From: Hyphomicrobiales bacterium
GTDB lineage: Bacteria > Pseudomonadota > Alphaproteobacteria > Rhizobiales > Rhizobiaceae
Reading direction: 5' to 3'
Length of the DNA: 64,000 nt
NCBI GenBank assembly: GCA_900473045.1
Contig: UCKS01000041.1
Location: 199 to 64,198 of the forward strand
The notes beneath the pieces are model-generated. The model was not told the origin of the DNA. It searched no databases and saw only the letters and a list, made by a program, of their open reading frames with translations. Below, one piece after another: positions 1 through 64,000 of this stretch. A program made the translations under genes and the position numbers. The first letter of the stretch is position 1. Every line of letters starts with the position of its first letter.

Positions 1-72
1 AAAGGAAGAACCGCCATGCCAATAACGAGCGCAAGCGATATGTTCCCCACCCTGCGGCATTTTTGGCGATGA
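1..72 (+). CDS. possible 3' end of an upstream gene (partial)
   Basis: Frame 1 is open from the first base to a TGA at 70-72 and is followed 17 bases later by a terminator-like hairpin, so this may be the last 23 codons of a gene that begins outside the window. The visible peptide is too short to assign to any family, and the call rests mainly on the hairpin. Confidence 0.3.
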   Translation, partial: KGRTAMPITSASDMFPTLRHFWR

Positions 73-88
73 GTCTCAAATCAACGAC

Positions 89-115
89 AAAAGGGCGGCT
101 CACGGCTGCCCTTTT
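89..115 (+). terminator. hairpin terminator
   Basis: AAAAGGGC at 89-96 is the reverse complement of GCCCTTTT at 108-115. The 3' arm ends in a T-run, as expected for a Rho-independent terminator of a plus-strand gene entering from the left. Confidence 0.6.
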
Positions 116-172
116 GTGTGTCCTGCCCGGAGGCGTCGAAGTCTCGGCGGTGTGACCGGACGGATAGGCCTG

Positions 173-502
173 TTAGGAATTGAGGGTGTATCCATCCTGG
201 GCTTCAGCGGCCAGGCGGTCGGAATAGCGCCGCATCATCTCCACCTGGACTTCCGTCTGGAAAGACAGGACCTGGTTGCGGACGGCGTCTTCGGAGCAGC
301 CCAGATTGGTCAAGCGCTCCGCCAGGGCACGGCACTCGGTTTTCCAGTATTGCAGTGCCGCGTCGCCGTGGACATTTTCCAATTCGCGGGCGCAACGTCT
401 GATGGTGCTTGCCTGTCCAGACAGGGGGAACGGCACGACCCGTTCTTCCGTTTCCGAAAAACGCACATCCATCAACGCAGCACTCATCAGGCGGTTCTCC
501 AT
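173..502 (-). CDS. DUF6074-like small protein
   Basis: A 109-residue soluble protein. The VVPFPLS segment near residue 22, followed by an arginine-rich helix, a YWKTE motif and a second helical segment (LAERLTNLGCSEDAV), resembles the DUF6074 family common on rhizobial plasmids; its function is unknown. The start is the ATG at 502; a second ATG five codons in (487) is equally possible. It stands alone, divergent from the following operon. No signal peptide or membrane segment is seen. The family call is from memory of the motif pattern. Confidence 0.6.
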   Translation of the reverse strand: MENRLMSAALMDVRFSETEERVVPFPLSGQASTIRRCARELENVHGDAALQYWKTECRALAERLTNLGCSEDAVRNQVLSFQTEVQVEMMRRYSDRLAAEAQDGYTLNS

Positions 503-842
503 GTTGGTGATTCTGATTTACAAAGCATATAGTTAACGCTTCGTATCCAGCGCCGGGCTTTGCCGATTTTAGCACCCAAAAAGCCCACATCAGGCAGGAT
601 AGGGTTTCGATCCGGCCGAGCCAGTCGACAATTACCAACATCTCGCCGAAACCGGGTGCTGGCGCGCATGCCGCCGCACCAAAGCCTCTCACGCCCACTG
701 CCTTCCGCACCGTGGCGTCCTTTCATTGCCACGCACCACCGACAATTTCCGGATGAAAACGCCGTCATCGGACAAGGTTGGCGCTTGCAAAGATCATCCA
801 TATGTGAAAATCTTCTTTACATAAGAAAAATGGAGGACGCAC
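503..842. other. intergenic region with candidate operator
   Basis: No gene is recognised in these 340 bases. The last part holds the inverted repeat TTCTT-N5-AAGAA (813-827) and a GGAGG at 832-836, which are probably the operator and ribosome-binding site of the following operon. Confidence 0.5.
813..827. promoter_or_regulatory. candidate IclR operator upstream of maoC/caiB operon
   Basis: TTCTT (813-817) and AAGAA (823-827) form perfect arms around a 5-base centre, just before the GGAGG of the first reading frame. Similar TTC/GAA dyads occur at 4656-4669 and 5590-5611, the other promoter regions of the locus, so a shared regulator, most simply the IclR protein at 4697-5482, is inferred. 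Confidence 0.4.
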
Positions 843-890
843 ATGGACATCGCCAGCCCGGCAGTGATCTGCACCGAGTTCACGCTATGA
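843..890 (+). CDS. possible 15-codon leader peptide coupled to maoC-like gene
   Basis: ATG at 843 follows an ideal GGAGG (832-836, 6-base spacing) and encodes [15 protein letters not shown] before a TGA at 888-890. That stop overlaps the ATG (887) of the MaoC-like gene as ATGA. The MaoC start itself has no clear ribosome-binding site. This suggests either a coupled leader peptide or the frameshifted N-terminus of a once longer protein. No composition typical of an attenuation peptide is apparent. Confidence 0.4.
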
Positions 891-1441
891 ACACCATTGC
901 GCCAACCGTGGGCGTGTCCTCCACCCAACCATCCGACATGCCAGCCGACCACGCGTCGCTGCCCGTGTGGAATGCCGAAAACTGGCTCTATGAGGATTGG
1001 CCGGTTGGACAGCGCATCCGCTCTCTGCGGCGAACCATGGCCGAGGGCGACAGCCACATGTTCAACATGCTGGTCACCGACATTCACCCTTATGTGCAGG
1101 ACCAGATGTTTGCCGAGCGCGAAGGCATCTTCGGCAAGCGGCTGATTGCCGGTGCCTTCGTGTTTTCCGCCGGTCTCGGGCTTGTCGCGACCAATTGCGT
1201 CAACGCCTTTTCCTATGGCTATGACAGGCTACGCTTCATCAAGCCAGTCTTCATCGGCGACACCATCTACACGATCCGCACCAACCTCGATAAGCGGCCG
1301 CGCTACAAGGACATAGGCCTGATCCGCGCCAGTTACGAGGTGTTCAAGGGTGAAGGCGAACTGGTGCTCTACTGCGAGCATCTCCAGACAGTGAAATACA
1401 AGAACCCGGCCGATTTTGCCGGTAAGACGGAAAAACAATAA
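887..1441 (+). CDS. MaoC-fold (hot-dog) protein, possibly non-catalytic
   Basis: About 184 residues from the ATG at 887. The frame is open further upstream, but that part does not look coding. The C-terminal half has the MaoC-like segment [20 protein letters not shown], almost the same as in the second MaoC protein at 12444-12893. MaoC-type enoyl-CoA hydratases carry a D-x-N-P-x-H-x-D type motif; here the matching stretch reads DIHPYVQD, so the catalytic His appears replaced. It may be a structural partner of the other MaoC protein or have a changed activity. The stop is directly followed by the CoA-transferase ATG (1442), so the two are co-transcribed. Confidence 0.75.
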
Positions 1442-2602
1442 ATGTCAGCCGATACCGACCTTCCCCTCGCCGGCCTGATCGTCGTCGATCTCAGCCAGTT
1501 CCTCTCCGGTCCCTACTGTTCCCTGCGGCTGATGGATCTCGGCGCCCGCGTCATCAAGATCGAGCGGCCGGACGGCGGCGACCTGTCGCGGCGGCTTTAT
1601 CTCAGCGATACCGAGATCGGTGGCGATTCCACCATCTTTCACGCGATCAACCGCGCCAAGGAAAGCCTGTCGATCGACCTGAAAGACGAGAAGGATCTGG
1701 CGTCGCTGCGGAAACTGCTCGCCAAGGCTGACGTGCTGATCCAGAACTTCCGGCCCGGCGTCATCGAACGGCTTGGGCTCGATTACGAGGCCGTGAAGGC
1801 GATCAACCCACGCCTCGTCTACGCATCGATCAGCGGCTATGGTGAGGAAGGCCCCTGGGTCAAGCGACCGGGGCAGGACCTCTTGGCGCAGTCGCGGTCC
1901 GGCGTGATGTGGCTGAATGGCGACGAGGACCAGGGGCCGGTGCCGTTCGGTCTGGCGATCGGCGACATGCTGGCCGGTGCCGCCCTTGCGCAAGGCATTC
2001 TTGCAGCGCTCGTCCGGCGCAGCATCAAGGGCACCGGTAGCCATGTCGAAACCAGCCTGCTTGAAGCGCTGGTCGATTTCCAGTTCGAGGTGCTGACGAC
2101 CCATCTCAACGACGGACGGCGACTACCGAAGCGGGCAAACTTCCGCAGCGCTCATGCCTATCTTTCGGCACCCTACGGTGTCTATGCGGCTGCCGACGGT
2201 TACCTCGCAATCGCCATGACGCCGATCCCCAAGCTTGCCGATCTGCTCGGCATGGACGAGCTTGCGCCTTACCGCGACAACTCATCCACCTGGTTTACCG
2301 CCCGCGACGAGATCAAGGCGCTGATTGCCAAACGCATCGCCACCAAGACCACCGACGAATGGCTGGCAATCCTCGAACCGGCGGATATCTGGTGCGCCCG
2401 GGTACTGAACTGGAACGAGCTTCTGGAGAGCGAGGGCTTTCAGGTTCTCGACATGTTGCAGACCGTCACCCGCGAAGACAATATCTCGATCACGACGACG
2501 CGCTCGCCGCTCCGCGTCAACGGCGTGCGGGCCAAGGTCGACCGCGCCGCGCCACGCATCGGTGAACACAGCCAGGCTATTCGCGAAGAGTTCGGCCTAT
2601 GA
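1442..2602 (+). CDS. CaiB/BaiF family (class III) CoA-transferase
   Basis: 386 residues, the usual length for this family. The N-terminus (LAGLIVVDLSQFLSGPYCS, then LGARVIKIERPDGGD and NRAKESLSIDLK) is characteristic, as is GYGEEGPWVKRPGQDLLAQ; the Asp of GQDLLAQ matches the family's catalytic aspartate. These enzymes move CoA between carboxylic acids. It sits between a MaoC-fold gene and a binding-protein homologue, abutting the former and overlapping the latter by 4 bases (ATGA). The substrate is unknown; the locus suggests an acid derived from sugar-acid breakdown. Confidence 0.9.
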   Translation: MSADTDLPLAGLIVVDLSQFLSGPYCSLRLMDLGARVIKIERPDGGDLSRRLYLSDTEIGGDSTIFHAINRAKESLSIDLKDEKDLASLRKLLAKADVLIQNFRPGVIERLGLDYEAVKAINPRLVYASISGYGEEGPWVKRPGQDLLAQSRSGVMWLNGDEDQGPVPFGLAIGDMLAGAALAQGILAALVRRSIKGTGSHVETSLLEALVDFQFEVLTTHLNDGRRLPKRANFRSAHAYLSAPYGVYAAADGYLAIAMTPIPKLADLLGMDELAPYRDNSSTWFTARDEIKALIAKRIATKTTDEWLAILEPADIWCARVLNWNELLESEGFQVLDMLQTVTREDNISITTTRSPLRVNGVRAKVDRAAPRIGEHSQAIREEFGL

Positions 2603-3732
2603 CTATCATACTGAAGGGCATGACCTGGAGCCACCCACGCGGCTATGACCCGATGGTCGCCTGCTCGCGCCGCTGGTTCAACGAAACCGGCGTCACCGTC
2701 GAATGGGAAAAGCGCTCACTGCAGGATTTCGAAACGTTTCCCGTCGAGGAACTGGCGCGTCAATTCGATCTCATCGTCATCGACCATCCGCATGTCGGGC
2801 AGATTACCCATGAGAAATGCCTGCTGCCGCTGGATGTTGCCGGACGCGAAGGCGAACGTGCCGCGCTGGCGGCCGCCAGTGTCGGGCAGTCCTATCCGAG
2901 CTACACATGGCAGGGCCGTCAATGGGCGTTCCCGATCGATGCGGCAACACAGGTGCAGGCCTGGCGGCCGGATCTGCAGGCCGCACCGCCCGCCAATTGG
3001 GCAGACGTGCTTGAGCTGGCGCGAGCCGGAAAAGTTCTCATACCGCTGCGCCCGCCCCATTCATTGATGAGTTTTTACACGCTCTGCGGCAATCTCGGGG
3101 GGCCTTGCGCGGTCGAGGGGCCGGGCGAACTGATTGCCATCGAGACCGGCATCCAAGTTTTCGAGATGCTGCGCGAGATCGCCGGTCTGGTCGATCCGTC
3201 CTGCTTCGAGATGGACCCGATCGCGGTGCTCGAACGCATGGCACAACCGGGCACAACGGCCGTGGTGGCGCCGTTGATCTATGGTTACGTCAACTATTCG
3301 GTGAAGGGTTTCCGGCCGGGCCTCGTCCGCTTCGGCGATATTCCGCCGGTGGGCAAAAACGGGCCGATCGGCTCGGCATTGGGCGGGACCGGCATTGCCG
3401 TTTCGGCATTTTGCGAAAACCCCGACGCTGCCATCGACTTTGCCCACTGGATTGCCAGCGGCGACGTCCAGAAAGCCGATTACGCCACAACAGGCGGACA
3501 ACCCGGTCACGCGGACGCGTGGGAAGACTCCTCGGTCAACCTCGCCACCGCCGACTTCTATCGCGCCACCCGCGCGACGCTCAATGGGGCCTGGGTCCGC
3601 CCACGTCACGATGGTTACATGGGCTTCCAGCAGTCGGCATCCGACCGATTGAACGAAGGCCTTATACAGCGCCAGTCAGCAAAGGCCGTTGTCGGGGATA
3701 TCAATCGATTGTTCGTAGAGAGTTTTCGATAA
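2599..3732 (+). CDS. ABC-type solute-binding protein homologue without signal peptide
   Basis: 377 residues resembling family 1 extracellular solute-binding proteins (WEKRSLQDFETFPVEELARQ near the start, LGGTGIAVSAFCENPDAAID and a FAHWIASGDVQKA segment later). Unlike the partner gene at 5651, the N-terminus (MTIILKGMTWSHPRGYD) has no hydrophobic signal segment, so the protein is predicted to stay in the cytoplasm unless the start is misplaced. The ATG overlaps the CoA-transferase stop. It could be a sensor, a chaperone for an intermediate, or a binding protein that lost export. A convergent terminator hairpin follows. Confidence 0.7.
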   Translation: MTIILKGMTWSHPRGYDPMVACSRRWFNETGVTVEWEKRSLQDFETFPVEELARQFDLIVIDHPHVGQITHEKCLLPLDVAGREGERAALAAASVGQSYPSYTWQGRQWAFPIDAATQVQAWRPDLQAAPPANWADVLELARAGKVLIPLRPPHSLMSFYTLCGNLGGPCAVEGPGELIAIETGIQVFEMLREIAGLVDPSCFEMDPIAVLERMAQPGTTAVVAPLIYGYVNYSVKGFRPGLVRFGDIPPVGKNGPIGSALGGTGIAVSAFCENPDAAIDFAHWIASGDVQKADYATTGGQPGHADAWEDSSVNLATADFYRATRATLNGAWVRPRHDGYMGFQQSASDRLNEGLIQRQSAKAVVGDINRLFVESFR

Positions 3733-3739
3733 AGGGACA

Positions 3740-3760
3740 GGCCGGCGGCAAACGCCGGCC
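3740..3760. terminator. bidirectional hairpin terminator
   Basis: GGCCGGCG (3740-3747) and CGCCGGCC (3753-3760) form a perfect 8-bp stem with a GCAAA loop, followed by ACCGTTTT. It lies between the convergent genes ending at 3732 and 3767. Confidence 0.7.
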
Positions 3761-3766
3761 ACCGTT

Positions 3767-4603
3767 TTAGAGGCGCCAAAGCCTCTTGGCGTTGCCCGAC
3801 AGCAGCTTCTCCCGTTCGCCTTGCGAACATCCGGCCAGCAGCGCATGGGTCGCCGCCATCCAGGTCGAAAGACCGCCGCCCAGCGTGCAGACCGGCCAGT
3901 CACTACCCCAGACGACATGATCCCAACCGAATTGCTCAATCGTGTGCTCGACATAGGGTCGAAGCGTCTCGACAGACCAGCTTTCCGCTTCGGCATAAGC
4001 GACGACGCCGGAAATCTTGGCGGTGACGTTCGGGCGTTTGGCAATCTCGGTCATATTGTCCCGCCACGGCTGGACTGCGCCGGACGCGATTGCGGGCACA
4101 CCACAATGGTCGAGGATAAACTGAACCTCCGGCGCCAGATCAGCCAGCGCAATGGCTTTGGGTATCTGATGCGGCAGGACGCAGAGGTCGAAGGACAGGC
4201 CGGTGCCACCAAGCCGTTTGATATTCTCGCGAAACAACGTGCCTTCCGACACATCATCGGGCACGACATGCAGCACGCGGCGGAAACCCTTGACGAACGG
4301 GTTCGCCTGCTGGCGCTCAAGATAGGTGGCAAAGCCAGTTTCTTCAGGACGGCAGGAGGCGATGGCGCCGGAAATCAGATTTTCGGAGCGCTTGGACAGA
4401 TCCTGGACATAGACGATTTCAGCTTCAACCTGTGCAGGCTCGACGTCCACCTCCATATGCAAGGCCGCCCCGATACCGCAGCGCTTTGCCTCGGTCGCGT
4501 AGGTTCCATAGAGAAAGTCGCGGTCCAGCGCCGGTGCGCCCGACAGCCACGGATAGGCAAGCGCTGCCCTGTCGATCAGATGCAGATGGGTGTCGATGAT
4601 CAT
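3767..4603 (-). CDS. amidohydrolase, COG3618 type (probable sugar lactonase)
   Basis: 278 residues, a metal-dependent TIM-barrel hydrolase. The start MIIDTHLHL carries the HxH metal pair; further motifs are FILDHCGVP (His), KISGVVAYAE (Lys) and WGSDWPVC (the Asp that activates water), followed by GNAKRLW at the C-terminus, typical of this amidohydrolase branch. Members hydrolyse L-fuconolactone, L-rhamnonolactone or similar lactones. With an L-fuconate dehydratase homologue in the same locus, L-fuconolactonase is the best guess. It is transcribed from its own promoter, in which a TTC/GAA dyad (4656-4669) is present. Confidence 0.85.
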   Translation of the reverse strand: MIIDTHLHLIDRAALAYPWLSGAPALDRDFLYGTYATEAKRCGIGAALHMEVDVEPAQVEAEIVYVQDLSKRSENLISGAIASCRPEETGFATYLERQQANPFVKGFRRVLHVVPDDVSEGTLFRENIKRLGGTGLSFDLCVLPHQIPKAIALADLAPEVQFILDHCGVPAIASGAVQPWRDNMTEIAKRPNVTAKISGVVAYAEAESWSVETLRPYVEHTIEQFGWDHVVWGSDWPVCTLGGGLSTWMAATHALLAGCSQGEREKLLSGNAKRLWRL

Positions 4604-4655
4604 CGGTCCGTGCCCTCCCCGGCGTCGCGCCGACTATTTCACACAAGAAGATATC

Positions 4656-4669
4656 ATTCAAATAAGAAT
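4656..4669. promoter_or_regulatory. candidate IclR operator upstream of lactonase gene
   Basis: ATTC (4656-4659) and GAAT (4666-4669) flank AAATAA. The right half is close to that of the stronger palindrome at 5590-5611. It lies in the region that should hold the promoter of the minus-strand hydrolase. Confidence 0.35.
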
Positions 4670-4696
4670 TTCATTACCCAAGCTCCGAATCGATGC

Positions 4697-5482
4697 TCAT
4701 TCCGTGTGATTGACATCTGATCCGGCAAGCAGCGAAAGCTGGGCAGCCGTCTTTTGCAGAAGCGCAATGCTTTCGGTGATATCCGGTGCTGACGGGGCGT
4801 TGACCAAGGCGATGTAGGGGCAGGTCAATGCGGCAATGCCGCGGCCGTCCGGCCCCAGGATCGGTGCAGACAGATTGTAGACCCCGGCGGTTTGCGCGCT
4901 GGCCATCATCTCATAGCCACGCTGGCGGATCCGGTCGAGCCGTTCAAAGAAGTCGTCAGAGAGCGGCGGTTCCGAAAGGCTTTTGACATGCTCGGAAATC
5001 ATCATCTGACGCTCTTCTTCACTGCGGAAGGCGAGCAGCACATGGCCCGACCCGGTATCGAACAGGCTGATATGCGAGCCGACACGGATAGATATTCCCC
5101 AATAATCCGGGGCTTCCTGCTGGGCGATGACCACGGCAAAGCCGCGGTCGAACACCGCCAGATGATTGGCCTGGCGGCTGCGTTGGGCAAGATCGCGCAT
5201 CAGCGGAGTCGCATAGGAGGCCAGGCGCCGGACCGGCGCGTGCAGTTGCGACAGGCCGAACAGCTTGAGCGTCAGCGAGTAGCGGTCGCCATCGATCCGC
5301 GTGACGTAACCGCGCCGGACTAGCCGGTCGAGCATACGGTAGAATTCGTTCGGGCTCCGCTCGAGCTTCTTTGAAATCTCGGCCTGCGTCAGGCCACCGT
5401 CCACACCGGCCAGAAGCTCGAGAATATCAAGCCCCTTGTCCAGCGCCGGTGCGCGGTAACGGTCGGATTCGTCAACGTCCAT
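4697..5482 (-). CDS. IclR-family transcriptional regulator
   Basis: 261 residues from the ATG at 5482, which follows a GGGG ribosome-binding site; the frame is open to 5569 but the extra part is not protein-like. N-terminal winged helix (ALDKGLDILELLA, then LTQAEISKKLERSPNEFYRM and a DGDRYSLTLKLF wing) and the C-terminal IclR effector domain (VRVGSHISLFDTGSGHVLLA, then YNLSAPILGPDGRGIAALT). It is divergent from the transporter operon and next to the lactonase gene, and is the obvious regulator of the locus, probably a repressor released by a sugar acid. Confidence 0.92.
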   Translation of the reverse strand: MDVDESDRYRAPALDKGLDILELLAGVDGGLTQAEISKKLERSPNEFYRMLDRLVRRGYVTRIDGDRYSLTLKLFGLSQLHAPVRRLASYATPLMRDLAQRSRQANHLAVFDRGFAVVIAQQEAPDYWGISIRVGSHISLFDTGSGHVLLAFRSEEERQMMISEHVKSLSEPPLSDDFFERLDRIRQRGYEMMASAQTAGVYNLSAPILGPDGRGIAALTCPYIALVNAPSAPDITESIALLQKTAAQLSLLAGSDVNHTE

Positions 5483-5552
5483 CAGCACATCCCCCTGTGA
5501 ATGAGTTACTTCATATACGCATAAGAGACACACGACAAAGCAAAGTTGCGGC

Positions 5553-5583
5553 TTGACGCAAGGGTGCATTTGCTGTTTGTATA
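5553..5583 (+). promoter_or_regulatory. putative promoter of the transporter/catabolic operon
   Basis: TTGACG at 5553-5558 is followed about 18-19 bases later by TTGTAT/TGTATA (5577-5583), a reasonable sigma-70 pair for rhizobia. The palindrome at 5590-5611 begins just after the -10 and would overlap the transcription start. Confidence 0.45.
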
Positions 5584-5589
5584 TAAATC

Positions 5590-5611
5590 AATTCCTCACA
5601 AATGAGGAATT
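5590..5611. promoter_or_regulatory. perfect palindrome, probable IclR operator
   Basis: AATTCCTCA (5590-5598) and TGAGGAATT (5603-5611) are perfect 9-bp arms around CAAA. It lies between the divergent iclR gene and the binding-protein gene, directly downstream of the putative -10, which fits repression by the neighbouring IclR protein. It could fold as a hairpin in RNA but has no T-run. Confidence 0.6.
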
Positions 5612-5650
5612 CCCACCATTGGGATGGTGTGGACGTGAGGAGGAGAAATC

Positions 5651-6967
5651 ATGAACAAGCTGCTTTCCGGCGTGTCAGCCGGAGTAATGTTGTTTGCCTG
5701 CTCGGTCGCGGCACAAGCTGCAGACCTGCCCGGCAAATTCGACGGCGTGACGATCGATGCGAAGCTCATCGGCGGCCAGCAATATGAAAAGCTCTATGAG
5801 CGCATCGGCGAGTGGGAAAAGGAGACGGGCGCCAGGGTCAACATCCTGTCGAAGAAGAACCACTTCGAACTCGACAAGGAAATTAAGTCGGACATCGCCA
5901 CCGGTGGCCTCAGCTGGTGCGTCGGCTCGAACCATTCGTCCTTTGCCCCGCAATATCCGGATATCTATACCGACCTGACGCCACTGATCCCGGCCGAGGA
6001 AATCGCCAAGTTCGTGCCGGCGCTGATTGCCGCCTCGACGCTTAACGGCAAGCTGGTCATGCTGCCGCGCGCCCAGTTCGACGTTTCGGCGTTGTATTAC
6101 CAGAAGAGCCTTTATCAGGACGAAGCCAAGAAGACGGCCTTCAAGGCCAAGTACGGCTATAACCTGACACCGCCCGACACTTGGGCACAGGTTTCCGACC
6201 AAGCAGAGTTCTTCTCCGCACCACCAACATTCTACGGCACGCAGTTTGCCGGCAAGGAAGAGGCGATCAACGGCCGCTTCTATGAAATGCTGGTTGCCGA
6301 AGGAGGCGAATATCTCGACAAGGATGGCCGCCCAGTCTTCAACTCCGACGCCGGTGTGCGCGCGCTCGACTGGTTCGTCAAGCTTTACAAGGACAAGGCC
6401 GTTCCGGCCGGCACCACCAACTATCTCTGGGACGATCTCGGCCAGGGCTTCGCGTCCGGCTCCATCGCACTCAATCTCGACTGGCCTGGCTGGGCGAGCT
6501 TTTTCAACGATCCGAAATCCTCCAAGGTTGCCGGCAATGTCGGTGTGAAGGTCCAACCGGCCGGTTCCTCCGGCAAGCGCACCGGCTGGTCCGGTCACCA
6601 TGGCTTCTCGGTCACGGAATCCTGCGCCAACAAGGAAGCTGCCGCTTCGCTCGTCTGGTGGCTGACCAACGAAGACAGCCAGAAGCAGGAATCGGCGACC
6701 GGTCCGCTGCCGACACGCAACGCCGTCTGGGATTACAACATCAAGGCCGCCGAAGGCGACGCCTACAAGACCGAAGTGCTGCAGGCGTTCCAGGAAGCGG
6801 CAAAGCACGCCTTCCCGGTTCCGCAGACAGCCGAATGGATCGAAATCTCCAACTCGGTCTATCCGGAACTCCAGGCTGCGATCCTTGGCGACAAGACATC
6901 CAAGCAAGCGCTCGACAGCGCTGCCGAGAAGGCGACGACCATCCTCCAGGATGCCGGCAAGCTTTGA
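5651..6967 (+). CDS. carbohydrate ABC transporter, periplasmic binding protein
   Basis: 438 residues, family 1 solute-binding protein. The N-terminus has a Sec signal peptide (MNKLLSGVSAGVMLFACSVA, probable cleavage after AQA). The mature part has the two-lobe family features, including NLDWPGWASFF and WSGHHGFSVTE, with TGPLPTRNAVW near the C-terminal third. A GAGGAGG ribosome-binding site precedes the ATG at 5651. It is the first gene of the long plus-strand operon running to 15868; the ligand is unproven but probably a deoxy-sugar or its acid. Confidence 0.92.
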   Translation: MNKLLSGVSAGVMLFACSVAAQAADLPGKFDGVTIDAKLIGGQQYEKLYERIGEWEKETGARVNILSKKNHFELDKEIKSDIATGGLSWCVGSNHSSFAPQYPDIYTDLTPLIPAEEIAKFVPALIAASTLNGKLVMLPRAQFDVSALYYQKSLYQDEAKKTAFKAKYGYNLTPPDTWAQVSDQAEFFSAPPTFYGTQFAGKEEAINGRFYEMLVAEGGEYLDKDGRPVFNSDAGVRALDWFVKLYKDKAVPAGTTNYLWDDLGQGFASGSIALNLDWPGWASFFNDPKSSKVAGNVGVKVQPAGSSGKRTGWSGHHGFSVTESCANKEAAASLVWWLTNEDSQKQESATGPLPTRNAVWDYNIKAAEGDAYKTEVLQAFQEAAKHAFPVPQTAEWIEISNSVYPELQAAILGDKTSKQALDSAAEKATTILQDAGKL

Positions 6968-6977
6968 TTGAACTGAG

Positions 6978-7007
6978 GCGGCGCCACGGCTTTTGCCGTG
7001 GCGCCGC
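6978..7007 (+). terminator. intra-operon hairpin after the binding-protein gene
   Basis: GCGGCGCCACGGC (6978-6990) and GCCGTGGCGCCGC (6995-7007) form a perfect 13-bp stem with a TTTT loop between the binding-protein stop and the first permease. Such structures usually stabilise the upstream mRNA or partly terminate, giving more binding protein than permease. Confidence 0.7.
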
Positions 7008-7040
7008 TTTCAATTTCCGGCGCAAATCAAAGGGCGCGAC

Positions 7041-7937
7041 ATGAAACTATCCAGATTATCGGCACCGGTGCTGCTGCTGTTTCCGGCGTTCCTGGTTCTG
7101 GCGGCTGTTGTCGTCGTGCCGCTGGCGCTCTCCTTCTATTCGAGCTTCACGCCGTTCCGCCTGACCAAGCCGGAATCGCTCTATGTCTTCATCGGCCTGC
7201 GCAACTATATCACCGTCTTGTCGAGCTGGGATTTCTGGGTCGCTTTCGGGCGCACCGTCCTGTTCCTGACGATTGCGCTGAACGCCGAAATGCTGCTGGG
7301 CCTCGGTCTGGCGCTGCTGGTCTCCAAGGCCGTGCGGGGTCAGCGCTTGCTGCGCACCCTGATGATGTTCCCGATGATGTTTTCGCCAGTGCTCGTCGGC
7401 TTCCAATTCAAGTTCCTGTTCAATGACAATATCGGCCTGATCAACAACGGCCTGCAGTCGCTCGGCCTCACCGACCAGGCGATCCCGTGGCTGATCGATG
7501 GCAATCTGGCGTTGTTTTCGATCACCGTCGCCGAAGTCTGGTCATCGACCTCGGTCTTTGCGATCCTCATTCTTGCCGGGCTTCTCGCCATGCCGCGCGA
7601 TCCGATCGAGGCCGCCCATGTCGATGGGTGCACGCCGCTCCAGACCTTCCGCTTTGTCACCTGGCCCTATCTGATGCCGTTCGCCTTCATCGCCATGACC
7701 ATCCGCTCGCTGGATGTCGCGAGAGCCTATGACATCGTCAAGATCATGACCGACGGCGGACCGGCCAAGCGCACCGAGCTTCTGTGGACGCTGGTTGGGC
7801 GCACCGCCTATAGCGACGCCCGCATGGGGATGGCCAACGCGATGGCCTATTTCGCCATCGTGCTGTCGATCCTCTTCACCGTCTATTTCTTCCGCAAGCT
7901 CGCAGCCGCGCGCCAGCAGATCGGAGCTGAGTGGTAA
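7041..7937 (+). CDS. sugar ABC transporter permease (MalF/UgpA type)
   Basis: About 298 residues from the ATG at 7041 (the frame is open to 6993, but the upstream part lies over the hairpin). Six hydrophobic segments are visible, beginning with APVLLLFPAFLVLAAVVVVP. The EAA loop that contacts the ATPase reads EAAHVDGCTPLQTFRFVTWP near residue 195, as in the MalF/UgpA class. The stop overlaps the next permease start by one base (TAATG), so the two membrane subunits are translationally coupled. Confidence 0.92.
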   Translation: MKLSRLSAPVLLLFPAFLVLAAVVVVPLALSFYSSFTPFRLTKPESLYVFIGLRNYITVLSSWDFWVAFGRTVLFLTIALNAEMLLGLGLALLVSKAVRGQRLLRTLMMFPMMFSPVLVGFQFKFLFNDNIGLINNGLQSLGLTDQAIPWLIDGNLALFSITVAEVWSSTSVFAILILAGLLAMPRDPIEAAHVDGCTPLQTFRFVTWPYLMPFAFIAMTIRSLDVARAYDIVKIMTDGGPAKRTELLWTLVGRTAYSDARMGMANAMAYFAIVLSILFTVYFFRKLAAARQQIGAEW

Positions 7938-8803
7938 TGGATATCAATTCGTCCCACCGTCTGCGCAAGCGCCTCTATTCCCTTGCCCATGTCATCACCT
8001 TATTCGTGGCGATGCTGATCATCTGCCTGCCCGGTTTCTGGATCGTGCTGTCATCGCTGCGCCCGACCGTCGAGATTATGGCAAAACCGCCGGTCTGGAT
8101 CCCGCAGGACCTGTCGCTTGACGCTTACCGCTCGATGTTTTCAGGCGCCGGACAGGGTGGCATTCCGGTCTGGTCCTATTTCCGCAACTCGCTGATCATC
8201 TCGATCACCTCAACCTTCATTGCCCTTGGGATTGGCATGGCCGGTGGCTACGCCTTTGCGCGCTACAAGTTCAAGGCAAAGTCGGCGATCTTCCTCGGCT
8301 TCATGCTCACTCGTGCTGTCCCCGGGATCGCGCTGTCGCTGCCCTTGTTCATGATCTTTGCCCGCACCGGCATTATCGATACGCATTTCGCGCTGATCCT
8401 TACCTATGTTGCGCTCAACGTGCCCTTCACCATCTGGCTGATAGACGGATTCTTCCGGCAGGTGCCGAAAGATCTGGCGGAAGCGGCCCAGATCGACGGT
8501 TGCACGCGCTGGCAGGCCTTCTGGCAGGTGGAGTTTCCGCTGGCAGGCCCCGGCATCGCATCGGCCGGCATCTTTTCTTTCCTGATCTCGTGGAACGAAT
8601 ATGCGCTGGCCTCACAGATCACCCGCTCGGTGAATTCCAAGACGCTGCCGGTCGGCCTGCTCGACTACACCGCCGAGTTCACGATCGACTGGCGTGGCAT
8701 GTGCGCACTGGCGGTCGTGATGATCATCCCGGCGCTGACACTCACCTTCATCATACAAAAGCACCTCGTCTCCGGCCTCACCTTCGGCGCGGTCAAAGGA
8801 TAA
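7937..8803 (+). CDS. sugar ABC transporter permease (MalG/UgpE type)
   Basis: 288 residues from the ATG at 7937; a GTG two codons earlier (7931) is less likely. The inner-membrane protein has about six transmembrane segments, starting with VITLFVAMLIICLPGFWIVL, and the EAA loop EAAQIDGCTRWQAFWQVEFP near residue 185. A C-terminal KHLVSGLTFGAVKG tail is typical of the MalG class. It pairs with the preceding permease and the following ATPase. Confidence 0.92.
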   Translation: MDINSSHRLRKRLYSLAHVITLFVAMLIICLPGFWIVLSSLRPTVEIMAKPPVWIPQDLSLDAYRSMFSGAGQGGIPVWSYFRNSLIISITSTFIALGIGMAGGYAFARYKFKAKSAIFLGFMLTRAVPGIALSLPLFMIFARTGIIDTHFALILTYVALNVPFTIWLIDGFFRQVPKDLAEAAQIDGCTRWQAFWQVEFPLAGPGIASAGIFSFLISWNEYALASQITRSVNSKTLPVGLLDYTAEFTIDWRGMCALAVVMIIPALTLTFIIQKHLVSGLTFGAVKG

Positions 8804-8806
8804 ATC

Positions 8807-9904
8807 ATGGCTCCCGTCAGTCTCAAGAAACTGGTCAAGCGCTACGGCGCGCTGGAAGTGGTGCACGGCATCGACCTGGAAGTGAAGGATCGCGAGTTCA
8901 TCGCCTTGGTCGGCCCGTCCGGCTGCGGAAAATCGACGACGCTGCGGATGATCGCCGGCCTGGAAGATGTCAGTGGCGGCACGATCGAGATTGGTGACAA
9001 TGTCGTCAACGACCTGCCGCCCCGGGCCCGCAACATTTCAATGGTGTTCCAGTCCTATGCGCTCTATCCGCATATGACCGTTGGCGAGAATATGGGCTTT
9101 TCGCTGAAGATCGCCGGGCGCCCGGTCGAGGAAATCAAGGAAAAGGTGGCGGACGCCGCCGCCATTCTTGACCTGTCGCACCTGCTCGAGCGCCGTCCGT
9201 CGCAGCTTTCCGGCGGCCAGCGCCAGCGTGTGGCCATGGGCCGCGCCATCGTCCGGCGTCCGGATGTATTCCTGTTCGATGAGCCGCTGTCCAATCTCGA
9301 TGCCAAGCTGCGCACGCAGGTTCGCACCGAGATCAAAAAGCTGCATGCCCGCATGCAGGCAACGATGATCTATGTCACGCATGACCAGGTTGAGGCGATG
9401 ACGCTATCCGACCGTATCGTCATCATGCGCGATGGCCATATCGAGCAGATCGGCACGCCGGAAGAGGTGTTCAACCGGCCGCTTACCAAGTTCGTTGCAG
9501 GGTTCATCGGTTCGCCGCCGATGAACATGGACGACGTGACAGTGGACGACGGCAAGCTGGTCTTTGCCACCGGCGCCACCCTGCCGATCCCGCCAAAATT
9601 TCGTCAGAGCCTGACCACCGGCCAGAAGGTAACCTTCGGTCTTCGGCCCGACGACTTCTTTCCGACCGGCCATGGCCTGAATTCCGGCGATGCCGAGGCG
9701 GTTGCCCAACTGGAGCTTCCGGTCTCCATCACCGAACCGCTCGGCAATGAGACGCTGGTCTTTGTCGGTTTCAACGGCCGCGATTGGGTGTCGCGCATGC
9801 TCAATCCCCGCCCCCTGCCCTCCGGGCAGAATATCAAGATGAGCTTCGATCTCTCGCAAGCGCACCTGTTCGACCTGACCACCGGCAATAGCCTGGTCGC
9901 CTGA
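8807..9904 (+). CDS. sugar ABC transporter ATPase (MsmK/UgpC type)
   Basis: 365 residues. Walker A GPSGCGKST near residue 37, Q-loop MVFQSYALYPHM, signature LSGGQRQRV, Walker B VFLFDEPLSNLDAKL, and the H-loop VTHDQVEAM. A C-terminal regulatory (TOBE-like) domain follows (FGLRPDDFFPTG, then EPLGNETLVF). It energises import by the two permeases encoded just upstream, 3 bases away. All nucleotide-binding motifs are intact. Confidence 0.95.
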   Translation: MAPVSLKKLVKRYGALEVVHGIDLEVKDREFIALVGPSGCGKSTTLRMIAGLEDVSGGTIEIGDNVVNDLPPRARNISMVFQSYALYPHMTVGENMGFSLKIAGRPVEEIKEKVADAAAILDLSHLLERRPSQLSGGQRQRVAMGRAIVRRPDVFLFDEPLSNLDAKLRTQVRTEIKKLHARMQATMIYVTHDQVEAMTLSDRIVIMRDGHIEQIGTPEEVFNRPLTKFVAGFIGSPPMNMDDVTVDDGKLVFATGATLPIPPKFRQSLTTGQKVTFGLRPDDFFPTGHGLNSGDAEAVAQLELPVSITEPLGNETLVFVGFNGRDWVSRMLNPRPLPSGQNIKMSFDLSQAHLFDLTTGNSLVA

Positions 9905-9914
9905 GGAATTTTTG

Positions 9915-11027
9915 ATGGCCCGTATAGAAAAAATCGAACTGCGCATGGTCGACCTTCAGCCGAAGGTAAAGCGGACCGACGCGATCCAGAGCTTTGTCAG
10001 CCAGGAAACGCCTTTCGTCACAATCACCGATTCCGATGGAGCAACCGGAACCGGCTATAGCTATACGATCGGCACGGGCGGTTCGTCCGTCATGCGGCTT
10101 TTGTCGGACCATCTCGTGCCACTGTTGCTCGGTGCGGATGCCGATTGTATCGAGGCGATCTGGCATAAGCTGGAATTTGCCACGCACGCAACTACGATCG
10201 GCCCGATCACGGCGCTGGCGCTTGCTGCCGTCGATACCGCACTTTGGGACCTGCGGGCGAAAAAGCAACATCTTCCCTTATGGAAGCTAGCCGGCGGCGC
10301 GCGTGACCGTTGCCCACTCTACACGACCGAGGGCGGCTGGCTGCACATCGACAAGCAGGATTTGGTCGATGATGCGCTGCAGGCCAAGGCAAAAGGCTTT
10401 TCCGGCTCCAAGATCAAGATCGGCCGTCCGCACGGCTCCGAAGACTACGACCGGCTGTCGGCGGTGCGCGCCGCCGTTGGTCCGGCTTTCGAGATCATGA
10501 CCGATTGCAACCAGGGTTTTGCCATCGATGAAGCCATCCGGCGCGTCGGGCGTTTGCAGGAACTCGATCTCGCCTGGATTGAAGAACCACTTCCGGCTGA
10601 CGATCTCGACGGACATATCCGGCTGTCGCGTTCGACCACGACGCCAATCGCGGTCGGTGAATCGATGTATTCGATCCGCCATTTCCGTGAATATATGCAG
10701 AAAGGTGCCTGCTCGACCGTCCAGGTCGACGTCGCCCGCATCGGCGGCATCACGCCTTGGCTGAAGGTCGCGCATGCGGCCGAAGCGTTCAACATTCCCG
10801 TCTGCCCGCATTTCCTGATGGAACTGCATGTCAGCCTGGTTTGCGCGGTACAGAATGGCAAATATGTCGAGTATATTCCCCAGCTCGACGATTTGACGGA
10901 CAAGCGCATGGAGATCGTCGATGGCCAGGCACTCGCCCCATCCGAACCCGGCATCGGCATTTCCTGGGACTGGGATGCGGTCAAATCGCGCTCGGTGGAG
11001 GAATTCACCCGTGAATTCCGGGCCTGA
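9915..11027 (+). CDS. enolase-superfamily enzyme (mandelate racemase/muconate lactonizing type)
   Basis: 370 residues. The ATG at 9915 directly follows an in-frame TTG. The capping domain is followed by a barrel with KIKIG (KxK base), MTDCNQGF (metal Asp), WIEEPLPADD (metal Glu), AVGESMY (metal Glu) and CPHFLMELH (His base), the arrangement of mandelate racemase-group acid-sugar dehydratases. It differs from the second enolase-superfamily gene (14591-15868), so it probably acts on another acid sugar or epimer. It lies between the transporter ATPase and a mutarotase gene. Confidence 0.88.
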   Translation: MARIEKIELRMVDLQPKVKRTDAIQSFVSQETPFVTITDSDGATGTGYSYTIGTGGSSVMRLLSDHLVPLLLGADADCIEAIWHKLEFATHATTIGPITALALAAVDTALWDLRAKKQHLPLWKLAGGARDRCPLYTTEGGWLHIDKQDLVDDALQAKAKGFSGSKIKIGRPHGSEDYDRLSAVRAAVGPAFEIMTDCNQGFAIDEAIRRVGRLQELDLAWIEEPLPADDLDGHIRLSRSTTTPIAVGESMYSIRHFREYMQKGACSTVQVDVARIGGITPWLKVAHAAEAFNIPVCPHFLMELHVSLVCAVQNGKYVEYIPQLDDLTDKRMEIVDGQALAPSEPGIGISWDWDAVKSRSVEEFTREFRA

Positions 11028-11039
11028 CGGGAGACGGTT

Positions 11040-11369
11040 ATGCAGCGCATGAGCATGGTGATCGGGCTTGAGCCGACCAAGATCGTTGAATACCGGCAGC
11101 TGCATGCCGCCGTGTGGCCGGAAATCCTTGCCCTGATCTCCGACTGCAACATCAGCAACTATTCGATTTTCCTCAAGGAGCCGGAAAACCTGTTGTTCGG
11201 TTATTGGGAATATATTGGCAGCGATTTCGAGGCCGACATGGCGAAGATGGCGGCGCATCCGAAAAACCAGGAATGGTGGTCGGTCTGCATGCCCTGCCAG
11301 AAGCCGCTTTCTACGCGCAACGACGGCGAGTGGTGGGCGATGATGGAAGAGGTTTTCCATCATGACTGA
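11040..11369 (+). CDS. L-rhamnose/L-fucose mutarotase family protein
   Basis: 109 residues, the typical size of the RhaM-like dimeric alpha/beta barrel. Family features: MVIGLEPTKIVEYRQLHAAVW at the start (with the His before AAVWPEI), NYSIFLKEPENLLFGYWEY, and a WWSVCMPCQKPL stretch near the end. These enzymes interconvert anomers of 6-deoxy-hexoses, speeding supply to the next enzyme. The stop overlaps the following oxidoreductase by 8 bases. L-fucose is the likely sugar given the neighbouring genes, but rhamnose is possible. Confidence 0.85.
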   Translation: MQRMSMVIGLEPTKIVEYRQLHAAVWPEILALISDCNISNYSIFLKEPENLLFGYWEYIGSDFEADMAKMAAHPKNQEWWSVCMPCQKPLSTRNDGEWWAMMEEVFHHD

Positions 11370-12447
11370 GCCTTTCGATCCCACGACGCTTCGCCAATGG
11401 TGGCCAAAACCCGCCGCGCCGCGCCCCATCGTCATTTTCGGTGCCGGCAGCATCGTCGGCGATGCCCATCTGCCTGCCTACAGGAACGCCGGTTTCCCGG
11501 TCGCCGGTCTCTACGATCCAAATGCTGACAAAGCGCGCGCACTGAAAGAAACCTGGGGTATCCGCAGCTTTTCCAGTGAAGATGAAGCGCTAGCGGTGAA
11601 AGATGCTGTCTTTGATCTCGCGACGCCGCCTGCAACACATGCTGCGATCCTGTCGAAACTGCCCTCTGGCTCTGCTGCACTCATTCAGAAGCCAATGGGC
11701 TCGGATCTTGCGGCAGCGACGGAAATCCTCAATATCTGCCGCGCCGGGCAGTTGAAGGCTGCGGTCAATTTCCAGCTGCGCTTCGCACCGATGATGCTGG
11801 CCTTGAAGGACGCGGTCGAGCGCGGGGTCCTTGGCGAAATCGTCGATTTCGATGCCTGGCTGGCACTGGCGACGCCGTGGGGTCTGTGGCCCTTCCTTAA
11901 AGGTCTGCCGCGCATCGAGATTGCCATGCATTCCATCCATTACCTGGATTTCATTCGCGGTCTGATCGGCAATCCGCTCGGAGTGCACGCCAAGACCATC
12001 GGCCATCCGAACCATGACGTTGCGCAGACCCGTACGGCGGCCATTCTCGACTATGGCGACAGGCTGCGCTGCGTCCTCTCGGTCAATCACGACCATGATT
12101 TCGGCCGCAAGTTCCAGGCCTGCGAGTTCCGCATTTCAGGCACCAAGGGCGCCGCCTATATCAAGCTTGGCGTCAATCTCGACTATCCGCGCGGTGAACC
12201 GGACGAGCTCTGGATCCGTCCGGCCGGTGGTGAGGAATGGATCTATGTGCCGCTGCAAGGCGCATGGTTTCCCGATGCCTTCGCCAATCGCATGGCCAAC
12301 CTGCAGCGCTTTGCCGCGGGAGAGGACGATGTCCTGGTCGGCTCCGTCGAGGATGCCTGGCAGACCATGGCGCTGGTCGAAGCCGCCTATCAATCCAGCG
12401 CGCAACCAGCGACCCCAATTGCGCCGCTACCGGGACTGGAATCTTGA
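11362..12447 (+). CDS. Gfo/Idh/MocA family oxidoreductase
   Basis: 361 residues. The N-terminal Rossmann fold starts after about 20 residues with [18 protein letters not shown]; the [11 protein letters not shown] segment and QKPMGSDL (equivalent of the EKP motif) follow. The C-terminal alpha/beta domain contains [18 protein letters not shown] and [14 protein letters not shown], in which a catalytic His is expected. A sugar or inositol-type NAD(P)-dependent dehydrogenase; it may supply the first oxidation of the sugar, since no obvious L-fucose dehydrogenase is present. It overlaps both neighbours. Confidence 0.88.
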
Positions 12448-12893
12448 GCGAACAGATCATCCATTTCGAAGCTTATGAACTCGGCTCGATCAGGCTGACC
12501 ACCGGCCGCACGATCACCGAGACTGATTTCGTCGTCCATGCCGGCCATACCGGCGATTTCTTTCCGCATCACATGGATGCGGAATTCGCCAAAACCCTGC
12601 CGGGCGGCCAGCGCATCGCCCATGGCACGATGATCTTTTCCATCGGCGTCGGCCTCACCGCATCGCTGATCAATCCGGTCGCATTTTCTTATGGCTATGA
12701 CCGATTGCGGTTTGTCCGTCCGGTCCACATTGGTGATACGATCCGCACGCGCGTCACGATCGCGGCCAAGGACGACGACCCGAAACGGCCGGCGTCCGGC
12801 CGCGTCACCGAACGCTGCGAAGTCATCAACCAACGCGACGAAGTCGTGCTCGCCGCCGATCACATTCTTATCGTCGAACGCAAGAAAACCTAA
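12444..12893 (+). CDS. MaoC-fold hydratase
   Basis: 149 residues from a TTG at 12444 that overlaps the previous stop (TTGA) after a GGGACTGGA ribosome-binding region; the frame is open upstream inside the oxidoreductase gene. The motif [13 protein letters not shown] keeps the Asp and His expected of MaoC (R)-hydratases, and [18 protein letters not shown] and [20 protein letters not shown] complete the hot-dog fold. It probably hydrates or dehydrates an enoyl-CoA. The related copy at 887-1441 lacks the His, so this one is the likely catalytic member. Confidence 0.85.
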
Positions 12894-12907
12894 AAGAGGC
12901 CAATGAC

Positions 12908-13642
12908 ATGACCGCCAATCTCACCGGCAAGAAAGTCCTGATCACCGCTGCGGCGCAAGGCATAGGCCAGGCGTCTGCCCTCGCCTTCGCTCGCGCCGGT
13001 GCGATTGTCCACGCCACCGACATCAACGTCGAAGCGCTTGCCGCTCTGGACAAGGAAGGGGGGATCTCCACCCACATTCTCAATGTGCTGGAGGCAGATG
13101 CCGTTTCAACGTTGGTTGCGGAGATCGGCGACATTGATGTGCTGTTCAACTGCGCCGGTGTCGTTCACGGCGGATCTGTTCTGGAGATGAAGGATAGCGA
13201 TCTCGAATTCGCCTTCGATCTTAACGTCAAGGCGATGATCCGGACCATCCGCGCCGTTCTGCCCGGCATGCTGGCGCGCGGTGACGGTTCGATCGTCAAC
13301 ATGTCGTCGGTCGCCTCCAGCATCAAGGGCGTGCCGAACCGCTTCGCCTATGGCGTCACCAAGGCTGCCGTGATTGGCCTGACCAAGGCCGTTGCCGCCG
13401 ATTATGTTGCGCAGGGCATCCGCTGCAACGCCATTTGCCCCGGCACGGTTGAAAGCCCGTCGCTGCAGGAGCGCATGCGCTCGCAGGGCGACTATGATAC
13501 CGCCCGAGCCGCCTTCATTGCCCGTCAGCCGATGGGCCGGCTTGGCACGCTGGAAGAGATCGCCGACCTCGCCGTCTATCTTGCCGGCGCCACATATACG
13601 ACCGGCCAGGCCTACGCCATTGACGGTGGCTGGACGATCTGA
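12908..13642 (+). CDS. SDR dehydrogenase, 2-keto-3-deoxy-L-fuconate dehydrogenase-like
   Basis: 244 residues, classical short-chain dehydrogenase. Cofactor motif ITAAAQGIGQ near residue 12, acidic residue in ATDIN (NAD preference), NCAGV, the Ser of NMSSVASSIKGV, and the catalytic YGVTK. GIRCNAICPGTVESPSLQER matches the subgroup that includes 2-keto-3-deoxy-L-fuconate 4-dehydrogenase. It is expected to oxidise the fuconate dehydratase product to the 2,4-diketo acid, which the next gene's hydrolase would cleave. Confidence 0.88.
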   Translation: MTANLTGKKVLITAAAQGIGQASALAFARAGAIVHATDINVEALAALDKEGGISTHILNVLEADAVSTLVAEIGDIDVLFNCAGVVHGGSVLEMKDSDLEFAFDLNVKAMIRTIRAVLPGMLARGDGSIVNMSSVASSIKGVPNRFAYGVTKAAVIGLTKAVAADYVAQGIRCNAICPGTVESPSLQERMRSQGDYDTARAAFIARQPMGRLGTLEEIADLAVYLAGATYTTGQAYAIDGGWTI

Positions 13643-13659
13643 AAACAGGAAACACGCTC

Positions 13660-14505
13660 ATGAAACTTCTTCGCTATGGCGCACCTGGCGCTGAAAAACC
13701 GGCCATTCTCGACGCTGACGGCGCAATCCGCGACCTTTCCGGCCATGTCTCCGATATCGGCGGCAAGGACATCGATCCTGCGGCACTTGCTGCGCTGGCT
13801 AAGCTCGATCCGGCCAGCCTTCCGCTGGTCGCCGGCACGCCGCGCATCGGTCCCTGCGTTGCCGGCACCGGCAAATTCATCTGCATCGGCCTCAACTATG
13901 CCGACCATGCTGCAGAATCCGGCATGGCGGTGCCCCCAGAACCCGTCGTCTTCATGAAGGCGACGTCAGCAATCGTCGGCCCCAATGATGATCTGCTGAT
14001 CCCGCGCGGCTCGGAAAAGACTGACTGGGAAGTGGAACTCGGTGTCGTCATCGGCAAGACCGCCAAATACGTCTCTGAACCCGACGCCCTCGATTATGTC
14101 GCCGGCTATTGCACCGTCCACGACGTCTCCGAACGCGCCTTCCAGATCGAGCGCTCCGGCCAGTGGACCAAAGGCAAGTCCTGCGACACGTTCGGTCCAA
14201 TCGGCCCGTGGCTGGTGACGAAGGACGAAGTCGCCGATCCGCAAAACCTCGGGCTCTGGCTGAAGGTCAACGGCGAAACCGTGCAGAACGGCACCACGAA
14301 GACCATGGTCTATGGCGCTGCCTTCCTGGTTTCCTATCTCAGCCAGTTCATGTCGCTGCATCCCGGCGACATTATATCCACCGGCACCCCTCCCGGCGTC
14401 GGCATGGGCATGAAGCCGCCGCGCTACCTGAAACCCGGCGATGTCGTCGAACTCGGCATCGAGGGTCTCGGAAGCCAGAAGCAAACAACACGGGCAGATA
14501 TCTGA
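13660..14505 (+). CDS. fumarylacetoacetate hydrolase family protein (2,4-diketo-3-deoxy-L-fuconate hydrolase-like)
   Basis: 281 residues. After an N-terminal arm the FAH domain begins at CIGLNYADHAAESG (about residue 72). Metal ligands are in DWEVELGVVIG and the following HDVSERAFQIERSGQW segment; later GPIGPWLVTKDE and ISTGTPPGVGMGM are family signatures. Such enzymes split C-C bonds of diketo acids. In the L-fucose pathway the products would be pyruvate and L-lactate. It follows the SDR by 17 bases and precedes the fuconate dehydratase homologue. Confidence 0.88.
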   Translation: MKLLRYGAPGAEKPAILDADGAIRDLSGHVSDIGGKDIDPAALAALAKLDPASLPLVAGTPRIGPCVAGTGKFICIGLNYADHAAESGMAVPPEPVVFMKATSAIVGPNDDLLIPRGSEKTDWEVELGVVIGKTAKYVSEPDALDYVAGYCTVHDVSERAFQIERSGQWTKGKSCDTFGPIGPWLVTKDEVADPQNLGLWLKVNGETVQNGTTKTMVYGAAFLVSYLSQFMSLHPGDIISTGTPPGVGMGMKPPRYLKPGDVVELGIEGLGSQKQTTRADI

Positions 14506-14590
14506 GGTTTTTGGCCGGCATAGCGCCTTGCTTGCGCCGGCCAATTCCCAAGACGATAGCCTTGCCGTCCTACCTTTTCGGAGTAAACCC

Positions 14591-15868
14591 ATGACCCGCA
14601 TCACCGATCTCCGTGTGTTCGACCTGCGCTTCCCCACCTCGCAAAGCCTTGATGGTTCGGATGCGATGAACCCTGATCCGGATTATTCCGCCGCTTACGT
14701 CATTCTGGACACCGACTGGGATGGACTTTCGGGCCACGGCCTGACCTTCACCATCGGCCGTGGTAACGAGATCTGCTGCGCGGCAATCAATGCGATGAAG
14801 CATCTGGTCGTTGGAACCGAACTTTCTGACATCCTTTCTCATCCCGGCAAATACTGGCGGCATCTGACCGGCGACAGCCAGTTGCGCTGGATCGGCCCCG
14901 ACAAGGGCGCCATGCATCTCGCCACCGGCGCCGTCGTCAATGCAGTCTGGGACCTGCTCGCCAAGCAGGCGGGAAAACCCGTCTGGCGGCTCATCGCCGA
15001 CATGCCGGCCGAAGAGATCGCTGATATCGTCGACTATCGCTACCTCACCGATGTGCTGACCCGCGACGAGGCCGTCGCTATCCTCAAGCGCGCTGAAGCC
15101 GGCAAGGCCGCGCGCATCACGACGCTCGAGGCCGAGGGATATGCCTGCTACACGACATCGGCCGGTTGGCTAGGTTATGACGACGAAAAGCTGCGGCGCC
15201 TCTGCCAAGAAGCGATTGATACCGGTTTCAACCACGTCAAGATGAAGGTCGGGCGCGATCTTGAAGACGATATCCGCCGCCTGCGTATCGCTCGTGACGT
15301 CATCGGCCCGGATCGTTACCTGATGATCGACGCCAATCAGGTTTGGGAAGTCGACGAGGCCATCGATTGGGTCAACAAGCTTGCCTTCGCCAAGCCATTC
15401 TTCATCGAGGAGCCGACCAGCCCCGACGACGTGGCCGGGCACCGCAAGATCCGCGCGGGCATCGGCGCGGTCAAGGTCGCGACCGGTGAGATGTGCCAGA
15501 ACCGCATCATGTTCAAGCAGTTCATCGCCGAGGGTGCGATCGATATCGTCCAGATCGATTCATGCCGTATGGGCGGGTTGAACGAGGTTCTGGCGGTTCT
15601 TCTGATCGCAGCCAAATATGACCTGCCGGTCTGGCCGCATGCTGGTGGCGTCGGCCTTTGTGAATATGTCCAGCATCTGTCGATGATCGACTATGTCGCC
15701 GTGTCCGGCACCAAGGACGGCCGCGTGATCGAGTATGTCGACCATCTGCACGAGCATTTCCTCGAGCCCTGCATCATTGAAAATGCTGCTTATATGCCAC
15801 CAAAGGCCGCAGGATTCTCGATCGAAATGAAGACTGCATCGATCGAGCAATACCTGTTCAAGGGATGA
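14591..15868 (+). CDS. L-fuconate dehydratase homologue (enolase superfamily)
   Basis: 425 residues from the ATG at 14591 with a GGAGTAA ribosome-binding site; the open frame upstream overlaps the FAH gene and is not used. It has the longer build of L-fuconate dehydratases: SLDGSDAMNPDPDYSAAYV near the N-terminus, HVKMKVGRDLEDD (catalytic Lys), MIDANQVW (Asp), FIEEPTSPDD (Glu), VATGEMCQNR (Glu) and WPHAGGVGLCEYVQHL (His). It would convert L-fuconate to 2-keto-3-deoxy-L-fuconate. Last gene of the operon, followed by a strong hairpin. Confidence 0.9.
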   Translation: MTRITDLRVFDLRFPTSQSLDGSDAMNPDPDYSAAYVILDTDWDGLSGHGLTFTIGRGNEICCAAINAMKHLVVGTELSDILSHPGKYWRHLTGDSQLRWIGPDKGAMHLATGAVVNAVWDLLAKQAGKPVWRLIADMPAEEIADIVDYRYLTDVLTRDEAVAILKRAEAGKAARITTLEAEGYACYTTSAGWLGYDDEKLRRLCQEAIDTGFNHVKMKVGRDLEDDIRRLRIARDVIGPDRYLMIDANQVWEVDEAIDWVNKLAFAKPFFIEEPTSPDDVAGHRKIRAGIGAVKVATGEMCQNRIMFKQFIAEGAIDIVQIDSCRMGGLNEVLAVLLIAAKYDLPVWPHAGGVGLCEYVQHLSMIDYVAVSGTKDGRVIEYVDHLHEHFLEPCIIENAAYMPPKAAGFSIEMKTASIEQYLFKG

Positions 15869-15870
15869 AT

Positions 15871-15897
15871 AATGGCGGGCGTTGCCACGCCCGCCAT
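15871..15897. terminator. hairpin terminator between convergent genes
   Basis: GGCGGGCGT (15874-15882) and ACGCCCGCC (15887-15895), extended by A-T pairs, form a stem with a TGCC loop right after the operon's last stop and just before the stop of the convergent methyltransferase gene. Confidence 0.65.
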
Positions 15898-15907
15898 CAA
15901 GCTAGTT

Positions 15908-16951
15908 TTAGCTGTGCTTCCGGATGATGCCGTAAACGATATGCCGGTTTTCACCGAATTCCACACGGGCCTCGACCGCATTGCGGTCGGCGCTGGCGTT
16001 GATGATGTTCCACATTTCCACATCCGAACGCAGCAGCAGCGCCCAGTTCATGAAGGTTTCCATGTAGCCGTCATCATCGACGTCGCGCGAAAAATTCGCG
16101 AATAGAAAGACGCCGTTCGGCTTCAACATGTCCAGGCAAGTCTGCGTGAGCTTGATTGCCACCTTGTCGGCCAGGTAATCGTAGAGCCCCGCCGCATAAA
16201 TGAAATCGAACTTGCCGAGCGTGTGCGATTTCGTCAGCAAGCCGCGAACGGAACCATCAATCGCCTCGACACATGTGCCGTTAAAATCACGGATCATCGA
16301 ACCGACGCTCAGTGGGTCTTGATCAAGGGCCACCCAACGCTTTATCCGCTTTTCCCGAAGGGCGACCGAGTTGTCGGCTTCGCGCAGATGGCCGGCGGCT
16401 ACAGTCAGGATTTCCGTTCCTGGGCCTTTTTCATTTGCAATTTCATCGACATAACGTGTCAGAAGATCGCGCCGCTCCCGCACCGCCACCGGTGACGGCG
16501 ACTGGCTGGTGTAGCCGTAGAGCTCCTTGCCAAGCGGCGAAGCCTTGGCGATTTCGCCGTCAACGCTCGGGTGACCATAGATGAAGTCGATCAGTTGAGC
16601 ATCGCCGGAATAGCCGCGCGGCTTCATGAACGACCAGCGCGTGAAGGGGTCCTCATGGAAGAAATCCGCGACCGGATGGTTCTGAACAATCGGAATCAGT
16701 TCCTGCCAGACATTGTGATGATACCTGCGACGCGTCTCATGAAGCGTGCCAATCAGGCGATGGATGATCACCGCCGGATCCTGATCTTCCTGGATCTGCT
16801 GCTGCGCAATCTTCAACGCCAGCGCAACTTCTACGCGGCCAGTCGCCAGCTGCTCGTAATGGAGATCGGTTTGAGAGGAAGACAGTTCGTTTGTGATGGC
16901 CGCAGGGGTGATCAGGCTTTCGCCGTCAAAAGCAATCTTGATTTGGGTCAC
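15908..16951 (-). CDS. class I SAM-dependent methyltransferase-like protein
   Basis: About 347 residues from a GTG at 16951 preceded by GAGG; an ATG at 17032 in the same frame is the alternative. The N-terminal half is helical (ALKIAQQQIQEDQDPAVIIH). Then FMKPRGYSGDAQLIDFIYG and the SAM fold: EILTVAAGHLREAD (motif I), WVALDQDPLSVG with an acidic residue, FDFIYAAGLYDYLAD, and MLKPNGVFLFANFS. Similar proteins are often annotated as extracellular-factor (3-hydroxypalmitate methyl ester) biosynthesis methyltransferases, but the substrate is unknown. It is divergent from a GGDEF-EAL gene, hinting at a signalling role. Confidence 0.75.
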   Translation of the reverse strand: MTQIKIAFDGESLITPAAITNELSSSQTDLHYEQLATGRVEVALALKIAQQQIQEDQDPAVIIHRLIGTLHETRRRYHHNVWQELIPIVQNHPVADFFHEDPFTRWSFMKPRGYSGDAQLIDFIYGHPSVDGEIAKASPLGKELYGYTSQSPSPVAVRERRDLLTRYVDEIANEKGPGTEILTVAAGHLREADNSVALREKRIKRWVALDQDPLSVGSMIRDFNGTCVEAIDGSVRGLLTKSHTLGKFDFIYAAGLYDYLADKVAIKLTQTCLDMLKPNGVFLFANFSRDVDDDGYMETFMNWALLLRSDVEMWNIINASADRNAVEARVEFGENRHIVYGIIRKHS

Positions 16952-17257
16952 TCGAGCCTCATGCGTTAACAGATCATTAACATTATGGGGAAAAACGAGT
17001 GCAGTGCCAATCAAAATTGCACGTATCCGCATGGCATGGTTAACGCGCTCGCGTATCAGTTGGTTCTATCGAACGAACTCGCTAACCTTCCGCAAATTCA
17101 GGAAAACTTAATGTACGTCCAATATTGTGCCGAAAAGTGCTGCCTTCTATTGATAGGCTTCCTCTGCGCTATGCACGTACGAATGCTGCGTGCAATGGAA
17201 GTCGCCAGAAGAGCAGTGCAAGGGCCGAAGGACGCGACGCAACCCCATGGAACGTGC

Positions 17258-19255
17258 ATGAAGCACACGCTGGCCGACGTAGTAGAGATAGATCTCAATG
17301 CTGAGCCGCCGAGACCGGCATCGGCAGAGCTTCGCACACTCTACCGTGAAGAAGGCCAGGCTACCCGGCGCCAGGATACGCGACAGGGCATGTGGATCGC
17401 CATTGCCGTCTATCTGCTGTTCTCCATCACTGACATCCTACTTGTCCCGGACGTTGCACAATATGTGATCGCTTCCCGCTTCGTCATCGGAACGATAGCC
17501 TTCTTCCTGCTCGAGGCTGAGGTCCATTGGAATGCCAGTGCGGATGTCATTGATACCACTTGCGCGGCCGGTCTCGTCGTAGCCTATGCCGGGTGGCTGT
17601 ATCCATCGCTGATGACGGCGGATACCATCAGCATTTCCTACTACATGGTGTTTGGCGCAATTTTCATGATGAGCGTCAATCTGTTTTTCAGCTTTCAGTT
17701 CCGACTTTCTCTGATAGCCTCGGCCATCATTCTACTTATTTTCCTGGCCGCCTTGCTGTCATTTCCGATCATAGACCCGTCTTACAAGCTCGCATTTGGC
17801 ACTTTTTGCATCTCATGTTTTGTGTTTACATCATACGTCAACTGGAAATTGAACAGAGAGCGCTACAAGGTTTTCCTGAACGCTCTTGAGGCAAAGGTTC
17901 AGCAAAAGGAGGCGTCCGAGCGCGGCGATGCGTTGCTCAGATTGTCGAATACCGACCCGTTGACCGGATTGGAAAACCGCCGAGCCATCGACCAGCGGTT
18001 AAGGGACTACTGGAACGGCTGGCAAAAATACGGCACCAGTTTTACGGCAATTCTCATCGATGTCGACTTCTTCAAGAAGTACAACGACTGCTACGGCCAC
18101 CAGGAAGGCGATCGCTGCCTTATATTGGTTGCCGATGCGCTTGCCGATTGCATAAAACGCTATAATGGTTCGATCGGCCGTTATGGCGGTGAGGAATTCA
18201 TCGTGCTCGCGCGCTTGGAAACATTGGAGCAGGTTGCGGAACTCGCGGAAAATATCTGCAGAACAGTGGAAAACCTGGGCCTGTTGCACCAGCAGCGCCG
18301 CGATGGCATGTCGATCGTCACGGTCAGTGTCGGTGCCGCATTCACCCGGAGCCAAGCCGGCACAAAACTCGAAAAGATCATTCATGAGGCTGATCGAGCT
18401 CTGTATGGCGCCAAGGCAAGTGGCAGAAACTGCGCAAAACTCTTTGACCCAAATGATCCGCACAGCAGTGACGAAAGCGAAAATATCGCGGCTCTCCTGA
18501 AAATTGCCGTCAATCAGAACCTCGTATCCTTGGTCTATCAGCCGATTTGCAATGTCTCGTCGGGCCGTGTCGAAGCCGTCGAGGCACTCATGCGTCTGAA
18601 AATGCTGGATGGGACAGCTGTTTCTCCCGGTCTTTTCATCCCGATCGCGGAGCGGACGGGTGCTATTCTCAGCCTCGGATATTGGGCGATCCGAACAGTT
18701 TGCGCCGAACTGTTGACCGACAATCATGTTCGTGTCGTTAGCGTCAACGTATCGCCCATTCAGCTGAAGACACCGGGTTTCGCCACATCCGTTGCCGCGA
18801 TCCTTGGAGATACCGGCGTTGCCGGCGGCAGACTTGCCTTTGAGATTACCGAAGGCCTCGAAATGGAAATGAACTCGGATATTCTGCGCTGCATCAGTGA
18901 TTTGAAGATGCTCGGGATCCGAATTTGGCTCGACGATTTCGGGACAGGCTTTGCTGGTCTTTCCTGGCTCCGTCTCATCGATTTCGACACCGTCAAGATT
19001 GACCGTTCGTTTCTGCACGACAGCAGCACCGCAAGGGGTAAAGCCATGCTGCAGGATATCATCGGGCTAGTCCGCAATCGGGGCCACAAAATCCTCGTCG
19101 AAGGCGTCGAGACCGATGAGCAGCTCGAGCTCATGCGTGAATTTCGCATTGATCAGGTCCAAGGCTTTCACGTCGGCCGGCCAGCACCTCCCGAAGATTT
19201 CCGCTCGCCGCCTCCTGTCGACGATCAAGCACCACGTCTGCGCAGGCCCGCCTAG
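17258..19255 (+). CDS. membrane GGDEF-EAL protein (c-di-GMP turnover)
   Basis: About 665 residues from the ATG at 17258; the frame is open from 16985 and the start is uncertain. Six hydrophobic segments (beginning MWIAIAVYLLFSITDILLV) form a membrane sensor. The GGDEF domain follows with DPLTGLENRR, DVDFFKKYND and an intact RYGGEEF; the EAL domain then has EAVEALMRL, DDFGTGFAGLSWLR and VEGVETDEQL. Both c-di-GMP synthesis and hydrolysis motifs are present; no inhibitory RxxD site was checked. It stands between the methyltransferase and repC. Confidence 0.85.
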   Translation: MKHTLADVVEIDLNAEPPRPASAELRTLYREEGQATRRQDTRQGMWIAIAVYLLFSITDILLVPDVAQYVIASRFVIGTIAFFLLEAEVHWNASADVIDTTCAAGLVVAYAGWLYPSLMTADTISISYYMVFGAIFMMSVNLFFSFQFRLSLIASAIILLIFLAALLSFPIIDPSYKLAFGTFCISCFVFTSYVNWKLNRERYKVFLNALEAKVQQKEASERGDALLRLSNTDPLTGLENRRAIDQRLRDYWNGWQKYGTSFTAILIDVDFFKKYNDCYGHQEGDRCLILVADALADCIKRYNGSIGRYGGEEFIVLARLETLEQVAELAENICRTVENLGLLHQQRRDGMSIVTVSVGAAFTRSQAGTKLEKIIHEADRALYGAKASGRNCAKLFDPNDPHSSDESENIAALLKIAVNQNLVSLVYQPICNVSSGRVEAVEALMRLKMLDGTAVSPGLFIPIAERTGAILSLGYWAIRTVCAELLTDNHVRVVSVNVSPIQLKTPGFATSVAAILGDTGVAGGRLAFEITEGLEMEMNSDILRCISDLKMLGIRIWLDDFGTGFAGLSWLRLIDFDTVKIDRSFLHDSSTARGKAMLQDIIGLVRNRGHKILVEGVETDEQLELMREFRIDQVQGFHVGRPAPPEDFRSPPPVDDQAPRLRRPA

Positions 19256-19299
19256 ACAGAAACGTGTTGCGCCACCAGTTCACGACGAGCTCCCGTGCC

Positions 19300-20523
19300 C
19301 TACCCGGCTTTCCGCTCTCCAGGCGCATTGGCGCGCATCAGCGCCATTAGCATTGGCCCCAGCGAGAACTCCCCCTTTTCAGCTTTGCGTGTCAGATCCC
19401 GGAGATAGCCGCCGGCTGAATTGATCTGGCCACCGCGCTCCAGGATGCACGCCATCACTGCTGCCGCATTTTCAGGGCCCAGAATTCCGCAAGCCTGCTG
19501 ATAGGCGCTCGGACTGACGTCGAGCATCGAACGGACCACGACAGCGGCGCTCATCAGATCCCGCCAGCTCGAAACACTGCCGCCCGGGCCATACATGGCA
19601 ATATCCGGGCAGGCCGACAGCACCATGCTGAGCGGGAACGCCTTTATCGGGTCGCGCCGTCCTTGCTGCTCAACCACGAAATTTACATCCTGCAGTTTTT
19701 CATTGCTTGGTTCAGATTCAAGAATGGAGTTAAGATCTGTATTCTGTATATGCCGCTCATTTTGTGAGGCATTGCCGCTTATTTTTTGCCTATTAATCTG
19801 CATTTTCAACTGTTTGGTGGCTTCTTCCCGCAATGTTTCGATTTCAGCGAGTGTTGCGGTCAACACAGTTGCGGCTGGCTTGCGCGGGAGATCCGCCAAC
19901 AGCGCGCTGTAACGCAAGCGAATGGTCTCCCAGTCGCCGGGAACCCCCTCCTCAAGGGCAATGTCTATCAGCTTTGATAGGTCGCGGCTGCAGATGGTCA
20001 ATCGCTCACGGAGCCGATGGATATGCAGTCGCTCAGCAACGACTTCATCTGCTAGGCGCTCAATGTCATCCGCTCTGGCCAAAAGGGGTGCCAGCGAAAA
20101 GCCGAAGGCCTCGTCGATCGTTCCTGCTCGATCACGGCGCGCATAACGCTTGCCATTGGCGCTGTCCTTGCGTGAGAGCAGCCCCGCCTCGATAAGGGCA
20201 GCCAGGTGCCGGCGCAGCGTCTGCTCCGGCATTCCGTGGGCGCGCAGAGACAGCTGTGCATTGGACGGAAACACGACCAGGCCGTTATCCGCCGACAGCT
20301 CATTCTTCGGGTAGAAGCTCAAAAGAGCATTCATGACGGCGAGAGCACGGTCTGTTACCCCCAGGCGCCGCCGTGCCTCGCACAAAGCACGATAGAGTTT
20401 CCACTTGTCGACCGATCGTTGCGGGCCAGTTTCCTGAGCTAAAATCTGACTTGCCACCATGGCAAGCGTCATCGGCCGCCGCCCAAAGGGCGTCGTTACG
20501 CTTCCAACCTGCATTTTCTTCAC
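19300..20523 (-). CDS. repC: plasmid replication initiator RepC
   Basis: 407 residues, typical RepC length. The N-terminus MQVGSVTTPFGRRPMTLAMV and the following WKLYRALCEARRRLGVTDRALAVMNALLSFYP are characteristic of repABC initiators, with SNAQLSLRAHGMPEQTLRRHLAAL forming the DNA-binding winged helix. The C-terminus has IAMYGPGGSVSSWRDL and ILERGGQINSAGGYLRDL. It initiates replication at an origin inside its own coding sequence. It is separated from repB by 145 bases holding the ctRNA gene. Confidence 0.95.
   Translation of the reverse strand: MKKMQVGSVTTPFGRRPMTLAMVASQILAQETGPQRSVDKWKLYRALCEARRRLGVTDRALAVMNALLSFYPKNELSADNGLVVFPSNAQLSLRAHGMPEQTLRRHLAALIEAGLLSRKDSANGKRYARRDRAGTIDEAFGFSLAPLLARADDIERLADEVVAERLHIHRLRERLTICSRDLSKLIDIALEEGVPGDWETIRLRYSALLADLPRKPAATVLTATLAEIETLREEATKQLKMQINRQKISGNASQNERHIQNTDLNSILESEPSNEKLQDVNFVVEQQGRRDPIKAFPLSMVLSACPDIAMYGPGGSVSSWRDLMSAAVVVRSMLDVSPSAYQQACGILGPENAAAVMACILERGGQINSAGGYLRDLTRKAEKGEFSLGPMLMALMRANAPGERKAG
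19690..19810. other. AT-rich stretch inside repC, probable oriV
   Basis: In repABC replicons the origin is a short AT-rich region within repC. The clearest AT-rich stretch here runs from about 19690 to 19810 (for example CTTATTTTTTGCCTATTAAT at 19773-19792), standing out from the GC-rich surroundings. Placement is inferred from composition and from family knowledge. Confidence 0.5.
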
Positions 20524-20572
20524 CTTTTAACAGGCAAAAGAAATCCGCTCACCAAAACGATGCCAAAGACTC

Positions 20573-20601
20573 TTGACTATGATTCGTGAAAATGTGATTC
20601 T
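20573..20601 (+). promoter_or_regulatory. promoter of the repABC counter-transcribed RNA
   Basis: TTGACT (20573-20578) and GATTCT (20596-20601) are separated by 17 bases on the strand opposite to repABC, in the repB-repC gap where the antisense RNA promoter is expected. Confidence 0.65.
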
Positions 20602-20606
20602 CTAGT

Positions 20607-20663
20607 TGCTAAACTTCAGAGAAGGGCTTCCACGACGGAAACGTTTGGGGGCCTTTTTCTTTT
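20607..20663 (+). ncRNA. counter-transcribed RNA (inc-alpha) controlling repC
   Basis: repABC plasmids encode a roughly 55-nt antisense RNA between repB and repC that represses repC and causes incompatibility. Here a plus-strand promoter (20573-20601) is followed by a short transcript ending in a terminator: GGCTTCC (20625-20631) pairs with GGGGGCC (20647-20653) through two G-U pairs, then TTTTTCTTTT. The start near 20607 is estimated from the -10. Size, position and strand all fit the family. Confidence 0.75.
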
Positions 20664-20668
20664 GCGGT

Positions 20669-21694
20669 TCAGTCTCCTGTTTCTGTTGTCTCTCTCGACT
20701 GCACGAACTCTTCATAGAGTGCGGACAGCTTGTCTTCGACGTAAAGGCCAAAATCAGGTTCAACCGTCTTGTCGAAGACGAGCTTTAATGTCTCACCTGT
20801 CTCGGATATCCTCACGGCCTTCCGCCGAGTGCCGGCATTCCAAAAAGCGCTTCGCGCCTTGTCCTTACTTTCTCGCAGCCGATCGTAGACTGCCTGGAAG
20901 CGTGCGTCTGATGTCAGATTGCCAAAACCGGGCGAGAGAATGGCTTCAAGGGCTGTTGTTTTCCGTGCTTTTTCCTCGATCAGGTCGGCAAGCTCGGCCC
21001 AGCGTGTTCGGCCAAAGCCGGGGGCAGCGCCGATTGCTTCGATCAGCTCTGCAGGAAGACGGTTCACAAGGGCAATCATGCGAGAAAGAGCGGCCTTGTC
21101 GACGCCCAGCGCAGACATGATGACATCGCGGCCAAAATCCCGTTCTTCCAACCGTGAAGCGAAGAAGGATCGCTCGATGAATGTCAGGTCGGTGCGAGCA
21201 TTGTTTTCCTGCCCCTGGCTGACGACAAGCTGTTCGTCTGTCAGATCGCGGATCACGGCGCGGATGGGACCACCGATCTTTTTGACGGCGGCGAGCCGGC
21301 GATGCCCGTAGGCAACTTGAAAGCGCCCTTCTCTGTCCGGATGCGGCCGGACAAGAATAGGAACTTGCTGGCCGTGTTCGCGAATCTGGGAGACTAGGAG
21401 CTCCTGATCCTCGGAACTCACTCCAAGCCGATCGACAACAAATGAACTGTCGACCATTGCGGTGTCGATGTCGACGATCGCCTGCCCCTGTGCAAGCTGC
21501 TTCTCCAACGCGTCGACGCGCTGTGCCTTCTCATGAACGCCGCCGAGCGATTGGGATATCGCTCCAACCGGACTGGCGCGTTTCATCGGTTTCTCGAAAC
21601 CTGCGAGCGGGCGGGAATTCACAAACGGCGGTTCATTTTCCGCAGCCGGGCTGACATCGGTTTCGATCATGCTGAATACGTTCTTACGGGCCAT
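20669..21694 (-). CDS. repB: plasmid partitioning protein RepB (ParB-like)
   Basis: 341 residues. The ParB N-terminal domain shows VDSSFVVDRLGVSSEDQELLVSQIREHGQQVPILVRPHP and YGHRRLAAVKKIGGPIRAVI; TFIERSFFASRLEERDFGRDVIMSALGVDKAALSRMIALV is the helix-turn-helix region that binds centromere sites. The C-terminus should mediate dimerisation. It starts 3 bases after repA ends, so the two are coupled. Expected targets are the palindromes at 23041 and 23286. Confidence 0.95.
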   Translation of the reverse strand: MARKNVFSMIETDVSPAAENEPPFVNSRPLAGFEKPMKRASPVGAISQSLGGVHEKAQRVDALEKQLAQGQAIVDIDTAMVDSSFVVDRLGVSSEDQELLVSQIREHGQQVPILVRPHPDREGRFQVAYGHRRLAAVKKIGGPIRAVIRDLTDEQLVVSQGQENNARTDLTFIERSFFASRLEERDFGRDVIMSALGVDKAALSRMIALVNRLPAELIEAIGAAPGFGRTRWAELADLIEEKARKTTALEAILSPGFGNLTSDARFQAVYDRLRESKDKARSAFWNAGTRRKAVRISETGETLKLVFDKTVEPDFGLYVEDKLSALYEEFVQSRETTETGD

Positions 21695-21697
21695 GAA

Positions 21698-22897
21698 TTA
21701 CTTCCTTCCCCACGTCCGCTTGATGAGATCTTCTATTTCCGTATTCACGGCAGTGAGGGATTCGAGTGCGCGGTCATACGTGCCTCTCGTGAACTGGCTT
21801 CTGTCAACTTCATAAAGTGTTTGCTTGGTCAGCCCGGCATCCGAAATAGCCGTCGATTTAACCATTGAGTTTTCCAGAACGCGGTTTCCGAAAATGGAGC
21901 GCATGAAGCCCGACATCTGAGACTGCGGTCCGTCGTTCGGCTCGTAACGGGTCACAAGATACCGCATCCAGTCATAGTCCATCGAGCCACCTGCCTCTTC
22001 GACAACGGACAAGAGGTCACCGGTCATATGCAGGAACTGGCTCATCGACATCACATCCAGCATCTGGGGATGCACGGTGATGAGAACAGCCGTCGCAGCG
22101 CAGAGCGCGGATAGCGTCAGAAAGCCCAGTTGCGGTGGGCAATCGATCACCACGATGTCATAAGCGCTTTCGATCTCCGCCAGGCACTCTCCAATGCGGG
22201 CGAAGAACATGGAATCCGTTTTGTGCCTCCCAGAGAGCGCCTTCGGCGTTTCATGTTCAAACTCCATCAATTCCAGATTGCCCGGAATGATATGGAGATT
22301 GGGTGTATAAGTCGCACGAACGATATCGGTGACGTCCCGCTTGGACGCGTCGTAGCGGATAGCGCCGTAGAGCGTCTCGTTCTCTCCGACGTCAAATTCT
22401 GGTTGATGACCGAACAGCGCCGACAGCGATGCCTGCGGATCGAGATCAATCGCGAGAATCCGATAGCCGCGCAGAGCGAGGAATTGTGCAAGATGCGCAG
22501 AGGTCGTGGTTTTTCCGGAGCCGCCCTTGAAGTTCATCACGGAGATCACTTGGAGTTTTTCGCCGTCGCGGCGATGGCGCACGTATTTGCGAGGCCCCTT
22601 CCCTCCATCATCAAGAAGATGGCGAAGATTTTCGATGTCCTGCACCGAATATTGACGGCGACCGTTGGCCAGCGGTTCAGGCCCATGGCCATCGGCAACG
22701 ATCTGCCGAAGGTAGCCCTGGTGGATGCCGATGAAATCAGCTGCCTCCGCAGGCGTGAACTGGCGAATGGTTTTTTGAGCGGTGGGCGGGAATATCCGCT
22801 GCTGATGCGCCTGCAACTGCCGCGACAACTCCTCGGCGTCAGACGCGATCATAGACCGCAGGCTCTCACCATTTTTATTGCCTGCGACATTCAACAT
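21698..22897 (-). CDS. repA: plasmid partitioning ATPase RepA (ParA-like)
   Basis: 399 residues. An N-terminal DNA-binding region (FTPAEAADFIGIHQGYLRQIV, MerR-like) precedes the ParA domain: deviant Walker A MNFKGGSGKTTTSAHLAQFL, AIDLDPQASLSALFG, and Walker B-like YDIVVIDCPPQLGFLTLSAL. RepA drives segregation with RepB and autorepresses the operon. The start is taken at the ATG at 22897; an ATG 15 codons downstream is possible. It is the first gene of repABC. Confidence 0.95.
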   Translation of the reverse strand: MLNVAGNKNGESLRSMIASDAEELSRQLQAHQQRIFPPTAQKTIRQFTPAEAADFIGIHQGYLRQIVADGHGPEPLANGRRQYSVQDIENLRHLLDDGGKGPRKYVRHRRDGEKLQVISVMNFKGGSGKTTTSAHLAQFLALRGYRILAIDLDPQASLSALFGHQPEFDVGENETLYGAIRYDASKRDVTDIVRATYTPNLHIIPGNLELMEFEHETPKALSGRHKTDSMFFARIGECLAEIESAYDIVVIDCPPQLGFLTLSALCAATAVLITVHPQMLDVMSMSQFLHMTGDLLSVVEEAGGSMDYDWMRYLVTRYEPNDGPQSQMSGFMRSIFGNRVLENSMVKSTAISDAGLTKQTLYEVDRSQFTRGTYDRALESLTAVNTEIEDLIKRTWGRK

Positions 22898-22934
22898 ATT
22901 GGCCTCGACTCAATCCGCGCTTATTTTTTTGATT

Positions 22935-22950
22935 AGCGCAAAAATGCGCT
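22935..22950. promoter_or_regulatory. inverted repeat in repA promoter region
   Basis: AGCGCA (22935-22940) and TGCGCT (22945-22950) flank AAAA, 38 bases upstream of the repA start. A dyad at this place is a likely binding site for RepA autoregulation, by analogy with other repABC operons. Confidence 0.45.
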
Positions 22951-23040
22951 GATCTCATTAGGCCCGATTCTATCGAGTGTGGCAAAGTCTTTTTCGTTAA
23001 CAGGAGATTAACCATCCGTGCCGCGACTCGGTGCCTCCTT

Positions 23041-23056
23041 GTTGTACATGTACAAC
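23041..23056. repeat. parS-like centromere palindrome, copy 1
   Basis: GTTGTACATGTACAAC is a perfect 16-bp palindrome. It fits the GTT-N10-AAC outline of RepB binding sites, except that the centre is AT where many known sites have GC. An identical copy lies at 23286-23301. Both are upstream of repA. Confidence 0.7.
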
Positions 23057-24526
23057 TCCAAAGGTGCGAGAGGCGGGTTGGTTGGGCCTGAGATTTCCCT
23101 GGGTATAAATGTCGGGCAGTTTACCGTCTCCGGGGCGAGCCATGATTTGCAGCATAAGGATTGGCAGGTATTCGCGATCTGCGCAGGGAGCTCGGGATCG
23201 TCGCCGATTGCGTCGGTGCTGATGGCCTGTGATTAGAGGCGGGCTGCGCCGGCCTGGGAATCTTGTATGGATACATATCGGCCGCGTTGTACATGTACAA
23301 CTTTGAACAAAGCAGCTGGGACACCCCGAGCACTCGATACGTCAAGGCGGCGAATGAGACCGTCAACCCGCAACAGCCGAAAGGTGGATGGGAGGAGGTG
23401 GTGTCGCCGATCCCGAAGGCTCCCGATATCGCCGCCAAGGTCGTCAAATGTCGACGGGTTTAACGCGCCCTAGGCGTGAGGCTTGGCTGCGATGACCGGA
23501 GATGCGCAGCCGCGGTCTGCCCTCCCCTGTCAGTGGTGGATCAGACTTGGACGGTAATTCATCAACTCAACCTTGGTTCACGTGCCGTGCTCCAGTATCG
23601 TACGATGACGATGCCTGCTAAGTCGCGCGTGCGGTAAACGGCAATCGCACCCCTGCGACAACCGCCGCTTCGGTGACGCAGAGTTGCTGACGACTTCCTG
23701 TGGGCGGCTCTGGTTCGAGAAAACCGATCGCGCAAAGGCTGATCAGTGGCGACATCTGCGGTCAATGTAGCGAATTTATCCTGGCGCTGTTGAGTTGAGC
23801 TGAGCGGAACGATGTCCGGATGCGGTGGCACGTTCCGTGCCTGCGACAGTCAGCCATGTCGGAGCAAAAGTGCGATCTCGTTGCGTGACAAGATAACGTC
23901 GGTGGACGGGTGATTTCAAGCACGGTGACATGCACGACCGTAATGAGCAAGCTGCCTCCTTATGCCGACCACCGTCGCCATACAGGCGCCGATGCTTAAG
24001 TGTCGGGCTCATCATGTCTATCACCAGGTATGTCGCTACAGCCTACTCGTAGCTTGCACTGCATGAACCTTACCGTCAGTCTGAACGTGGCAAGGCCAAC
24101 AAGAGGCCGGCGCCCCGACGGCGAAACCAGAAAGAGCCGGCGTCGCTCTGGTAAGGATGCACAAAGCGCGTAGCGCTGGACGATCGGGACGCCCGCTGTC
24201 AATGGAAGTGTGCGATACGCCGTCGCATCGCGAAACTCGGAACACAATTGGCCGGCTTCTCGAAATTCGGGCGTTACGGTTGGTCGCGCGCCGATCTCTT
24301 CGGGGCGTCCAGAACGGCGCTTGAGGCGTGCGTCGGCAGAGTTGGCTTCCCGACTTCGACCCGCGGCCCCTCTGCGCACAGCACCATGAAGCAATGATGA
24401 GAAAGATGGTGAGCGGCTACAACAGTATGCTTTCGGGGGAGGGGCTGATGATAACGCCAGCTTGGCAGGCGAACTGCAGGCCTTTAGGGGCGGAACCGGG
24501 ATTTCTCCCTGCGTTGAAATAACGGC
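23057..24526. other. 1.47-kb stretch without recognisable genes
   Basis: Apart from the second centromere palindrome, nothing supports a gene here. Several open frames of 60-132 codons exist on both strands (for example 23996-24394 minus), but they overlap, lack good ribosome-binding sites and show no familiar motif. It may be decayed sequence or an intergenic spacer at the junction of the replication region and the accessory island. Confidence 0.5.
23286..23301. repeat. parS-like centromere palindrome, copy 2
   Basis: Identical to the palindrome at 23041-23056, with start points 245 bases apart. Two exact copies of a 16-bp palindrome upstream of repA are best explained as the partition site recognised by RepB. 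Confidence 0.7.
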
Positions 24527-25615
24527 TCAAAGGCCAGCAGCTTTTGTCAGGTTGACCCTGAACCGGTCACGGCGGCGTTGATACTTGCGGGTCATCTCGG
24601 CCGACGTATGGCCCAGCTGCTTTTGTACATAGCGCTCGTCCACCTCCGCCGAGGAAGCAAGCCCGGCGCGCAACGAGTGACCGGAGAATTTGAGCGCCCG
24701 CTCGCCCTCGGTAAGGTCTCCCCGGACACCGGCAGCAAGGGCAGCCCTTTTGACCAGCCGGGCAATTTCCTGATCGTTCAACCGGTCCGCACCCACGGCT
24801 TTGCCTTGGCCCGTCACACGCCGGAACAGAGGCCCATGTGCGATGCGGGCCAACGTCAACCATGTATCAAGTGCCGCAACCGGGCAGGTGGCATCTGACG
24901 AGCCACGGCCGATCTCCACCTCGCGCCAGCCGGTTTTCCCCCTCAACGTGACGATCAGCCCCTTATCCAGCACCTCGATCCAGCCGCGGCCGTCCTCTGT
25001 TTGATCCTTATTGACATCCAGTCCGACGATTTCCGAGCGGCGAAGCCCGCCGGCAAACCCGATCAGAAGCATTGCCCGGTCCCGCAATCCACGCAGTGTT
25101 TTGCGGTCGAGCGTCTCAAGCATGGCGATGATGTCTTCCGGCATCACAGCTTCTTTCTGCACCGGCGGCCGGGCATGGCTGTTGCGGATGCCGGCCATGA
25201 CTGTCGCAATGTGCCGGTCCCTGCGGTCGAGCGCCTGACCGCGCTGGGCGTAGTTCCAGGTCAGGGACGAAAGCCGGCGCTCGATCGTCGAAACGGAGTT
25301 CGGCTTCCCATCCGCCCCAACGGCACCGGATGCGCAGGCGGTAACATAGAGCCCGACGATCTGCGGTTCAGGGGGGAGGGGGGATAGAGACTGGCGCCGA
25401 CACCAGGCGGCAAAATGCTTCCAGTCGCTCGCATAGGCACGCCGCGTATTGGCGGAACTGGCTGCCTCGACATAACTGCGGGCACGATCGGCAAGACCAC
25501 CGAGATGGGCAGGAAGAGCGGTGGACCGGCGGGCCGTAGCCGCGTCTGCAACCGCCGGAAGAGGGGCGGGGGAATCTGCCTCGGGAGGAATAGTTTGGCT
25601 TTTGTCACCGGTCAT
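24527..25615 (-). CDS. tyrosine recombinase/integrase
   Basis: 362 residues. The N-terminal core-binding (SAM-like) domain has SSANTRRAYASDWKHFAAWC; the catalytic domain carries the first Arg in GFAGGLRRSEIVGLD, the HxxR box in FSGHSLRAGLA, a second His in KQLGHTS and the nucleophile Tyr in TRKYQRRRDRF. All catalytic residues are present, so it is likely active. It begins 10 bases after the vapC stop and may be co-transcribed with that toxin-antitoxin pair. No flanking att sites were identified. Confidence 0.9.
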   Translation of the reverse strand: MTGDKSQTIPPEADSPAPLPAVADAATARRSTALPAHLGGLADRARSYVEAASSANTRRAYASDWKHFAAWCRRQSLSPLPPEPQIVGLYVTACASGAVGADGKPNSVSTIERRLSSLTWNYAQRGQALDRRDRHIATVMAGIRNSHARPPVQKEAVMPEDIIAMLETLDRKTLRGLRDRAMLLIGFAGGLRRSEIVGLDVNKDQTEDGRGWIEVLDKGLIVTLRGKTGWREVEIGRGSSDATCPVAALDTWLTLARIAHGPLFRRVTGQGKAVGADRLNDQEIARLVKRAALAAGVRGDLTEGERALKFSGHSLRAGLASSAEVDERYVQKQLGHTSAEMTRKYQRRRDRFRVNLTKAAGL

Positions 25616-25625
25616 ATCGACACCA

Positions 25626-26030
25626 TCAAGCGAGATCCCACGGATTGACGACAGCGATGCCCGCGTCGGTAAAGCCAGCGCTGTTGCGTGTCACGACAAT
25701 CAGATCATGAACAATGGCAGTGGCTGCGATCAACCCGTCAATATCTCCGCGTGGCCGAACGGCAGCAAGCCGTCCCCATTCGACAGCCACCTGACCGGTG
25801 ACCGGAAGTATCTGCCCGGCATGGTCATGCCGAAGTTTTCGCAACCATTCAGCAAGGGTGGTTGCTGCTCTCCGGCTCGTCGTTTGCATGCCGGCAATAC
25901 CGCGGGTGATTTCACCAAGGGTGACCACGCTGAGATAAATGGACGCGGGATCCTGGGCGCGCAGCCAGGTGACCGCTTCCGGTGCGCCGCGTGTCGCTTC
26001 GAAGATAACGCTGGTATCAACGAGATACAT
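25626..26030 (-). CDS. vapC: VapC-family PIN-domain toxin
   Basis: 134 residues. PIN-domain acidic residues are visible: MYLVDTSVIFEATR (Asp5), a Glu in VVTLGEITRG near residue 42, and DIDGLIAATAIVHDLIVVTRN with the later Asp residues. VapC toxins are Mg-dependent RNases cleaving RNA. The ATG overlaps the antitoxin stop by one base (TGATG), the usual coupling, so toxin is made only with antitoxin. It lies directly upstream of the integrase gene. Confidence 0.9.
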   Translation of the reverse strand: MYLVDTSVIFEATRGAPEAVTWLRAQDPASIYLSVVTLGEITRGIAGMQTTSRRAATTLAEWLRKLRHDHAGQILPVTGQVAVEWGRLAAVRPRGDIDGLIAATAIVHDLIVVTRNSAGFTDAGIAVVNPWDLA

Positions 26031-26284
26031 CAGAAAACCAGACCACGGCTGGACGCCCGTTCGCGGGCCGAAATACTATCCGCAAAAGAATCATCCCAAG
26101 GTGGCGCGGCAAGGAGATCGTCAACAAGCGTCGGCCGTCCAGCTCTAAGAGCATCATAGTCCTTGGCCGACAGCACTATAGCGGCCCGCTCGCCGCGCAA
26201 AGTCACAACCTGCGGCCCCTCAAACTTGGCTTTTTGAATGACTTTAGAGAACTGGTTCTTCGCATCCTGTAACTGCCATTCCAT
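26030..26284 (-). CDS. Phd/YefM-type antitoxin
   Basis: 84 residues from the ATG at 26284, with GGAG upstream; an in-frame TTG four codons earlier is unlikely to be used. The N-terminus MEWQLQDAKNQFSKVIQKA and the following GPQVVTLRGERAAIVLSAKDYDAL are the Phd-fold DNA-binding dimer. The acidic, Trp-containing C-terminal tail (PPWDDSFADSI) should wrap the toxin. It probably autoregulates through the CTAG-N5-CTAG repeat at 26298-26310. Confidence 0.9.
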   Translation of the reverse strand: MEWQLQDAKNQFSKVIQKAKFEGPQVVTLRGERAAIVLSAKDYDALRAGRPTLVDDLLAAPPWDDSFADSISARERASSRGLVF

Positions 26285-26297
26285 ATTCCGCTCCAAT

Positions 26298-26310
26298 CTA
26301 GCCTGTCTAG
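26298..26310. promoter_or_regulatory. CTAG repeat, candidate antitoxin operator
   Basis: CTAG at 26298-26301 and 26307-26310 are separated by 5 bases, 14 bases upstream of the antitoxin start. CTAG is rare in many GC-rich bacterial genomes, so a paired copy here is a plausible operator. Confidence 0.35.
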
Positions 26311-26505
26311 CTATTTACACAGATATTTGGAGTTTGGCTACTGCAATAACCTTGCTCGACAGGACTTATCATGGGTGGGAATCGCAGGCTTGACCGAATG
26401 ACGTATTTTTACAACATGTGAATGCCACTCTGGGAGAATGCGATAGAGGGCATTGCTTGATCGTGCAGCCAGCGAACCTGTGGTTGGTCATTCCAAAATT
26501 TTTAT

Positions 26506-26530
26506 GACCGATAATGCAACATTATCGGTC
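26506..26530. terminator. perfect 11-bp hairpin, probable terminator
   Basis: GACCGATAATG (26506-26516) and CATTATCGGTC (26520-26530) are perfect complements with a CAA loop, followed by TTTATA on the plus strand and by ATAAAAATTTT on the minus strand. It sits between the two toxin-antitoxin modules and most likely terminates the upstream minus-strand pair. Confidence 0.55.
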
Positions 26531-26596
26531 TTTATAGCGCAAAGACATGCTGTGCGCTTATGGCGTGATAATTCGTCTAAGGTGCACCCCGTAAAA

Positions 26597-27019
26597 TCAT
26601 CCCAGCCAGGGATCGACGATGATTGCGGCGGTCCCCTCGAAATCTTTGACGTTGCGGGTGACCACCGTCAGTCCATGGACGAGGGCCGTCGCCGCGATCA
26701 AAGCATCGACTTCATTGCGCCGATCGGGAATGTGCAGATGGGCGCAGCGCGTCGCGATGGCGTCGTCGATGGCAATGATCCGGCCGGCAAATTCAGGCCG
26801 GACATGGTTGTCGAGCCAGGTCCGTAACCGGGCGCCCTGCCGGGCATCGCGCCGCTGTACGCCAAGGATGCCACGCTCAAGTTCCAGGATGGTGATTGCC
26901 GAGAGGAAGAAGGAGGTCCCATCTTCCCGGCCGACCCAGGCGACGACATTGGCGTCGGCTTTGCCGTCTCCGATCTTTCGCAGTTCGGAGACGACATTGG
27001 TGTCGAGCAGATAGGTCAA
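26597..27019 (-). CDS. vapC: VapC-family PIN-domain toxin
   Basis: 140 residues. MTYLLDTNVVSELRK gives the first Asp; ITILELERGILGVQRRD is the classic VapC stretch with the second acidic residue; NEVDALIAATALVHGLTVVTRNVKDF gives the last Asp residues. It belongs to the FitB/VapC group (RNase toxin). It overlaps the antitoxin gene end by 4 bases (27016-27019). It is a second, different pair less than 1 kb from the first. Confidence 0.9.
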   Translation of the reverse strand: MTYLLDTNVVSELRKIGDGKADANVVAWVGREDGTSFFLSAITILELERGILGVQRRDARQGARLRTWLDNHVRPEFAGRIIAIDDAIATRCAHLHIPDRRNEVDALIAATALVHGLTVVTRNVKDFEGTAAIIVDPWLG

Positions 27020-27264
27020 GACAGATCCACCGGGCGCGAAACAATCTCGGCACGCTCGGGCGAAAAATCGATCTCCGAAAGCCCGGGCATGGACAGAGCC
27101 TCGATCAGGCTGCGGCGCTTGCCGGACAGACGATTGAAGTCGTCATAGGTCATCAGCACGTGCGAAGGCTTGCCCCGATCCGTTATAATCACCGGACCAC
27201 TTTGCGCGGCCTTCTTGGCGCTGCTGACATCGTGATTGAGTTCACGGCTCGTGAGGGTGGACAT
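27016..27264 (-). CDS. Phd/YefM-type antitoxin
   Basis: 82 residues from the ATG at 27264, preceded by GGAG; a further in-frame ATG at 27273 is possible. MSTLTSRELNHDVSSAKKAA and GPVIITDRGKPSHVLMTYDD are typical of the Phd fold. The C-terminal part (MPGLSEIDFSPERAEI) is the toxin-neutralising tail. A perfect 9-bp-arm palindrome (27278-27297) lies just upstream. Confidence 0.9.
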   Translation of the reverse strand: MSTLTSRELNHDVSSAKKAAQSGPVIITDRGKPSHVLMTYDDFNRLSGKRRSLIEALSMPGLSEIDFSPERAEIVSRPVDLS

Positions 27265-27277
27265 GGCTCGCACTCCG

Positions 27278-27297
27278 ATGTAGGTATGTACCTACAT
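27278..27297. promoter_or_regulatory. perfect palindrome, toxin-antitoxin operator
   Basis: ATGTAGGTA (27278-27286) and TACCTACAT (27289-27297) are perfect arms around TG. It is 13 bases upstream of the antitoxin start, the usual place for the autoregulatory site bound by the antitoxin-toxin complex. Confidence 0.65.
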
Positions 27298-27397
27298 ATA
27301 GCATGGATCGCCGCCGATACAAGGCTAGGCGTTAAAGGATGAGGACGCGCCAAGGGGATGGAGCGGCGCACCGCTCCATCCCACGTCACACCGATCG

Positions 27398-29692
27398 TCA
27401 CGCGGCTTCCCAGACCTGGTTCAATATCTTGGCAGCCAGGGCCGCCTTGTCCTGCGGCAGGAAGCGGCCATAGTGCTGCTGCACCACATCCGGGGTGTCC
27501 TGGATCGCATAGCTCGCCTGCTCGTACGAGCCGGTCTGCTTGAGAATATGGGTAGCCAGGATGTCCCGGAGGTTATGGGGGCCGTGGGGCAGCAAGCCTT
27601 TGATGGCGCCACGGCCGGTATAGGGATTGTAGTTCCCATAGCGCTGGATCACCGTTCGCCACGCCTCGTAAAACTTGGTGGAGTCGTAGGCTGCATCCAG
27701 GCTGGTCGTCTTCACCGTCTTGACGAACAGAGTGCCGGGATCCTTTGCCGACCCAAGCAAGACACCGCGATGGCGATCGATATAGGCGTCGAGATATTTA
27801 TAGAGATCAAGCAGGTCCGGCAGGATAAGCCGGAACGGCTTTTGCCCAAAGAAGGACGAGCCCGCGTTCTTGAAGGCTGCCGACGGGATGAGCACTTCCC
27901 AGCCGCCCTCGCGATCGCTCCAGCGAAGCTCACCGCATTTCATATCTTCGAGCCGTCGCTCGGACGTCGGGAAATGGCCGCGCGGGCAAAGCCGAAGCTG
28001 GCGAAGGTTCTTTTGCCGAAGTCCCAGATGCAGACCGAGACGAAGCATCAGAAAGGAGCGGACGGCCTCGGCCGCCGGTCGCGGATAACGACCCTCGTCC
28101 GGCATGCGCTTCAAGATCTCGTCGGTGATCTTGCGATATTCCGCCAGCGGCTTGTCCGCCTCCAAGATGCACATGATAGGCTCGAACGGATCGCGATGGA
28201 CGCGCATTACGCGCTGCACCTCCTTGGATCGACTGGCGGCGTGCCGATGAAAGGCATCGCACGCGCCATGCCAGTCGCGTGCCGCAAATTCGATTTCCTC
28301 TGCGGCGATCAGGCCTTCGATCGGCCTGACGTTCTTCAACAGTTCGGGATGCTGGCGGATGCAACCGACCTCTGCGCGGGTAAGGGCCTGCGCGACCATC
28401 AGCATGTCCTCTTCCCACTTGTTGTAAAACCCACGGCGTTGCTCACGCCACTGCAGGTACCAATCCCAGATGCCCGGAAAAATCAGCAGGCCAAAGGTCA
28501 GTTGGCTGAGCGGGACGCCACGCCCCTTGACGACGCCGGCTGGCGATGCGGCAAGCGCCCCGAACATCAGGCCCAGATGCTCGATCTTCTGTGATGCGGT
28601 TTCCTCGCCCCAGACACCGTTGCGCTGAAAGCCGATCGCTGTGAGCGTCGACGTCTTGAACCGGATTAGGTCGGCCATCTCCATGGCCAGCCGCAGCGGT
28701 GCATCGACAACCCCACACAGGAGATCAGGGTCATGTTGGGGTTCTGCAGCGCTATGATTGGCATTGACCGTGAGGGCGTGGGCTCGGGGTGATAGCGACC
28801 CACCGCCATAGGTGACACCTGGAAAACGGATCGCATATCGCTGTTTGACCGCCGCAGCCTGGTAGCGCCGATAGTCGGTCGCACCGGAAATAATAACCCG
28901 GCGCACCCAGTCCAGGATTTCCTCGCGCTTGGCGAACGGCAGGCTGGCGAAATCGTCCGGAAGATGGACCGCAATCCGTCGCCGCTCGGCCGGGCTGATA
29001 TCGCCAAGGTCGTGACCGTAAAGCGCGCGCGATTGATGGGGTAGCTTCGCTTTGAAATATCCCGGCGGCAATCGGTATCGCTGCTCGATGCGCGCCAATA
29101 TCCCGAAGCTGGCAACGGAGCGTGGCACCCGCTCGCCCTGGATCCAGGACAACAGAGTTTTGTCGTCGAATGTCTCGCCCAGGCGAACGACGCGATAGAG
29201 CTGCCAGTAGCTCTCGCCAAACCGGCGCATGTGATAGACTAGGGCATCTTGAAAGGCTGCGGGATCTTGGCTCGCTTCGAACAATGGGTCCGGAAACGGC
29301 TGGATTGGCTTCGGTTGAGACCCTGTCGGCACTGAGGCAGATTGAGGACGAGTATCTTTGTTGCCAGTCTGCCGTGGCTTTCGGATTGAGGGCGCAGGGG
29401 TTGCTGGCTTTTGCTGATGGGTCTCGATTGATCGAGCCTTCCTCTTCAGTGGCCGAATGTCCTCCGCCGCTGGCGGCGCGCCAAGCCAGCGGATGATTGC
29501 GTCCAGCACGAGGCGAAGCTGCTTCTTCAACTCTGCGGTCAGCTCGTTTTCCAGTCCGCTGGTTTGGGCGATCGTCGTCCAGTCGATGCGACCGTTGAGT
29601 AGAGGTGGCGCCTTGCGATAGACGATGAGACTGATCAGGTAAGACCTGATATTCGCCAGCACCGGATTTGATACGATCGGCGCGATCCGCAC
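27398..29692 (-). CDS. very large tyrosine recombinase-like protein
   Basis: At least 764 residues from a GTG at 29692; the frame is open to 29896, where it would overlap the small upstream gene, so the start is uncertain. The C-terminal 200 residues look like a tyrosine recombinase: Arg in LRLGLHLGLRQKNLRQLRL, HxxR in HGPHNLRDILATHIL, and a Tyr in VVQQHYGRFLPQDKAAL. A region near the middle of the N-terminal half (LLSWIQGERVPRSVASFGIL) resembles an XRE-type helix-turn-helix. Normal integrases are half this size. Function is unknown; perhaps the recombinase of an integrative element. Confidence 0.7.
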   Translation of the reverse strand: MRIAPIVSNPVLANIRSYLISLIVYRKAPPLLNGRIDWTTIAQTSGLENELTAELKKQLRLVLDAIIRWLGAPPAAEDIRPLKRKARSIETHQQKPATPAPSIRKPRQTGNKDTRPQSASVPTGSQPKPIQPFPDPLFEASQDPAAFQDALVYHMRRFGESYWQLYRVVRLGETFDDKTLLSWIQGERVPRSVASFGILARIEQRYRLPPGYFKAKLPHQSRALYGHDLGDISPAERRRIAVHLPDDFASLPFAKREEILDWVRRVIISGATDYRRYQAAAVKQRYAIRFPGVTYGGGSLSPRAHALTVNANHSAAEPQHDPDLLCGVVDAPLRLAMEMADLIRFKTSTLTAIGFQRNGVWGEETASQKIEHLGLMFGALAASPAGVVKGRGVPLSQLTFGLLIFPGIWDWYLQWREQRRGFYNKWEEDMLMVAQALTRAEVGCIRQHPELLKNVRPIEGLIAAEEIEFAARDWHGACDAFHRHAASRSKEVQRVMRVHRDPFEPIMCILEADKPLAEYRKITDEILKRMPDEGRYPRPAAEAVRSFLMLRLGLHLGLRQKNLRQLRLCPRGHFPTSERRLEDMKCGELRWSDREGGWEVLIPSAAFKNAGSSFFGQKPFRLILPDLLDLYKYLDAYIDRHRGVLLGSAKDPGTLFVKTVKTTSLDAAYDSTKFYEAWRTVIQRYGNYNPYTGRGAIKGLLPHGPHNLRDILATHILKQTGSYEQASYAIQDTPDVVQQHYGRFLPQDKAALAAKILNQVWEAA

Positions 29693-29747
29693 CGCGCAAA
29701 AGTCCGAGATTTTTCGCTGAAAATGATGTATTCTGATCGGAGCGCCC

Positions 29748-29975
29748 CTAAAAGCCGGCGTTCCGGATTTTCTGTCGTAATCCGCCAGCGAATGCACGAC
29801 GAGGGCGCTTCTCCAACGGGCTGCGATAACGATATGCCACCTCGGACATCTCGATTTCACCCTCAACCCACTGCTGAATCCGGTGGAGGAAATCATGGTG
29901 GTTCTCGATTGGCCGGCCGGCTTCTCGTGCGCGCAGGAAAGCGTTGGTTGCGGCGTTGCGCCTGATCTTAGACAT
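29748..29975 (-). CDS. small hypothetical protein upstream of large recombinase
   Basis: 75 residues from the ATG at 29975, basic at both ends (MSKIRRNAATNAFLRAREAG, and KRPRRAFAGGLRQKIRNAGF at the C-terminus). The frame stays open to 30239, and the longer version contains a helix-turn-helix-like SDEQIAARHIHTTITTLKRQ, so a protein of about 142 residues (ATG at 30179) is possible. It lies 55 bases before the recombinase start and probably belongs with it. The family is not recognised. Confidence 0.5.
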   Translation of the reverse strand: MSKIRRNAATNAFLRAREAGRPIENHHDFLHRIQQWVEGEIEMSEVAYRYRSPLEKRPRRAFAGGLRQKIRNAGF

Positions 29976-30297
29976 ACAGAGGCGTCTCGTTTGCCCCGAT
30001 CGCTCCAACCGTCGCCCGGACGGGCCGGCGTAGTTGATAATGAAGATCAGTGCGCGGGAACAAAGCGCGATACTTTCGCTATCACCGCTGTATGTTTTTT
30101 TGACCTGTCGCTTCAAAGTTGTGATTGTTGTATGAATGTGGCGAGCCGCGATTTGCTCGTCTGAACAGCCATCGATCATCTTTATCTCCGGTACGCCAAC
30201 CTCAGACTCGATTATGCATTGCGGGGTTGTAAACTCCAATTGAAGTTTCGAGATTCTGCAATCTTCGGCTGCTATTTACGCAAATAATTCTCTAAAC

Positions 30298-30651
30298 TTG
30301 GAACAGCAGAAGGAACTTGCCAGAGTTTTAAACGTGTTCCGGCAAGTGACTTTGATAGGAAACGACGTGGTGCGAAGACAACCAACGCCAGCTCAGCTCA
30401 ATTTGTGGATGGCGCGTATAAAGTCTGAACTAGCTGCTGGAACGCCTCCGGAAGAAGCCATTCATATTTTGAGAGAAATGGTCTTATCTTGGCAGGCGGT
30501 TCAAGAGGGTGACTCCGAGCTAATAGCCCATCCGAAAGAACAAAAGCCGAAGCTGAAGACACCGTGGTCTGGGTATGCTGATGTGAATCTAAATCCGGCA
30601 AAAGCCATCGACGGGCTTCATTCAGAGCCGATCCACTTTCCAAAAGTATGA
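30298..30651 (+). CDS. hypothetical ORF (competes with minus-strand ORF)
   Basis: 117 codons from a TTG with no clear ribosome-binding site. The product would be helical and soluble (ELARVLNVFRQVTLIGNDVV, MARIKSELAAGTPPEEAIHI), which looks protein-like. It overlaps the 3' half of the minus-strand frame 30398-30889. The local sequence is more AT-rich than the surroundings, suggesting a recent arrival. No family is recognised. Confidence 0.35.
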   Translation: MEQQKELARVLNVFRQVTLIGNDVVRRQPTPAQLNLWMARIKSELAAGTPPEEAIHILREMVLSWQAVQEGDSELIAHPKEQKPKLKTPWSGYADVNLNPAKAIDGLHSEPIHFPKV

Positions 30652-30889
30652 TATCGCCACTGCGCTTTACGACACTGGCTGCTGTGAAGTCAGGCAGACG
30701 ACGAAGCGCTTCCCGGAACGCGACGATGGCTGTATTTGCATGTTCGACTGCTGCCTTCGCTGAAACGCGCGCCGCTTCATTGCGGTCGGTTTCAGCCTGA
30801 TCAACCAGTTCAAGACCGCTGGCACGGTGAAGTCTCGCCATCATGCAGGCGTCATTTGTTTGAATCGAGAAATTGGCTTTAAGTGCCAT
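30398..30889 (-). CDS. hypothetical protein
   Basis: 163 residues. The ATG at 30889 follows a strong GGGGGAG ribosome-binding site. The N-terminal part (QTNDACMMARLHRASGLELV, then AAVEHANTAIVAFREALRRL) looks like an authentic helical protein; the C-terminal third, where the plus-strand frame overlaps, looks less so and may be extension into non-coding sequence. No family is recognised. Confidence 0.45.
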   Translation of the reverse strand: MALKANFSIQTNDACMMARLHRASGLELVDQAETDRNEAARVSAKAAVEHANTAIVAFREALRRLPDFTAASVVKRSGDIILLESGSALNEARRWLLPDLDSHQHTQTTVSSASAFVLSDGLLARSHPLEPPAKIRPFLSKYEWLLPEAFQQLVQTLYAPSTN

Positions 30890-31169
30890 AACTGCTCCCC
30901 CGATGCTTTTTCGCCATCAAGGAGATGAAAAAAGAACAATGTTTTGGTTTAGTTCCTTGGAGCAATTATAACGCGACCAAGGCAAAATTGTTCCACCAGT
31001 AGGTGAGTATTGCTGGTTGATCGGTGTCAATCGATCGTTGGTCACCACCGTCTCCTTATGACCGGGTTCAACACGGTATACGCAAGCATTCACCACCAGA
31101 TGCAGATCGGCGGATATTTCCTGCGCGCAGTTATCAGCACGTCCTCATGCGTTCGCAGCGCCGCCGCGG

Positions 31170-31877
31170 TTACCAGAGAATGGACGTTCCGTCGTAGGCG
31201 TAGAACTTTCCAGTGTCTCCAGGCTCTAATCCGTCAAGCATGTGCAGGATGCGGTTTGCAGCTTCATCGGGCTCCGACCTTGCGTGACCGGACGAAAGAG
31301 GCTCCGACAGCGATGTGGAAACGGTTCCGGGATGAACTGTGACGATCAGTGATGAAGGGTTGCTACGGAAAACCTCGATCGCGGCGGTTTTTACAATCTG
31401 GTTGAGCGCAGCCTTCGAGGAACGGTACGAAATCCACCCTCCCAAAGCGTTATCGGAGATCGATCCGACCCGTGCCGACAACAGCGCAAAGATCACCCGC
31501 TTCCTTTTCGCAAGCAACGGGACGAAATATTTGATAATCAGGGCAGGTCCCACGGCGTTGACGGCAAATTGGGCCATCATCACGGCCTGCGATATCTGCC
31601 GTATCGATTTCTCAGGCCTGACACCGTCGATGGTCAACGCCCCTGTCGCGCACATGATGAGATCAAACTCCTCCTCCTTGAGCGCTTCTGCAGCACGATG
31701 CACGGAATCCTCATCCGTGACATCAAAACCGTCTTCCCGCCTTGATAGAGGCACGACCTTGCGGCAGTTGCTGTCTATTTCCAACTGCCGCGCCACAGCA
31801 CTTCCAATGCCGCCACTGGCTCCGATCACCAAGGCGGAATACCCGGCTGCCAACGATTTCATCAACGGATCGGTCAT
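31170..31877 (-). CDS. SDR-family oxidoreductase (C-factor-like)
   Basis: 235 residues. Cofactor loop ALVIGASGGIGSAVARQL near residue 14, MCATGAL in the NAG position, the Ser of FALLSARVGSI, and the catalytic YRSSK. HPGTVSTSLSEPLSS near the end is typical of the CsgA/C-factor-like branch of SDRs. It follows folE by 42 bases and is probably co-transcribed from the ECF-type promoter at 32561-32588. Such an SDR is found in some RpoE-ChrR regulons. The substrate is unknown. Confidence 0.85.
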   Translation of the reverse strand: MTDPLMKSLAAGYSALVIGASGGIGSAVARQLEIDSNCRKVVPLSRREDGFDVTDEDSVHRAAEALKEEEFDLIMCATGALTIDGVRPEKSIRQISQAVMMAQFAVNAVGPALIIKYFVPLLAKRKRVIFALLSARVGSISDNALGGWISYRSSKAALNQIVKTAAIEVFRSNPSSLIVTVHPGTVSTSLSEPLSSGHARSEPDEAANRILHMLDGLEPGDTGKFYAYDGTSILW

Positions 31878-31919
31878 TCACAACTCCTTGGTTGCTCGGG
31901 TGCCGAACGACTGTCGCCT

Positions 31920-32528
31920 CTATCCACGGGCGAGCATGACGAACCGCGCCTGATCGGTCGGTGATGTCTCAAACAGCCCGGTGAACGTGGTCGTCAGCGT
32001 TTTTGACCCCTGCTTGCCGATGCCCCGCATCGCCATGCACATGTGCTCGGCCTCGATCATCACTGCGACGCCCTTCGGTCTCAGGCTTTCATCAAGCGAA
32101 TGGGCGATCTGAGCTGTCATGGTCTCCTGGGTCTGCAGGCGGCGCGCGTAGAGATCGACCAACCGTGCCATCTTCGAGAGGCCGAGCACGCCCTTGTCGG
32201 GAATATATGCGATGTGCGCTATCCCATGAAACGGGACCATGTGGTGCTCACAGTGGGAGTGGAACGGAATGTCCCGAACGATCACCATCTCCTTGTACCC
32301 GGCTACCTCCGAAAACGTCTTCGAAAGCACGTTTTCCGGAACCATGTCGTAGCCGGAGAACAATTCGCGATAGGCTTTCGCGACACGCTTGGGGGTATCG
32401 AGAAGACCTTCGCGTAAGGGATCGTCGCCAGCCCAGCGGATCAGCGTGCGCACCGCAGCCTCAGCTTCCTGCTGTGTCGGGTGTTCAATGGCAGGAAAAA
32501 GGGCGGCCTCCGTGACGATCGCATCCAT
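31920..32528 (-). CDS. folE: GTP cyclohydrolase I
   Basis: 202 residues. Core motifs: [37 protein letters not shown] (zinc Cys and His residues), [20 protein letters not shown], and [20 protein letters not shown] (second zinc Cys). It makes 7,8-dihydroneopterin triphosphate, the first step to folate and pterins. It is the first gene of a folE-SDR operon whose promoter matches those of the flavin oxidoreductase and sigma genes. In this context the pterin may serve a light- or oxidation-protective role rather than folate supply; that is inference. Confidence 0.95.
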
Positions 32529-32560
32529 GAGAGATACTCCAGATATGGATAAACGACGGG

Positions 32561-32588
32561 GATACGGTTGCTTTCAAGTTTCAGATCA
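32561..32588 (-). promoter_or_regulatory. ECF sigma promoter of folE operon
   Basis: On the minus strand, TGATCT (reverse complement of 32583-32588) and CGTATC (reverse complement of 32561-32566) are 16 bases apart. The divergent gene has exactly the same two hexamers with the same spacing. It resembles the TGATC -35 of RpoE/ChrR-type sigma factors. Confidence 0.7.
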
Positions 32589-32621
32589 AAGACGGGCACG
32601 TCGCCGCTGTGAATCTGTGGT

Positions 32622-32649
32622 TGATCTGGCGCGGTGATCGGCTCGTATC
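32622..32649 (+). promoter_or_regulatory. ECF sigma promoter of the flavin oxidoreductase operon
   Basis: TGATCT (32622-32627), 16 bases, CGTATC (32644-32649). Identical in both boxes and spacing to the divergent folE promoter. The transcription start would be near 32656, which excludes the in-frame GTG at 32634 and supports the GTG at 32676 as translation start. Confidence 0.7.
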
Positions 32650-32675
32650 CGTTTGACTTTCATTGGGACAATCGG

Positions 32676-33665
32676 GTGGCACTTAAAATTGCAGTCATTG
32701 GCGCGGGGATGGCGGGACTGACGGTCGCGCGAGCGTTGTCGTCTATCGCCGATATCGGCGTTTTCGAAAAGAGCCGGGGTGTCGGAGGCCGGATGGCAAC
32801 CCGACGGATTGACGAGGTCTCCTTCGATCATGGCGCGCAGTATTTTACCATCAGGAGCGACCGTTTCCAGGATTCGCTGAAGGCTTCTCAGGCCGACGGC
32901 GTCATTCAGTCCTGGAACGGTGAAATGGTTTCTCTGAGCGGGGATGGACTGTCGCAACGGTTCAAGCCTGCCACACCTCGATATGTCGGCGTTCCGTCGA
33001 TGAACGCGTTGCCGAAGGCAATGTCCATCGGTCTTGATATCCGTGTCGACGAGCAGGTCGCCGAGATCACCGGAGACCCTGGACGATGGTTCCTTCATAT
33101 TGCGGATCGGCGCGAGGGGCCGTTCGACTGGGTTGTCGCCACCGCACCAGCACCTCAATCTTCAGCCGTTCTTCCATCCCGCTTCGCACACCATGACATG
33201 CTCGGTGCCGTCGAGATGAACGCATGCTTCACGCTGATGATCAGGCTGGACTACGATGGCAGCATTCCCTTCGCGGCCGCTCGTATCGATGACCAAGTCA
33301 TCGACTGGATTTCCCGGAACAACACCAAACCGGGCCGGTCGGAGGCACCCTGCCTGGTCGTGAACTCGAATTCCATGTGGGCCGATGCCAACACCGACAA
33401 GCCGCTCGACACTATCCGTCAAAAGATGATTGAGGCGGTGCGTCGCTATATCCCGGTCGCGCCGTCAGAAGCGGATGCAGCGATGATCCATCGCTGGCGA
33501 TATGCCAATGTTCAACGGCCTGCGGGAAGCGCCTATCTGATGGATCGGGCATCGCAATTGGCCGCTTGCGGCGACTGGTGCATCGGCGGCCGCGTCGAAG
33601 CGGCCTTTCTGAGCGGGGCGGGTCTCGCGGACGCGCTGCGTGAGATTATCGAGGCATCGGAATGA
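32676..33665 (+). CDS. FAD/NAD(P)-binding oxidoreductase (renalase-like)
   Basis: 329 residues from a GTG at 32676. The dinucleotide fold opens the protein: LKIAVIGAGMAGLTVARAL, then VFEKSRGVGGRMATRR and FDHGAQYFTIR, the signature of the renalase/amine-oxidase-like family. The C-terminus has CGDWCIGGRVEAAFLSGAGL, the second FAD contact. The substrate is unknown. Relatives occur in RpoE-ChrR singlet-oxygen regulons. The stop overlaps the DUF3429 start (33662), forming a two-gene operon from the promoter at 32622. Confidence 0.87.
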   Translation: MALKIAVIGAGMAGLTVARALSSIADIGVFEKSRGVGGRMATRRIDEVSFDHGAQYFTIRSDRFQDSLKASQADGVIQSWNGEMVSLSGDGLSQRFKPATPRYVGVPSMNALPKAMSIGLDIRVDEQVAEITGDPGRWFLHIADRREGPFDWVVATAPAPQSSAVLPSRFAHHDMLGAVEMNACFTLMIRLDYDGSIPFAAARIDDQVIDWISRNNTKPGRSEAPCLVVNSNSMWADANTDKPLDTIRQKMIEAVRRYIPVAPSEADAAMIHRWRYANVQRPAGSAYLMDRASQLAACGDWCIGGRVEAAFLSGAGLADALREIIEASE

Positions 33666-34102
33666 ATGCCACACCGCGCACTATAGCGACTGCTCTGACC
33701 TATATGGGCGCGTTTCCCTTCTGGCTGCTGATGCTCGCCCCGGAAACCGTCCTGGGAGTGAATGCCGCCTCAATCTTCCTGTCGTACGGCGCAATCATCA
33801 GCTCGTTCATGGCCGGGACGCTGTGGGGAACCGAGACCAGAGGCCGAGGCGACCTGTTGATGATCGTGACGAGCAACGTGTTTGCGTTGATCGCCTTTGC
33901 GACCCTCGTGCTTGGCCTTTCAGTAACCGCCCTTTTCGTGCAGATGGTGCTGTTCGGATTATTACTTATGGCCGATTACCGAACCCTTGCCGGACGCGAC
34001 GATCAGCGCTGGTACTGGAAGCTTCGTCTGCGGGTGACTGTGATCGTAGCTTTTGCCTATTGCGTCATGCTGATGGACCGCGCCGTCTCTGTGAGTGGCT
34101 GA
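33662..34102 (+). CDS. DUF3429 membrane protein
   Basis: 146 residues with four hydrophobic segments (LTYMGAFPFWLLMLAP, IFLSYGAIISSFMAGTLWG, LLMIVTSNVFALIAFATLVL, VTVIVAFAYCVMLMD). The pattern FLSYGAIISSFMAGTLWG and YRTLAGRDDQRWYWKLRLRVT fits DUF3429, an uncharacterised inner-membrane family. It overlaps the flavin oxidoreductase by 4 bases. Co-transcription with stress genes suggests a role in membrane photo-oxidative protection. Confidence 0.8.
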   Translation: MNATPRTIATALTYMGAFPFWLLMLAPETVLGVNAASIFLSYGAIISSFMAGTLWGTETRGRGDLLMIVTSNVFALIAFATLVLGLSVTALFVQMVLFGLLLMADYRTLAGRDDQRWYWKLRLRVTVIVAFAYCVMLMDRAVSVSG

Positions 34103-34129
34103 CGTCAATCCATTGAGCCTGTCATAGAA

Positions 34130-34320
34130 TACGCAGGTCACGACGACCGGGATTTCCGGATAGTGTTGTGCGACTTTCGCTACAAATTGAGTCCCTGTCA
34201 GTCTGTCCGGCATGCGGTGATCGGTAAAGACGACTTCGACCCGACCACCTTCCGCAACCAGGGACTCCCAGGCCTTCTCCCGTGGTTGCCAGCAACTCGC
34301 GGTCAGGAGAAAAGGTTTTG
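34130..34320 (-). pseudogene. response-regulator receiver fragment
   Basis: Read on the minus strand, this stretch gives AWESLVAEGGRVEVVFTDHR followed by MPDRLTGTQFVAKVAQHYPE and IPVVVTC, which is the middle of a receiver domain with the phospho-Asp in FTDHRMP. The N-terminal acidic pair and the C-terminal Lys region are missing, and the frame runs on without homology. It is a decayed remnant between DUF3429 and the sigma gene. Confidence 0.5.
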
Positions 34321-34383
34321 GCGAAAGAGGTTTTACGGTGATGAACTGATTTTCGTCCGGAGCCGTGCATTTTTGAGCACCGC

Positions 34384-34410
34384 TGATCCGCGCGGCAGAA
34401 CTCGCGTATA
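34384..34410 (+). promoter_or_regulatory. ECF sigma promoter of the sigma/anti-sigma operon (autoregulation)
   Basis: TGATCC (34384-34389), 15 bases, CGTATA (34405-34410). It closely resembles the two promoters at 32561 and 32622, with one base less in the spacer. The start of transcription would be near 34417, so translation should begin at or after that point. Confidence 0.6.
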
Positions 34411-34473
34411 ATGTCTATGAAAACATCATCGCCCGTCCAATCCGTCTCAGTCGAACGCCCGGAGGTTGGCAAC

Positions 34474-35082
34474 GTGGTCAAGCTCCCGACGGTCTTCGAC
34501 GGCAAAAGCCGTCTCCCGGCAGACGGGCGCAAGGCACGCGAACCGGAGGAGATCAATGCGCTGATGGCCGCCGTCGCCGAACACCAGGACGTCGACGCCT
34601 ACCAGCTTCTCTACAAGCACTTCGTTCCGAAGGTCCGGGCCTACATGTCCAAGATCGGCAGCGACCGTGCCTTTGCCGACGAGATGGCGCAGGAGGCCAT
34701 GCTCACGGTCTGGCGGAAGGCAAGGCTGTTTGATCCGGCGAGGGGACAGGCATCGACATGGATCTACACTATTGCCCGAAACGTCCGCATCGACGCTCTG
34801 CGCCGGGGGCCGCGGCCGATCTTCGACCCGACTGATCCGGCTTTCGTTCCTGAAGACGAACCTGCCGCCGACGTGGCGTTCGAACGCCAGCAGGATGCCG
34901 ACAGGCTCAGGGTTGCAATGGCTTCATTGAAGCCCGACGAAATCAAAACGCTCCGATTGTCATTCTTCGAGGACATGGCGCACCCCGCCATTGCCGCGGC
35001 GCTGGGCATCCCGATCGGAACCGTGAAATCAAGGATCAGAAACGCATGTCTGAAGCTGCGCGCAATACTCAAGGACGCGTAA
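34474..35082 (+). CDS. rpoE: ECF sigma factor, RpoE/ECF11 (ChrR-partnered) type
   Basis: About 202 residues from a GTG at 34474, preceded by GGAGG (34461-34465); ATG codons at 34411 and 34417 in the same frame precede or coincide with the predicted transcript start. Region 2: LLYKHFVPKVRAYMSKIG, DEMAQEAMLTVWRKARLFDP and STWIYTIARNVRIDALRR. Region 4: LKPDEIKTLRLSFFEDMAHP and IGTVKSRIRNACLKLRAIL. Its partner is the ChrR-like protein that overlaps its 3' end. It probably reads the three TGATC promoters in this segment and responds to singlet oxygen. Confidence 0.9.
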   Translation: MVKLPTVFDGKSRLPADGRKAREPEEINALMAAVAEHQDVDAYQLLYKHFVPKVRAYMSKIGSDRAFADEMAQEAMLTVWRKARLFDPARGQASTWIYTIARNVRIDALRRGPRPIFDPTDPAFVPEDEPAADVAFERQQDADRLRVAMASLKPDEIKTLRLSFFEDMAHPAIAAALGIPIGTVKSRIRNACLKLRAILKDA

Positions 35083-35723
35083 CCGTCCTTCATCATCTCA
35101 GTGATGAACTGCTGATGTCCTACGCAGCAGGAACGCTGTCTGAAGGATGGAGCATCGGCGTCGCCACGCATCTGTCATTCTGCCCCGGATGTCGCCAGCG
35201 CCTTTCCGAGTTTGAAAGCATCGGCGGCCACTTCCTGGATTGCGAAGAGGTAGAAGGCGATGAGACTGCCGGGTGGGAGGAAATCCAGAAGCGTCTGGAC
35301 GTCCCAATTTCGAATGTCACTGCTATCGCAGTCCGGAGCGATCCTCTATTGCCTCAGCCGCTTCTCGCTTACGTCGACGCGGCGGGCGGTCTACGGTGGC
35401 GCTCGCTGGGTGGCGGGGCAAGTCAGATGAAAGTGCCGACATCGGATTCCAGCACAGTCGTCAGACTGTTGAAGATCCCCGCCGGAAAACCTGTTCCTGA
35501 ACATGGCCACAGCGGCCGTGAGCTGACGCTGGTGCTCGCCGGAAGCTTTGGTGACTCCGTTTCCATCTTCAACCGCGGTGACGTCGAATTGGCCGACGAT
35601 GACCTCACCCACCAGCCTAAGGCCACGCCGGGAGAGGACTGCATCTGCCTGGCGATAACGGAAGCTCCGCTACGTTTCACCAGCCGGATCGTGCGGTTCA
35701 TACAGCCGTTTCTCGGTATTTAG
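35046..35723 (+). CDS. chrR: ChrR-family zinc anti-sigma factor
   Basis: 225 residues. The N-terminal anti-sigma domain has HHLSDELLMSYAAGTLSEG and the zinc motif H-x3-C-x2-C in ATHLSFCPGCRQ. The C-terminal cupin domain has VPEHGHSGRELTLVLAGSF and GEDCICLAI. In Rhodobacter ChrR the N-terminal domain holds the sigma factor and the cupin is needed for the singlet-oxygen response. It overlaps rpoE by 37 bases, so both are made together. Confidence 0.93.
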   Translation: MSEAARNTQGRVTVLHHLSDELLMSYAAGTLSEGWSIGVATHLSFCPGCRQRLSEFESIGGHFLDCEEVEGDETAGWEEIQKRLDVPISNVTAIAVRSDPLLPQPLLAYVDAAGGLRWRSLGGGASQMKVPTSDSSTVVRLLKIPAGKPVPEHGHSGRELTLVLAGSFGDSVSIFNRGDVELADDDLTHQPKATPGEDCICLAITEAPLRFTSRIVRFIQPFLGI

Positions 35724-35889
35724 TCTTGAGCTCGGTTGCCTCTTGTCCAAAGCGGGCATGATCAGCATCGAAATATCCAAGACGACGGGCATGACTCACT
35801 TCACCGAACCGGTTGACAGTTTTGAAACCGGTGCCTTTGGCTTTCTCGGAAAAACTTGGCCGTACAAGTTCGCTTATCAGGAATTTTGA

Positions 35890-36261
35890 TTGGAGCGCCA
35901 CAAAGCTCGGTGCGATAGCAGCGTGGCCCGGCTAATTGAAATCGGCGCGGTGCCGATGATCCTCCAGTCGCCTGTGCAGATGACAATTCTGTGTGGTTCA
36001 GACGGGGGGCTGATTTATAATGACGGCTATGCTGTGATCGCCGGCGCAAAGCATCCCAAAATGACCTGGCGCGAAAGTGGCGGGCCGAAACTTGTACTGC
36101 CCGGCGACGCAGGATTTGACCGGGTGATCATGCGGGCAATGCCGTTGGAACTGGGTGGTAAGGCAACCGCCACATACGATGAGCCGGGTGTGATGTTCGA
36201 CCATACGCTGCCACTGGAGAACATCGAAGAGGGTCATAGCGCAGGAATTTGCACAAGATAG
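35890..36261 (+). pseudogene. internally deleted HWE histidine kinase remnant
   Basis: A 123-codon frame joins two distant parts of an HWE kinase. The first part (PMILQSPVQMTILCGSDGGL, then IYNDGYAVIAGAKHP) matches the N-terminal PAS region of the intact kinase at 44908-46368 (VMFCGDDFTAIYNDAYAPSI). The second (MTWRESGGPKLVLPGDAGFD, then VIMRAMPLELGG) matches the end of its ATPase domain (LSWKETGGPQVTPPTRRGFG). The whole His/ATP core is missing, so it cannot be a working kinase. Confidence 0.7.
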
Positions 36262-36265
36262 AACA

Positions 36266-36288
36266 GGCCCGCCATCAGTAAGCGGGCC
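36266..36288. terminator. hairpin between kinase remnant and trpB
   Basis: GGCCCGC (36266-36272) and GCGGGCC (36282-36288) pair around a 9-base loop, just past the trpB stop on the minus strand. No T-run follows on either strand. Confidence 0.45.
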
Positions 36289-36301
36289 CTAGAATAACGT
36301 C

Positions 36302-37510
36302 TTACTTATCGAGCTTCAACAGGTTGGATACCGTAAAGATGTCCTTGTCGCCGCGGCCGCAGAGATTGACGATAATGATGTGATTTGACGTCATCTGGGG
36401 TGCGGTCTTCATGACCTCGGCTATGGCGTGCGAAGGCTCCAGCGCGGGGATGATGCCTTCCTCGGTCGACAGGAATTGGAACGCTTCGAGCGCCTCGACA
36501 TCCGTCGCCGATGAGTAGGTCACTCGGCCAGAATCCTTCAGCCACGCATGCTCCGGCCCAACACCGGGATAGTCGAGACCAGCCGAGATCGAATGGCCTT
36601 CATTGATCTGTCCGTCGCCGTCCTGAAGCAGGTAAGTCCGGTTGCCGTGTAGCACACCTGACCGCCCTTTCGTCAAAGACGCGCAGTGTTCCAACGTATC
36701 GAGACCTTTTCCAGCAGGCTCGACCCCGACCATCTTTACACTGGCATCGGAAAGAAACGGGTGGAAGAGGCCAATGGCGTTGGAACCGCCGCCAACGGCT
36801 GCGACCAGAAGATCGGGAAGGCGACCTTCCTGTTCCAGGATCTGCTCTCGTGCCTCAATGCCGATCACCGACTGAAGCGTTCTCACCATTTCGGGATAGG
36901 GATGCGGCCCGGCGACGGTTCCAATCAGATAGTATGTGTCGTCGACGTTCGAAACCCAGTCCCGGAGCGCCTCATTCATGGCATCCTTCAGGGTGCCATT
37001 GCCCGACGTCACAGGCCGCACTTCGGCGCCGAGAAGTTTCATCCTGAAGACGTTCGGAGCCTGACGCTCGATGTCCTTCGCGCCCATGTAGATGATGCAC
37101 TGCAGGCCAAACCGCGCTGCCACTGTTGCGGTGGCGACGCCATGCTGTCCGGCACCTGTTTCGGCGATGATACGACGCTTTCCCATCCTGCGGGCGATCA
37201 GGATCTGACCCATGCAGTTGTTGATCTTGTGCGACCCCGTATGGTTGAGCTCGTCGCGCTTCATGTAGACGCGCGCGCCTCCCAGCCGGACCGTCAGGCG
37301 TTCCGCGAAATAAAGAGGGCTGGGCCGTCCTACGTATGTCCGCGAATACTGATCCAGTTCGTCCCAGAATGATGGGTCGGTCTTGGCGCTCTGCCATTCC
37401 TCGTTGACGGCGAGCAGTAACGGCATCAACGTCTCGGCAACGAAGCGACCTCCGAACGGGCCGAAGAAACCGTTAGCGTCTGGTATGGGATGTGATGACA
37501 TGTTGTGCAT
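36302..37510 (-). CDS. trpB: tryptophan synthase beta chain (stand-alone)
   Basis: 402 residues from the ATG at 37510 (GGAG ribosome-binding site; the frame is open to 37660). Family motifs: [27 protein letters not shown], the PLP-lysine segment [31 protein letters not shown], the GGGSNA phosphate loop, and [18 protein letters not shown] near the C-terminus. It makes tryptophan from indole and serine. No trpA or other trp gene is near, so it could serve indole salvage or a secondary pathway. The chromosomal copy, if any, is outside the window. Confidence 0.93.
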
Positions 37511-37872
37511 TTTTGCTTGCTCCGATACCAGGCGAATACGGAGGTAAGAAGCGTTCAGATGAGGTAGGTGGGCTTTAAATTTCAGATCGCCTGATAGAGG
37601 CTTTGCTGACTGTTTTACCCAAATTATTTTTGTAAGTCTGCAAAAGAGTGTTCTGTCCATTGGCTTTCGCTCACTATGGAAGTTGACTAAAACTTGGACA
37701 TTGTTGTCGGCAGGTGACGCTACCCGCCCTCGCTGCTACGACCGCTCGGGGATTCTACATATTTGCGTCTGCCGGATCAGGGCTGAAGCGGTAAAATTTG
37801 CGTACGTTTAGGCAACAGAAGTTTAATTCCTCGTTTTGTAATATTGCGAAAAACATCATGGAGCGCTTGTTC
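37511..37872. other. intergenic region between trpB and EAL gene
   Basis: This divergent spacer of 362 bases holds the promoters of trpB and the EAL-protein gene. No leader peptide rich in Trp codons, no clear terminator pair and no conserved RNA motif was seen. Confidence 0.4.
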
Positions 37873-38640
37873 ATGTCGACACATTGCGAGGGTTGCCGCG
37901 ACGGCGGCGCGTTTCAACTTCCGTTTTCGATGGCGTTCCAACCCATTGTCGATATCCGCACAGGGGCAATTTTTGCTCACGAAGCGCTGGTGCGGGGACC
38001 AAACGGAGAGGGAGCAGGATCTGTTCTCGGGCAAATCAAGGATGACAATCGGTATGCTTTCGACCAGCAATGTCGGGTCAAAGCCATCGAGCTTGCATCC
38101 CGGCTGTATGACCCGGGTGAGAATGTAAAGCTGTCGATCAATTTCATGCCGAATGCTGTTTACGAGCCACGCGCTTGTATTCGCGTGACACTCGCTGCGG
38201 CGATGAAGACCGGGTTTCCGCTGGATCGAATTATTTTCGAGTTCACCGAAAATGAGCAGGTCGATACCAAGCATGTCCTCAATATCCTTCGCACCTATCG
38301 GGATATGGGCTTCAAAACGGCCATTGACGATTTCGGGGCGGGGCATGCAGGGCTGGCTTTGCTCGCCCACTTCCAGCCTGACATCGTCAAGTTGGACATG
38401 GACATGATCCGCGGGATTGACGTCGATCCGGTGAGGCGAACGATCGTCAAGCACACACTTCGAATGCTTGAGGAGCTTGCGGTCGTACCACTGTGCGAGG
38501 GCGTTGAGACCGCTGAAGAACTGAAAGTCCTTCGGGACCTCGGTGTAGCGCTTATCCAAGGTTACGTCCTGGCGAAGCCGAGTTTTGAAGCTTTGGCTGT
38601 GCCCGTTTCTGCGGCAAGCCTCCTCACTAATGCTGCGTAG
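37873..38640 (+). CDS. EAL-domain protein (c-di-GMP phosphodiesterase)
   Basis: 255 residues from the ATG at 37873 with GGAGC upstream; an ATG five codons earlier is possible. The protein is almost only an EAL domain: FQPIVDIRTGAIFAHEALVRG, a metal-binding NFMPNAVYEP, FEFTENEQVD, TAIDDFGAGHAGLALLAHFQ and LCEGVETAEELKVLRDLG. A short Cys-rich start (MSTHCEGC) could sense redox or metal; that is inference. It is divergent from trpB. Confidence 0.88.
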   Translation: MSTHCEGCRDGGAFQLPFSMAFQPIVDIRTGAIFAHEALVRGPNGEGAGSVLGQIKDDNRYAFDQQCRVKAIELASRLYDPGENVKLSINFMPNAVYEPRACIRVTLAAAMKTGFPLDRIIFEFTENEQVDTKHVLNILRTYRDMGFKTAIDDFGAGHAGLALLAHFQPDIVKLDMDMIRGIDVDPVRRTIVKHTLRMLEELAVVPLCEGVETAEELKVLRDLGVALIQGYVLAKPSFEALAVPVSAASLLTNAA

Positions 38641-38994
38641 TCAATCCTTTCGCCCAGTCCAGGCTCAGCGACGGCATTGTGCCCTCTTCTCGGCTGGTCA
38701 CGCCACCCACGGGAGTTCTTAAAACCCATCCGTGCGCTTCTCCGGTTTAGCCACGTGCGGAAAACGCCAGTGCGTTACTCGATCCTGGTACAAGAGCCGG
38801 TTCACTGAACTCGGCGATTGCCGGTCGCTTTAATGCTAAAGAGGCCGTTCAACCGTCCGCTAGAACCGCTTGAAACCTTTGTCTTGCTAACCGCGCACGG
38901 CTATCGCCCAAAACTCCTTGAGTTCTTCGCCGGCGACGTAATCGAATTCCGGCAGCGGCACTCGGTCATGGATCAGTCTGTTTACGGCAGTTCG
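38641..38994. other. intergenic stretch, nothing recognised
   Basis: 354 bases between convergent genes. Short frames only; no hairpin terminator of note, no promoter needed. Confidence 0.4.
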
Positions 38995-40494
38995 TCATGG
39001 CTTGAGTGACGCACCGAGGCGTAACATTTCTGCGACGAGCATGTCCAGATCCTCACGCTGGGTTCGGTGATTGGTGATTGCGACCCGTAGGCAATGTTCT
39101 CCATGGACAGTGGTGTCCGAAAGGGCAGCGATACCCTTTTCCTGAAGCTGCAGCATGATTTCTATGTTGAGAGCTTTACGCGCACCATCCTCCAAGCCTG
39201 GGCTGCGATAACGGAAGCAAACTATATTGATGCTTGTCGGGGCGACCAGTTCAAGAAATGGTTGCTGGTCGATCAACGTGGTGAGGTAGCGCGCCTGTGC
39301 GATGTTCTGGTCGATGAGACGGCCGAACTTCTCGACACCATGTTCCTGGAGTGACATCCAGACCTTCAACGCCCTAAAGCCGCGCGTCGTCTGCAAGCCA
39401 TATTCGTGAAGCCAGGCGGCCGATGCAAGGCCGCGAGGCGTTGACTCAAGATACTCCTGCGTCACTGTAAAGGCACCGCGATGGGCCGAGGCGTCGCGGA
39501 TCAGGATGCAGCCGACTTCGAACGGTGCGTGCAGCCATTTATGCGGATCAAGCGCCACCGATTGGGCGCGCTCGATGCCACGAACACGATAAGCATTCGC
39601 GGGGGCTATCGCCAGCAACGCGCCGATGCAGCCATCGACATGGAACCATAGAGATTCTTCCGCCGCCAGATTCGCAAGGGCCTCCAGATCATCGATGGCG
39701 CCTGTGTTGACTGTGCCGGCGGTCGCTATTACGCACGCAGGCTCGAAGCCGGCGTTACGATCCTGCGCAATCGCGGCGCGAAGCGCGCCGACATCGATCC
39801 GCAACTCGGCATCTGTCGTAATTCGCCTCAGCGCCTTGTTTCCCAGCCCGAGCGCCTCCACCGCTTTGCGGTGACAGCTGTGCACCTGATCCGAGGCGTA
39901 GAAGCGAAGGGGTTTCTTAATCGCGCCAACACCGTCTTCGCGCACATCTACTCCCGCATTGACGTTGCGCGCGATGACGTGTGCGATCAAGTTTGCCATC
40001 GAGCCGCCACTGACAAGCGTCCCGCTGGCTGAAGAGGGGAACCCGATCATCTCCTTGCACCAGTTCACAACCTGGTTATCCATCAAAGCGGCGGCATGAT
40101 TGCCTCCGCCGAGATTAGACCCCAGGACGGCCGCCAGAAAGTCTGCCAACGCCCCGGTAAAATTGCTCGACCCCATGAACCAGGACCAAAAGCGTGGATG
40201 GATGTTGCCCATTGGATAGGGCATCAGATTCTCCGTTACCTGCCGATACACGTCAACGAGCGGCGTCGGGGAGCGCGGCAGAGAGCCTCCAAACGCGCCC
40301 TTCACCCCCGCAGGCATTTCCTGCCACACAGGACGCTGCCGAATGTCGCGGAGGTAGTCGATCGATTCATTTACCAATAGATGCGAGAGCGCCCGAACAT
40401 CTTCCCAGTCTTTGGGATCAAGGGTTTCCTCGACTTCTGAACTCAGGGGTGCGCGCAACCCAACCATCTCGTCTCTCCCTCGCAATGTCTTCAC
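38995..40494 (-). CDS. PLP-dependent group II amino-acid decarboxylase
   Basis: 499 residues, aromatic-amino-acid/glutamate decarboxylase fold. MGNIHPRFWSWFMGSSNFTG is the substrate-side region; VSGGSMANLIAHVIARN, ASDQVHSCHRKAVEALGLG, VIATAGTVNTGAIDDL, WFHVDGCIGALLAI and ALDPHKWLHAPFEVGC (PLP Lys) follow. The substrate cannot be told from sequence alone. The start overlaps the stop of the cysteine synthase-like gene by 4 bases, so the two act together; the decarboxylase probably works on that enzyme's product or a related amino acid. Confidence 0.88.
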   Translation of the reverse strand: MKTLRGRDEMVGLRAPLSSEVEETLDPKDWEDVRALSHLLVNESIDYLRDIRQRPVWQEMPAGVKGAFGGSLPRSPTPLVDVYRQVTENLMPYPMGNIHPRFWSWFMGSSNFTGALADFLAAVLGSNLGGGNHAAALMDNQVVNWCKEMIGFPSSASGTLVSGGSMANLIAHVIARNVNAGVDVREDGVGAIKKPLRFYASDQVHSCHRKAVEALGLGNKALRRITTDAELRIDVGALRAAIAQDRNAGFEPACVIATAGTVNTGAIDDLEALANLAAEESLWFHVDGCIGALLAIAPANAYRVRGIERAQSVALDPHKWLHAPFEVGCILIRDASAHRGAFTVTQEYLESTPRGLASAAWLHEYGLQTTRGFRALKVWMSLQEHGVEKFGRLIDQNIAQARYLTTLIDQQPFLELVAPTSINIVCFRYRSPGLEDGARKALNIEIMLQLQEKGIAALSDTTVHGEHCLRVAITNHRTQREDLDMLVAEMLRLGASLKP

Positions 40495-41576
40495 CCAGCA
40501 ACGAGTTGGAAGCCGGGTGTCGACAACGAAATCGCGAGTTCGTCCTCGTCCATGTCGGCTTCGATCCCCTCAAAGAGCGGCGTCGTCATGTATCGCTCCC
40601 CCGTGTCGGGAAGCATGCATAGGATGACAGAACCGTCTGACGCGCGTTCCGCGATCTGATGGGCAACCGCGAAGCAGGCACCGCCGGAGATCCCCGTCAG
40701 GATCCCCTCCCTATTGGCGAGGGCCTTCGCCCACTTGATTCCTTCGGCACCGGCGATGGGGGCCACCTCATCGTAGAGCCTAGAGTCGATCGCTTCCTGC
40801 AGCACATGGGGAATGAAGTCGGGAGTCCAACCCTGGATTGGATGCGGTTCAAAAGCGGGATGGCTCCCGGTCGGCGCGCCACTTGGATCCCGCTCCTGTG
40901 CATGTCCGCTGCCGATCAATTGGGCGTTGGTGGGTTCGGCAAGCACGATCCGCGTCTCAGGGCGCTCTCGGCGCAGCACGCGGCCGACGCCTGCCACCGT
41001 TCCGCCGGTGCCATAGCCGGTGACAAAACAGTCGAGCCGCGATCCGCCAAAATCATTGATGATCTCACGCGCGGTCGTCGCCTCGTGGATGGCGGCATTG
41101 GCCTTAGTCTCGAACTGGCGCGCCAGGAACCAGCCGTTCAAAACCGCCAGCTCAACCGCTTTCCTGTACATACCAAGGCCCTTTTGGGCACGCGGCGTGA
41201 GGATCACCTTGGCGCCGAGCATGCGCATCAGCTTGCGGCGCTCGATGGAGAAGCTGTCAGCCATAGTGACGACCAGTGGATAACCCTTCGCCGCGCAAAC
41301 CATCGCCAGACCGATGCCGGTATTGCCCGATGTTGCCTCGACTACCGTCTGCCCCGGCCTCAGTGTTCCGTCACGTTCTGCCTCTTCAATGATGTTGAGG
41401 GCCAGCCGGTCCTTGACCGAACCTGCTGGGTTGAAAGCTTCGGCCTTGACGTAGATATTGACACCGGCCGGAGCGAGATTGTTGATCCTTATTGCAGGGG
41501 TGTCGCCTACGGTCTCGAGGACGCTGGCAAAAAGCCTGCCACGCCCCTGTGTTGTGCGCATCGTCATCGCGTCCAT
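40491..41576 (-). CDS. cysteine synthase-like PLP enzyme
   Basis: 361 residues from the ATG at 41576 (GGAG upstream). Family features: TPAIRINNLAPAGVNIYVKA, the PLP-lysine in EAFNPAGSVKDRLALNII, VEATSGNTGIGLAMV, the phosphate loop VTGYGTGGTVAGVGRVL and GITGISGGACF-like LTGISGGACFAVA. It forms beta-substituted alanines from O-acetylserine or similar. It has a longer C-terminal tail than the shortest CysK forms. Overlap with a decarboxylase gene suggests the two make a specialised amine rather than cysteine. Confidence 0.85.
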   Translation of the reverse strand: MDAMTMRTTQGRGRLFASVLETVGDTPAIRINNLAPAGVNIYVKAEAFNPAGSVKDRLALNIIEEAERDGTLRPGQTVVEATSGNTGIGLAMVCAAKGYPLVVTMADSFSIERRKLMRMLGAKVILTPRAQKGLGMYRKAVELAVLNGWFLARQFETKANAAIHEATTAREIINDFGGSRLDCFVTGYGTGGTVAGVGRVLRRERPETRIVLAEPTNAQLIGSGHAQERDPSGAPTGSHPAFEPHPIQGWTPDFIPHVLQEAIDSRLYDEVAPIAGAEGIKWAKALANREGILTGISGGACFAVAHQIAERASDGSVILCMLPDTGERYMTTPLFEGIEADMDEDELAISLSTPGFQLVAG

Positions 41577-42109
41577 CGTGTTTCTCCGTTTTGGTTGGCG
41601 GATCACCGTGCTCGGTGGTCGGTTAGTGCCGGTGTTCTGTCGGAGCGAACAGGATCAATTCAACGCGCGTCGGTGCGTCATGACCGGGCGGGGTTTCAAA
41701 GAAGTCGCAGATGGTCATGTGCGTCCCGATGCCGACGTTGATGATGAGGACGCGAGGTCGCCTGAGATGCAACAGGCCTCGTGTCGCATCGCACTGGAGT
41801 CGGGCAAGCCGAACAATGGTTCGCGTCATCCCCACGTTCATCTGGGCTCGACGAGCGCGGGCACCCCTCACTGCCGTTAGCCACTTTGATTATTGAGATG
41901 CCCATTTCCTCTATCTCGAAGTGTTGGTCAGGGGTTTCGGAGCGTCTTGCCTCCATCGCGTTGTCTTGTATCATCCGCTCGGTTGCTGCTTTGGCCCTGC
42001 GGTGGTTGAGCAGCTGCACCCGCTCACCATGTGGAACTCTGTTCGAGCAAGCTTGACGGAGTTATGAAGAATTCCTGTAGAAGCCAGCTATTGTGCTGTA
42101 TGCTCTCAT
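41577..42109. other. intergenic region, no firm gene
   Basis: 533 bases upstream of the cysteine synthase-like and winged-helix genes. Overlapping minus-strand frames (41623-41871 and 41696-42019) could be one frameshifted small gene, ending in a protein-like RVLIINVGIGTHMTICDFFE segment, but no family is recognised and no ribosome-binding site is clear. Confidence 0.35.
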
Positions 42110-43660
42110 ATGGCCTGGTTATTCGGCGACTTCCGCCTCGACGCGGATCGATTTCAGCTAAGCTGTCGCGATGAGCCGGTACGGCTCGAGCCGCAGGTGC
42201 TTTCGCTGCTCATCCATCTCGTGCGAAACCGTGATCACATGATCACGAAGGACGAGATTGTCGCCGCGGTTTGGCAAGGTGAGGCGGTCTCGGACGCCAG
42301 CATTTCCAGTCGCATCCGCTCGGCCCGGCAAGCGGTAGGCGACGATGGCGTAAAGCAGGCGGTGATCCGTACGGTACATGGCCGAGGTTTCCGCTTCATG
42401 CTTGACGTGATGACTTTGCCTCCCGAAAATGCCGCTTTGGCCGGATTCGCGTATCCCCCGCTGGGCCACGCGAGTGGACGTCCCTCGATCGCCGTACTGC
42501 CTTTTCAACAGCTTGGCATAGTGCCGGAGCTCGCCATACTTGGTGATGCGATCCCGCACGAAATCATCGAGGCACTGTCGCGGATGCGATGGCTTGCCGT
42601 GATCGCGCGCGGGTCCGCCTTCCGCTTCCGTCAAGTCGCCACCAACCTAAATCTAGTGTCGAGGGCACTTGCCGCGCGCTACATACTATCGGGAGCTGTC
42701 GAGAGCCTCGGCCGCACCGTTGCGGTGACACTCGAACTGGTTGATTCCAATTCGTGCGAGATTATTTGGGCAGACAGGCTGGTAGCTCGTGTCGATGAGG
42801 TTGGAGAACTGAGGGCACGGATCGTGGCGCACCTGGTGTCGGCGCTTGAGACCCATATACCCGACAACGAAGCGCGTGTTGCGCGATTGAGTGATCCGGC
42901 CGGACTTGATGCCTGGGCCAACTATCACCTCGGGCTCGGTCACCTCTATCGATTTACGGCAGCCGACACCGCATTGGCGAAGCTCTTCTTTGATCGGGCT
43001 GTCACGGCGGATCCTCAGTTCGCGCGCGCCCACGCAGGATTATCTTTCACCAGCTTTCTCGAAGCATTCCTGCGCCTGACGCCCGATCGTGCATTGGCCG
43101 CGCGTTGTGCGCGCCGACATGCCGAGCGCAGTCTCGAGCTTGATGCGCTCGACCCTTTCGCGAATTTCACGATGGGACGCACATACTGGCTGTCAGACGA
43201 GCCCGATATCGCCGCCGACTGGCTGGCGCGTGCGACGGCATTAAACCCAAATTATGCGCAAGGCTTCTACGCCTCCGCGTTCACGGCAATGCTTACGGGA
43301 GATGCGCCTGGCGTGTATGCCGCGTTGCATACCTCGCTGCATCTCAGTCCGCTCGACCCGCTTCTCTACGGCGTTCACGGCGTTCGCGCGCAAATGCTTA
43401 TCCAGCAGGAGGACAACGAGGCCGCGGCTGACTGGGCTGATCGCGCGGCGACGACACCCGGAGCACATTATCTGATCGGCATGATTGCCGTCGCCGCGAA
43501 CGGCCTAGCTGAGCGTCCTGAGCAGGCGGCCCGGTGGCGACAGAATGTCCGACGGCTCAAGCCGGACGCCACTTCGGCGCATTATTTCGCTGCATTCTCG
43601 ACGCGCGACACGGCGTCTCGTGAGCGCATCGCGACGCAGTTGCGTCGCCAGGGCTTCTAA
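42110..43660 (+). CDS. winged-helix (CadC/HilA-like) regulator with TPR domain
   Basis: 516 residues. The N-terminal OmpR-type winged helix has FGDFRLDADRFQLSCRDEPV, LEPQVLSLLIHLVRNRDHMI and TVHGRGFRFMLDV. A middle domain (PSIAVLPFQQLGIVPELAIL, AARYILSGAVESLGRTVAVT) is like that of adenylate cyclase/CadC-type regulators that bind a TolB-N-like fold. The C-terminal half has TPR-like helices. No membrane segment is seen. The target is unknown; no neighbour offers a clear hint. Confidence 0.8.
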   Translation: MAWLFGDFRLDADRFQLSCRDEPVRLEPQVLSLLIHLVRNRDHMITKDEIVAAVWQGEAVSDASISSRIRSARQAVGDDGVKQAVIRTVHGRGFRFMLDVMTLPPENAALAGFAYPPLGHASGRPSIAVLPFQQLGIVPELAILGDAIPHEIIEALSRMRWLAVIARGSAFRFRQVATNLNLVSRALAARYILSGAVESLGRTVAVTLELVDSNSCEIIWADRLVARVDEVGELRARIVAHLVSALETHIPDNEARVARLSDPAGLDAWANYHLGLGHLYRFTAADTALAKLFFDRAVTADPQFARAHAGLSFTSFLEAFLRLTPDRALAARCARRHAERSLELDALDPFANFTMGRTYWLSDEPDIAADWLARATALNPNYAQGFYASAFTAMLTGDAPGVYAALHTSLHLSPLDPLLYGVHGVRAQMLIQQEDNEAAADWADRAATTPGAHYLIGMIAVAANGLAERPEQAARWRQNVRRLKPDATSAHYFAAFSTRDTASRERIATQLRRQGF

Positions 43661-44126
43661 TCCAGTACTTTCATTTCCATTCGAACGGCGCGGGGACGAC
43701 TATTTCACAGCTCGTTTCGTAGCAGCTTTAGCGGAACTGGTTCCAAAAACCGCCCGCCTGTAACCTGCCCCAGATCAGTCATTCGAGCCAGGCGAAGATC
43801 GTGCATCGATCAGTAAATTGTTGCAGAGGGATTTTGCCGTAACAAGATTGTTGGTTCTGATCACTTAAAGATCCTGGACCTATCTTCGTGTGGCCGTCCC
43901 CATTGAGCCGCCGTGCGGGCTTGTTAACGGCGACTGGCTGAAGTCGTTCCTTCGAGATCCAATCCCACGTGAATTGAACCGACGGCCGTCGGTTGCGGTC
44001 GTCGATAGTGTCAGTTCCAGCCTATCACGTTGACGTTTTGAGATAATCAATTGGTAAGGGAACAATTTCGGGACTGGCGCATTATTCCCTTCACTCGCGA
44101 AAAAATCGCGCGCACGAGGGGCGACA
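43661..44126. other. intergenic region, nothing firm
   Basis: 466 bases with no gene. GGGAACAATT near 44057 resembles half of a general-stress (EcfG) promoter, but no matching -10 was found at the proper spacing. Confidence 0.35.
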
Positions 44127-44525
44127 GTGATTCCGGCAGACAACCTAAACTTAGCACCATCGGCAAGGCGACGCGCTTTGATCGCCGAGGATGAAATCCT
44201 CATCCGGATGGACATTGCAGACACGCTTCGTGAGCAAGGGTGGGAAATCGTCGAAACAGGAACGGCGGATGATGCTCTTGCCGTTTTGGCGCGCGACCAA
44301 CAGTTCGAAATGATTCTGACCGATGTTCATATGCCTGGTACCCACACGGGCCTGGACTTGGCAAGGTTGGTGAAACAGCACTATCTTCACATAAAAGTTG
44401 CCGTTATGTCGGGCCAGCATCGACCATCTGATGATGACCGACATCTGTTCGACCTGTTTCTGCAAAAGCCGATCCCGAACATCGTAAGAGCGTTATCTCG
44501 GCTGGCAGGCAACATCGATGACTGA
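44127..44525 (+). CDS. single-domain response regulator
   Basis: 132 residues from a GTG with GAGGGG upstream. Receiver domain: acidic pair in ALIAEDEILIRMDIADTL, phospho-Asp in EMILTDVHMPGTHTG, Ser in AVMSGQHRP, and the Lys of LFLQKPIPN, so phosphorylation should work. There is no output domain. It overlaps the next regulator by 8 bases. A PAS-PAS-HWE kinase faces it and is the probable phosphodonor. Confidence 0.9.
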   Translation: MIPADNLNLAPSARRRALIAEDEILIRMDIADTLREQGWEIVETGTADDALAVLARDQQFEMILTDVHMPGTHTGLDLARLVKQHYLHIKVAVMSGQHRPSDDDRHLFDLFLQKPIPNIVRALSRLAGNIDD

Positions 44526-44889
44526 GACACCAGCATCCGAAACCATCCTTCTGGTCGATGCCGATCCTCTGCAGCGCTCGACAGTCGGTCAGTATCTGAG
44601 GGACTGCGGATACCGGGTTATTGAAGCGACTGATGCCGCAGAGGCAATCACCGCTCTGCTCAATCAAGATGTTGAGGTTTTGGTGACAGACATAGCTTTG
44701 CGGGACGAGTCCGGGTTTCAGCTTTCCGCCAAAGCCAAAGAAATTCGCCCACACCTAAAGGTCGTGGTGACACACTCGGCCGAGCGAACCGCAAAGATCG
44801 CGGGCGACCTTTGCGAAGAGGGGCCACTCGATCATCCATACCATCCCCAGCACCTTGTCGAGCGTATCAAGCGATTGAGACAACCCTGA
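44518..44889 (+). CDS. single-domain response regulator, degenerate switch
   Basis: 123 residues. Receiver domain with LLVDADPLQRSTVGQYL at the acidic site and the phospho-Asp in VLVTDIALRDESGFQL. The conserved Lys-Pro near the end is replaced: the segment reads GPLDHPYHPQHLVERI, so Lys is changed to His. This may alter or abolish phosphorylation-induced switching. Translationally coupled to the preceding regulator. Confidence 0.85.
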   Translation: MTETPASETILLVDADPLQRSTVGQYLRDCGYRVIEATDAAEAITALLNQDVEVLVTDIALRDESGFQLSAKAKEIRPHLKVVVTHSAERTAKIAGDLCEEGPLDHPYHPQHLVERIKRLRQP

Positions 44890-44907
44890 CGGCTTATTGC
44901 TGCCGCA

Positions 44908-46368
44908 TCAAAGACGCGAATGAATATGGTCGTGGTCACTCCATCGGGTGTCGAGGGGCGCGCCGATCGTGCAATGGACGCCGTAAACGTCATAGTTGAG
45001 GTCTACGTGGCCCCGGAGTTGGCCAGACGAGAGGGCTTCTATCAGCCGGGACCCGAAGCCCCTGCGGGTCGGTGGCGTAACTTGTGGTCCCCCGGTTTCT
45101 TTCCACGATAAAGTGAGCTGCGCGTCGGTATCCGAGATGGCCCATGACACCGCCACTTTTCCGGAACTGACTCCCAACGCGCCATATTTTGCAGCATTCG
45201 TGGCCAGCTCGTGCAGAATGAGCGTGAGGGCCACGACGGCCTTCGGCGAGACGTCGATATCGGGACCGGTGATGGAGAACTGTTCAGGCGGATAGGGAGA
45301 CAATGCTTCGGAAACTGCGGTGCGAAGGCTGGCGGCCTCCCACCTGCCACGTGTCAGAAGGTCGTGCGCCCTGGCCAGGCTTTGCAAGCGGGCGTCGAAG
45401 GCGGCGCTCGCGACGTCGATATCATGCGCGCCGGCAAAAGTCTGACGGGCGATAGCCGCTACTGTCGCAAGGACATTTTTGACGCGGTGGTTCAGCTCGC
45501 CGATGAGGAGTTCTTGAACGCGCTCCGCTTCTTTTCGTGCCGTGATATCGCGGGCAATTTTTGAAGCGCCGAAGATCCTGCCGTCTGCGTCAAAGATTGG
45601 AGAGACAGTCAGTGAAACGTCCAGGAGCCGCCCGCTGCTGTGCCGTCTGACAGTCTCATGGGTCTCCACGCGCTCTCCTGCCTTGATACGCGCGATGATG
45701 TGCGCCTCCTCCTCGACGCGGTCATCGGGAACGAGGAGCTTGACCGACTGGCCCACAATTTCCTCCGCCGAGAAACCATAGAGCTTCTCGGCGCCACTGT
45801 TCCAATCTGTAACCGTCATGGCAAGGTCGATGCCGAGAATTGCATCTTCCGACGAGGAGATGATCGAGGCCAGGCGTTTGAGTTTTGCCTCGTAGCCGAC
45901 CCGTTCCGTCGTTTCGTTGACGACACAAAGAACGGCGAGCACATCACCGTGTTCGTCGGAAACGGGCGAATAGGAAATGTCGAAGTAGACCGTCTCCGGT
46001 ACACCGTGCCGCTCGATATAAAAGGGCCTATCCTTGGCAACGACGGTCTTGCCGGCGTCGCGAACCTTGAGCAGAAGCGGTTCTAGGTCGTCCCAAAGTT
46101 CGGCCCAGTTTTCTTTCGCCGGTCTCCCTAATGCGCTGGGATGCTTGGTCCCGATCGATGGGGCGTATGCATCATTATAAATGGCCGTGAAGTCGTCACC
46201 GCAAAACATCACGATCTGTGCACCGGATGGGATCGCGATATCAACCGCACACTTCAACTGGAGTGGCCAAGATGACATCGGTCCGAGACTGGTGCTTTTC
46301 CAGTCGTGGTTGCGAATGATGTCAGCCATCGAGCCGTGATCGGAGGTGGCCGGACTGTGATTGTGCAT
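44908..46368 (-). CDS. PAS-PAS HWE-family sensor histidine kinase
   Basis: 486 residues, soluble. First PAS region from about residue 35 (VMFCGDDFTAIYNDAYAPSI) to 140, second PAS from about 155 (DAILGIDLAMTVTDWNSGAE) to 280, then the HWE dimerisation box LIGELNHRVKNVLATVAAIA with the phospho-His, and an ATPase domain with ILHELATNAAKYGALG (N box), WKETGGPQVTPPTRRGFGSR. The absence of membrane segments suggests a cytoplasmic signal such as light, oxygen or redox. It converges on two receiver-only regulators. Confidence 0.9.
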   Translation of the reverse strand: MHNHSPATSDHGSMADIIRNHDWKSTSLGPMSSWPLQLKCAVDIAIPSGAQIVMFCGDDFTAIYNDAYAPSIGTKHPSALGRPAKENWAELWDDLEPLLLKVRDAGKTVVAKDRPFYIERHGVPETVYFDISYSPVSDEHGDVLAVLCVVNETTERVGYEAKLKRLASIISSSEDAILGIDLAMTVTDWNSGAEKLYGFSAEEIVGQSVKLLVPDDRVEEEAHIIARIKAGERVETHETVRRHSSGRLLDVSLTVSPIFDADGRIFGASKIARDITARKEAERVQELLIGELNHRVKNVLATVAAIARQTFAGAHDIDVASAAFDARLQSLARAHDLLTRGRWEAASLRTAVSEALSPYPPEQFSITGPDIDVSPKAVVALTLILHELATNAAKYGALGVSSGKVAVSWAISDTDAQLTLSWKETGGPQVTPPTRRGFGSRLIEALSSGQLRGHVDLNYDVYGVHCTIGAPLDTRWSDHDHIHSRL

Positions 46369-46689
46369 TGAAATCCCTCGCGCCTCCCATTTATTTGAAG
46401 GCTTCCGGCCAGCAAGTCAACGCATATCAAGGCTAAAACTTTATCCCTTTCAAGCGTAAAGCCTATTTGGTACATGGTGTTAGCGCAACACGCCAACTCG
46501 GGTGGGGCTTAGCGATTTGATTGCGCTGAAGACTGTCAGATGCGCCGTGGCGGGGGTGGCAGACCGCGCCTTTTGCAGCGGCGGTTCCAAGCTTGGACAC
46601 CCGGTAAAGCGCGGACATATGCTATACCGTAGGGCGCATGGCCGTTCAGCCCTGGTCGGCAATTGCCAAGATGCAAAAGGTGAGGCGCT
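46369..46689. other. intergenic region
   Basis: 321 bases between the kinase start and the small conserved gene's stop. No gene or clear regulatory element was recognised. Confidence 0.35.
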
Positions 46690-46965
46690 TCAGATCCGAT
46701 CGTATGTGAACGATGTGAGAAGGGTTGTAACGAAGTTGCTGGCCTTCTCTTTAACTAGGACTTCGGTCCACTCGTCGGTCCCGCGCAGCATTAGCCCGGT
46801 GTAGATACTGTCGACGGCAGCCTCTTCAATGCGCTTGATATGCGCGAGGAACGAAGCCTCGTCGCCGGATTTGTAAAGGTCGCGAACGACCATTCTCAAA
46901 ATCTCCTGGATCGCAATTTGCCATGCGGTGTTTATCGCCTGAAGTTCACTGGTTTTCTCGTTCAT
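46690..46965 (-). CDS. conserved hypothetical small protein
   Basis: 91 residues, acidic and helical (LQAINTAWQIAIQEILRMVV, then DEASFLAHIKRIEEAAVDSI). It has a normal start (ATG at 46965 with GAGA upstream) and looks like a real rhizobial protein, but no function is known. It lies downstream of the cold-shock gene in the same direction, beyond that gene's terminator. Confidence 0.6.
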   Translation of the reverse strand: MNEKTSELQAINTAWQIAIQEILRMVVRDLYKSGDEASFLAHIKRIEEAAVDSIYTGLMLRGTDEWTEVLVKEKASNFVTTLLTSFTYDRI

Positions 46966-47027
46966 CGGATCTCTCGTGATTTTCTGGCAGGCCTTGCCGC
47001 ATGCCCGCGTGCCGTAGCGTCAGGCAC

Positions 47028-47055
47028 AAAAAAAGGCCAGGCAATCCGCCTGACC
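47028..47055 (-). terminator. Rho-independent terminator of cold-shock gene
   Basis: On the minus strand GGTCAGGC and GCCTGGCC (reverse complements of 47048-47055 and 47035-47042) pair around a 5-base loop, with one G-U, and are followed by seven Ts. Confidence 0.8.
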
Positions 47056-47117
47056 TCGATTGGTAGTTGCTTTCGACAGTGCCAGTACATCCGTGGTCAA
47101 AGGAAAGCAGTACCCGA

Positions 47118-47327
47118 TTATACGGCCTGCAGGTTGCAGGCAGACATCTTGCCCGACTTGTTGTCGCGCTCGAGGTCGAAACCGATCTTCTGGCCTTCGA
47201 CGATTTCGCGCATTCCAGCGCGCTCGACGGCAGAGATGTGAACGAAGGCGTCAGCGCCGCCGTTGTCAGGCTGAATGAAGCCGAAGCCCTTGGTGGAATT
47301 GAACCATTTTACGGTGCCAGTGGTCAT
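47118..47327 (-). CDS. cold-shock protein (CspA family)
   Basis: 69 residues from the ATG at 47327, preceded by AAAGGG; the frame is open to 47372. The OB fold has both RNP motifs: GTVKWFNSTKGFGFIQPD and DAFVHISAVERAGM. It binds single-stranded RNA and DNA. The region upstream of the start is long and AT-rich, as in cold-regulated csp leaders. A strong terminator follows. Confidence 0.93.
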   Translation of the reverse strand: MTTGTVKWFNSTKGFGFIQPDNGGADAFVHISAVERAGMREIVEGQKIGFDLERDNKSGKMSACNLQAV

Positions 47328-47726
47328 GATGAACCCTTTCATAGCAATATAGACGACCGCAACGCAAAGCATTGCGAATGATAATAGCGATCATTTTAAA
47401 GAGAGGGTTCGTTCAAAACGCGGTGCCAGTCGCGTGGTAACCAAAGCTCGGCAAGAAAAAATCGATACCTCATCTTATAGGCATTATGGGTTGAGGCGTC
47501 AACGTTTAGATTTCGGCGGCACTGTCCGATAAGAGCTCACTTTAATCCTTGTGAAATTTTAATCCGGTTAGCGCAACCGGTTCATAAAATGTAAACGGCA
47601 CATTGCACACGCCACAAGCATCCATTGAAGTTTTTAGAAAGGCAAATATAAGATCAAGTTGCTCTTCCCTGGATGATGGGCGCCATCGATTTCAATATGC
47701 GCCGAGCATCTTAGCGAAAGACGAAC
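47328..47726. other. divergent leader region of csp and kaiC-like genes
   Basis: 399 bases containing the cold-shock mRNA leader and the promoter of the KaiC-like gene. CCGGTT (47564-47569) and AACCGG (47575-47580) form an inverted repeat with AGCGC between, a possible regulator site. Confidence 0.45.
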
Positions 47727-49169
47727 ATGCCCAAACAGAAGAAATCCACCGTCGTTAGCACCGGCATCGCCGGACTGAACGAAATCCTGCGCGGAGGCCT
47801 TCCTGCGTCGAACCTCTACATGCTTCAGGGTGCGCCAGGATCGGGCAAGACGACAGCCGCGCTGCAGTTTTTGCGCGCGGGCATCGAGGCCGGTGAGAGC
47901 TGCATCTATGTGACGCTGTCGCAGACAGCGGCAGAACTCGAGGCCATCGCCGTGTCGCATGGCTGGACGCTTGATGGCATCCGGGTCGAAGAGCTGTCAA
48001 CCTCAGGCACTGTGAATGAGGCCGATGACCAGAGCATCTTTCTGACCGCCGATTTGCGGCTGGACGAGACAAGGAAAGCCATCGAAGCAGCGATCGAGGA
48101 GCACAAGCCTCGCCGCCTCGTCTATGATTCACTCCTCGAAATCCGGCTGATCACAGGTGATAGTCCTCGCTTTCGCCGTGAATTGATCGGCTTCAAATCC
48201 TTCCTTGCGAAGCGGAACGTCGTCGCGCTATTGCTCGATACCCAGACGCCCGGCTACGACCGCAGCGGCGAGGAAGTCGAGGGGCTGGCCCACGGCGTTA
48301 TCCGGTTTGACAAGTCGCTGGAGGAGTATGGTGGCGTGCGCCGCCGTATCGAGGTCTCCAAGATGCGCGGCGTGCCGATCGCCGACGGTTATCACGATAT
48401 GGCAATCCGCGAAGGGCAGGGGGTCGTCGTTTTTCCACGTATCATGTCCAGCGCCGCCGTTGAAACGGCCAAGCCGCAGTTGATCAAGTCCGGCGTCGCC
48501 GAGCTCGACGAGATGTTCGGCGGTGGCCAGGAGGCTGGAACCACGACGCTCGTCATCGGACAGTCGGGCACCGGCAAATCGACCATGTCCTCGCTCTACG
48601 CCACTGCTGCGCTCGAACGGGGGGAGAGTGTCGCGCTTTTCCTGTTCGAGGAGCGCTTGGAAACTTTCTTCCGTCGTTCTGAAGGTCTGGGCATGGAACT
48701 CCGGCAATTTCACAAGGAAGGCAAGCTGATTTTGCGGGATTTCAATCCGAACGAAATCTCGCCTGGCGAGTTCGGCCAGATTGTGCAGGACGCCGTCACG
48801 CAAAACAAGTCGCGGGTCGTGGTCATCGACAGTCTGACAGGCTATCTGAACTCCTTGCCGCATCGCGAGAAAGCGGTTCGCGACATCCAGTCGCTGCTGA
48901 AGTACCTCGCCCGCTCTGGTGTCCTGACCATGTTGATCGTCGCTCAGCATGGTCTGATCGGCCAAAATGTCGGCATCGATGTCGATGTGAGTTTCCTTGG
49001 TGATACCGTTCTCTTGCTGCGCATCATGGAGCACGAAGGGCGCCTTCGCCGAAACATTACCGTGGTCAAGAAGCGTCACGGTCCCCACGACCTCAATATC
49101 CGTGAACTGATCATCGAAAGCGGAGGCGTCAGCGTCGTCGCCTATAATCCCCTCCCAGACCCGAAATGA
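47727..49169 (+). CDS. KaiC-like tandem ATPase
   Basis: 480 residues with two RecA-like domains. Domain 1: Walker A GAPGSGKTT (about 35-43), Walker B RRLVYDSLLEIRL. Domain 2: GQSGTGKST (about 278-286), RVVVIDSLTGYL. In cyanobacterial KaiC each domain has a catalytic Glu pair after a hydrophobic strand; domain 2 keeps it (LFLFEERLETFF) but domain 1 reads YVTLSQTAAE. No kaiB or kaiA is nearby. The stop overlaps the following histidine kinase start (ATGA), so the ATPase probably feeds or reads that kinase. Confidence 0.9.
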   Translation: MPKQKKSTVVSTGIAGLNEILRGGLPASNLYMLQGAPGSGKTTAALQFLRAGIEAGESCIYVTLSQTAAELEAIAVSHGWTLDGIRVEELSTSGTVNEADDQSIFLTADLRLDETRKAIEAAIEEHKPRRLVYDSLLEIRLITGDSPRFRRELIGFKSFLAKRNVVALLLDTQTPGYDRSGEEVEGLAHGVIRFDKSLEEYGGVRRRIEVSKMRGVPIADGYHDMAIREGQGVVVFPRIMSSAAVETAKPQLIKSGVAELDEMFGGGQEAGTTTLVIGQSGTGKSTMSSLYATAALERGESVALFLFEERLETFFRRSEGLGMELRQFHKEGKLILRDFNPNEISPGEFGQIVQDAVTQNKSRVVVIDSLTGYLNSLPHREKAVRDIQSLLKYLARSGVLTMLIVAQHGLIGQNVGIDVDVSFLGDTVLLLRIMEHEGRLRRNITVVKKRHGPHDLNIRELIIESGGVSVVAYNPLPDPK

Positions 49170-50218
49170 AGGATGTCCTGGCCGATAGCGAGCTGGATTG
49201 GGTTCTCGTCCTTGCTCCCTTTCGCAAGGACGCCGACTATGTCGCTGCCTTCCTTCGAGAGCATAAGATCGAGGTCAAGGCCGCCAAGGCGGACGGAGAT
49301 CTGGTCGAGCATCTCGCATTGTCTCCAGGCATCATCGTCATCACCCACGAGGCCCTTAACCCGCAGGTTGTTGCAAGGATTGCGACGCATCTTTCGGGGC
49401 AGCCAGACTGGTCAGAAGTGCCGATCATCGTCCTTTTGGAGCGGACTGCGCCGATTGCACGGATCCGCAGTCAATTGCTGACGTCCTGGCCCGGTTCACG
49501 TCTTTTGTTTTACACGCGTCCGATCGCGCCGCTGGAGCTCGTGAACGGAATCCAGTCGAACCTGTTAGTGCGGCTGCGCCAACGCCAGGTGCGCGATTCC
49601 ATCGAACGGGAACGAGAACTGCGTCTGGAGCTCAACCACCGGGTCAAGAACATTGTGGCGAGTGTCACCTCGATCTTCCAGATGACACGGCGCGGGGCCA
49701 CGTCCGTCGAGGGACTGGCAAGTGATTTTGCCGGGCGGCTGCAGGCGCTATCCAACGTCCACAGCGCTGTCTTTGAGGCCGGCGGCGAGGAGGTCTCGCT
49801 TTTAGCCATCGTTGAACTGACGGTTTCTCCATACAACAGTAATGGCGTGAGCCGCATTAATGTCAGTGGGCCGGATCTTGTCGTCAACCGAGACGCCGGA
49901 ACGACGATCGCACTTTGCCTGCACGAGCTTATAACAAACGCCATCAAATACGGCGCGCTTTCGCACAGTGATGGGCATGTTGAACTCGTGTGGTCAGTTG
50001 CCAAAAACGGCAGTGCCGAATTTTCCCTGAGCTGGACCGAAGTTGGGGGGCCGGCTGTGCGAGAACCGACCAGGCAGGGCTATGGAACGCGATATGTCCG
50101 CTCCGCGCTGGGATCGGTGTTCGGCACGGTTCCGGAGGTCGTATTCGCTGCGGAGGGTTTTCGTTTCGCAGTAAAGGGGCCGCTGGGCCGCATTTCAGTA
50201 AAAGACGATGGATTGTGA
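49166..50218 (+). CDS. HWE/HisKA_2 histidine kinase with pseudo-receiver N-terminus
   Basis: 350 residues. The first 130 resemble a receiver fold (WVLVLAPFRKDADYVAAFLR, then PGIIVITHEALNPQVVARIA), but the phospho-Asp position has no Asp, so it is a pseudo-receiver. A coiled linker (RLRQRQVRDSIERERELRLE) leads to the kinase: LNHRVKNIVASVTSIFQMTR with the phospho-His, CLHELITNAIKYGALSHSDG and SLSWTEVGGPAVREPTRQGYG. No membrane segment. Overlaps the KaiC-like gene and is followed by a receiver-only gene. Confidence 0.88.
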   Translation: MKDVLADSELDWVLVLAPFRKDADYVAAFLREHKIEVKAAKADGDLVEHLALSPGIIVITHEALNPQVVARIATHLSGQPDWSEVPIIVLLERTAPIARIRSQLLTSWPGSRLLFYTRPIAPLELVNGIQSNLLVRLRQRQVRDSIERERELRLELNHRVKNIVASVTSIFQMTRRGATSVEGLASDFAGRLQALSNVHSAVFEAGGEEVSLLAIVELTVSPYNSNGVSRINVSGPDLVVNRDAGTTIALCLHELITNAIKYGALSHSDGHVELVWSVAKNGSAEFSLSWTEVGGPAVREPTRQGYGTRYVRSALGSVFGTVPEVVFAAEGFRFAVKGPLGRISVKDDGL

Positions 50219-50373
50219 CATTTTCGTCAATCCCGGATTGAACAGGCCTATGCCGTAACATCCTGAAAAATAAACCAGTTCCTCCTTGGATCAATTTGTA
50301 TTTCTGCGCGTTCATCCGGTTCGCACATTTAAAAAAGACATATCTTGCGCGTCAATAGCGGAGAGTGTGAGGG

Positions 50374-50745
50374 ATGACGCAAGCGGGGATCACAGTTATT
50401 GTCGTCGAGGACGAGACGCTCGTCCGGCTGGATATCGTCATTTCGCTTGAGAATGAAGGCTTCATCGTGCTCGAAGCTTCGAATGCTGACGACGCCATCG
50501 ACATTCTGAACGCCCATCCGGAGATTCGGTTTATGTTCACCGACATCGACATGCCGGGTAGCATGGACGGCTTGAAGCTGGCGGCTGCTGTTCGCGACAG
50601 GTGGCCCCCGGTCAAGATCATCGTGGCTTCGGGCCACCGTCAATTGAGCGACGATCTCTTACCAGTTGAGGGCAAGTTTTTCAGCAAGCCATACAATCAT
50701 GCCCGCGTCATCACGACGATGAGAGAAATGCTGTCGGCGGCGTAG
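50374..50745 (+). CDS. single-domain response regulator
   Basis: 123 residues. Acidic pair in VIVVEDETLVRLDIVISL, phospho-Asp in FMFTDIDMPGSMDGLKL, Ser in VASGHRQ and Lys in KFFSKPYNHAR: all key receiver residues are kept. It starts 155 bases after the kinase and is the likely phospho-acceptor. There is no output domain, so it acts by protein contact or phosphate relay. Confidence 0.9.
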   Translation: MTQAGITVIVVEDETLVRLDIVISLENEGFIVLEASNADDAIDILNAHPEIRFMFTDIDMPGSMDGLKLAAAVRDRWPPVKIIVASGHRQLSDDLLPVEGKFFSKPYNHARVITTMREMLSAA

Positions 50746-50804
50746 GTATAAGCTGCGATGGGAAGCCCGCCTTTCGAGGCGAGCTCCCTCGTTTTCCAAC
50801 CGCG

Positions 50805-51090
50805 TCAGACATCCATGCCAGCGCCGGGTGGAAGTGCCGGCGCCGCTTCCTCCTTCGGCTTTTCGGCGATCATCGCTTCGGATGTGACCAGCAGGCCGGC
50901 GACGGACGCCGCATCCTAGAGCGCGGTACCGACCACCTCGGCCGGGTCGATGACGCCCTGAGCGCCATATTCGCCGGCCTGCGCTTTCCACCCAAAGGAC
51001 AGATCGGTCTTTTCGCGCAGCTTGCCGATGATGATCTCGCCTATACGCAGGCTTGCGCGAACTTCGGGATAATGCGGGGGTTGCCGAGCT
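50805..51090 (-). pseudogene. groEL C-terminal fragment with nonsense mutation
   Basis: The minus strand reads [39 protein letters not shown], a TAG stop, then [20 protein letters not shown] and [11 protein letters not shown] with a TGA. This is the GroEL C-terminus, where TALQDAASVAG is normal; the Gln codon has become TAG. The remainder of groEL is absent. It stands directly upstream of hsp20 and is probably a leftover of a chaperonin gene copy. Confidence 0.85.
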
Positions 51091-51189
51091 AGATTGACTG
51101 GCTCCGGCAGAGGCAAAAGGGCCAGAATTTTTTCTGGCCGCACTCTTGAAACCGAAATTCTCAAAAACCAAATCGATTGACGCCAGCCG

Positions 51190-51265
51190 CTAATGACAGG
51201 GCTGGCCTTGCTGGGAGCGTCGCTTTAGGCGCTTCCGCACCCATGTTGCTTCAAGGAGGATATGG
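51190..51265 (+). promoter_or_regulatory. ROSE-like RNA thermometer in hsp20 leader
   Basis: The leader has a stem GGGAGCG / CGCTTCC and then a last hairpin in which CCAT (51241-51244) can pair with ATGG (51262-51265) and GTTGCTT faces the AGGAGGA ribosome-binding site. A TTGCT opposite the ribosome-binding site is the hallmark of ROSE elements of rhizobial small heat-shock genes. Heat would melt it and expose both the ribosome-binding site and the start codon. Confidence 0.7.
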
Positions 51266-51741
51266 CTATGGCAACAACTAATGACTATGCACCGTTGTAC
51301 CGCTCGAGCGTCGGCTTTGACCGGGTCTTCAACCTTCTGGAAAACGCCCAGCGTGCCCGCTCGATCAGCGACTGGCCGCCCTATGACATCGGCAAGACCG
51401 GCGAGGACAGCTACCGGATTTCCATTGCGGTGGCTGGCTTTTCCCAAAACGATCTCGACATCACGTTCCAGTCCAACCTTCTGACTGTCACCGGCAAGAA
51501 GCAGGAGACAGCCAATGACGGCTACCTGCATCGCGGCATTGCCGGTCGACCGTTCGAACACCGGTTCGAGCTGGCCGACCACGTCCGGGTGAACGGGGCG
51601 GACCTCAGCAACGGTCTCCTGTCGATCGATCTCATTCGCGAGATCCCGGAGGCCCTGAAGGCGCGCAAGATCTCGATCCAGAGCGAGCCCGCTTCGACGT
51701 CGGCTGCTCCGGCGCAGATCGAAGCGCAGAAGGCGGCTTAA
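51262..51741 (+). CDS. small heat-shock protein Hsp20 (IbpA-like)
   Basis: 159 residues. The N-terminal FDRVFNLLENAQR is as in rhizobial HspA/IbpA class A proteins; the alpha-crystallin domain has PPYDIGKTGEDSYRISIAVA, DLDITFQSNLLTVTGKK, RGIAGRPFEHRFELADHVRV and NGLLSIDLIREIPEALK. ATP-independent holdase chaperone. The ATG is masked by a ROSE-type structure. A 10-bp perfect hairpin (51761-51784) follows. Confidence 0.95.
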   Translation: MAMATTNDYAPLYRSSVGFDRVFNLLENAQRARSISDWPPYDIGKTGEDSYRISIAVAGFSQNDLDITFQSNLLTVTGKKQETANDGYLHRGIAGRPFEHRFELADHVRVNGADLSNGLLSIDLIREIPEALKARKISIQSEPASTSAAPAQIEAQKAA

Positions 51742-51760
51742 TCCATATTTCCGCAGAACA

Positions 51761-51784
51761 TGGGCGCCGTGGCGACGGCGCCCA
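51761..51784. terminator. hairpin after hsp20
   Basis: TGGGCGCCGT (51761-51770) and ACGGCGCCCA (51775-51784) form a perfect 10-bp stem with a GGCG loop; no T-run follows. It may stabilise the hsp20 mRNA or partly terminate it before the DUF982 gene. Confidence 0.55.
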
Positions 51785-51813
51785 TCAACATTCCGGGTGG
51801 GAAGGAGAGAGCG

Positions 51814-52113
51814 ATGAAACCCGATATGTTCAGACAGCCTGTTTCCATTCTTGTCGGCCTCGGCTTTCCGGCAGAGGTTCGAAGCGTCATGGATGCCTAT
51901 CGACATCTCGTCGAATGGCCGGCTTCAATGCGAGACACTGCACATTCGATCGCGCTCAAGGCCTGCGGCGCGGCACTTCGCGGCGAGATCGAAGCGGAAA
52001 CCGCGCGCGGCCTCTTTGCAGCCTTCGCAGAGATACACAATCTGCTGGCGCCTGAAACGAACGTGATCGCCGCGTCACGCCTGCAGCGCGACCGGGATCC
52101 GCATGTGCGATGA
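51814..52113 (+). CDS. DUF982 protein
   Basis: 99 residues from the ATG at 51814 with a strong AAGGAGAG ribosome-binding site (the frame is open to 51760). The pattern VSILVGLGFPAEVRSVMDAY, HLVEWPASMRDTAHSIALKA and CGAALRGEIEAETARGLFAA fits DUF982, a small family abundant on rhizobial plasmids and of unknown function. It follows hsp20 by 72 bases and may share its heat-induced transcript. Confidence 0.8.
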   Translation: MKPDMFRQPVSILVGLGFPAEVRSVMDAYRHLVEWPASMRDTAHSIALKACGAALRGEIEAETARGLFAAFAEIHNLLAPETNVIAASRLQRDRDPHVR

Positions 52114-52292
52114 GGAGACCGATGATGCACGACATGCGGCCGCCGACTCGACCACGATCTGGGGCCGTGAAACTCACGAATATACTTGTGTGCGGCAGCT
52201 GGGGCAGAAATGGGGGAAGATACTGTACTTAATTTCTAGGCTGAGGGGAGGCCGAAACAAAAGGAAGCAACGCGGTAGCAACCGCGTTCTGT

Positions 52293-54188
52293 CTACCTGC
52301 CGCAATCTATGTCCTTGTGGAATAGATATTCTGCTTCACTGAACCGGATGCCCGAATTATCGAAGCAGAACCGCTTAGGCACGACCCTAAAAAGATATCG
52401 CTTCCCGCATGTCGCCGGGACATCGACCGAATACAATCGAGCTATCTTGGACGGCACGGGATCTGTCCACCTTTTATGTCCGGCGAAGGAAACGTCTTGC
52501 AGGAGCGTCGCCGATCCAGAGCGGCCGACACCTCCTGCGGCTGCGGCAAAGCCCATCCCCTTCGCCTCATCAATCGTTGGATATTCCTGCTGAGCCGGTG
52601 GTCGGCGGACCAGCGGCAGGTCCGTCGTCTCGAATGCCACGTTGAAGCGTACGTCGTCGCGAGCTGGCACGTAACCGTAGCCGTTCAGGTACTTCCAGGA
52701 AAGGCTCAGGACCCTTTGCGCGCTGCTCGTGGCGGCGGGGCGAAAGTGTACATCGGTCGAAAAGTCCGATGGCACGAATGTGTCGCCGCCGCTGCCCGGG
52801 GGCAGGCACAGCGTGAACAGTGGCTTGTACCGACATTCGCTTCCACCGACGCCCCATGCACATTTGCTGAGACGCAACCAGTCCTCGTCATTGAGTACGC
52901 TCACGCCTTTCCATAAGTTGCCACCATGCTCGGGTATCATCCACGGGCTGATCCTGCCCTCTCCGGAGGCGGAGGCCCATTCGGTCCTGTGGTTCTGCAC
53001 GAGCCCGAGAGCTACCTTTTGCGCGAATAGAGCCGCGTTCTGCATCACCGTCGCGTTTGGGATGACAGGCGTCTTCCCAGTGGCGTCGGCGGCGAAGCGG
53101 CGCCCCGACTCGAGCGTCGTAAGGCTGTGACAGCCCGAGCACGGATGGCCGTCGATCAAGACGGTCCTTGCGTCACGTAGCGTGCCCGCATGGATAGCCG
53201 AATATCCCGAACCTATCACGCGGAACGGCAGTTCTTGCTTCGCGACGCGGCCCGGAAGAAAGTTGCCCATGCTGAACACGGCGCGCGGATCGTGTCTGCT
53301 CTCGAAGTAGCCGACCCTTGCCTGTTGCATGTGCGGATCGATGACCGTTGGCTTCTTGTTGTCATGACAGAGTACGCAATCGACCTTGGCGCTGCCGTCG
53401 TACAGTTTTTCCGCGCCGCGCCGCCCGGCTGAATCGCCGTAGGTCGCTCCACCGGGTGGGGGGAGGCCCTCCCTCCAGTCGAAGACGGAGCGGTCCTTCC
53501 GGCCGTCAAGGAACGCGATTTCGCCCGTGACGTCGTTGAATCCGATCGCACTGTATCGGGAGAACCGCGGATCTGTCTCAGTCCAGTAGGAATCCGCCTC
53601 GATTTCGAGGTTCTCGGACGACTTCCGGCAGAGGAACAGCCACTGCACGTGGTCACGCGTGACCCGCCCGACCCTCGAGTTCAGTGCGCAGAAAGTCACA
53701 TCCCCCGCGAGCGAAGGCTTGTCGCAGCGGTCAACTTCAGTCGTCCACTTCACCAGACGGCCTTCGACGTTGCGGTGCGCAAATTCGAGCGGAGTGTCTA
53801 CCTTGGAAGGATTTGGTTCCAGCCTGACGGCGTTTCCGTCAACCTCGAGACCGACCGGTCTCGAGTTCAGGCCCGTACAGACCCCGTCCGGTATGGGGCC
53901 GAACACCGACCTAAGCTCGTCGCCGAATTTCGTCACTGGAGCGGTGCTCGCTGTCGCCGGAGCCCACAACACGTCGCCATTCCACTGAAGAAGAAGGCCG
54001 TATGGCGACACGGTTGGGGTGCCGGCTGTTGCGGCTTTTGGGTCAGAGGCTGAGAAGGGTCCCACTTCCTTGAGCGGCCCGGCGTGCAACTCTCGCAGAG
54101 CGGCCGATTCCCAGCCAACCAGTAGAAAAAGAGCGACCGCAATCGCGGCGGCGAGATGGACGAGGCGCCCCACGTTTCCTTCCCTCAT
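52293..54188 (-). CDS. exported diheme cytochrome c-like protein of unknown function
   Basis: 631 residues. The N-terminus (LVHLAAAIAVALFLLVGW) is a signal peptide or anchor. Two CxxCH heme-attachment motifs are present, CVLCH (about 271-275) and CSGCH (about 350-354), far apart in a long chain with otherwise unfamiliar sequence and further cysteines (CRYKPLFTLC) that may form disulfides. A periplasmic redox enzyme or heme sensor is likely; the reaction is not known. It begins 19 bases after the SnoaL-like gene, with which it forms an operon. Confidence 0.7.
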   Translation of the reverse strand: MREGNVGRLVHLAAAIAVALFLLVGWESAALRELHAGPLKEVGPFSASDPKAATAGTPTVSPYGLLLQWNGDVLWAPATASTAPVTKFGDELRSVFGPIPDGVCTGLNSRPVGLEVDGNAVRLEPNPSKVDTPLEFAHRNVEGRLVKWTTEVDRCDKPSLAGDVTFCALNSRVGRVTRDHVQWLFLCRKSSENLEIEADSYWTETDPRFSRYSAIGFNDVTGEIAFLDGRKDRSVFDWREGLPPPGGATYGDSAGRRGAEKLYDGSAKVDCVLCHDNKKPTVIDPHMQQARVGYFESRHDPRAVFSMGNFLPGRVAKQELPFRVIGSGYSAIHAGTLRDARTVLIDGHPCSGCHSLTTLESGRRFAADATGKTPVIPNATVMQNAALFAQKVALGLVQNHRTEWASASGEGRISPWMIPEHGGNLWKGVSVLNDEDWLRLSKCAWGVGGSECRYKPLFTLCLPPGSGGDTFVPSDFSTDVHFRPAATSSAQRVLSLSWKYLNGYGYVPARDDVRFNVAFETTDLPLVRRPPAQQEYPTIDEAKGMGFAAAAGGVGRSGSATLLQDVSFAGHKRWTDPVPSKIARLYSVDVPATCGKRYLFRVVPKRFCFDNSGIRFSEAEYLFHKDIDCGR

Positions 54189-54207
54189 TTACAGCTTGCG
54201 CGGATGA

Positions 54208-54789
54208 TTAGCGCGCGCTGGCCTGGATGCCGGACTGGAAGGGGGCGAGCTTGAGGATATCGAAATTCATCGTATCGCCATCCTTGTTGATCGTTGCATA
54301 TAACTTGGCCGTGTAGTCTAGTTGTACCGCGCTGACCCCGATCGTCTGAATGCTCACTTGGACGGTCAAAGCAACCTCGAAGGTGCCGTCTTTCCTTTTC
54401 CCAATCAGAATGCTGCTCAGCACGCGGGTAGCGCTGGAGTTCGTAGCGGCGAGATTCGCAAACAGCGTCTCGAATTGCTTGGCCAGCGACCCTGCCGAAA
54501 TGGCAAGCACGGCATTCACGTTGCCCGGGTCGCAGTGGAAGTAATGCCCCGTGTCCTCGAACAATGCGGCCAGCCCGATGAAATCGCGGTTGTCCATCGT
54601 CCATGCATATTGGGAGAGCAGGTCTATCACGTCGCGCCGTTCCTCTGGCGTGGGCGCGGTTAATGACCCGCCGCGGTAGTCCCTCCAAGGCATATCGCTT
54701 GACCCGGGGCATTCGTTGATCGCGAATGCAGGCGCGGCCGCTAGCAACGAGAAGAGGGCTACGGTCCCGAAAATCTTACGTGCTTTCAC
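54208..54789 (-). CDS. exported SnoaL/NTF2-like protein
   Basis: 193 residues from a GTG at 54789 with a GGAGG site; the frame is open to 54882. A signal peptide (VKARKIFGTVALFSLLAAAP, cleavage after AFA) is followed by a cone-shaped NTF2-like domain: EERRDVIDLLSQYAWTMDNR, FIGLAALFEDTGHYF, and a C-terminal MNFDILKLAPF strand. Such domains bind or turn over small hydrophobic molecules. As first gene before the diheme protein, it may be its partner or processing factor. Confidence 0.75.
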   Translation of the reverse strand: MKARKIFGTVALFSLLAAAPAFAINECPGSSDMPWRDYRGGSLTAPTPEERRDVIDLLSQYAWTMDNRDFIGLAALFEDTGHYFHCDPGNVNAVLAISAGSLAKQFETLFANLAATNSSATRVLSSILIGKRKDGTFEVALTVQVSIQTIGVSAVQLDYTAKLYATINKDGDTMNFDILKLAPFQSGIQASAR

Positions 54790-55019
54790 GTTGATCCCTC
54801 CGTGCTGCCTGCCGAGGTCCGTCCCGTTCCCTGCGCCAGGCCATGCGCTACCAACGGACAACACCAAACGTTCTCGCAGCACTACCAGTATACGCAGTCA
54901 CCATGTGACCGCGTATAGAACAAACTCAAGTTGTTGAATGACCTCGTTTAGAAGAGTAGCTTGAACTAATAAAATGCGCAAGTTGAGTGCGGCTCTATTT
55001 CAACCGAGTGGAATCGGCG
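54790..55019. other. divergent promoter region
   Basis: 230 bases between the exported pair and the cyclase-like gene. AT-rich around 54900-54990; no operator with convincing symmetry was seen. Confidence 0.35.
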
Positions 55020-58000
55020 ATGAACGACGTCACCATATGGCTGACCGAGATCGGGTTGCGGCATTTGGCGGACAAATTCGTCGATGCGCAAATCGACTTC
55101 GACACGCTTGCTCTGCTTTCTGATCGGGATCTGCGCGAACTCGGCGTTCCCATGGGGCCTCGCCGCAAGCTGCTTGCAGCGATCGCTACGCTCGGCAGGT
55201 CGGTGCGGCAGCCTCGGAGTGATCGGACTCCAGTTGAACGCCGGCAGTTAACGATCCTGGTTGGCGACATGGTCGGGTCGACAGAATATGCCTCCAGGCT
55301 CGACCCTGAGGACTTCAGCCAGCTCACACAGACATTCCTCTCGAGATGTAGCGGGCTTGCAAGGTCGCACGGGGGGTTCGTCGCAAACTATGTCGGTGAC
55401 GCGCTGCAGGTCCTGTTCGGCTTTCCTGCGGCAGAGGAGAATGATGCCGAACGCGCGATGCACTTAGCACTCGACATCGTGGCGGCCGTCCCACAGATAG
55501 AGACGCCGGACAGTTCGCGCCTTGGCGTGAGGATCGGGATCGCAAGCGGTCTGGTCGTCGTCGGCGATATCGAGGGGGCACCTGCCGGGATTTCGACGGT
55601 AGCGTTCGGGCACGTCCCGAATCTCGCGCACCGACTTCAGGCAATAGCCGAACCTAACGGCATCTACGTCGACGAGAACACCTACCAAACAACGTCGGGC
55701 GCCTTCGAATTCGCCGATGTCGGCGGGAAGACGCTGAAAGGCTTTAGCGATCCCATCCACATCCGGCGCGCTCTCAAACCGATTGCGAGGCAATACCGCT
55801 TTGCGGGGGAACTCCGATCGACGCCGCTGGTAGGAAGGAAGAGCGAGCTGAAGGCAGTCGAGGCCCTCTGGGACGCCGTGCGAGCTGACCGCCACGGGCG
55901 CGTCGCATTGATAAGCGGCGAGCCGGGGATCGGTAAATCGCGTCTGCTCTACGAGGTCGGAAGACGCTTTTTCGGATCGAAGGCGCTCGTTGCGCAGTGC
56001 GCCCCCGCCTTCACCAACAGCGCACTCTTTCCGTTTCTGAGACTGCTTAAGCAGGAGGCTGGCATTACGGAGGACGCGCCGTTGCCGTCTGAAAGGCTAC
56101 GGGCCGCTCTGTCGGCCAGCAGCGTCCCCTTGTCGGTGTCGTATCCCATCTTCACACGGCTTCTGGCGCTTGAACCGGAATACGAACCGTCCAGGCTTGC
56201 CTCGTCCGAACAGGAGGCGGCGATCAGCCAAGTATTTTCGGACTGGCTCCGGCAATTGGCGAGCGCCGGTCCCCTGATGTTTTTCGTGGAGGACGAACAA
56301 TGGATCGATCCATCGTCCGGCAAGCTCCTTCAGTCGCTCGCTTGCGGCGTCGCGCAGTTTCCGGTGCTCCTCGTGGTTACCTCGCGGGAGAGCCAGACGA
56401 AGGCTGAGTTCGACGAAGTCGTCACGGTGCATCTTGCTCTCGAACGGTTCTCCCGCGGAGAGGCTGGCGAGTTCGTCCAGAATGTCGTCGAAGGGGGCCA
56501 TCTGTCTTCCGGCGTCGTTTCGAAGCTTCTCAGCAAAGCCGAAGGTGTTCCCCTCTATATTGAGGAACTCGCCCGGTCAGCCCTCATGCTTGCTGCCGAT
56601 TCGTCCGACCTGTCCGGGGCGAAGGTCGAGAGCGATGTAGCCATCCCCAACTCACTCCAGGCCGCGCTCATGTCCCGGCTGGACAAGCTCGGCGCGGTCA
56701 AGACGGTCGCGCAGACTGCAGCCGTGATTGGCCGGGAATTCGACCTGAGGACACTCGCCCATGTCGTCGGTCTTTCGAGCGAGTTGCTGCGGCCGCAGAT
56801 CGAACGTCTTGTCGCCGTCGGACTCATCGCGCCGCAGCCCGTCGGCAATTGGCCCCGCTACTCCTTCTCTCACAGTTTGTTGCAGGAGGCCGCCCAGGGG
56901 GCACTGCTTCGGGGCCGGCGGCGGGAGCTTCATGCACTCGTTGCCAAGGCGATCGAGGTTGTCGAACCGAGGACGGTCGTGGAGCATCCCGAGATCCTCG
57001 CCCAACACTATCACGAGGCAACGCAGTTCGAGCGCGCCGCCGAGTACTGGCTCAGAGCGGGCAGGAAGCTTGGGGCGACGTGGGCGAAAGTCGAGGCTGC
57101 GAACATGTTCTCGAAAGGGATCGAATGCGTGCGTAGAATGCCGCCGTCGATGGTGCGCGACAGTAAAGAGCTGACCCTCGAACTGGAAAGGGGCGACGTG
57201 CTCTACGCGGCATATGGATACATGACCGGGGAGGGCAGCGACGCCTACCGGAACGTCATGCGGCTTAGCGAGGTTACCGGAAATCCGGAGGCACCGATCC
57301 GAGCCCTGGACGGCCTGTTCGGAACTTCATTCAACTCCGCACGGTTCTCGGACGCGGAATGGGCTAGCGACCAACTCAAGGAGATTGGCCGCACGGATGG
57401 CAACACTAAGGCCCTTGTGCTCGGACTGCAGTTCGGAGGGATGTGCGCTTTCGCGCGCGGCAGGTTTCCGGAGGCACGAGAGGCGTTGCTAAAGGCCCTT
57501 GAGCACCGCGAGCATTCCCATGAGGTCGGAAGTGACTTTCCAAGCATGTCGATGCTCTATCTCTCGTGGACGCTGCAAATACTTGGGGAGGCCGACGCGG
57601 CCATGGAATTGTTCCGCGCGGCCGAAATGGAGACCCGCGGACAGGCGGACTACCGCCTCGCTGCGTATCTGGGCAACGGCTGCATACTGATGTCTCTCCG
57701 TCAGGATGTAGCGACGCTCGAGAGGCTGGTCGACGAGCTCGTTCCGCTCGCGACGCGCAACGGATTTCAGCTTTGGCTCAACTTCGCTTCGTTTTTTTCC
57801 GGGTGGGCCAAGGCCGCAAGTCGCCAAGACGCCTCCGGCCTCACGCAGATGAAACACATCTGCGACAATATGGGTGATCAGGAGGTCGATAAGACATGCT
57901 ATCTTGGCGTGCTTACCGATAGCTATCTTCGAATGGGACGAATTGACGAGGCGACAGCGGCCGTTGACCAAGGGCTGAGGCTCGCAGGGCGTACCGGTGA

Positions 58001-58190
58001 GCACTACTACATGCCTGAGCTGCTTCGTTTAAGAGGAGAACTGCTACGGCAGACGGACCGGGCCGCTCAGGCTAGGAGATCGTTTCAAGAGGCGATCTCT
58101 TTCGCGCGCGCTCAGGGGGCCAAGGCATGGGAGGAAAGAGCAAAGCAGTCACTATATTTACTCCAGGCGAGGCGGCCTTGCCGACGATGA
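55020..58190 (+). CDS. SAM domain / class III cyclase / AAA-ATPase / TPR signalling protein
   Basis: 1056 residues from the ATG at 55020 (frame open to 54987). Residues 1-60 are a SAM domain (VTIWLTEIGLRHLADKF, RDLRELGV). About 75-250 is a class III nucleotide cyclase: metal Asp in LVGDMVGSTEY (83) and YVGDALQVLFG (127), and the Asn/Arg pair of PNLAHRLQAIA. From about 270 an ATPase domain with VGRKSEL and Walker A GEPGIGKS (300-307), then TPR-like helices. The layout equals that of cyclase-ATPase fusions related to LuxR-type large ATPases; no HTH was seen. The signal is unknown. Confidence 0.88.
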   Translation: MNDVTIWLTEIGLRHLADKFVDAQIDFDTLALLSDRDLRELGVPMGPRRKLLAAIATLGRSVRQPRSDRTPVERRQLTILVGDMVGSTEYASRLDPEDFSQLTQTFLSRCSGLARSHGGFVANYVGDALQVLFGFPAAEENDAERAMHLALDIVAAVPQIETPDSSRLGVRIGIASGLVVVGDIEGAPAGISTVAFGHVPNLAHRLQAIAEPNGIYVDENTYQTTSGAFEFADVGGKTLKGFSDPIHIRRALKPIARQYRFAGELRSTPLVGRKSELKAVEALWDAVRADRHGRVALISGEPGIGKSRLLYEVGRRFFGSKALVAQCAPAFTNSALFPFLRLLKQEAGITEDAPLPSERLRAALSASSVPLSVSYPIFTRLLALEPEYEPSRLASSEQEAAISQVFSDWLRQLASAGPLMFFVEDEQWIDPSSGKLLQSLACGVAQFPVLLVVTSRESQTKAEFDEVVTVHLALERFSRGEAGEFVQNVVEGGHLSSGVVSKLLSKAEGVPLYIEELARSALMLAADSSDLSGAKVESDVAIPNSLQAALMSRLDKLGAVKTVAQTAAVIGREFDLRTLAHVVGLSSELLRPQIERLVAVGLIAPQPVGNWPRYSFSHSLLQEAAQGALLRGRRRELHALVAKAIEVVEPRTVVEHPEILAQHYHEATQFERAAEYWLRAGRKLGATWAKVEAANMFSKGIECVRRMPPSMVRDSKELTLELERGDVLYAAYGYMTGEGSDAYRNVMRLSEVTGNPEAPIRALDGLFGTSFNSARFSDAEWASDQLKEIGRTDGNTKALVLGLQFGGMCAFARGRFPEAREALLKALEHREHSHEVGSDFPSMSMLYLSWTLQILGEADAAMELFRAAEMETRGQADYRLAAYLGNGCILMSLRQDVATLERLVDELVPLATRNGFQLWLNFASFFSGWAKAASRQDASGLTQMKHICDNMGDQEVDKTCYLGVLTDSYLRMGRIDEATAAVDQGLRLAGRTGEHYYMPELLRLRGELLRQTDRAAQARRSFQEAISFARAQGAKAWEERAKQSLYLLQARRPCRR

Positions 58191-58342
58191 TGTGGGTGGC
58201 GCGCGACGGAAGGTTGCCCGCGCGCGTGGGCGCAGCTTCTCCCTGCTCGACGTGGCCCCTGATGAACGCTTTGGGTGGCTCTCATTGGGGACGCGACGTC
58301 GTGGCCCGGGGAAGCCCTCTGCGTCATCCAGCCGTTTCCTTT

Positions 58343-59848
58343 TTAGTGGCTGACGCCGCGTGCGCAGAGACCACAGTTGAAAAGTCGGCGCTCTAAGCGC
58401 GCGCCCCCGTCGACCTTGACGAGCGCGTGGGTCCTGGTTTTGTGGTCGCGAAACAGCCGGTGTTCCCGGCCGACGACCGCGCCGTAGTCGACGCGGCCCC
58501 GCATGAAGAGGTCATCAACGAAGGCCTTAGCCGCCGCAGTTGCGCTCAAGGCGGTGATCGGCTCAGCATTGAAGCCAGCCGCCGTCACGATAAACCTGCA
58601 CGGCTCGGCCGCTGCGTCCACGAAGAGCAGTCCGTCGACGCCATACTGGGACGCCGGCAACCCGACCATCGGCAGGGGCTCGCGCGCGGCCGCATCCGGC
58701 TTCGCCGCTGCGTCTAGGGACTTGACCTGGGATGTCATCGGGAGCGAGGACGCGGATTGTAGGGAAAGGATGCTTCTCCCCACGAACACGCCCTTGGCGA
58801 TCGACGAATAGGTCGGGTCCGCCTGGGCCGCAATCACCATGTTCGCAGCGACGTGGGCGTACCAGTTGGTAACGATCGGCGACCATTTGATACCTTGAAC
58901 GAGAAATCCGGCGAGGTCGTCGGAGACAGTCAGCAACTCGACCGCGGTCGGTGCCCCTGGCGTAGCCGCCTTCGCGGTGAGAGAAACCCCGAGGATCTCG
59001 AAGAAGGCTCCCGTGAAAATACGCGAGAAGGAGTGCGGCTCCGACGAGAGGCACGACATGGCTGCATTGCTCGGGAGCGTCGTGGGGTCCTGGTAGTTGA
59101 ACGAGTTAACTGCACTGCGCAGGCAGTCCGCCTCTGCCAGATCGGGATCCTGCGCACGGAGAGCGCTTCCGAGCTGCTCCGCGAGCCTCGAGAGACGCGA
59201 TTTCGTGTATACGTTTCCGCCATTCACTGTCAGAATCGCAGTGCGCAACGACGGAATCCGGATGGCCGACATCAACGCACTGATGTCGCCAAAGGACTCG
59301 TGAAAGGCTGCGGCCTCCTGGTTGGCGACGCCCCAAAGCCCCGGTTTGAAGGCGTCAAGCACGGCGTGCCCCATCTCGTGACAGCTTACGTCAGCACTCT
59401 CGCAGGTGAATACTGTTCCTGTCACACCCGGGCCGTGGAAGAAGTTCAACGCAACCCGGTCGTAGTTGGCATCGAGGTCGAAACCCTTGTCGAGCACGAC
59501 GTTGAGGCTCGGGCCACCGTACCATTGTGTCAGCGGTACCCGGTTCGCCCAATAGTCGGCGCCACGCCTCAATGCGGCCGCCGTGGCCCAGTAGCGGAAC
59601 TCAGACGTCTCGTGCGCGTAGGTGGCAGGGGGCGGGCCTCCCGCGGGGAACGAGAACGCGAGGGGGAGCTTGGAAAGGTCCGGTGTGGGCACCGTCAGGC
59701 TCACGGCCGATTCAGGATCATCCTCCCACGAGCCCACCGTCCCAGTTGGCGGGGGGGAAGGTACATTTCTCTTGTGGGTTTTGGTCTTCGCGGCGGCGGT
59801 CGCTGGCTTCCTTGGAACCTTCCTAGATTTCCCGGGCGCTTGAGGCAT
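58343..59848 (-). CDS. HEXXH zinc metalloprotease (M4/gluzincin-like)
   Basis: 501 residues. The zinc motif is in SADVSCHEMGHAVLDAFKPG (HEMGH at about 157-161), and the third ligand is probably the Glu of AAAFHESFGDISALM about 23 residues later, as in thermolysin-like gluzincins. The N-terminus is basic and Pro-rich with no signal peptide (MPQAPGKSRKVPRKPATAAA), so the enzyme may be cytoplasmic or use another export route. Two paired Cys motifs near the C-terminus (FNCGLCARG). It converges on the large cyclase-like gene. Confidence 0.78.
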   Translation of the reverse strand: MPQAPGKSRKVPRKPATAAAKTKTHKRNVPSPPPTGTVGSWEDDPESAVSLTVPTPDLSKLPLAFSFPAGGPPPATYAHETSEFRYWATAAALRRGADYWANRVPLTQWYGGPSLNVVLDKGFDLDANYDRVALNFFHGPGVTGTVFTCESADVSCHEMGHAVLDAFKPGLWGVANQEAAAFHESFGDISALMSAIRIPSLRTAILTVNGGNVYTKSRLSRLAEQLGSALRAQDPDLAEADCLRSAVNSFNYQDPTTLPSNAAMSCLSSEPHSFSRIFTGAFFEILGVSLTAKAATPGAPTAVELLTVSDDLAGFLVQGIKWSPIVTNWYAHVAANMVIAAQADPTYSSIAKGVFVGRSILSLQSASSLPMTSQVKSLDAAAKPDAAAREPLPMVGLPASQYGVDGLLFVDAAAEPCRFIVTAAGFNAEPITALSATAAAKAFVDDLFMRGRVDYGAVVGREHRLFRDHKTRTHALVKVDGGARLERRLFNCGLCARGVSH

Positions 59849-60240
59849 GTGGATGCCCTCTCCAAATGTTGCACCGTTTTATCATCAATCTTCGGATGAA
59901 GCCGTAAGCTATTGTGCGTTCAGCGTGTGCAGCATCGATATTACCATCCGCCATGACAATGGCAACGAGCAATACAATTATCCTGCGCTGACCAATCACA
60001 TTGGCGCGCCAATCAACACGTCTCGCATCCTCGACAGCTGGGACGACCATCGATACCAGACAATGTTGCCGCTGCGGAATTAAAGGACTTGAAGCCGAGC
60101 ATCGGTCTTGGGACCTACTTTAGGAGCGCTTGCGGAATAGGCTCGAACATGAGCGCCAGTTCCATAAATAGGCGTTATGCCACGCGTGCGATGTCGCTTT
60201 GGCGGTTTTCGTGCCCGTAGCCACGCTGACAGGCCACCCC
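59849..60240. other. intergenic stretch, nothing recognised
   Basis: 392 bases. Short frames exist on both strands (59847-60083 plus, 59823-60050 minus), but they overlap each other and lack ribosome-binding sites. No RNA gene is evident. Confidence 0.4.
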
Positions 60241-60534
60241 TTAAACAACGACTTGGGAGGAGATCTGCCGGCGCCCGTGCAGCACGCGGATGATTTCGAC
60301 TGCGCCGCCGGTGAGCCGATAAAGAGTTAGATACTCCCCTGAGACCAGGTGCCGAATACCCGGTGCAATGTCGTCGCGCGCCACTCCCGAGTACGGGTGT
60401 CGTGCGAGATGCTGCCAGCGCGCCTCAATCGCATCGAGAACTCGATCAGCTGCGACAATGTTTTCAACGGCAATGTAGGACCATATTTCGATCAGGTCCT
60501 CATCGGCACGATCCGTGCGGACAATAGAAAGCAT
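60241..60534 (-). CDS. parE: ParE/RelE-family toxin
   Basis: 97 residues. MLSIVRTDRADEDLIEIWSY, DRVLDAIEARWQHLARHPYS and GIRHLVSGEYLTLYRLTGGA, then VLHGRRQ are typical of ParE (gyrase-poisoning) proteins in the RelE fold. It begins 2 bases after the antitoxin stop. It is the third toxin-antitoxin pair in the window, near the accessory/transport border. Confidence 0.92.
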   Translation of the reverse strand: MLSIVRTDRADEDLIEIWSYIAVENIVAADRVLDAIEARWQHLARHPYSGVARDDIAPGIRHLVSGEYLTLYRLTGGAVEIIRVLHGRRQISSQVVV

Positions 60535-60536
60535 AG

Positions 60537-60815
60537 TTAGCTTTCGCGTCGTGAAGATTCAAAGCGATGGCGCGCGGCAGCTTTCACCTCTGCCATCGTC
60601 GAACGCGAACTCGGACCGCTGTCGATGCCCTCCTGAACAAGCGCTCGCAGATCCTCGACTGTATAACCAAGCAAATCCCGTCTTTCCTTCCACTCACGCA
60701 CGGCGTCGCGGATCGCTTCGCTAGTCGACGCATATTCGCCAGCATCGACCGCGCTACGCACAAATCCCGCCATCTCAGGTGTCAGTGCAATGGTAATCTT
60801 CTCGACCGTCGTCAT
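60537..60815 (-). CDS. parD: ParD-family antitoxin
   Basis: 92 residues from the ATG at 60815. The N-terminal ribbon-helix-helix (VEKITIALTPEMAGFVRSAV, EYASTSEAIRDAVREWKERR) binds DNA; the C-terminal tail (LVQEGIDSGPSSRSTMAEVK) binds ParE. The frame is open to 60998, but the extension lacks any ParD features. The inverted repeat at 60845-60863 is the likely operator. Confidence 0.92.
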   Translation of the reverse strand: MTTVEKITIALTPEMAGFVRSAVDAGEYASTSEAIRDAVREWKERRDLLGYTVEDLRALVQEGIDSGPSSRSTMAEVKAAARHRFESSRRES

Positions 60816-60844
60816 CGTAGGAGCCTTCTTTTCGTCACACCCAT

Positions 60845-60863
60845 GGTATGCGATTAGCGTACC
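60845..60863. promoter_or_regulatory. inverted repeat, candidate parDE operator
   Basis: GGTATGC (60845-60851) and GCGTACC (60857-60863) are inverted with one mismatch around GATTA, 29 bases upstream of the antitoxin start. Confidence 0.45.
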
Positions 60864-61571
60864 GGAAGCAAGAGGCCAATATGTCGGACTGGCGGCAACT
60901 ACTTGATTCCCTTCCGCGTCGGCTTTCCGGCCCAGGTGGCCTGCGGTTCGGATCCCATCAAGGCGAAGACGCTGACCAGGCATCTTGCTCGATGCCAAAT
61001 GAGGTTCACGCTCAACGAAAGCTTTGTGCCACTATTATCGAGGCCATAACGGTAATCTTGCCTTTGCAAGAAAAAAACATTGCGCCGACCTAAAGTTATG
61101 GTCGAGCGATAACCCCCAATTCCGCGGGTCTGTGTGCGCCACGGTCCGACTCACCCAAATGCTCAGCCACCGATAAGGGGGCTTTCCGACGCACCGACGT
61201 ACCTTGATGACGACTGAGCTGGGGTCTGAGAGGTCGGACCACAGAGCAAACTCGCGCCAGTACGTTTCGACCTAGCGGCGCGTTGTTTGGCCACGTCATC
61301 GCTGGAACCCTCTCTAACTGCGGCGTGCAGTCGGCCCGGTCCGGTTGACTCGCAAGCCGTCCACGCTGCCCTTTCTGGGAAGGCATAACTTCAAGTTGGG
61401 CAGGAGTGCATTTTTTCTCGCCTGCCCATATACGGTGCAGCAGGTATCGTAGCTCGTAACAAATGGGAACGACAGCTCAGCTGTAAGCGGGCACAAAACC
61501 AACGCCATCAGGATCAGTGACGCTTCCTCGCGGGAGCCTGAGAACTTGCGCGTACAGGGGATCTGAATGAC
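60864..61571. other. intergenic stretch without recognisable genes
   Basis: About 700 bases between the parDE operator and the amino-acid transporter operon. CTTGC/GCAAG near 61060 can form a small hairpin before an A-run. Nothing else is recognised. Confidence 0.4.
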
Positions 61572-62423
61572 ATGGATGGTGCGCTATTCTACATCCCAAA
61601 AACAGGGGCCGCAGATGTCGGCACTGGCGGCCCGTCTGCGGGGAGCGCGGGCGCAATGACGGCGGTCCAGAACGCCGGGCCTCTGATCAGGCTTGCGGCG
61701 CTGAGCAAACACTACGGCACCCACCTAGTCCTAGACCAGATCGACCTTGAGGTCGTGAAAGGTGAGGTCCTCGCCATTATCGGGCCGAGCGGTTCTGGGA
61801 AAAGCACACTCCTCAGGTGCATCAACTATCTGGAGGTCCCAGATGGCGGCCTGATCACCGTCGGACCAACAACCATCGATGCCACCCGGGCAGCAAGCCG
61901 GTCCGAGCTGTCCGGCCTGCGCCGGCGCGTCGGCATGGTGTTCCAATCGTTCAATCTGTTCCCGCATATGACCGTTCTGCGCAACGTCAGCCTTGCGCAG
62001 GAGCGAGTTCTCGGCCGGACCCGCAGGGATGCCGACGAGCGCTCGATGCAGCTTCTGAAACGTGTCGGTCTCGCCGACAAGGCCGGCCAATACCCCGTTC
62101 GCTGTTCGGGTGGACAGCAGCAACGTATCGCCATTGCACGTTCGCTGGCGCTCGACCCTGAGGTGATGCTGTTCGACGAGCCGACTTCTGCTCTTGATCC
62201 TGAGCTTGGCCTCGAAGTTCTTGCCGTCATGCGCGAGCTTGCCGAAAGTGGCATGACGATGATCGTCGTCACGCACGAGATGGGGTTCGCCGAGAACGTG
62301 TCGGACACGGTGATGATCATGGCCGACGGCAAGATCGTCGAGAAGGGTCCGTCGGCACAGGTCATGCGTAACCCGCAGCAGGAGCGCACGAAGCGCTTTC
62401 TTCGTGCGGTACACGACCGATGA
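61572..62423 (+). CDS. polar amino-acid ABC transporter ATPase
   Basis: 283 residues; an alternative ATG at 61656 would remove a Gly/Ala-rich lead of 28 residues. Walker [11 protein letters not shown]-loop [14 protein letters not shown], signature [15 protein letters not shown] (Cys in place of the usual Leu), Walker [16 protein letters not shown] and H-loop VTHEMGFAE, as in HisP/GlnQ-type ATPases. First gene of a transporter operon; its stop overlaps the permease start by 4 bases. Confidence 0.93.
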
Positions 62424-63064
62424 CGGCGGCCGATTTCCTGGCCATCCTGCGTGGTCTTCCTCTGACAATCGCGCTGACCATGGGAGCTTTTACAGCAGGC
62501 GCTTTGCTGGGCATTCCGCTGCTTGCGGCGCGCCAGAGCCGCCTGTTGCCGCTGCGGTTCGTTTCCATGGTGCTGATCCAGATCGTGCGCGGCATTCCGC
62601 CGATCCTCTGGCTCTTCATCATCTTCTTCGGCCTCGGCATGAGCTATGTGCCGATCAGCCCGTTCAACGCGGCTTTGATCGGGCTGAGCCTGATCGCCGC
62701 CGCAAACATGGCGGAAATCTATCGTGGTGCGCTGGCGTCCATCCACTTCGGGCAGTGGGAAGCGTCTAGGTCGCTGGATCTTGGCCGATGGTCGACACTG
62801 GTCGATATTGCAGCGCCGCAGGTCTTTCGCGTGGCGCTACCTTCGGCGGCAAGCTATCTCATCGGTCTGATGAAGGAGACGGCCGTTGCTTCGACGATCG
62901 GTGTCGCCGAGCTTGCATTCCAGGGTAACCAGTTGTCGCAGTCGACGTTTCGCGGACTGGAAGTCTTTGCCATCGTCGGCCTGTTCTATGTCCTTCTCAG
63001 TCTCCCCGTGGCGTGGCTTTCGCGTGCGGCCGACGCTTACCTTCAGGCAAAGGTGGCCCGCTGA
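62420..63064 (+). CDS. polar amino-acid ABC transporter permease (HisM type)
   Basis: 214 residues, about five membrane segments ([40 protein letters not shown]). The permease-ATPase contact loop reads [20 protein letters not shown] near residue 113. [16 protein letters not shown] is typical of the His/Glu/Gln class. It overlaps both neighbouring genes (62420-62423; one shared base at 63064). Confidence 0.92.
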
Positions 63065-63726
63065 TGATCCCCACCTATGATGAACTCGTTTCCTGGCTTC
63101 CCGAGCTTCTGTCCGGCCTGTCTATCAGCCTGCAAGTCACGGCGCTGAGCCTTGCTTTGGGCATTCCCTGCGGTCTTGTCCTGGCGCTCGGTGTGCTTGC
63201 GAAAGGCAAGGGGACCAGAATCCTCGCTCTCTTCCTTGTCGAGGTCGGACGCGGAGCGCCGGCACTGGTACTCCTGCAGTTTATCTATTTCGGCCTGCCG
63301 GGGACCGGGCTGACACTCGGGTCTTTCTCCGCCGCGGTGATCGCCCTTGCCTGGAACACCGGCGCCTATACCAGCGAGATCATTCGCGCCAGTTTGCAAT
63401 CCATCGCGCATGGCCAGCGCGAAGCAGCCGTTTCGATCGGTCTCAACCGTTTCGATGAACTGCGCTACGTGCTCTTGCCGCAAGGATTGCGGGTGGCGCT
63501 GCCGGCGCTCCTCGGCTTCTCCATCCTGATCTTTCAGGGCACGTCGCTCTGTTTCACCATCGCATTGCCCGAGCTTGTCAGCCGGGCCTACGAAATCGGT
63601 TCCACCACGTTCCGATACTTCCCGGCGCTCCTGGCCGCTGGCGTGCTCTACGCCTGTATTTCCATTCCCGCCTCGCTTCTCGTCAGCCATGTCGAAAAGC
63701 GCGCCGGTTCCCACGCGCAACGTTGA
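63064..63726 (+). CDS. polar amino-acid ABC transporter permease (HisQ type)
   Basis: 220 residues from the ATG at 63064, which overlaps the previous stop by one base. Membrane segments include ISLQVTALSLALGIPCGLVL and GRGAPALVLLQFIYFGLPGT; the coupling loop is EAAVSIGLNRFDELRYVLLP. It pairs with the previous permease. The binding protein follows 26 bases later. Confidence 0.92.
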   Translation: MIPTYDELVSWLPELLSGLSISLQVTALSLALGIPCGLVLALGVLAKGKGTRILALFLVEVGRGAPALVLLQFIYFGLPGTGLTLGSFSAAVIALAWNTGAYTSEIIRASLQSIAHGQREAAVSIGLNRFDELRYVLLPQGLRVALPALLGFSILIFQGTSLCFTIALPELVSRAYEIGSTTFRYFPALLAAGVLYACISIPASLLVSHVEKRAGSHAQR

Positions 63727-63752
63727 ACCCCTTAACTCAAAGGATATCCAGC

Positions 63753-64000
63753 ATGCCCACCTTGAAGACGACCACACAGTTCCTTCTTTCCGGTATTGCC
63801 GGAGTCATTTTGTCCGGCCAAATCGCGCTTGCGCAGGATTGCACCCCCAAGCACACATTCACCACCATTGAGCCGGGCACCTTGACGGTTGCCGTGACGA
63901 CCTATTCGCCTCATTCCTATCTCGACGATAGCGGCGCGATGAAGGGCATCGACGGCGATATCGCGACCGAATTCGCCAAGCGCGAGTGCCTGAAGGTGAA
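63753..64000 (+). CDS. polar amino-acid ABC transporter binding protein (partial, cut by window end)
   Basis: The ATG at 63753 opens a frame that runs off the window after 82 codons. A signal peptide (MPTLKTTTQFLLSGIAGVIL, cleavage after ALA) precedes GTLTVAVTTYSPHSYLDDSG and MKGIDGDIATEFAKR, the usual start of family 3 binding proteins. It completes the transporter beginning at 61572. The ligand cannot be told from the visible part. Confidence 0.88.
   Translation, partial: MPTLKTTTQFLLSGIAGVILSGQIALAQDCTPKHTFTTIEPGTLTVAVTTYSPHSYLDDSGAMKGIDGDIATEFAKRECLKV

Follow-up and report, generated by a model that had tools for sequence, protein, structure and literature searches.

Introduction

Sugar-acid dehydratases are of several kinds (enolase, IlvD/EDD, UxaA/GarD, FAH, and DapA), and none of these is known to use CoA. 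Dehydrations that recycle CoA include those of CaiB/CaiD on carnitine, FldA/FldBC, and BaiF/BaiE, in which a class III CoA-transferase acts with a hydratase or dehydratase. In its accessible part, a 2026 review (PMC13406643) names two bacterial routes, and a search of that text for MaoC, CoA-transferase, and Gfo gave no match. In the accessible part of another report (PMC6336799), a member of the UxaA/GarD superfamily is reported to act on D-arabinonate and weakly on L-fuconate.

Here, we analysed a locus at 843-15868 of a window (the whole stretch of DNA under analysis) of 64,000 nt from a Hyphomicrobiales soil bacterium (Rhizobiaceae), contig UCKS01000041.1. It joins an L-fucose-type route with a CoA-transferase, SBP2, and hydratase set, of which our literature search found no description.

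Gene content of the locus

All the families named in the initial annotation were present within the locus: mutarotase, lactonase, L-fuconate dehydratase (FucD), SDR, FAH hydrolase, CoA-transferase (CaiB), two MaoC proteins, a second enolase-superfamily enzyme (EnoA), and a Gfo/Idh/MocA dehydrogenase (Table 1). The mutarotase needed a correction, its family being rhaM (L-rhamnose mutarotase). The locus also holds a solute-binding-protein-fold protein (SBP2), an IclR regulator, and an ABC importer (5651-9904), which that annotation lacked.

Table 1. Features of the locus, with positions in the window
Feature	Position	Strand	Basis or remark
Two adjacent candidate IclR operators (795-810, 814-829)	795-829		Upstream of maoC1
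Leader ORF, 15 codons	843-890	+	Likely ribosome site; stop overlaps maoC1 start
MaoC1, MaoC-fold protein	887-1441	+	PF01575 46 bits (scored from 869); Val at catalytic His position
CaiB, class III CoA-transferase	1442-2602	+	PF02515 345 bits
SBP2, solute-binding-protein fold	2599-3732	+	PF13416 55.9 bits
Amidohydrolase_2, L-fuconolactonase-like	3767-4603	-	PF04909 186 bits
IclR-family regulator	4697-5569	-	Family models
Strongest candidate IclR operator	5574-5589		iclR/sbp1 divergent promoter; region in training set
SBP1, sugar-binding protein	5651-6967	+	N-terminus signal-peptide-like
ABC permease	6993-7937	+	PF00528
ABC permease	7931-8803	+	PF00528
UgpC/MalK-type ABC ATPase	8807-9904	+	NF008653 470 bits, cut-off 432 exceeded
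EnoA, second MR/MLE enolase-superfamily acid-sugar enzyme	9912-11027	+	PF13378 219 bits
rhaM-family sugar mutarotase	11040-11369	+	PF05336 115.7 bits
Gfo/Idh/MocA oxidoreductase	11362-12447	+	PF01408 46 bits
MaoC2, MaoC hydratase	12441-12893	+	PF01575 74.6 bits; Asp-His dyad
SDR	12908-13642	+	Family models; role from neighbourhood
FAH-family hydrolase	13660-14505	+	NF053535 423 bits, cut-off 500
FucD, L-fuconate dehydratase	14591-15868	+	717 bits to PDB 4ip4, 549 to 2hne

Position 843, previously read as a MaoC start, does not lie in the MaoC1 reading frame and is instead where the leader ORF begins; sequence conservation of this ORF was sought in relatives and none was found. The start of MaoC1 is most likely at 887, matching the P. 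qamdonense annotation. The IclR start in an annotated relative lies 29 codons further in than our call.

The lactonase, FucD, SDR, and FAH genes (set A) probably make up the established oxidative pathway by which L-fuconate is broken down to pyruvate and L-lactate. The matches of FucD to 4ip4 and to 2hne, an L-fuconate dehydratase, span nearly its full length. The FAH hydrolase scored 332 bits against 8gsr and is probably a 2,4-diketo-3-deoxy-fuconate/rhamnonate hydrolase. The lactonase reached 98.8 bits with NF052480, whose cut-off is 400, and the SDR matches no single NCBIfam model specifically. No dedicated SDR or AKR L-fucose 1-dehydrogenase was found in the cluster, which has a single SDR, and the Gfo protein may act as the sugar dehydrogenase in its place. 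This protein is probably an aldose dehydrogenase, a role that we infer; its nearest solved structure is 5uhw (44.8 bits). For EnoA, the nearest one is 5xd7 (254 bits), a 3,6-anhydro-L-galactonate cycloisomerase.

The second group of genes (set B) comprises the ABC importer, Gfo, EnoA, CaiB, SBP2, MaoC2, and usually MaoC1, and is a co-inherited module centred on the CoA-transferase. Gfo and EnoA had been counted as extras to the fucose route, and both indeed track the CoA set and not FucD; EnoA usually adjoins FucD, and rhaM is found with either set. Fitness data suggest that the S. meliloti importer SMb21103-21106 may be an L-fucose importer, a role for which our searches found no confirmation.

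Candidate operators

Both sets are probably under one IclR regulator, as indicated by shared candidate operators. The operator motif was trained on iclR/sbp1 promoters alone, and the window sites at 5574 and 5508 lie within the training region; a second motif setting, with a large pseudocount, yielded no motif. Of the eight best operator-like sites in the window, five are in or beside promoters of this cluster. Regions upstream of maoC1 exceeded the 95th shuffle percentile in 56/68 cases and the 99th in 23/68, counts that are not independent because the promoter sequences are related.

Conservation and separability of the two sets

Searching for the gene set in other genomes, as had been proposed, retrieved the same order in many Rhizobiaceae, a recurrence that argues against chance joining. 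Among the 80 closest named loci, caiB was present in 79 and maoC1 in 68. About twelve named genera show a similar gene order, both on chromosomes and on plasmids, and the core of CaiB, SBP2, Gfo, and MaoC appears in other orders in Martelella, Croceibacterium, and Rufibacter. Separation of the CoA-transferase and MaoC genes from the others in close relatives, raised earlier as evidence against a joint function, was not seen in most relatives and was seen in some: the trio of S. meliloti stands about 10 kb away, with other genes between caiB-sbp2 and the remainder.

Sets A and B are separable. Across 199 genomes, SBP2 and FucD were both present in 39, SBP2 only in 9, FucD only in 38, and neither in 113 (Fisher p 5.5e-12, ignoring kinship among genomes). 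Five of 53 genomes, with distant SBP2 paralogues only (G001, G004, G013, G064, G145), were excluded from the SBP2 set, and three of them (G004, G064, G145) count among the 38. Window-type SBP2 was therefore missing from 38 of the 77 FucD-bearing Rhizobiaceae genomes, which shows that the fuconate route can operate in the absence of the CoA set. Locus L058 was set aside as an example of set B without FucD, since FucD lies about 7 kb outside the stretch examined in that genome.

We inspected the FucD loci of 20 of these 38 genomes (L241, 5.3 kb, and L233 end at contig ends) and found no caiB, sbp2, gfo, enoA, maoC1, window-type SBP1, or window-type permeases. Three (L234, L238, L240) keep just a 3' piece of maoC2 directly before sdr, the kind of remnant expected if set B had been deleted, and none has the whole gene. 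The importer also differs from the RbsABC-type genes found next to FucD in clusters that lack the CoA set, among them L236, L237, L242, and L243. A UxaA-type dehydratase stands in for FucD in six set B loci.

That two unrelated operons became neighbours by chance or by hitchhiking on a rhizobial plasmid is disfavoured and, in our judgement, very improbable. The S. meliloti arrangement would fit it, but the similar order on chromosomes and plasmids of so many genera, the candidate shared operators, the joint absence of set B genes, and the reordered cores all speak against it. The synteny and operators, together with the 38/77 count and the catalytic residues of CaiB and MaoC2 described below, support the earlier proposal of a CoA-type branch joined to an L-fucose-type route. 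This branch may act on an intermediate or, as was also proposed, on a different 6-deoxy sugar.

Evidence for a possible CoA chemistry

The Asp of the RPGQD motif in CaiB aligns with the catalytic Asp of 10uh. MaoC2 (297 bits against PDB 4ffu) keeps the catalytic Asp-His dyad, as do 82/83 MaoC2-type genes, the sole exception (L163) being a weak match that resembles a damaged MaoC1. In MaoC1 the dyad is lost, with Val at the catalytic His position in 87/87 genes.

We surveyed 65 SBP2 loci, omitting L181 (a 3.4 kb stretch). A CoA-transferase was present in 62, within 400 nt of SBP2 in 58. MaoC or crotonase occurred in 59 loci (MaoC 47, crotonase 15, both 3), and three had CaiB-SBP2 with no hydratase within the stretch seen (L035, L037, L062). 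MaoC and crotonase are unrelated folds that both have enoyl-CoA hydratase chemistry. The slot beside CaiB-SBP2 holds MaoC in some clusters and a crotonase in others, and this swap at the same place argues for acyl-CoA (de)hydration. It also weighs, with the retained Asp and Asp-His residues, against the idea that SBP2, CaiB, and MaoC are repurposed folds free of CoA chemistry, for example with SBP2 sensing or storing sugar in the cytoplasm. We give this idea little credence, although three loci (L169-L171) have SBP2 and no detected CoA-transferase.

The caiB stop and sbp2 start overlap by 4 nt in 80/80 sequences. Mirror-tree correlation of CaiB with SBP2 was high (r 0.88) and not specific, the values being 0.90 for CaiB-EnoA and 0.42 for CaiB-rhaM. 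SBP2 (AF2 model, pLDDT 81) matches sugar-binding SBPs, and by inspection of N-terminal sequences none of 66 had a signal peptide: taking the nearest upstream start codon as the start, the first conserved motif lies at an offset of at most 20 in 66/66 (at most 11 in 65), and mean hydropathy stays at or below 1.6 in every 12-residue window of the N-terminal 45 residues (66/66). Thus, SBP2 appears to stay inside the cell. In Rufibacter (Bacteroidota), SBP2-CaiB-CaiB-Gfo-MaoC adjoins TonB/SusD genes and RhaT with no annotated ABC permease in 27 kb, implying that SBP2 does not have to work with an importer.

In the record of S. meliloti 1021, caiB spans two frames, and it is intact in 2011, Rm41, and ml47, which raised the possibility that strain 1021 is a natural caiB mutant. 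Sequencing error and strain-specific change are indistinguishable here, and we dropped it as evidence.

The nearest NCBIfam models to CaiB, at scores far below cut-off, are dicarboxylate and formyl/oxalate CoA-transferases. Such short-chain acid enzymes would suit an exit route, in which CaiB and MaoC activate and (de)hydrate a small released acid (lactate or a diketo acid) downstream, and one locus (L207) has a CoA-transferase and a crotonase adjoining a long FAH gene. However, Rufibacter and Thalassospira carry the CoA set with Gfo and MaoC, and the annotations up to 13 kb away include no FAH, FucD, or SDR of this route (in Thalassospira, an SDR further upstream adjoins an epoxide hydrolase); we consider this explanation unlikely.

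Proposed mechanism

Our tentative reading, to which we give less than an even chance, is that set B is a CoA-linked sugar-acid (de)hydration module of the CaiB/CaiD kind that feeds the fuconate route. We infer all its catalytic steps, their order, the cellular site of SBP2, and the substrate. The importer would take up a 6-deoxy-sugar, Gfo would oxidise it to the lactone, and the lactone would be opened to the aldonic acid. SBP2, a sugar-binding fold inside the cell, would present this acid to CaiB, which would convert it to a CoA thioester, drawing the CoA from the product thioester or from another acyl-CoA. MaoC2 would then remove water from the thioester (or add it), with MaoC1 as a possible non-catalytic partner. 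Finally, CaiB would recover the CoA and the product would join the 2-keto-3-deoxy-acid route.

Several points count against this module. The locus already has FucD to dehydrate L-fuconate, which would make a further, CoA-dependent enzyme acting on that acid redundant, and EnoA has no step in the mechanism and stays unexplained. The three loci with SBP2 and no CoA-transferase, and the three with CaiB-SBP2 and no hydratase, also count against it. An alternative is that the CoA set and EnoA convert into the common route, instead of L-fuconate, a side compound that FucD handles poorly, such as an epimeric or O-methylated 6-deoxyaldonate, or L-galactonate or D-arabinonate. In its favour, EnoA co-occurs with the CoA set and both are retained next to either FucD or UxaA, 38 of the 77 FucD genomes do without window-type SBP2, and the importer is unlike the RbsABC-type genes of CoA-less clusters. 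Yet no enzyme of the locus indicates a particular modification, and Gfo, rhaM, and the lactonase suit plain 6-deoxyhexoses; we consider this alternative somewhat doubtful.

For the CoA-linked module, a missing aldonate dehydratase was also considered. The expectation was that long-FAH (2-keto-3-deoxypentonate-dehydratase-like) clusters without the module carry another aldonate dehydratase. We sampled 40 long-FAH clusters (every third match; stretches ending at contig ends include L198, L206, L219, and L221), and one had a CoA-transferase with SBP2. L207 was tallied as lacking the module, having no SBP2. Among the 39 without it, a dehydratase was recognised within about 9 kb in 9 and in none of the other 30, using probes (six own-genome IlvD/EDD proteins, EnoA, FucD, and UxaA) that would miss divergent dehydratases. 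Since 30/39 clusters lack both, the absence of a dehydratase near the CoA module means little, and this complementarity test gave the idea no support.

A broader generalisation, which we consider rather unlikely, would place CoA sugar-acid chemistry in at least three phyla, running from a cytoplasmic SBP to CaiB and an enoyl-CoA hydratase. The hydratase fold would follow the C3 configuration: MaoC would go with a D-configured C3, such as that of L-fuconate, and crotonase with an L-configured one, such as that of D-xylonate or L-arabinonate.

Comparison with known systems

If true, a CoA-linked route with an SBP fold as intracellular enzyme partner would be a new logic in carbohydrate catabolism. 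It would also give a function to a recurrent set annotated as 'extracellular solute-binding protein' and 'CaiB/BaiF CoA-transferase'. In rhizobia, Sinorhizobium and Mesorhizobium among them, this set lies next to an L-fucose-type pathway.

Like the non-phosphorylative L-fucose pathway of Xanthomonas campestris, Burkholderia multivorans, and Herbaspirillum huttiense, the locus clusters homologues of the lactonase, FucD, SDR, and FAH together with a mutarotase, but it has a single SDR and adds a CoA-transferase, two MaoC proteins, SBP2, and EnoA. With the pentose Routes II and III (Watanabe 2019, PMC6336799), as far as the accessible text goes, it shares the FAH-type KDP dehydratase, the SDR and FAH cleavage, and a UxaA/GarD-type dehydratase, whereas that text describes no CoA step and lacks the term CoA. 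SBP2 has the fold and Pfam family of ABC solute-binding proteins (SBP_bac_8), but has no signal peptide and is paired with CaiB instead of permeases. Finally, the locus resembles CaiB/CaiD, FldA/FldBC, and BaiF/BaiE in pairing a class III CoA-transferase, here with the aligned Asp, and a hydratase or dehydratase, here MaoC2 with its Asp-His. It differs from them in its sugar-acid setting, in the use of MaoC or crotonase, and in having a partner of the SBP fold, the gene of which overlaps caiB.

Locus organization and conservation

Judged from sequence, the merging of a CoA-transferase/solute-binding protein/hydratase module with an L-fucose-type route is real and conserved. All the genes listed in the initial annotation, from the mutarotase and L-fuconate dehydratase to the CoA-transferase and MaoC proteins, were confirmed at the locus. 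Beyond that list, its sixteen genes include a regulator, an importer and SBP2, a protein of solute-binding fold that is the oddest member of the locus.

Features of the locus and its surroundings in the window
Feature	Position (nt)	Content
Short ORF	843-890	15 codons; stop overlaps the maoC1 start
Locus (sixteen genes)	887-15868	maoC1, caiB, sbp2, lactonase (-), iclR (-), four-gene ABC importer, enoA, rhaM, gfo, maoC2, sdr, fah, fucD
sbp2	2599-3732	SBP-fold protein; overlaps caiB
sbp1	5651-6967	binding protein of the importer
Region 3' of the locus	15908-19255	a gene, then a GGDEF-EAL protein
Replication region	about 19300-22897	ORFs, presumably repABC-type
Motif sites in or beside cluster promoters	5574, 795, 4655, 814, 5508	5574 and 5508 fall in a training region
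Remaining three of the eight best motif sites	46697, 40364, 43672	

The locus adjoins a replication region, presumably repABC-type, and Pararhizobium qamdonense plasmid p3 has the same neighbourhood with repC annotated. The arrangement 3' of the locus also occurs on that plasmid, where its first gene is annotated as a class I methyltransferase; in the window, this gene had no Pfam or NCBIfam match. By a loose criterion, 44 of 78 loci had short coupled ORFs 5' of maoC1, and the sequences of these ORFs were mostly unrelated.

The initial annotation had proposed searching for the gene set in other genomes. Gene order was largely kept in 40 Rhizobiaceae stretches, taken around 67 places matched in Rhizobiaceae genomes, and in the 80 closest named loci (Mesorhizobium, Ensifer, Sinorhizobium, Phyllobacterium, Brucella/Ochrobactrum, Pararhizobium, and others). 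Within at most 10 kb on either side, 79 of these 80 contained caiB, 68 maoC1 and iclR, 66 the lactonase, and 63 SBP1; enoA, rhaM, and gfo appeared in 44, with flanks usually ending before the far end of the operon. Across the window and the 80 loci, the caiB stop overlapped an sbp2 start codon by 4 nt in every sequence with both genes found (80/80). In S. meliloti, caiB is split over two frames in the pSymB record of strain 1021 (L081) and intact in strains 2011, Rm41, and ml47.

Two separable gene sets

FucD (E <= 1e-120) was present in 77 of 199 Rhizobiaceae genomes and window-type SBP2 in 48: both in 39, FucD only in 38, and SBP2 only in nine. None of the 20 FucD-only loci examined carried caiB, sbp2, maoC1, gfo, enoA, or window-type SBP1 or permeases. 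In three of these 20 (L234, L238, L240), the 3' part of maoC2 survives immediately ahead of sdr, likely the remnant of a deletion that removed the CoA set but left lactonase, iclR, sdr, fah, and fucD in place. Other FucD-only loci had an RbsABC-type importer, some with rhaM. In L061, L065, L084, L172, L173, and L177, none of which showed FucD, a UxaA-type dehydratase accompanied the CoA set; an H. huttiense enzyme of the UxaA/GarD superfamily is reported to act on D-arabinonate (100%), with weak activity toward L-fuconate (5.6%) (PMC6336799).

Because of the FucD-only loci and the UxaA loci without FucD, we group Gfo, EnoA, MaoC2, and the importer with the CoA set, without which, by this distribution, the fuconate route can do. 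The FucD-only genomes thus bear out the earlier claim that the CoA-type extras are dispensable for that route.

Assignment of single proteins

FucD is well supported by homology as an L-fuconate dehydratase (717 bits to 4ip4, 549 bits to L-fuconate dehydratase 2hne). FAH has a close relative in L-2,4-diketo-3-deoxyrhamnonate hydrolase (332 bits to 8gsr; 423 bits vs. a model cut-off of 500), whereas the lactonase is distantly related to L-fucono-1,5-lactonase (98.8 bits vs. a cut-off of 400). The nearest relatives of EnoA, below every cut-off, are 3,6-anhydro-L-galactonate cycloisomerase and talarate/galactarate dehydratase. No named equivalog fits CaiB, itself a full class III CoA-transferase; Gfo has weak named relatives only; and for MaoC2 the structure of a close relative has been solved, 4ffu (297 bits), labelled 'oxidase'.

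In heteromeric MaoC enzymes, one MaoC subunit acts as a structural partner. MaoC1 is probably such a partner, since Val replaces the catalytic His in 87/87 genes while MaoC2-type proteins keep His in 82/83.

The core module and SBP2

We compared 65 loci: the 40 stretches from Rhizobiaceae, a further 12 from Pseudomonadota more widely, and 13 annotated plasmid records, among them one from Bacteroidota and one from Actinomycetota. SBP2 lay within 400 nt of a CoA-transferase in 58; 62 had a CoA-transferase and 59 a MaoC or crotonase (MaoC in 47, crotonase in 15, both in three). As MaoC and crotonase, two unrelated enoyl-CoA-hydratase folds, occupy the same place, we infer that the module carries out acyl-CoA (de)hydration, and this is the best sequence argument for it. 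Nine crotonase clusters (L066-L071, L073, L078, L085) contained an SDR, a TIM-barrel protein, and another Gfo, and six of the nine also had a long FAH enzyme; the one in L085 is similar to 2-keto-3-deoxy-D-arabinonate dehydratase (72.6 bits to 2q18) and to 9kkt (383 bits).

Some neighbourhoods differ in content. In L207, a long FAH gene is flanked by a CoA-transferase and a crotonase in a stretch that shows no SBP2, and in L169 an SBP2 homologue sits beside an IclR-like regulator and enolases. In L080 (Methylobacterium nodulans pMNOD02), the neighbours of MaoC-CaiB-SBP2 are an AMP-binding protein, PdxA, and a four-carbon acid sugar kinase, which hints at C4 acid-sugar substrates.

The SBP2 model has a solute-binding fold (AF2, pLDDT 81), and its top Foldseek matches include trehalose-, beta-1,2-glucan-, and sulfoquinovose-type binding proteins. 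Its identity to ten relatives, drawn from three phyla, is 36-63%, with 42 invariant columns. No signal peptide was found in 66 SBP2 sequences, the first conserved motif starting at offset 20 or less in all 66; maximum mean hydropathy of the N-terminal region was 1.6, and for SBP1 the median was 2.3 and the lowest 0.5 (n = 32). Rufibacter tibetensis (Bacteroidota) has TonB/SusD genes and a RhaT symporter beside SBP2, two CaiB, a further SBP-fold protein, Gfo, and MaoC; no ABC permease is annotated in the 27-kb stretch. Therefore, SBP2 is probably a cytoplasmic partner of CaiB and no importer component. A second SBP-fold protein adjoins Gfo in L082, L077, L174, and L175, clusters also with two CaiB; in L077 and L082 it shows no evident signal peptide.

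Regulation

In 56 of the 68 regions upstream of maoC1, a palindromic motif, tATTTaTATAtAAATa, learned from iclR/sbp1 promoters only, exceeded the 95th percentile of shuffled sequences. Five of its eight best sites in the window are in or beside cluster promoters (Table), and these candidate operators likely place the promoters under common control.

Proposed mechanism and known systems

The module is undescribed as far as we searched the literature, with subscription papers outside the scope: we found no description of FucD with a CoA-transferase and MaoC, and nothing on SBP with CoA-transferase, MaoC, and sugar acid, on MaoC with L-rhamnose mutarotase, on aldonate with CoA-transferase and enoyl-CoA hydratase, or on KDP dehydratase structure. 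A 2026 review describes two bacterial L-fucose pathways, and MaoC, CoA-transferase, and Gfo do not occur in the text searched (PMC13406643).

For its function, we infer the following scheme. SBP2, probably in the cytoplasm, would present an aldonic acid to CaiB, which would make its CoA thioester; MaoC2 would then (de)hydrate the thioester, and CoA would be recovered. Since FucD already serves as L-fuconate dehydratase, a second one would be superfluous; this speaks for a different acid as the substrate of the CoA set. The idea of a 'missing dehydratase' gained no support from its one independent test.

Toward 3-hydroxyacyl-CoA, MaoC enzymes have (R) specificity and crotonases (S) specificity. 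Drawn in Fischer projection, L-fuconate, D-arabinonate, and L-rhamnonate carry their C3 hydroxyl on the D side, D-xylonate and L-arabinonate theirs on the L side. As a corollary, the hydratase fold would match the C3 configuration of the substrate, and a MaoC beside FucD fits.

Against the mechanism stand loci with CaiB-SBP2 in which no MaoC or crotonase was found within the stretch (L035, L037, L062), and SBP2 homologues with neither hydratase nor CoA-transferase detected (L169-L171). The proposed scheme resembles carnitine metabolism in its CoA-thioester formation, (de)hydration, and CoA recovery.
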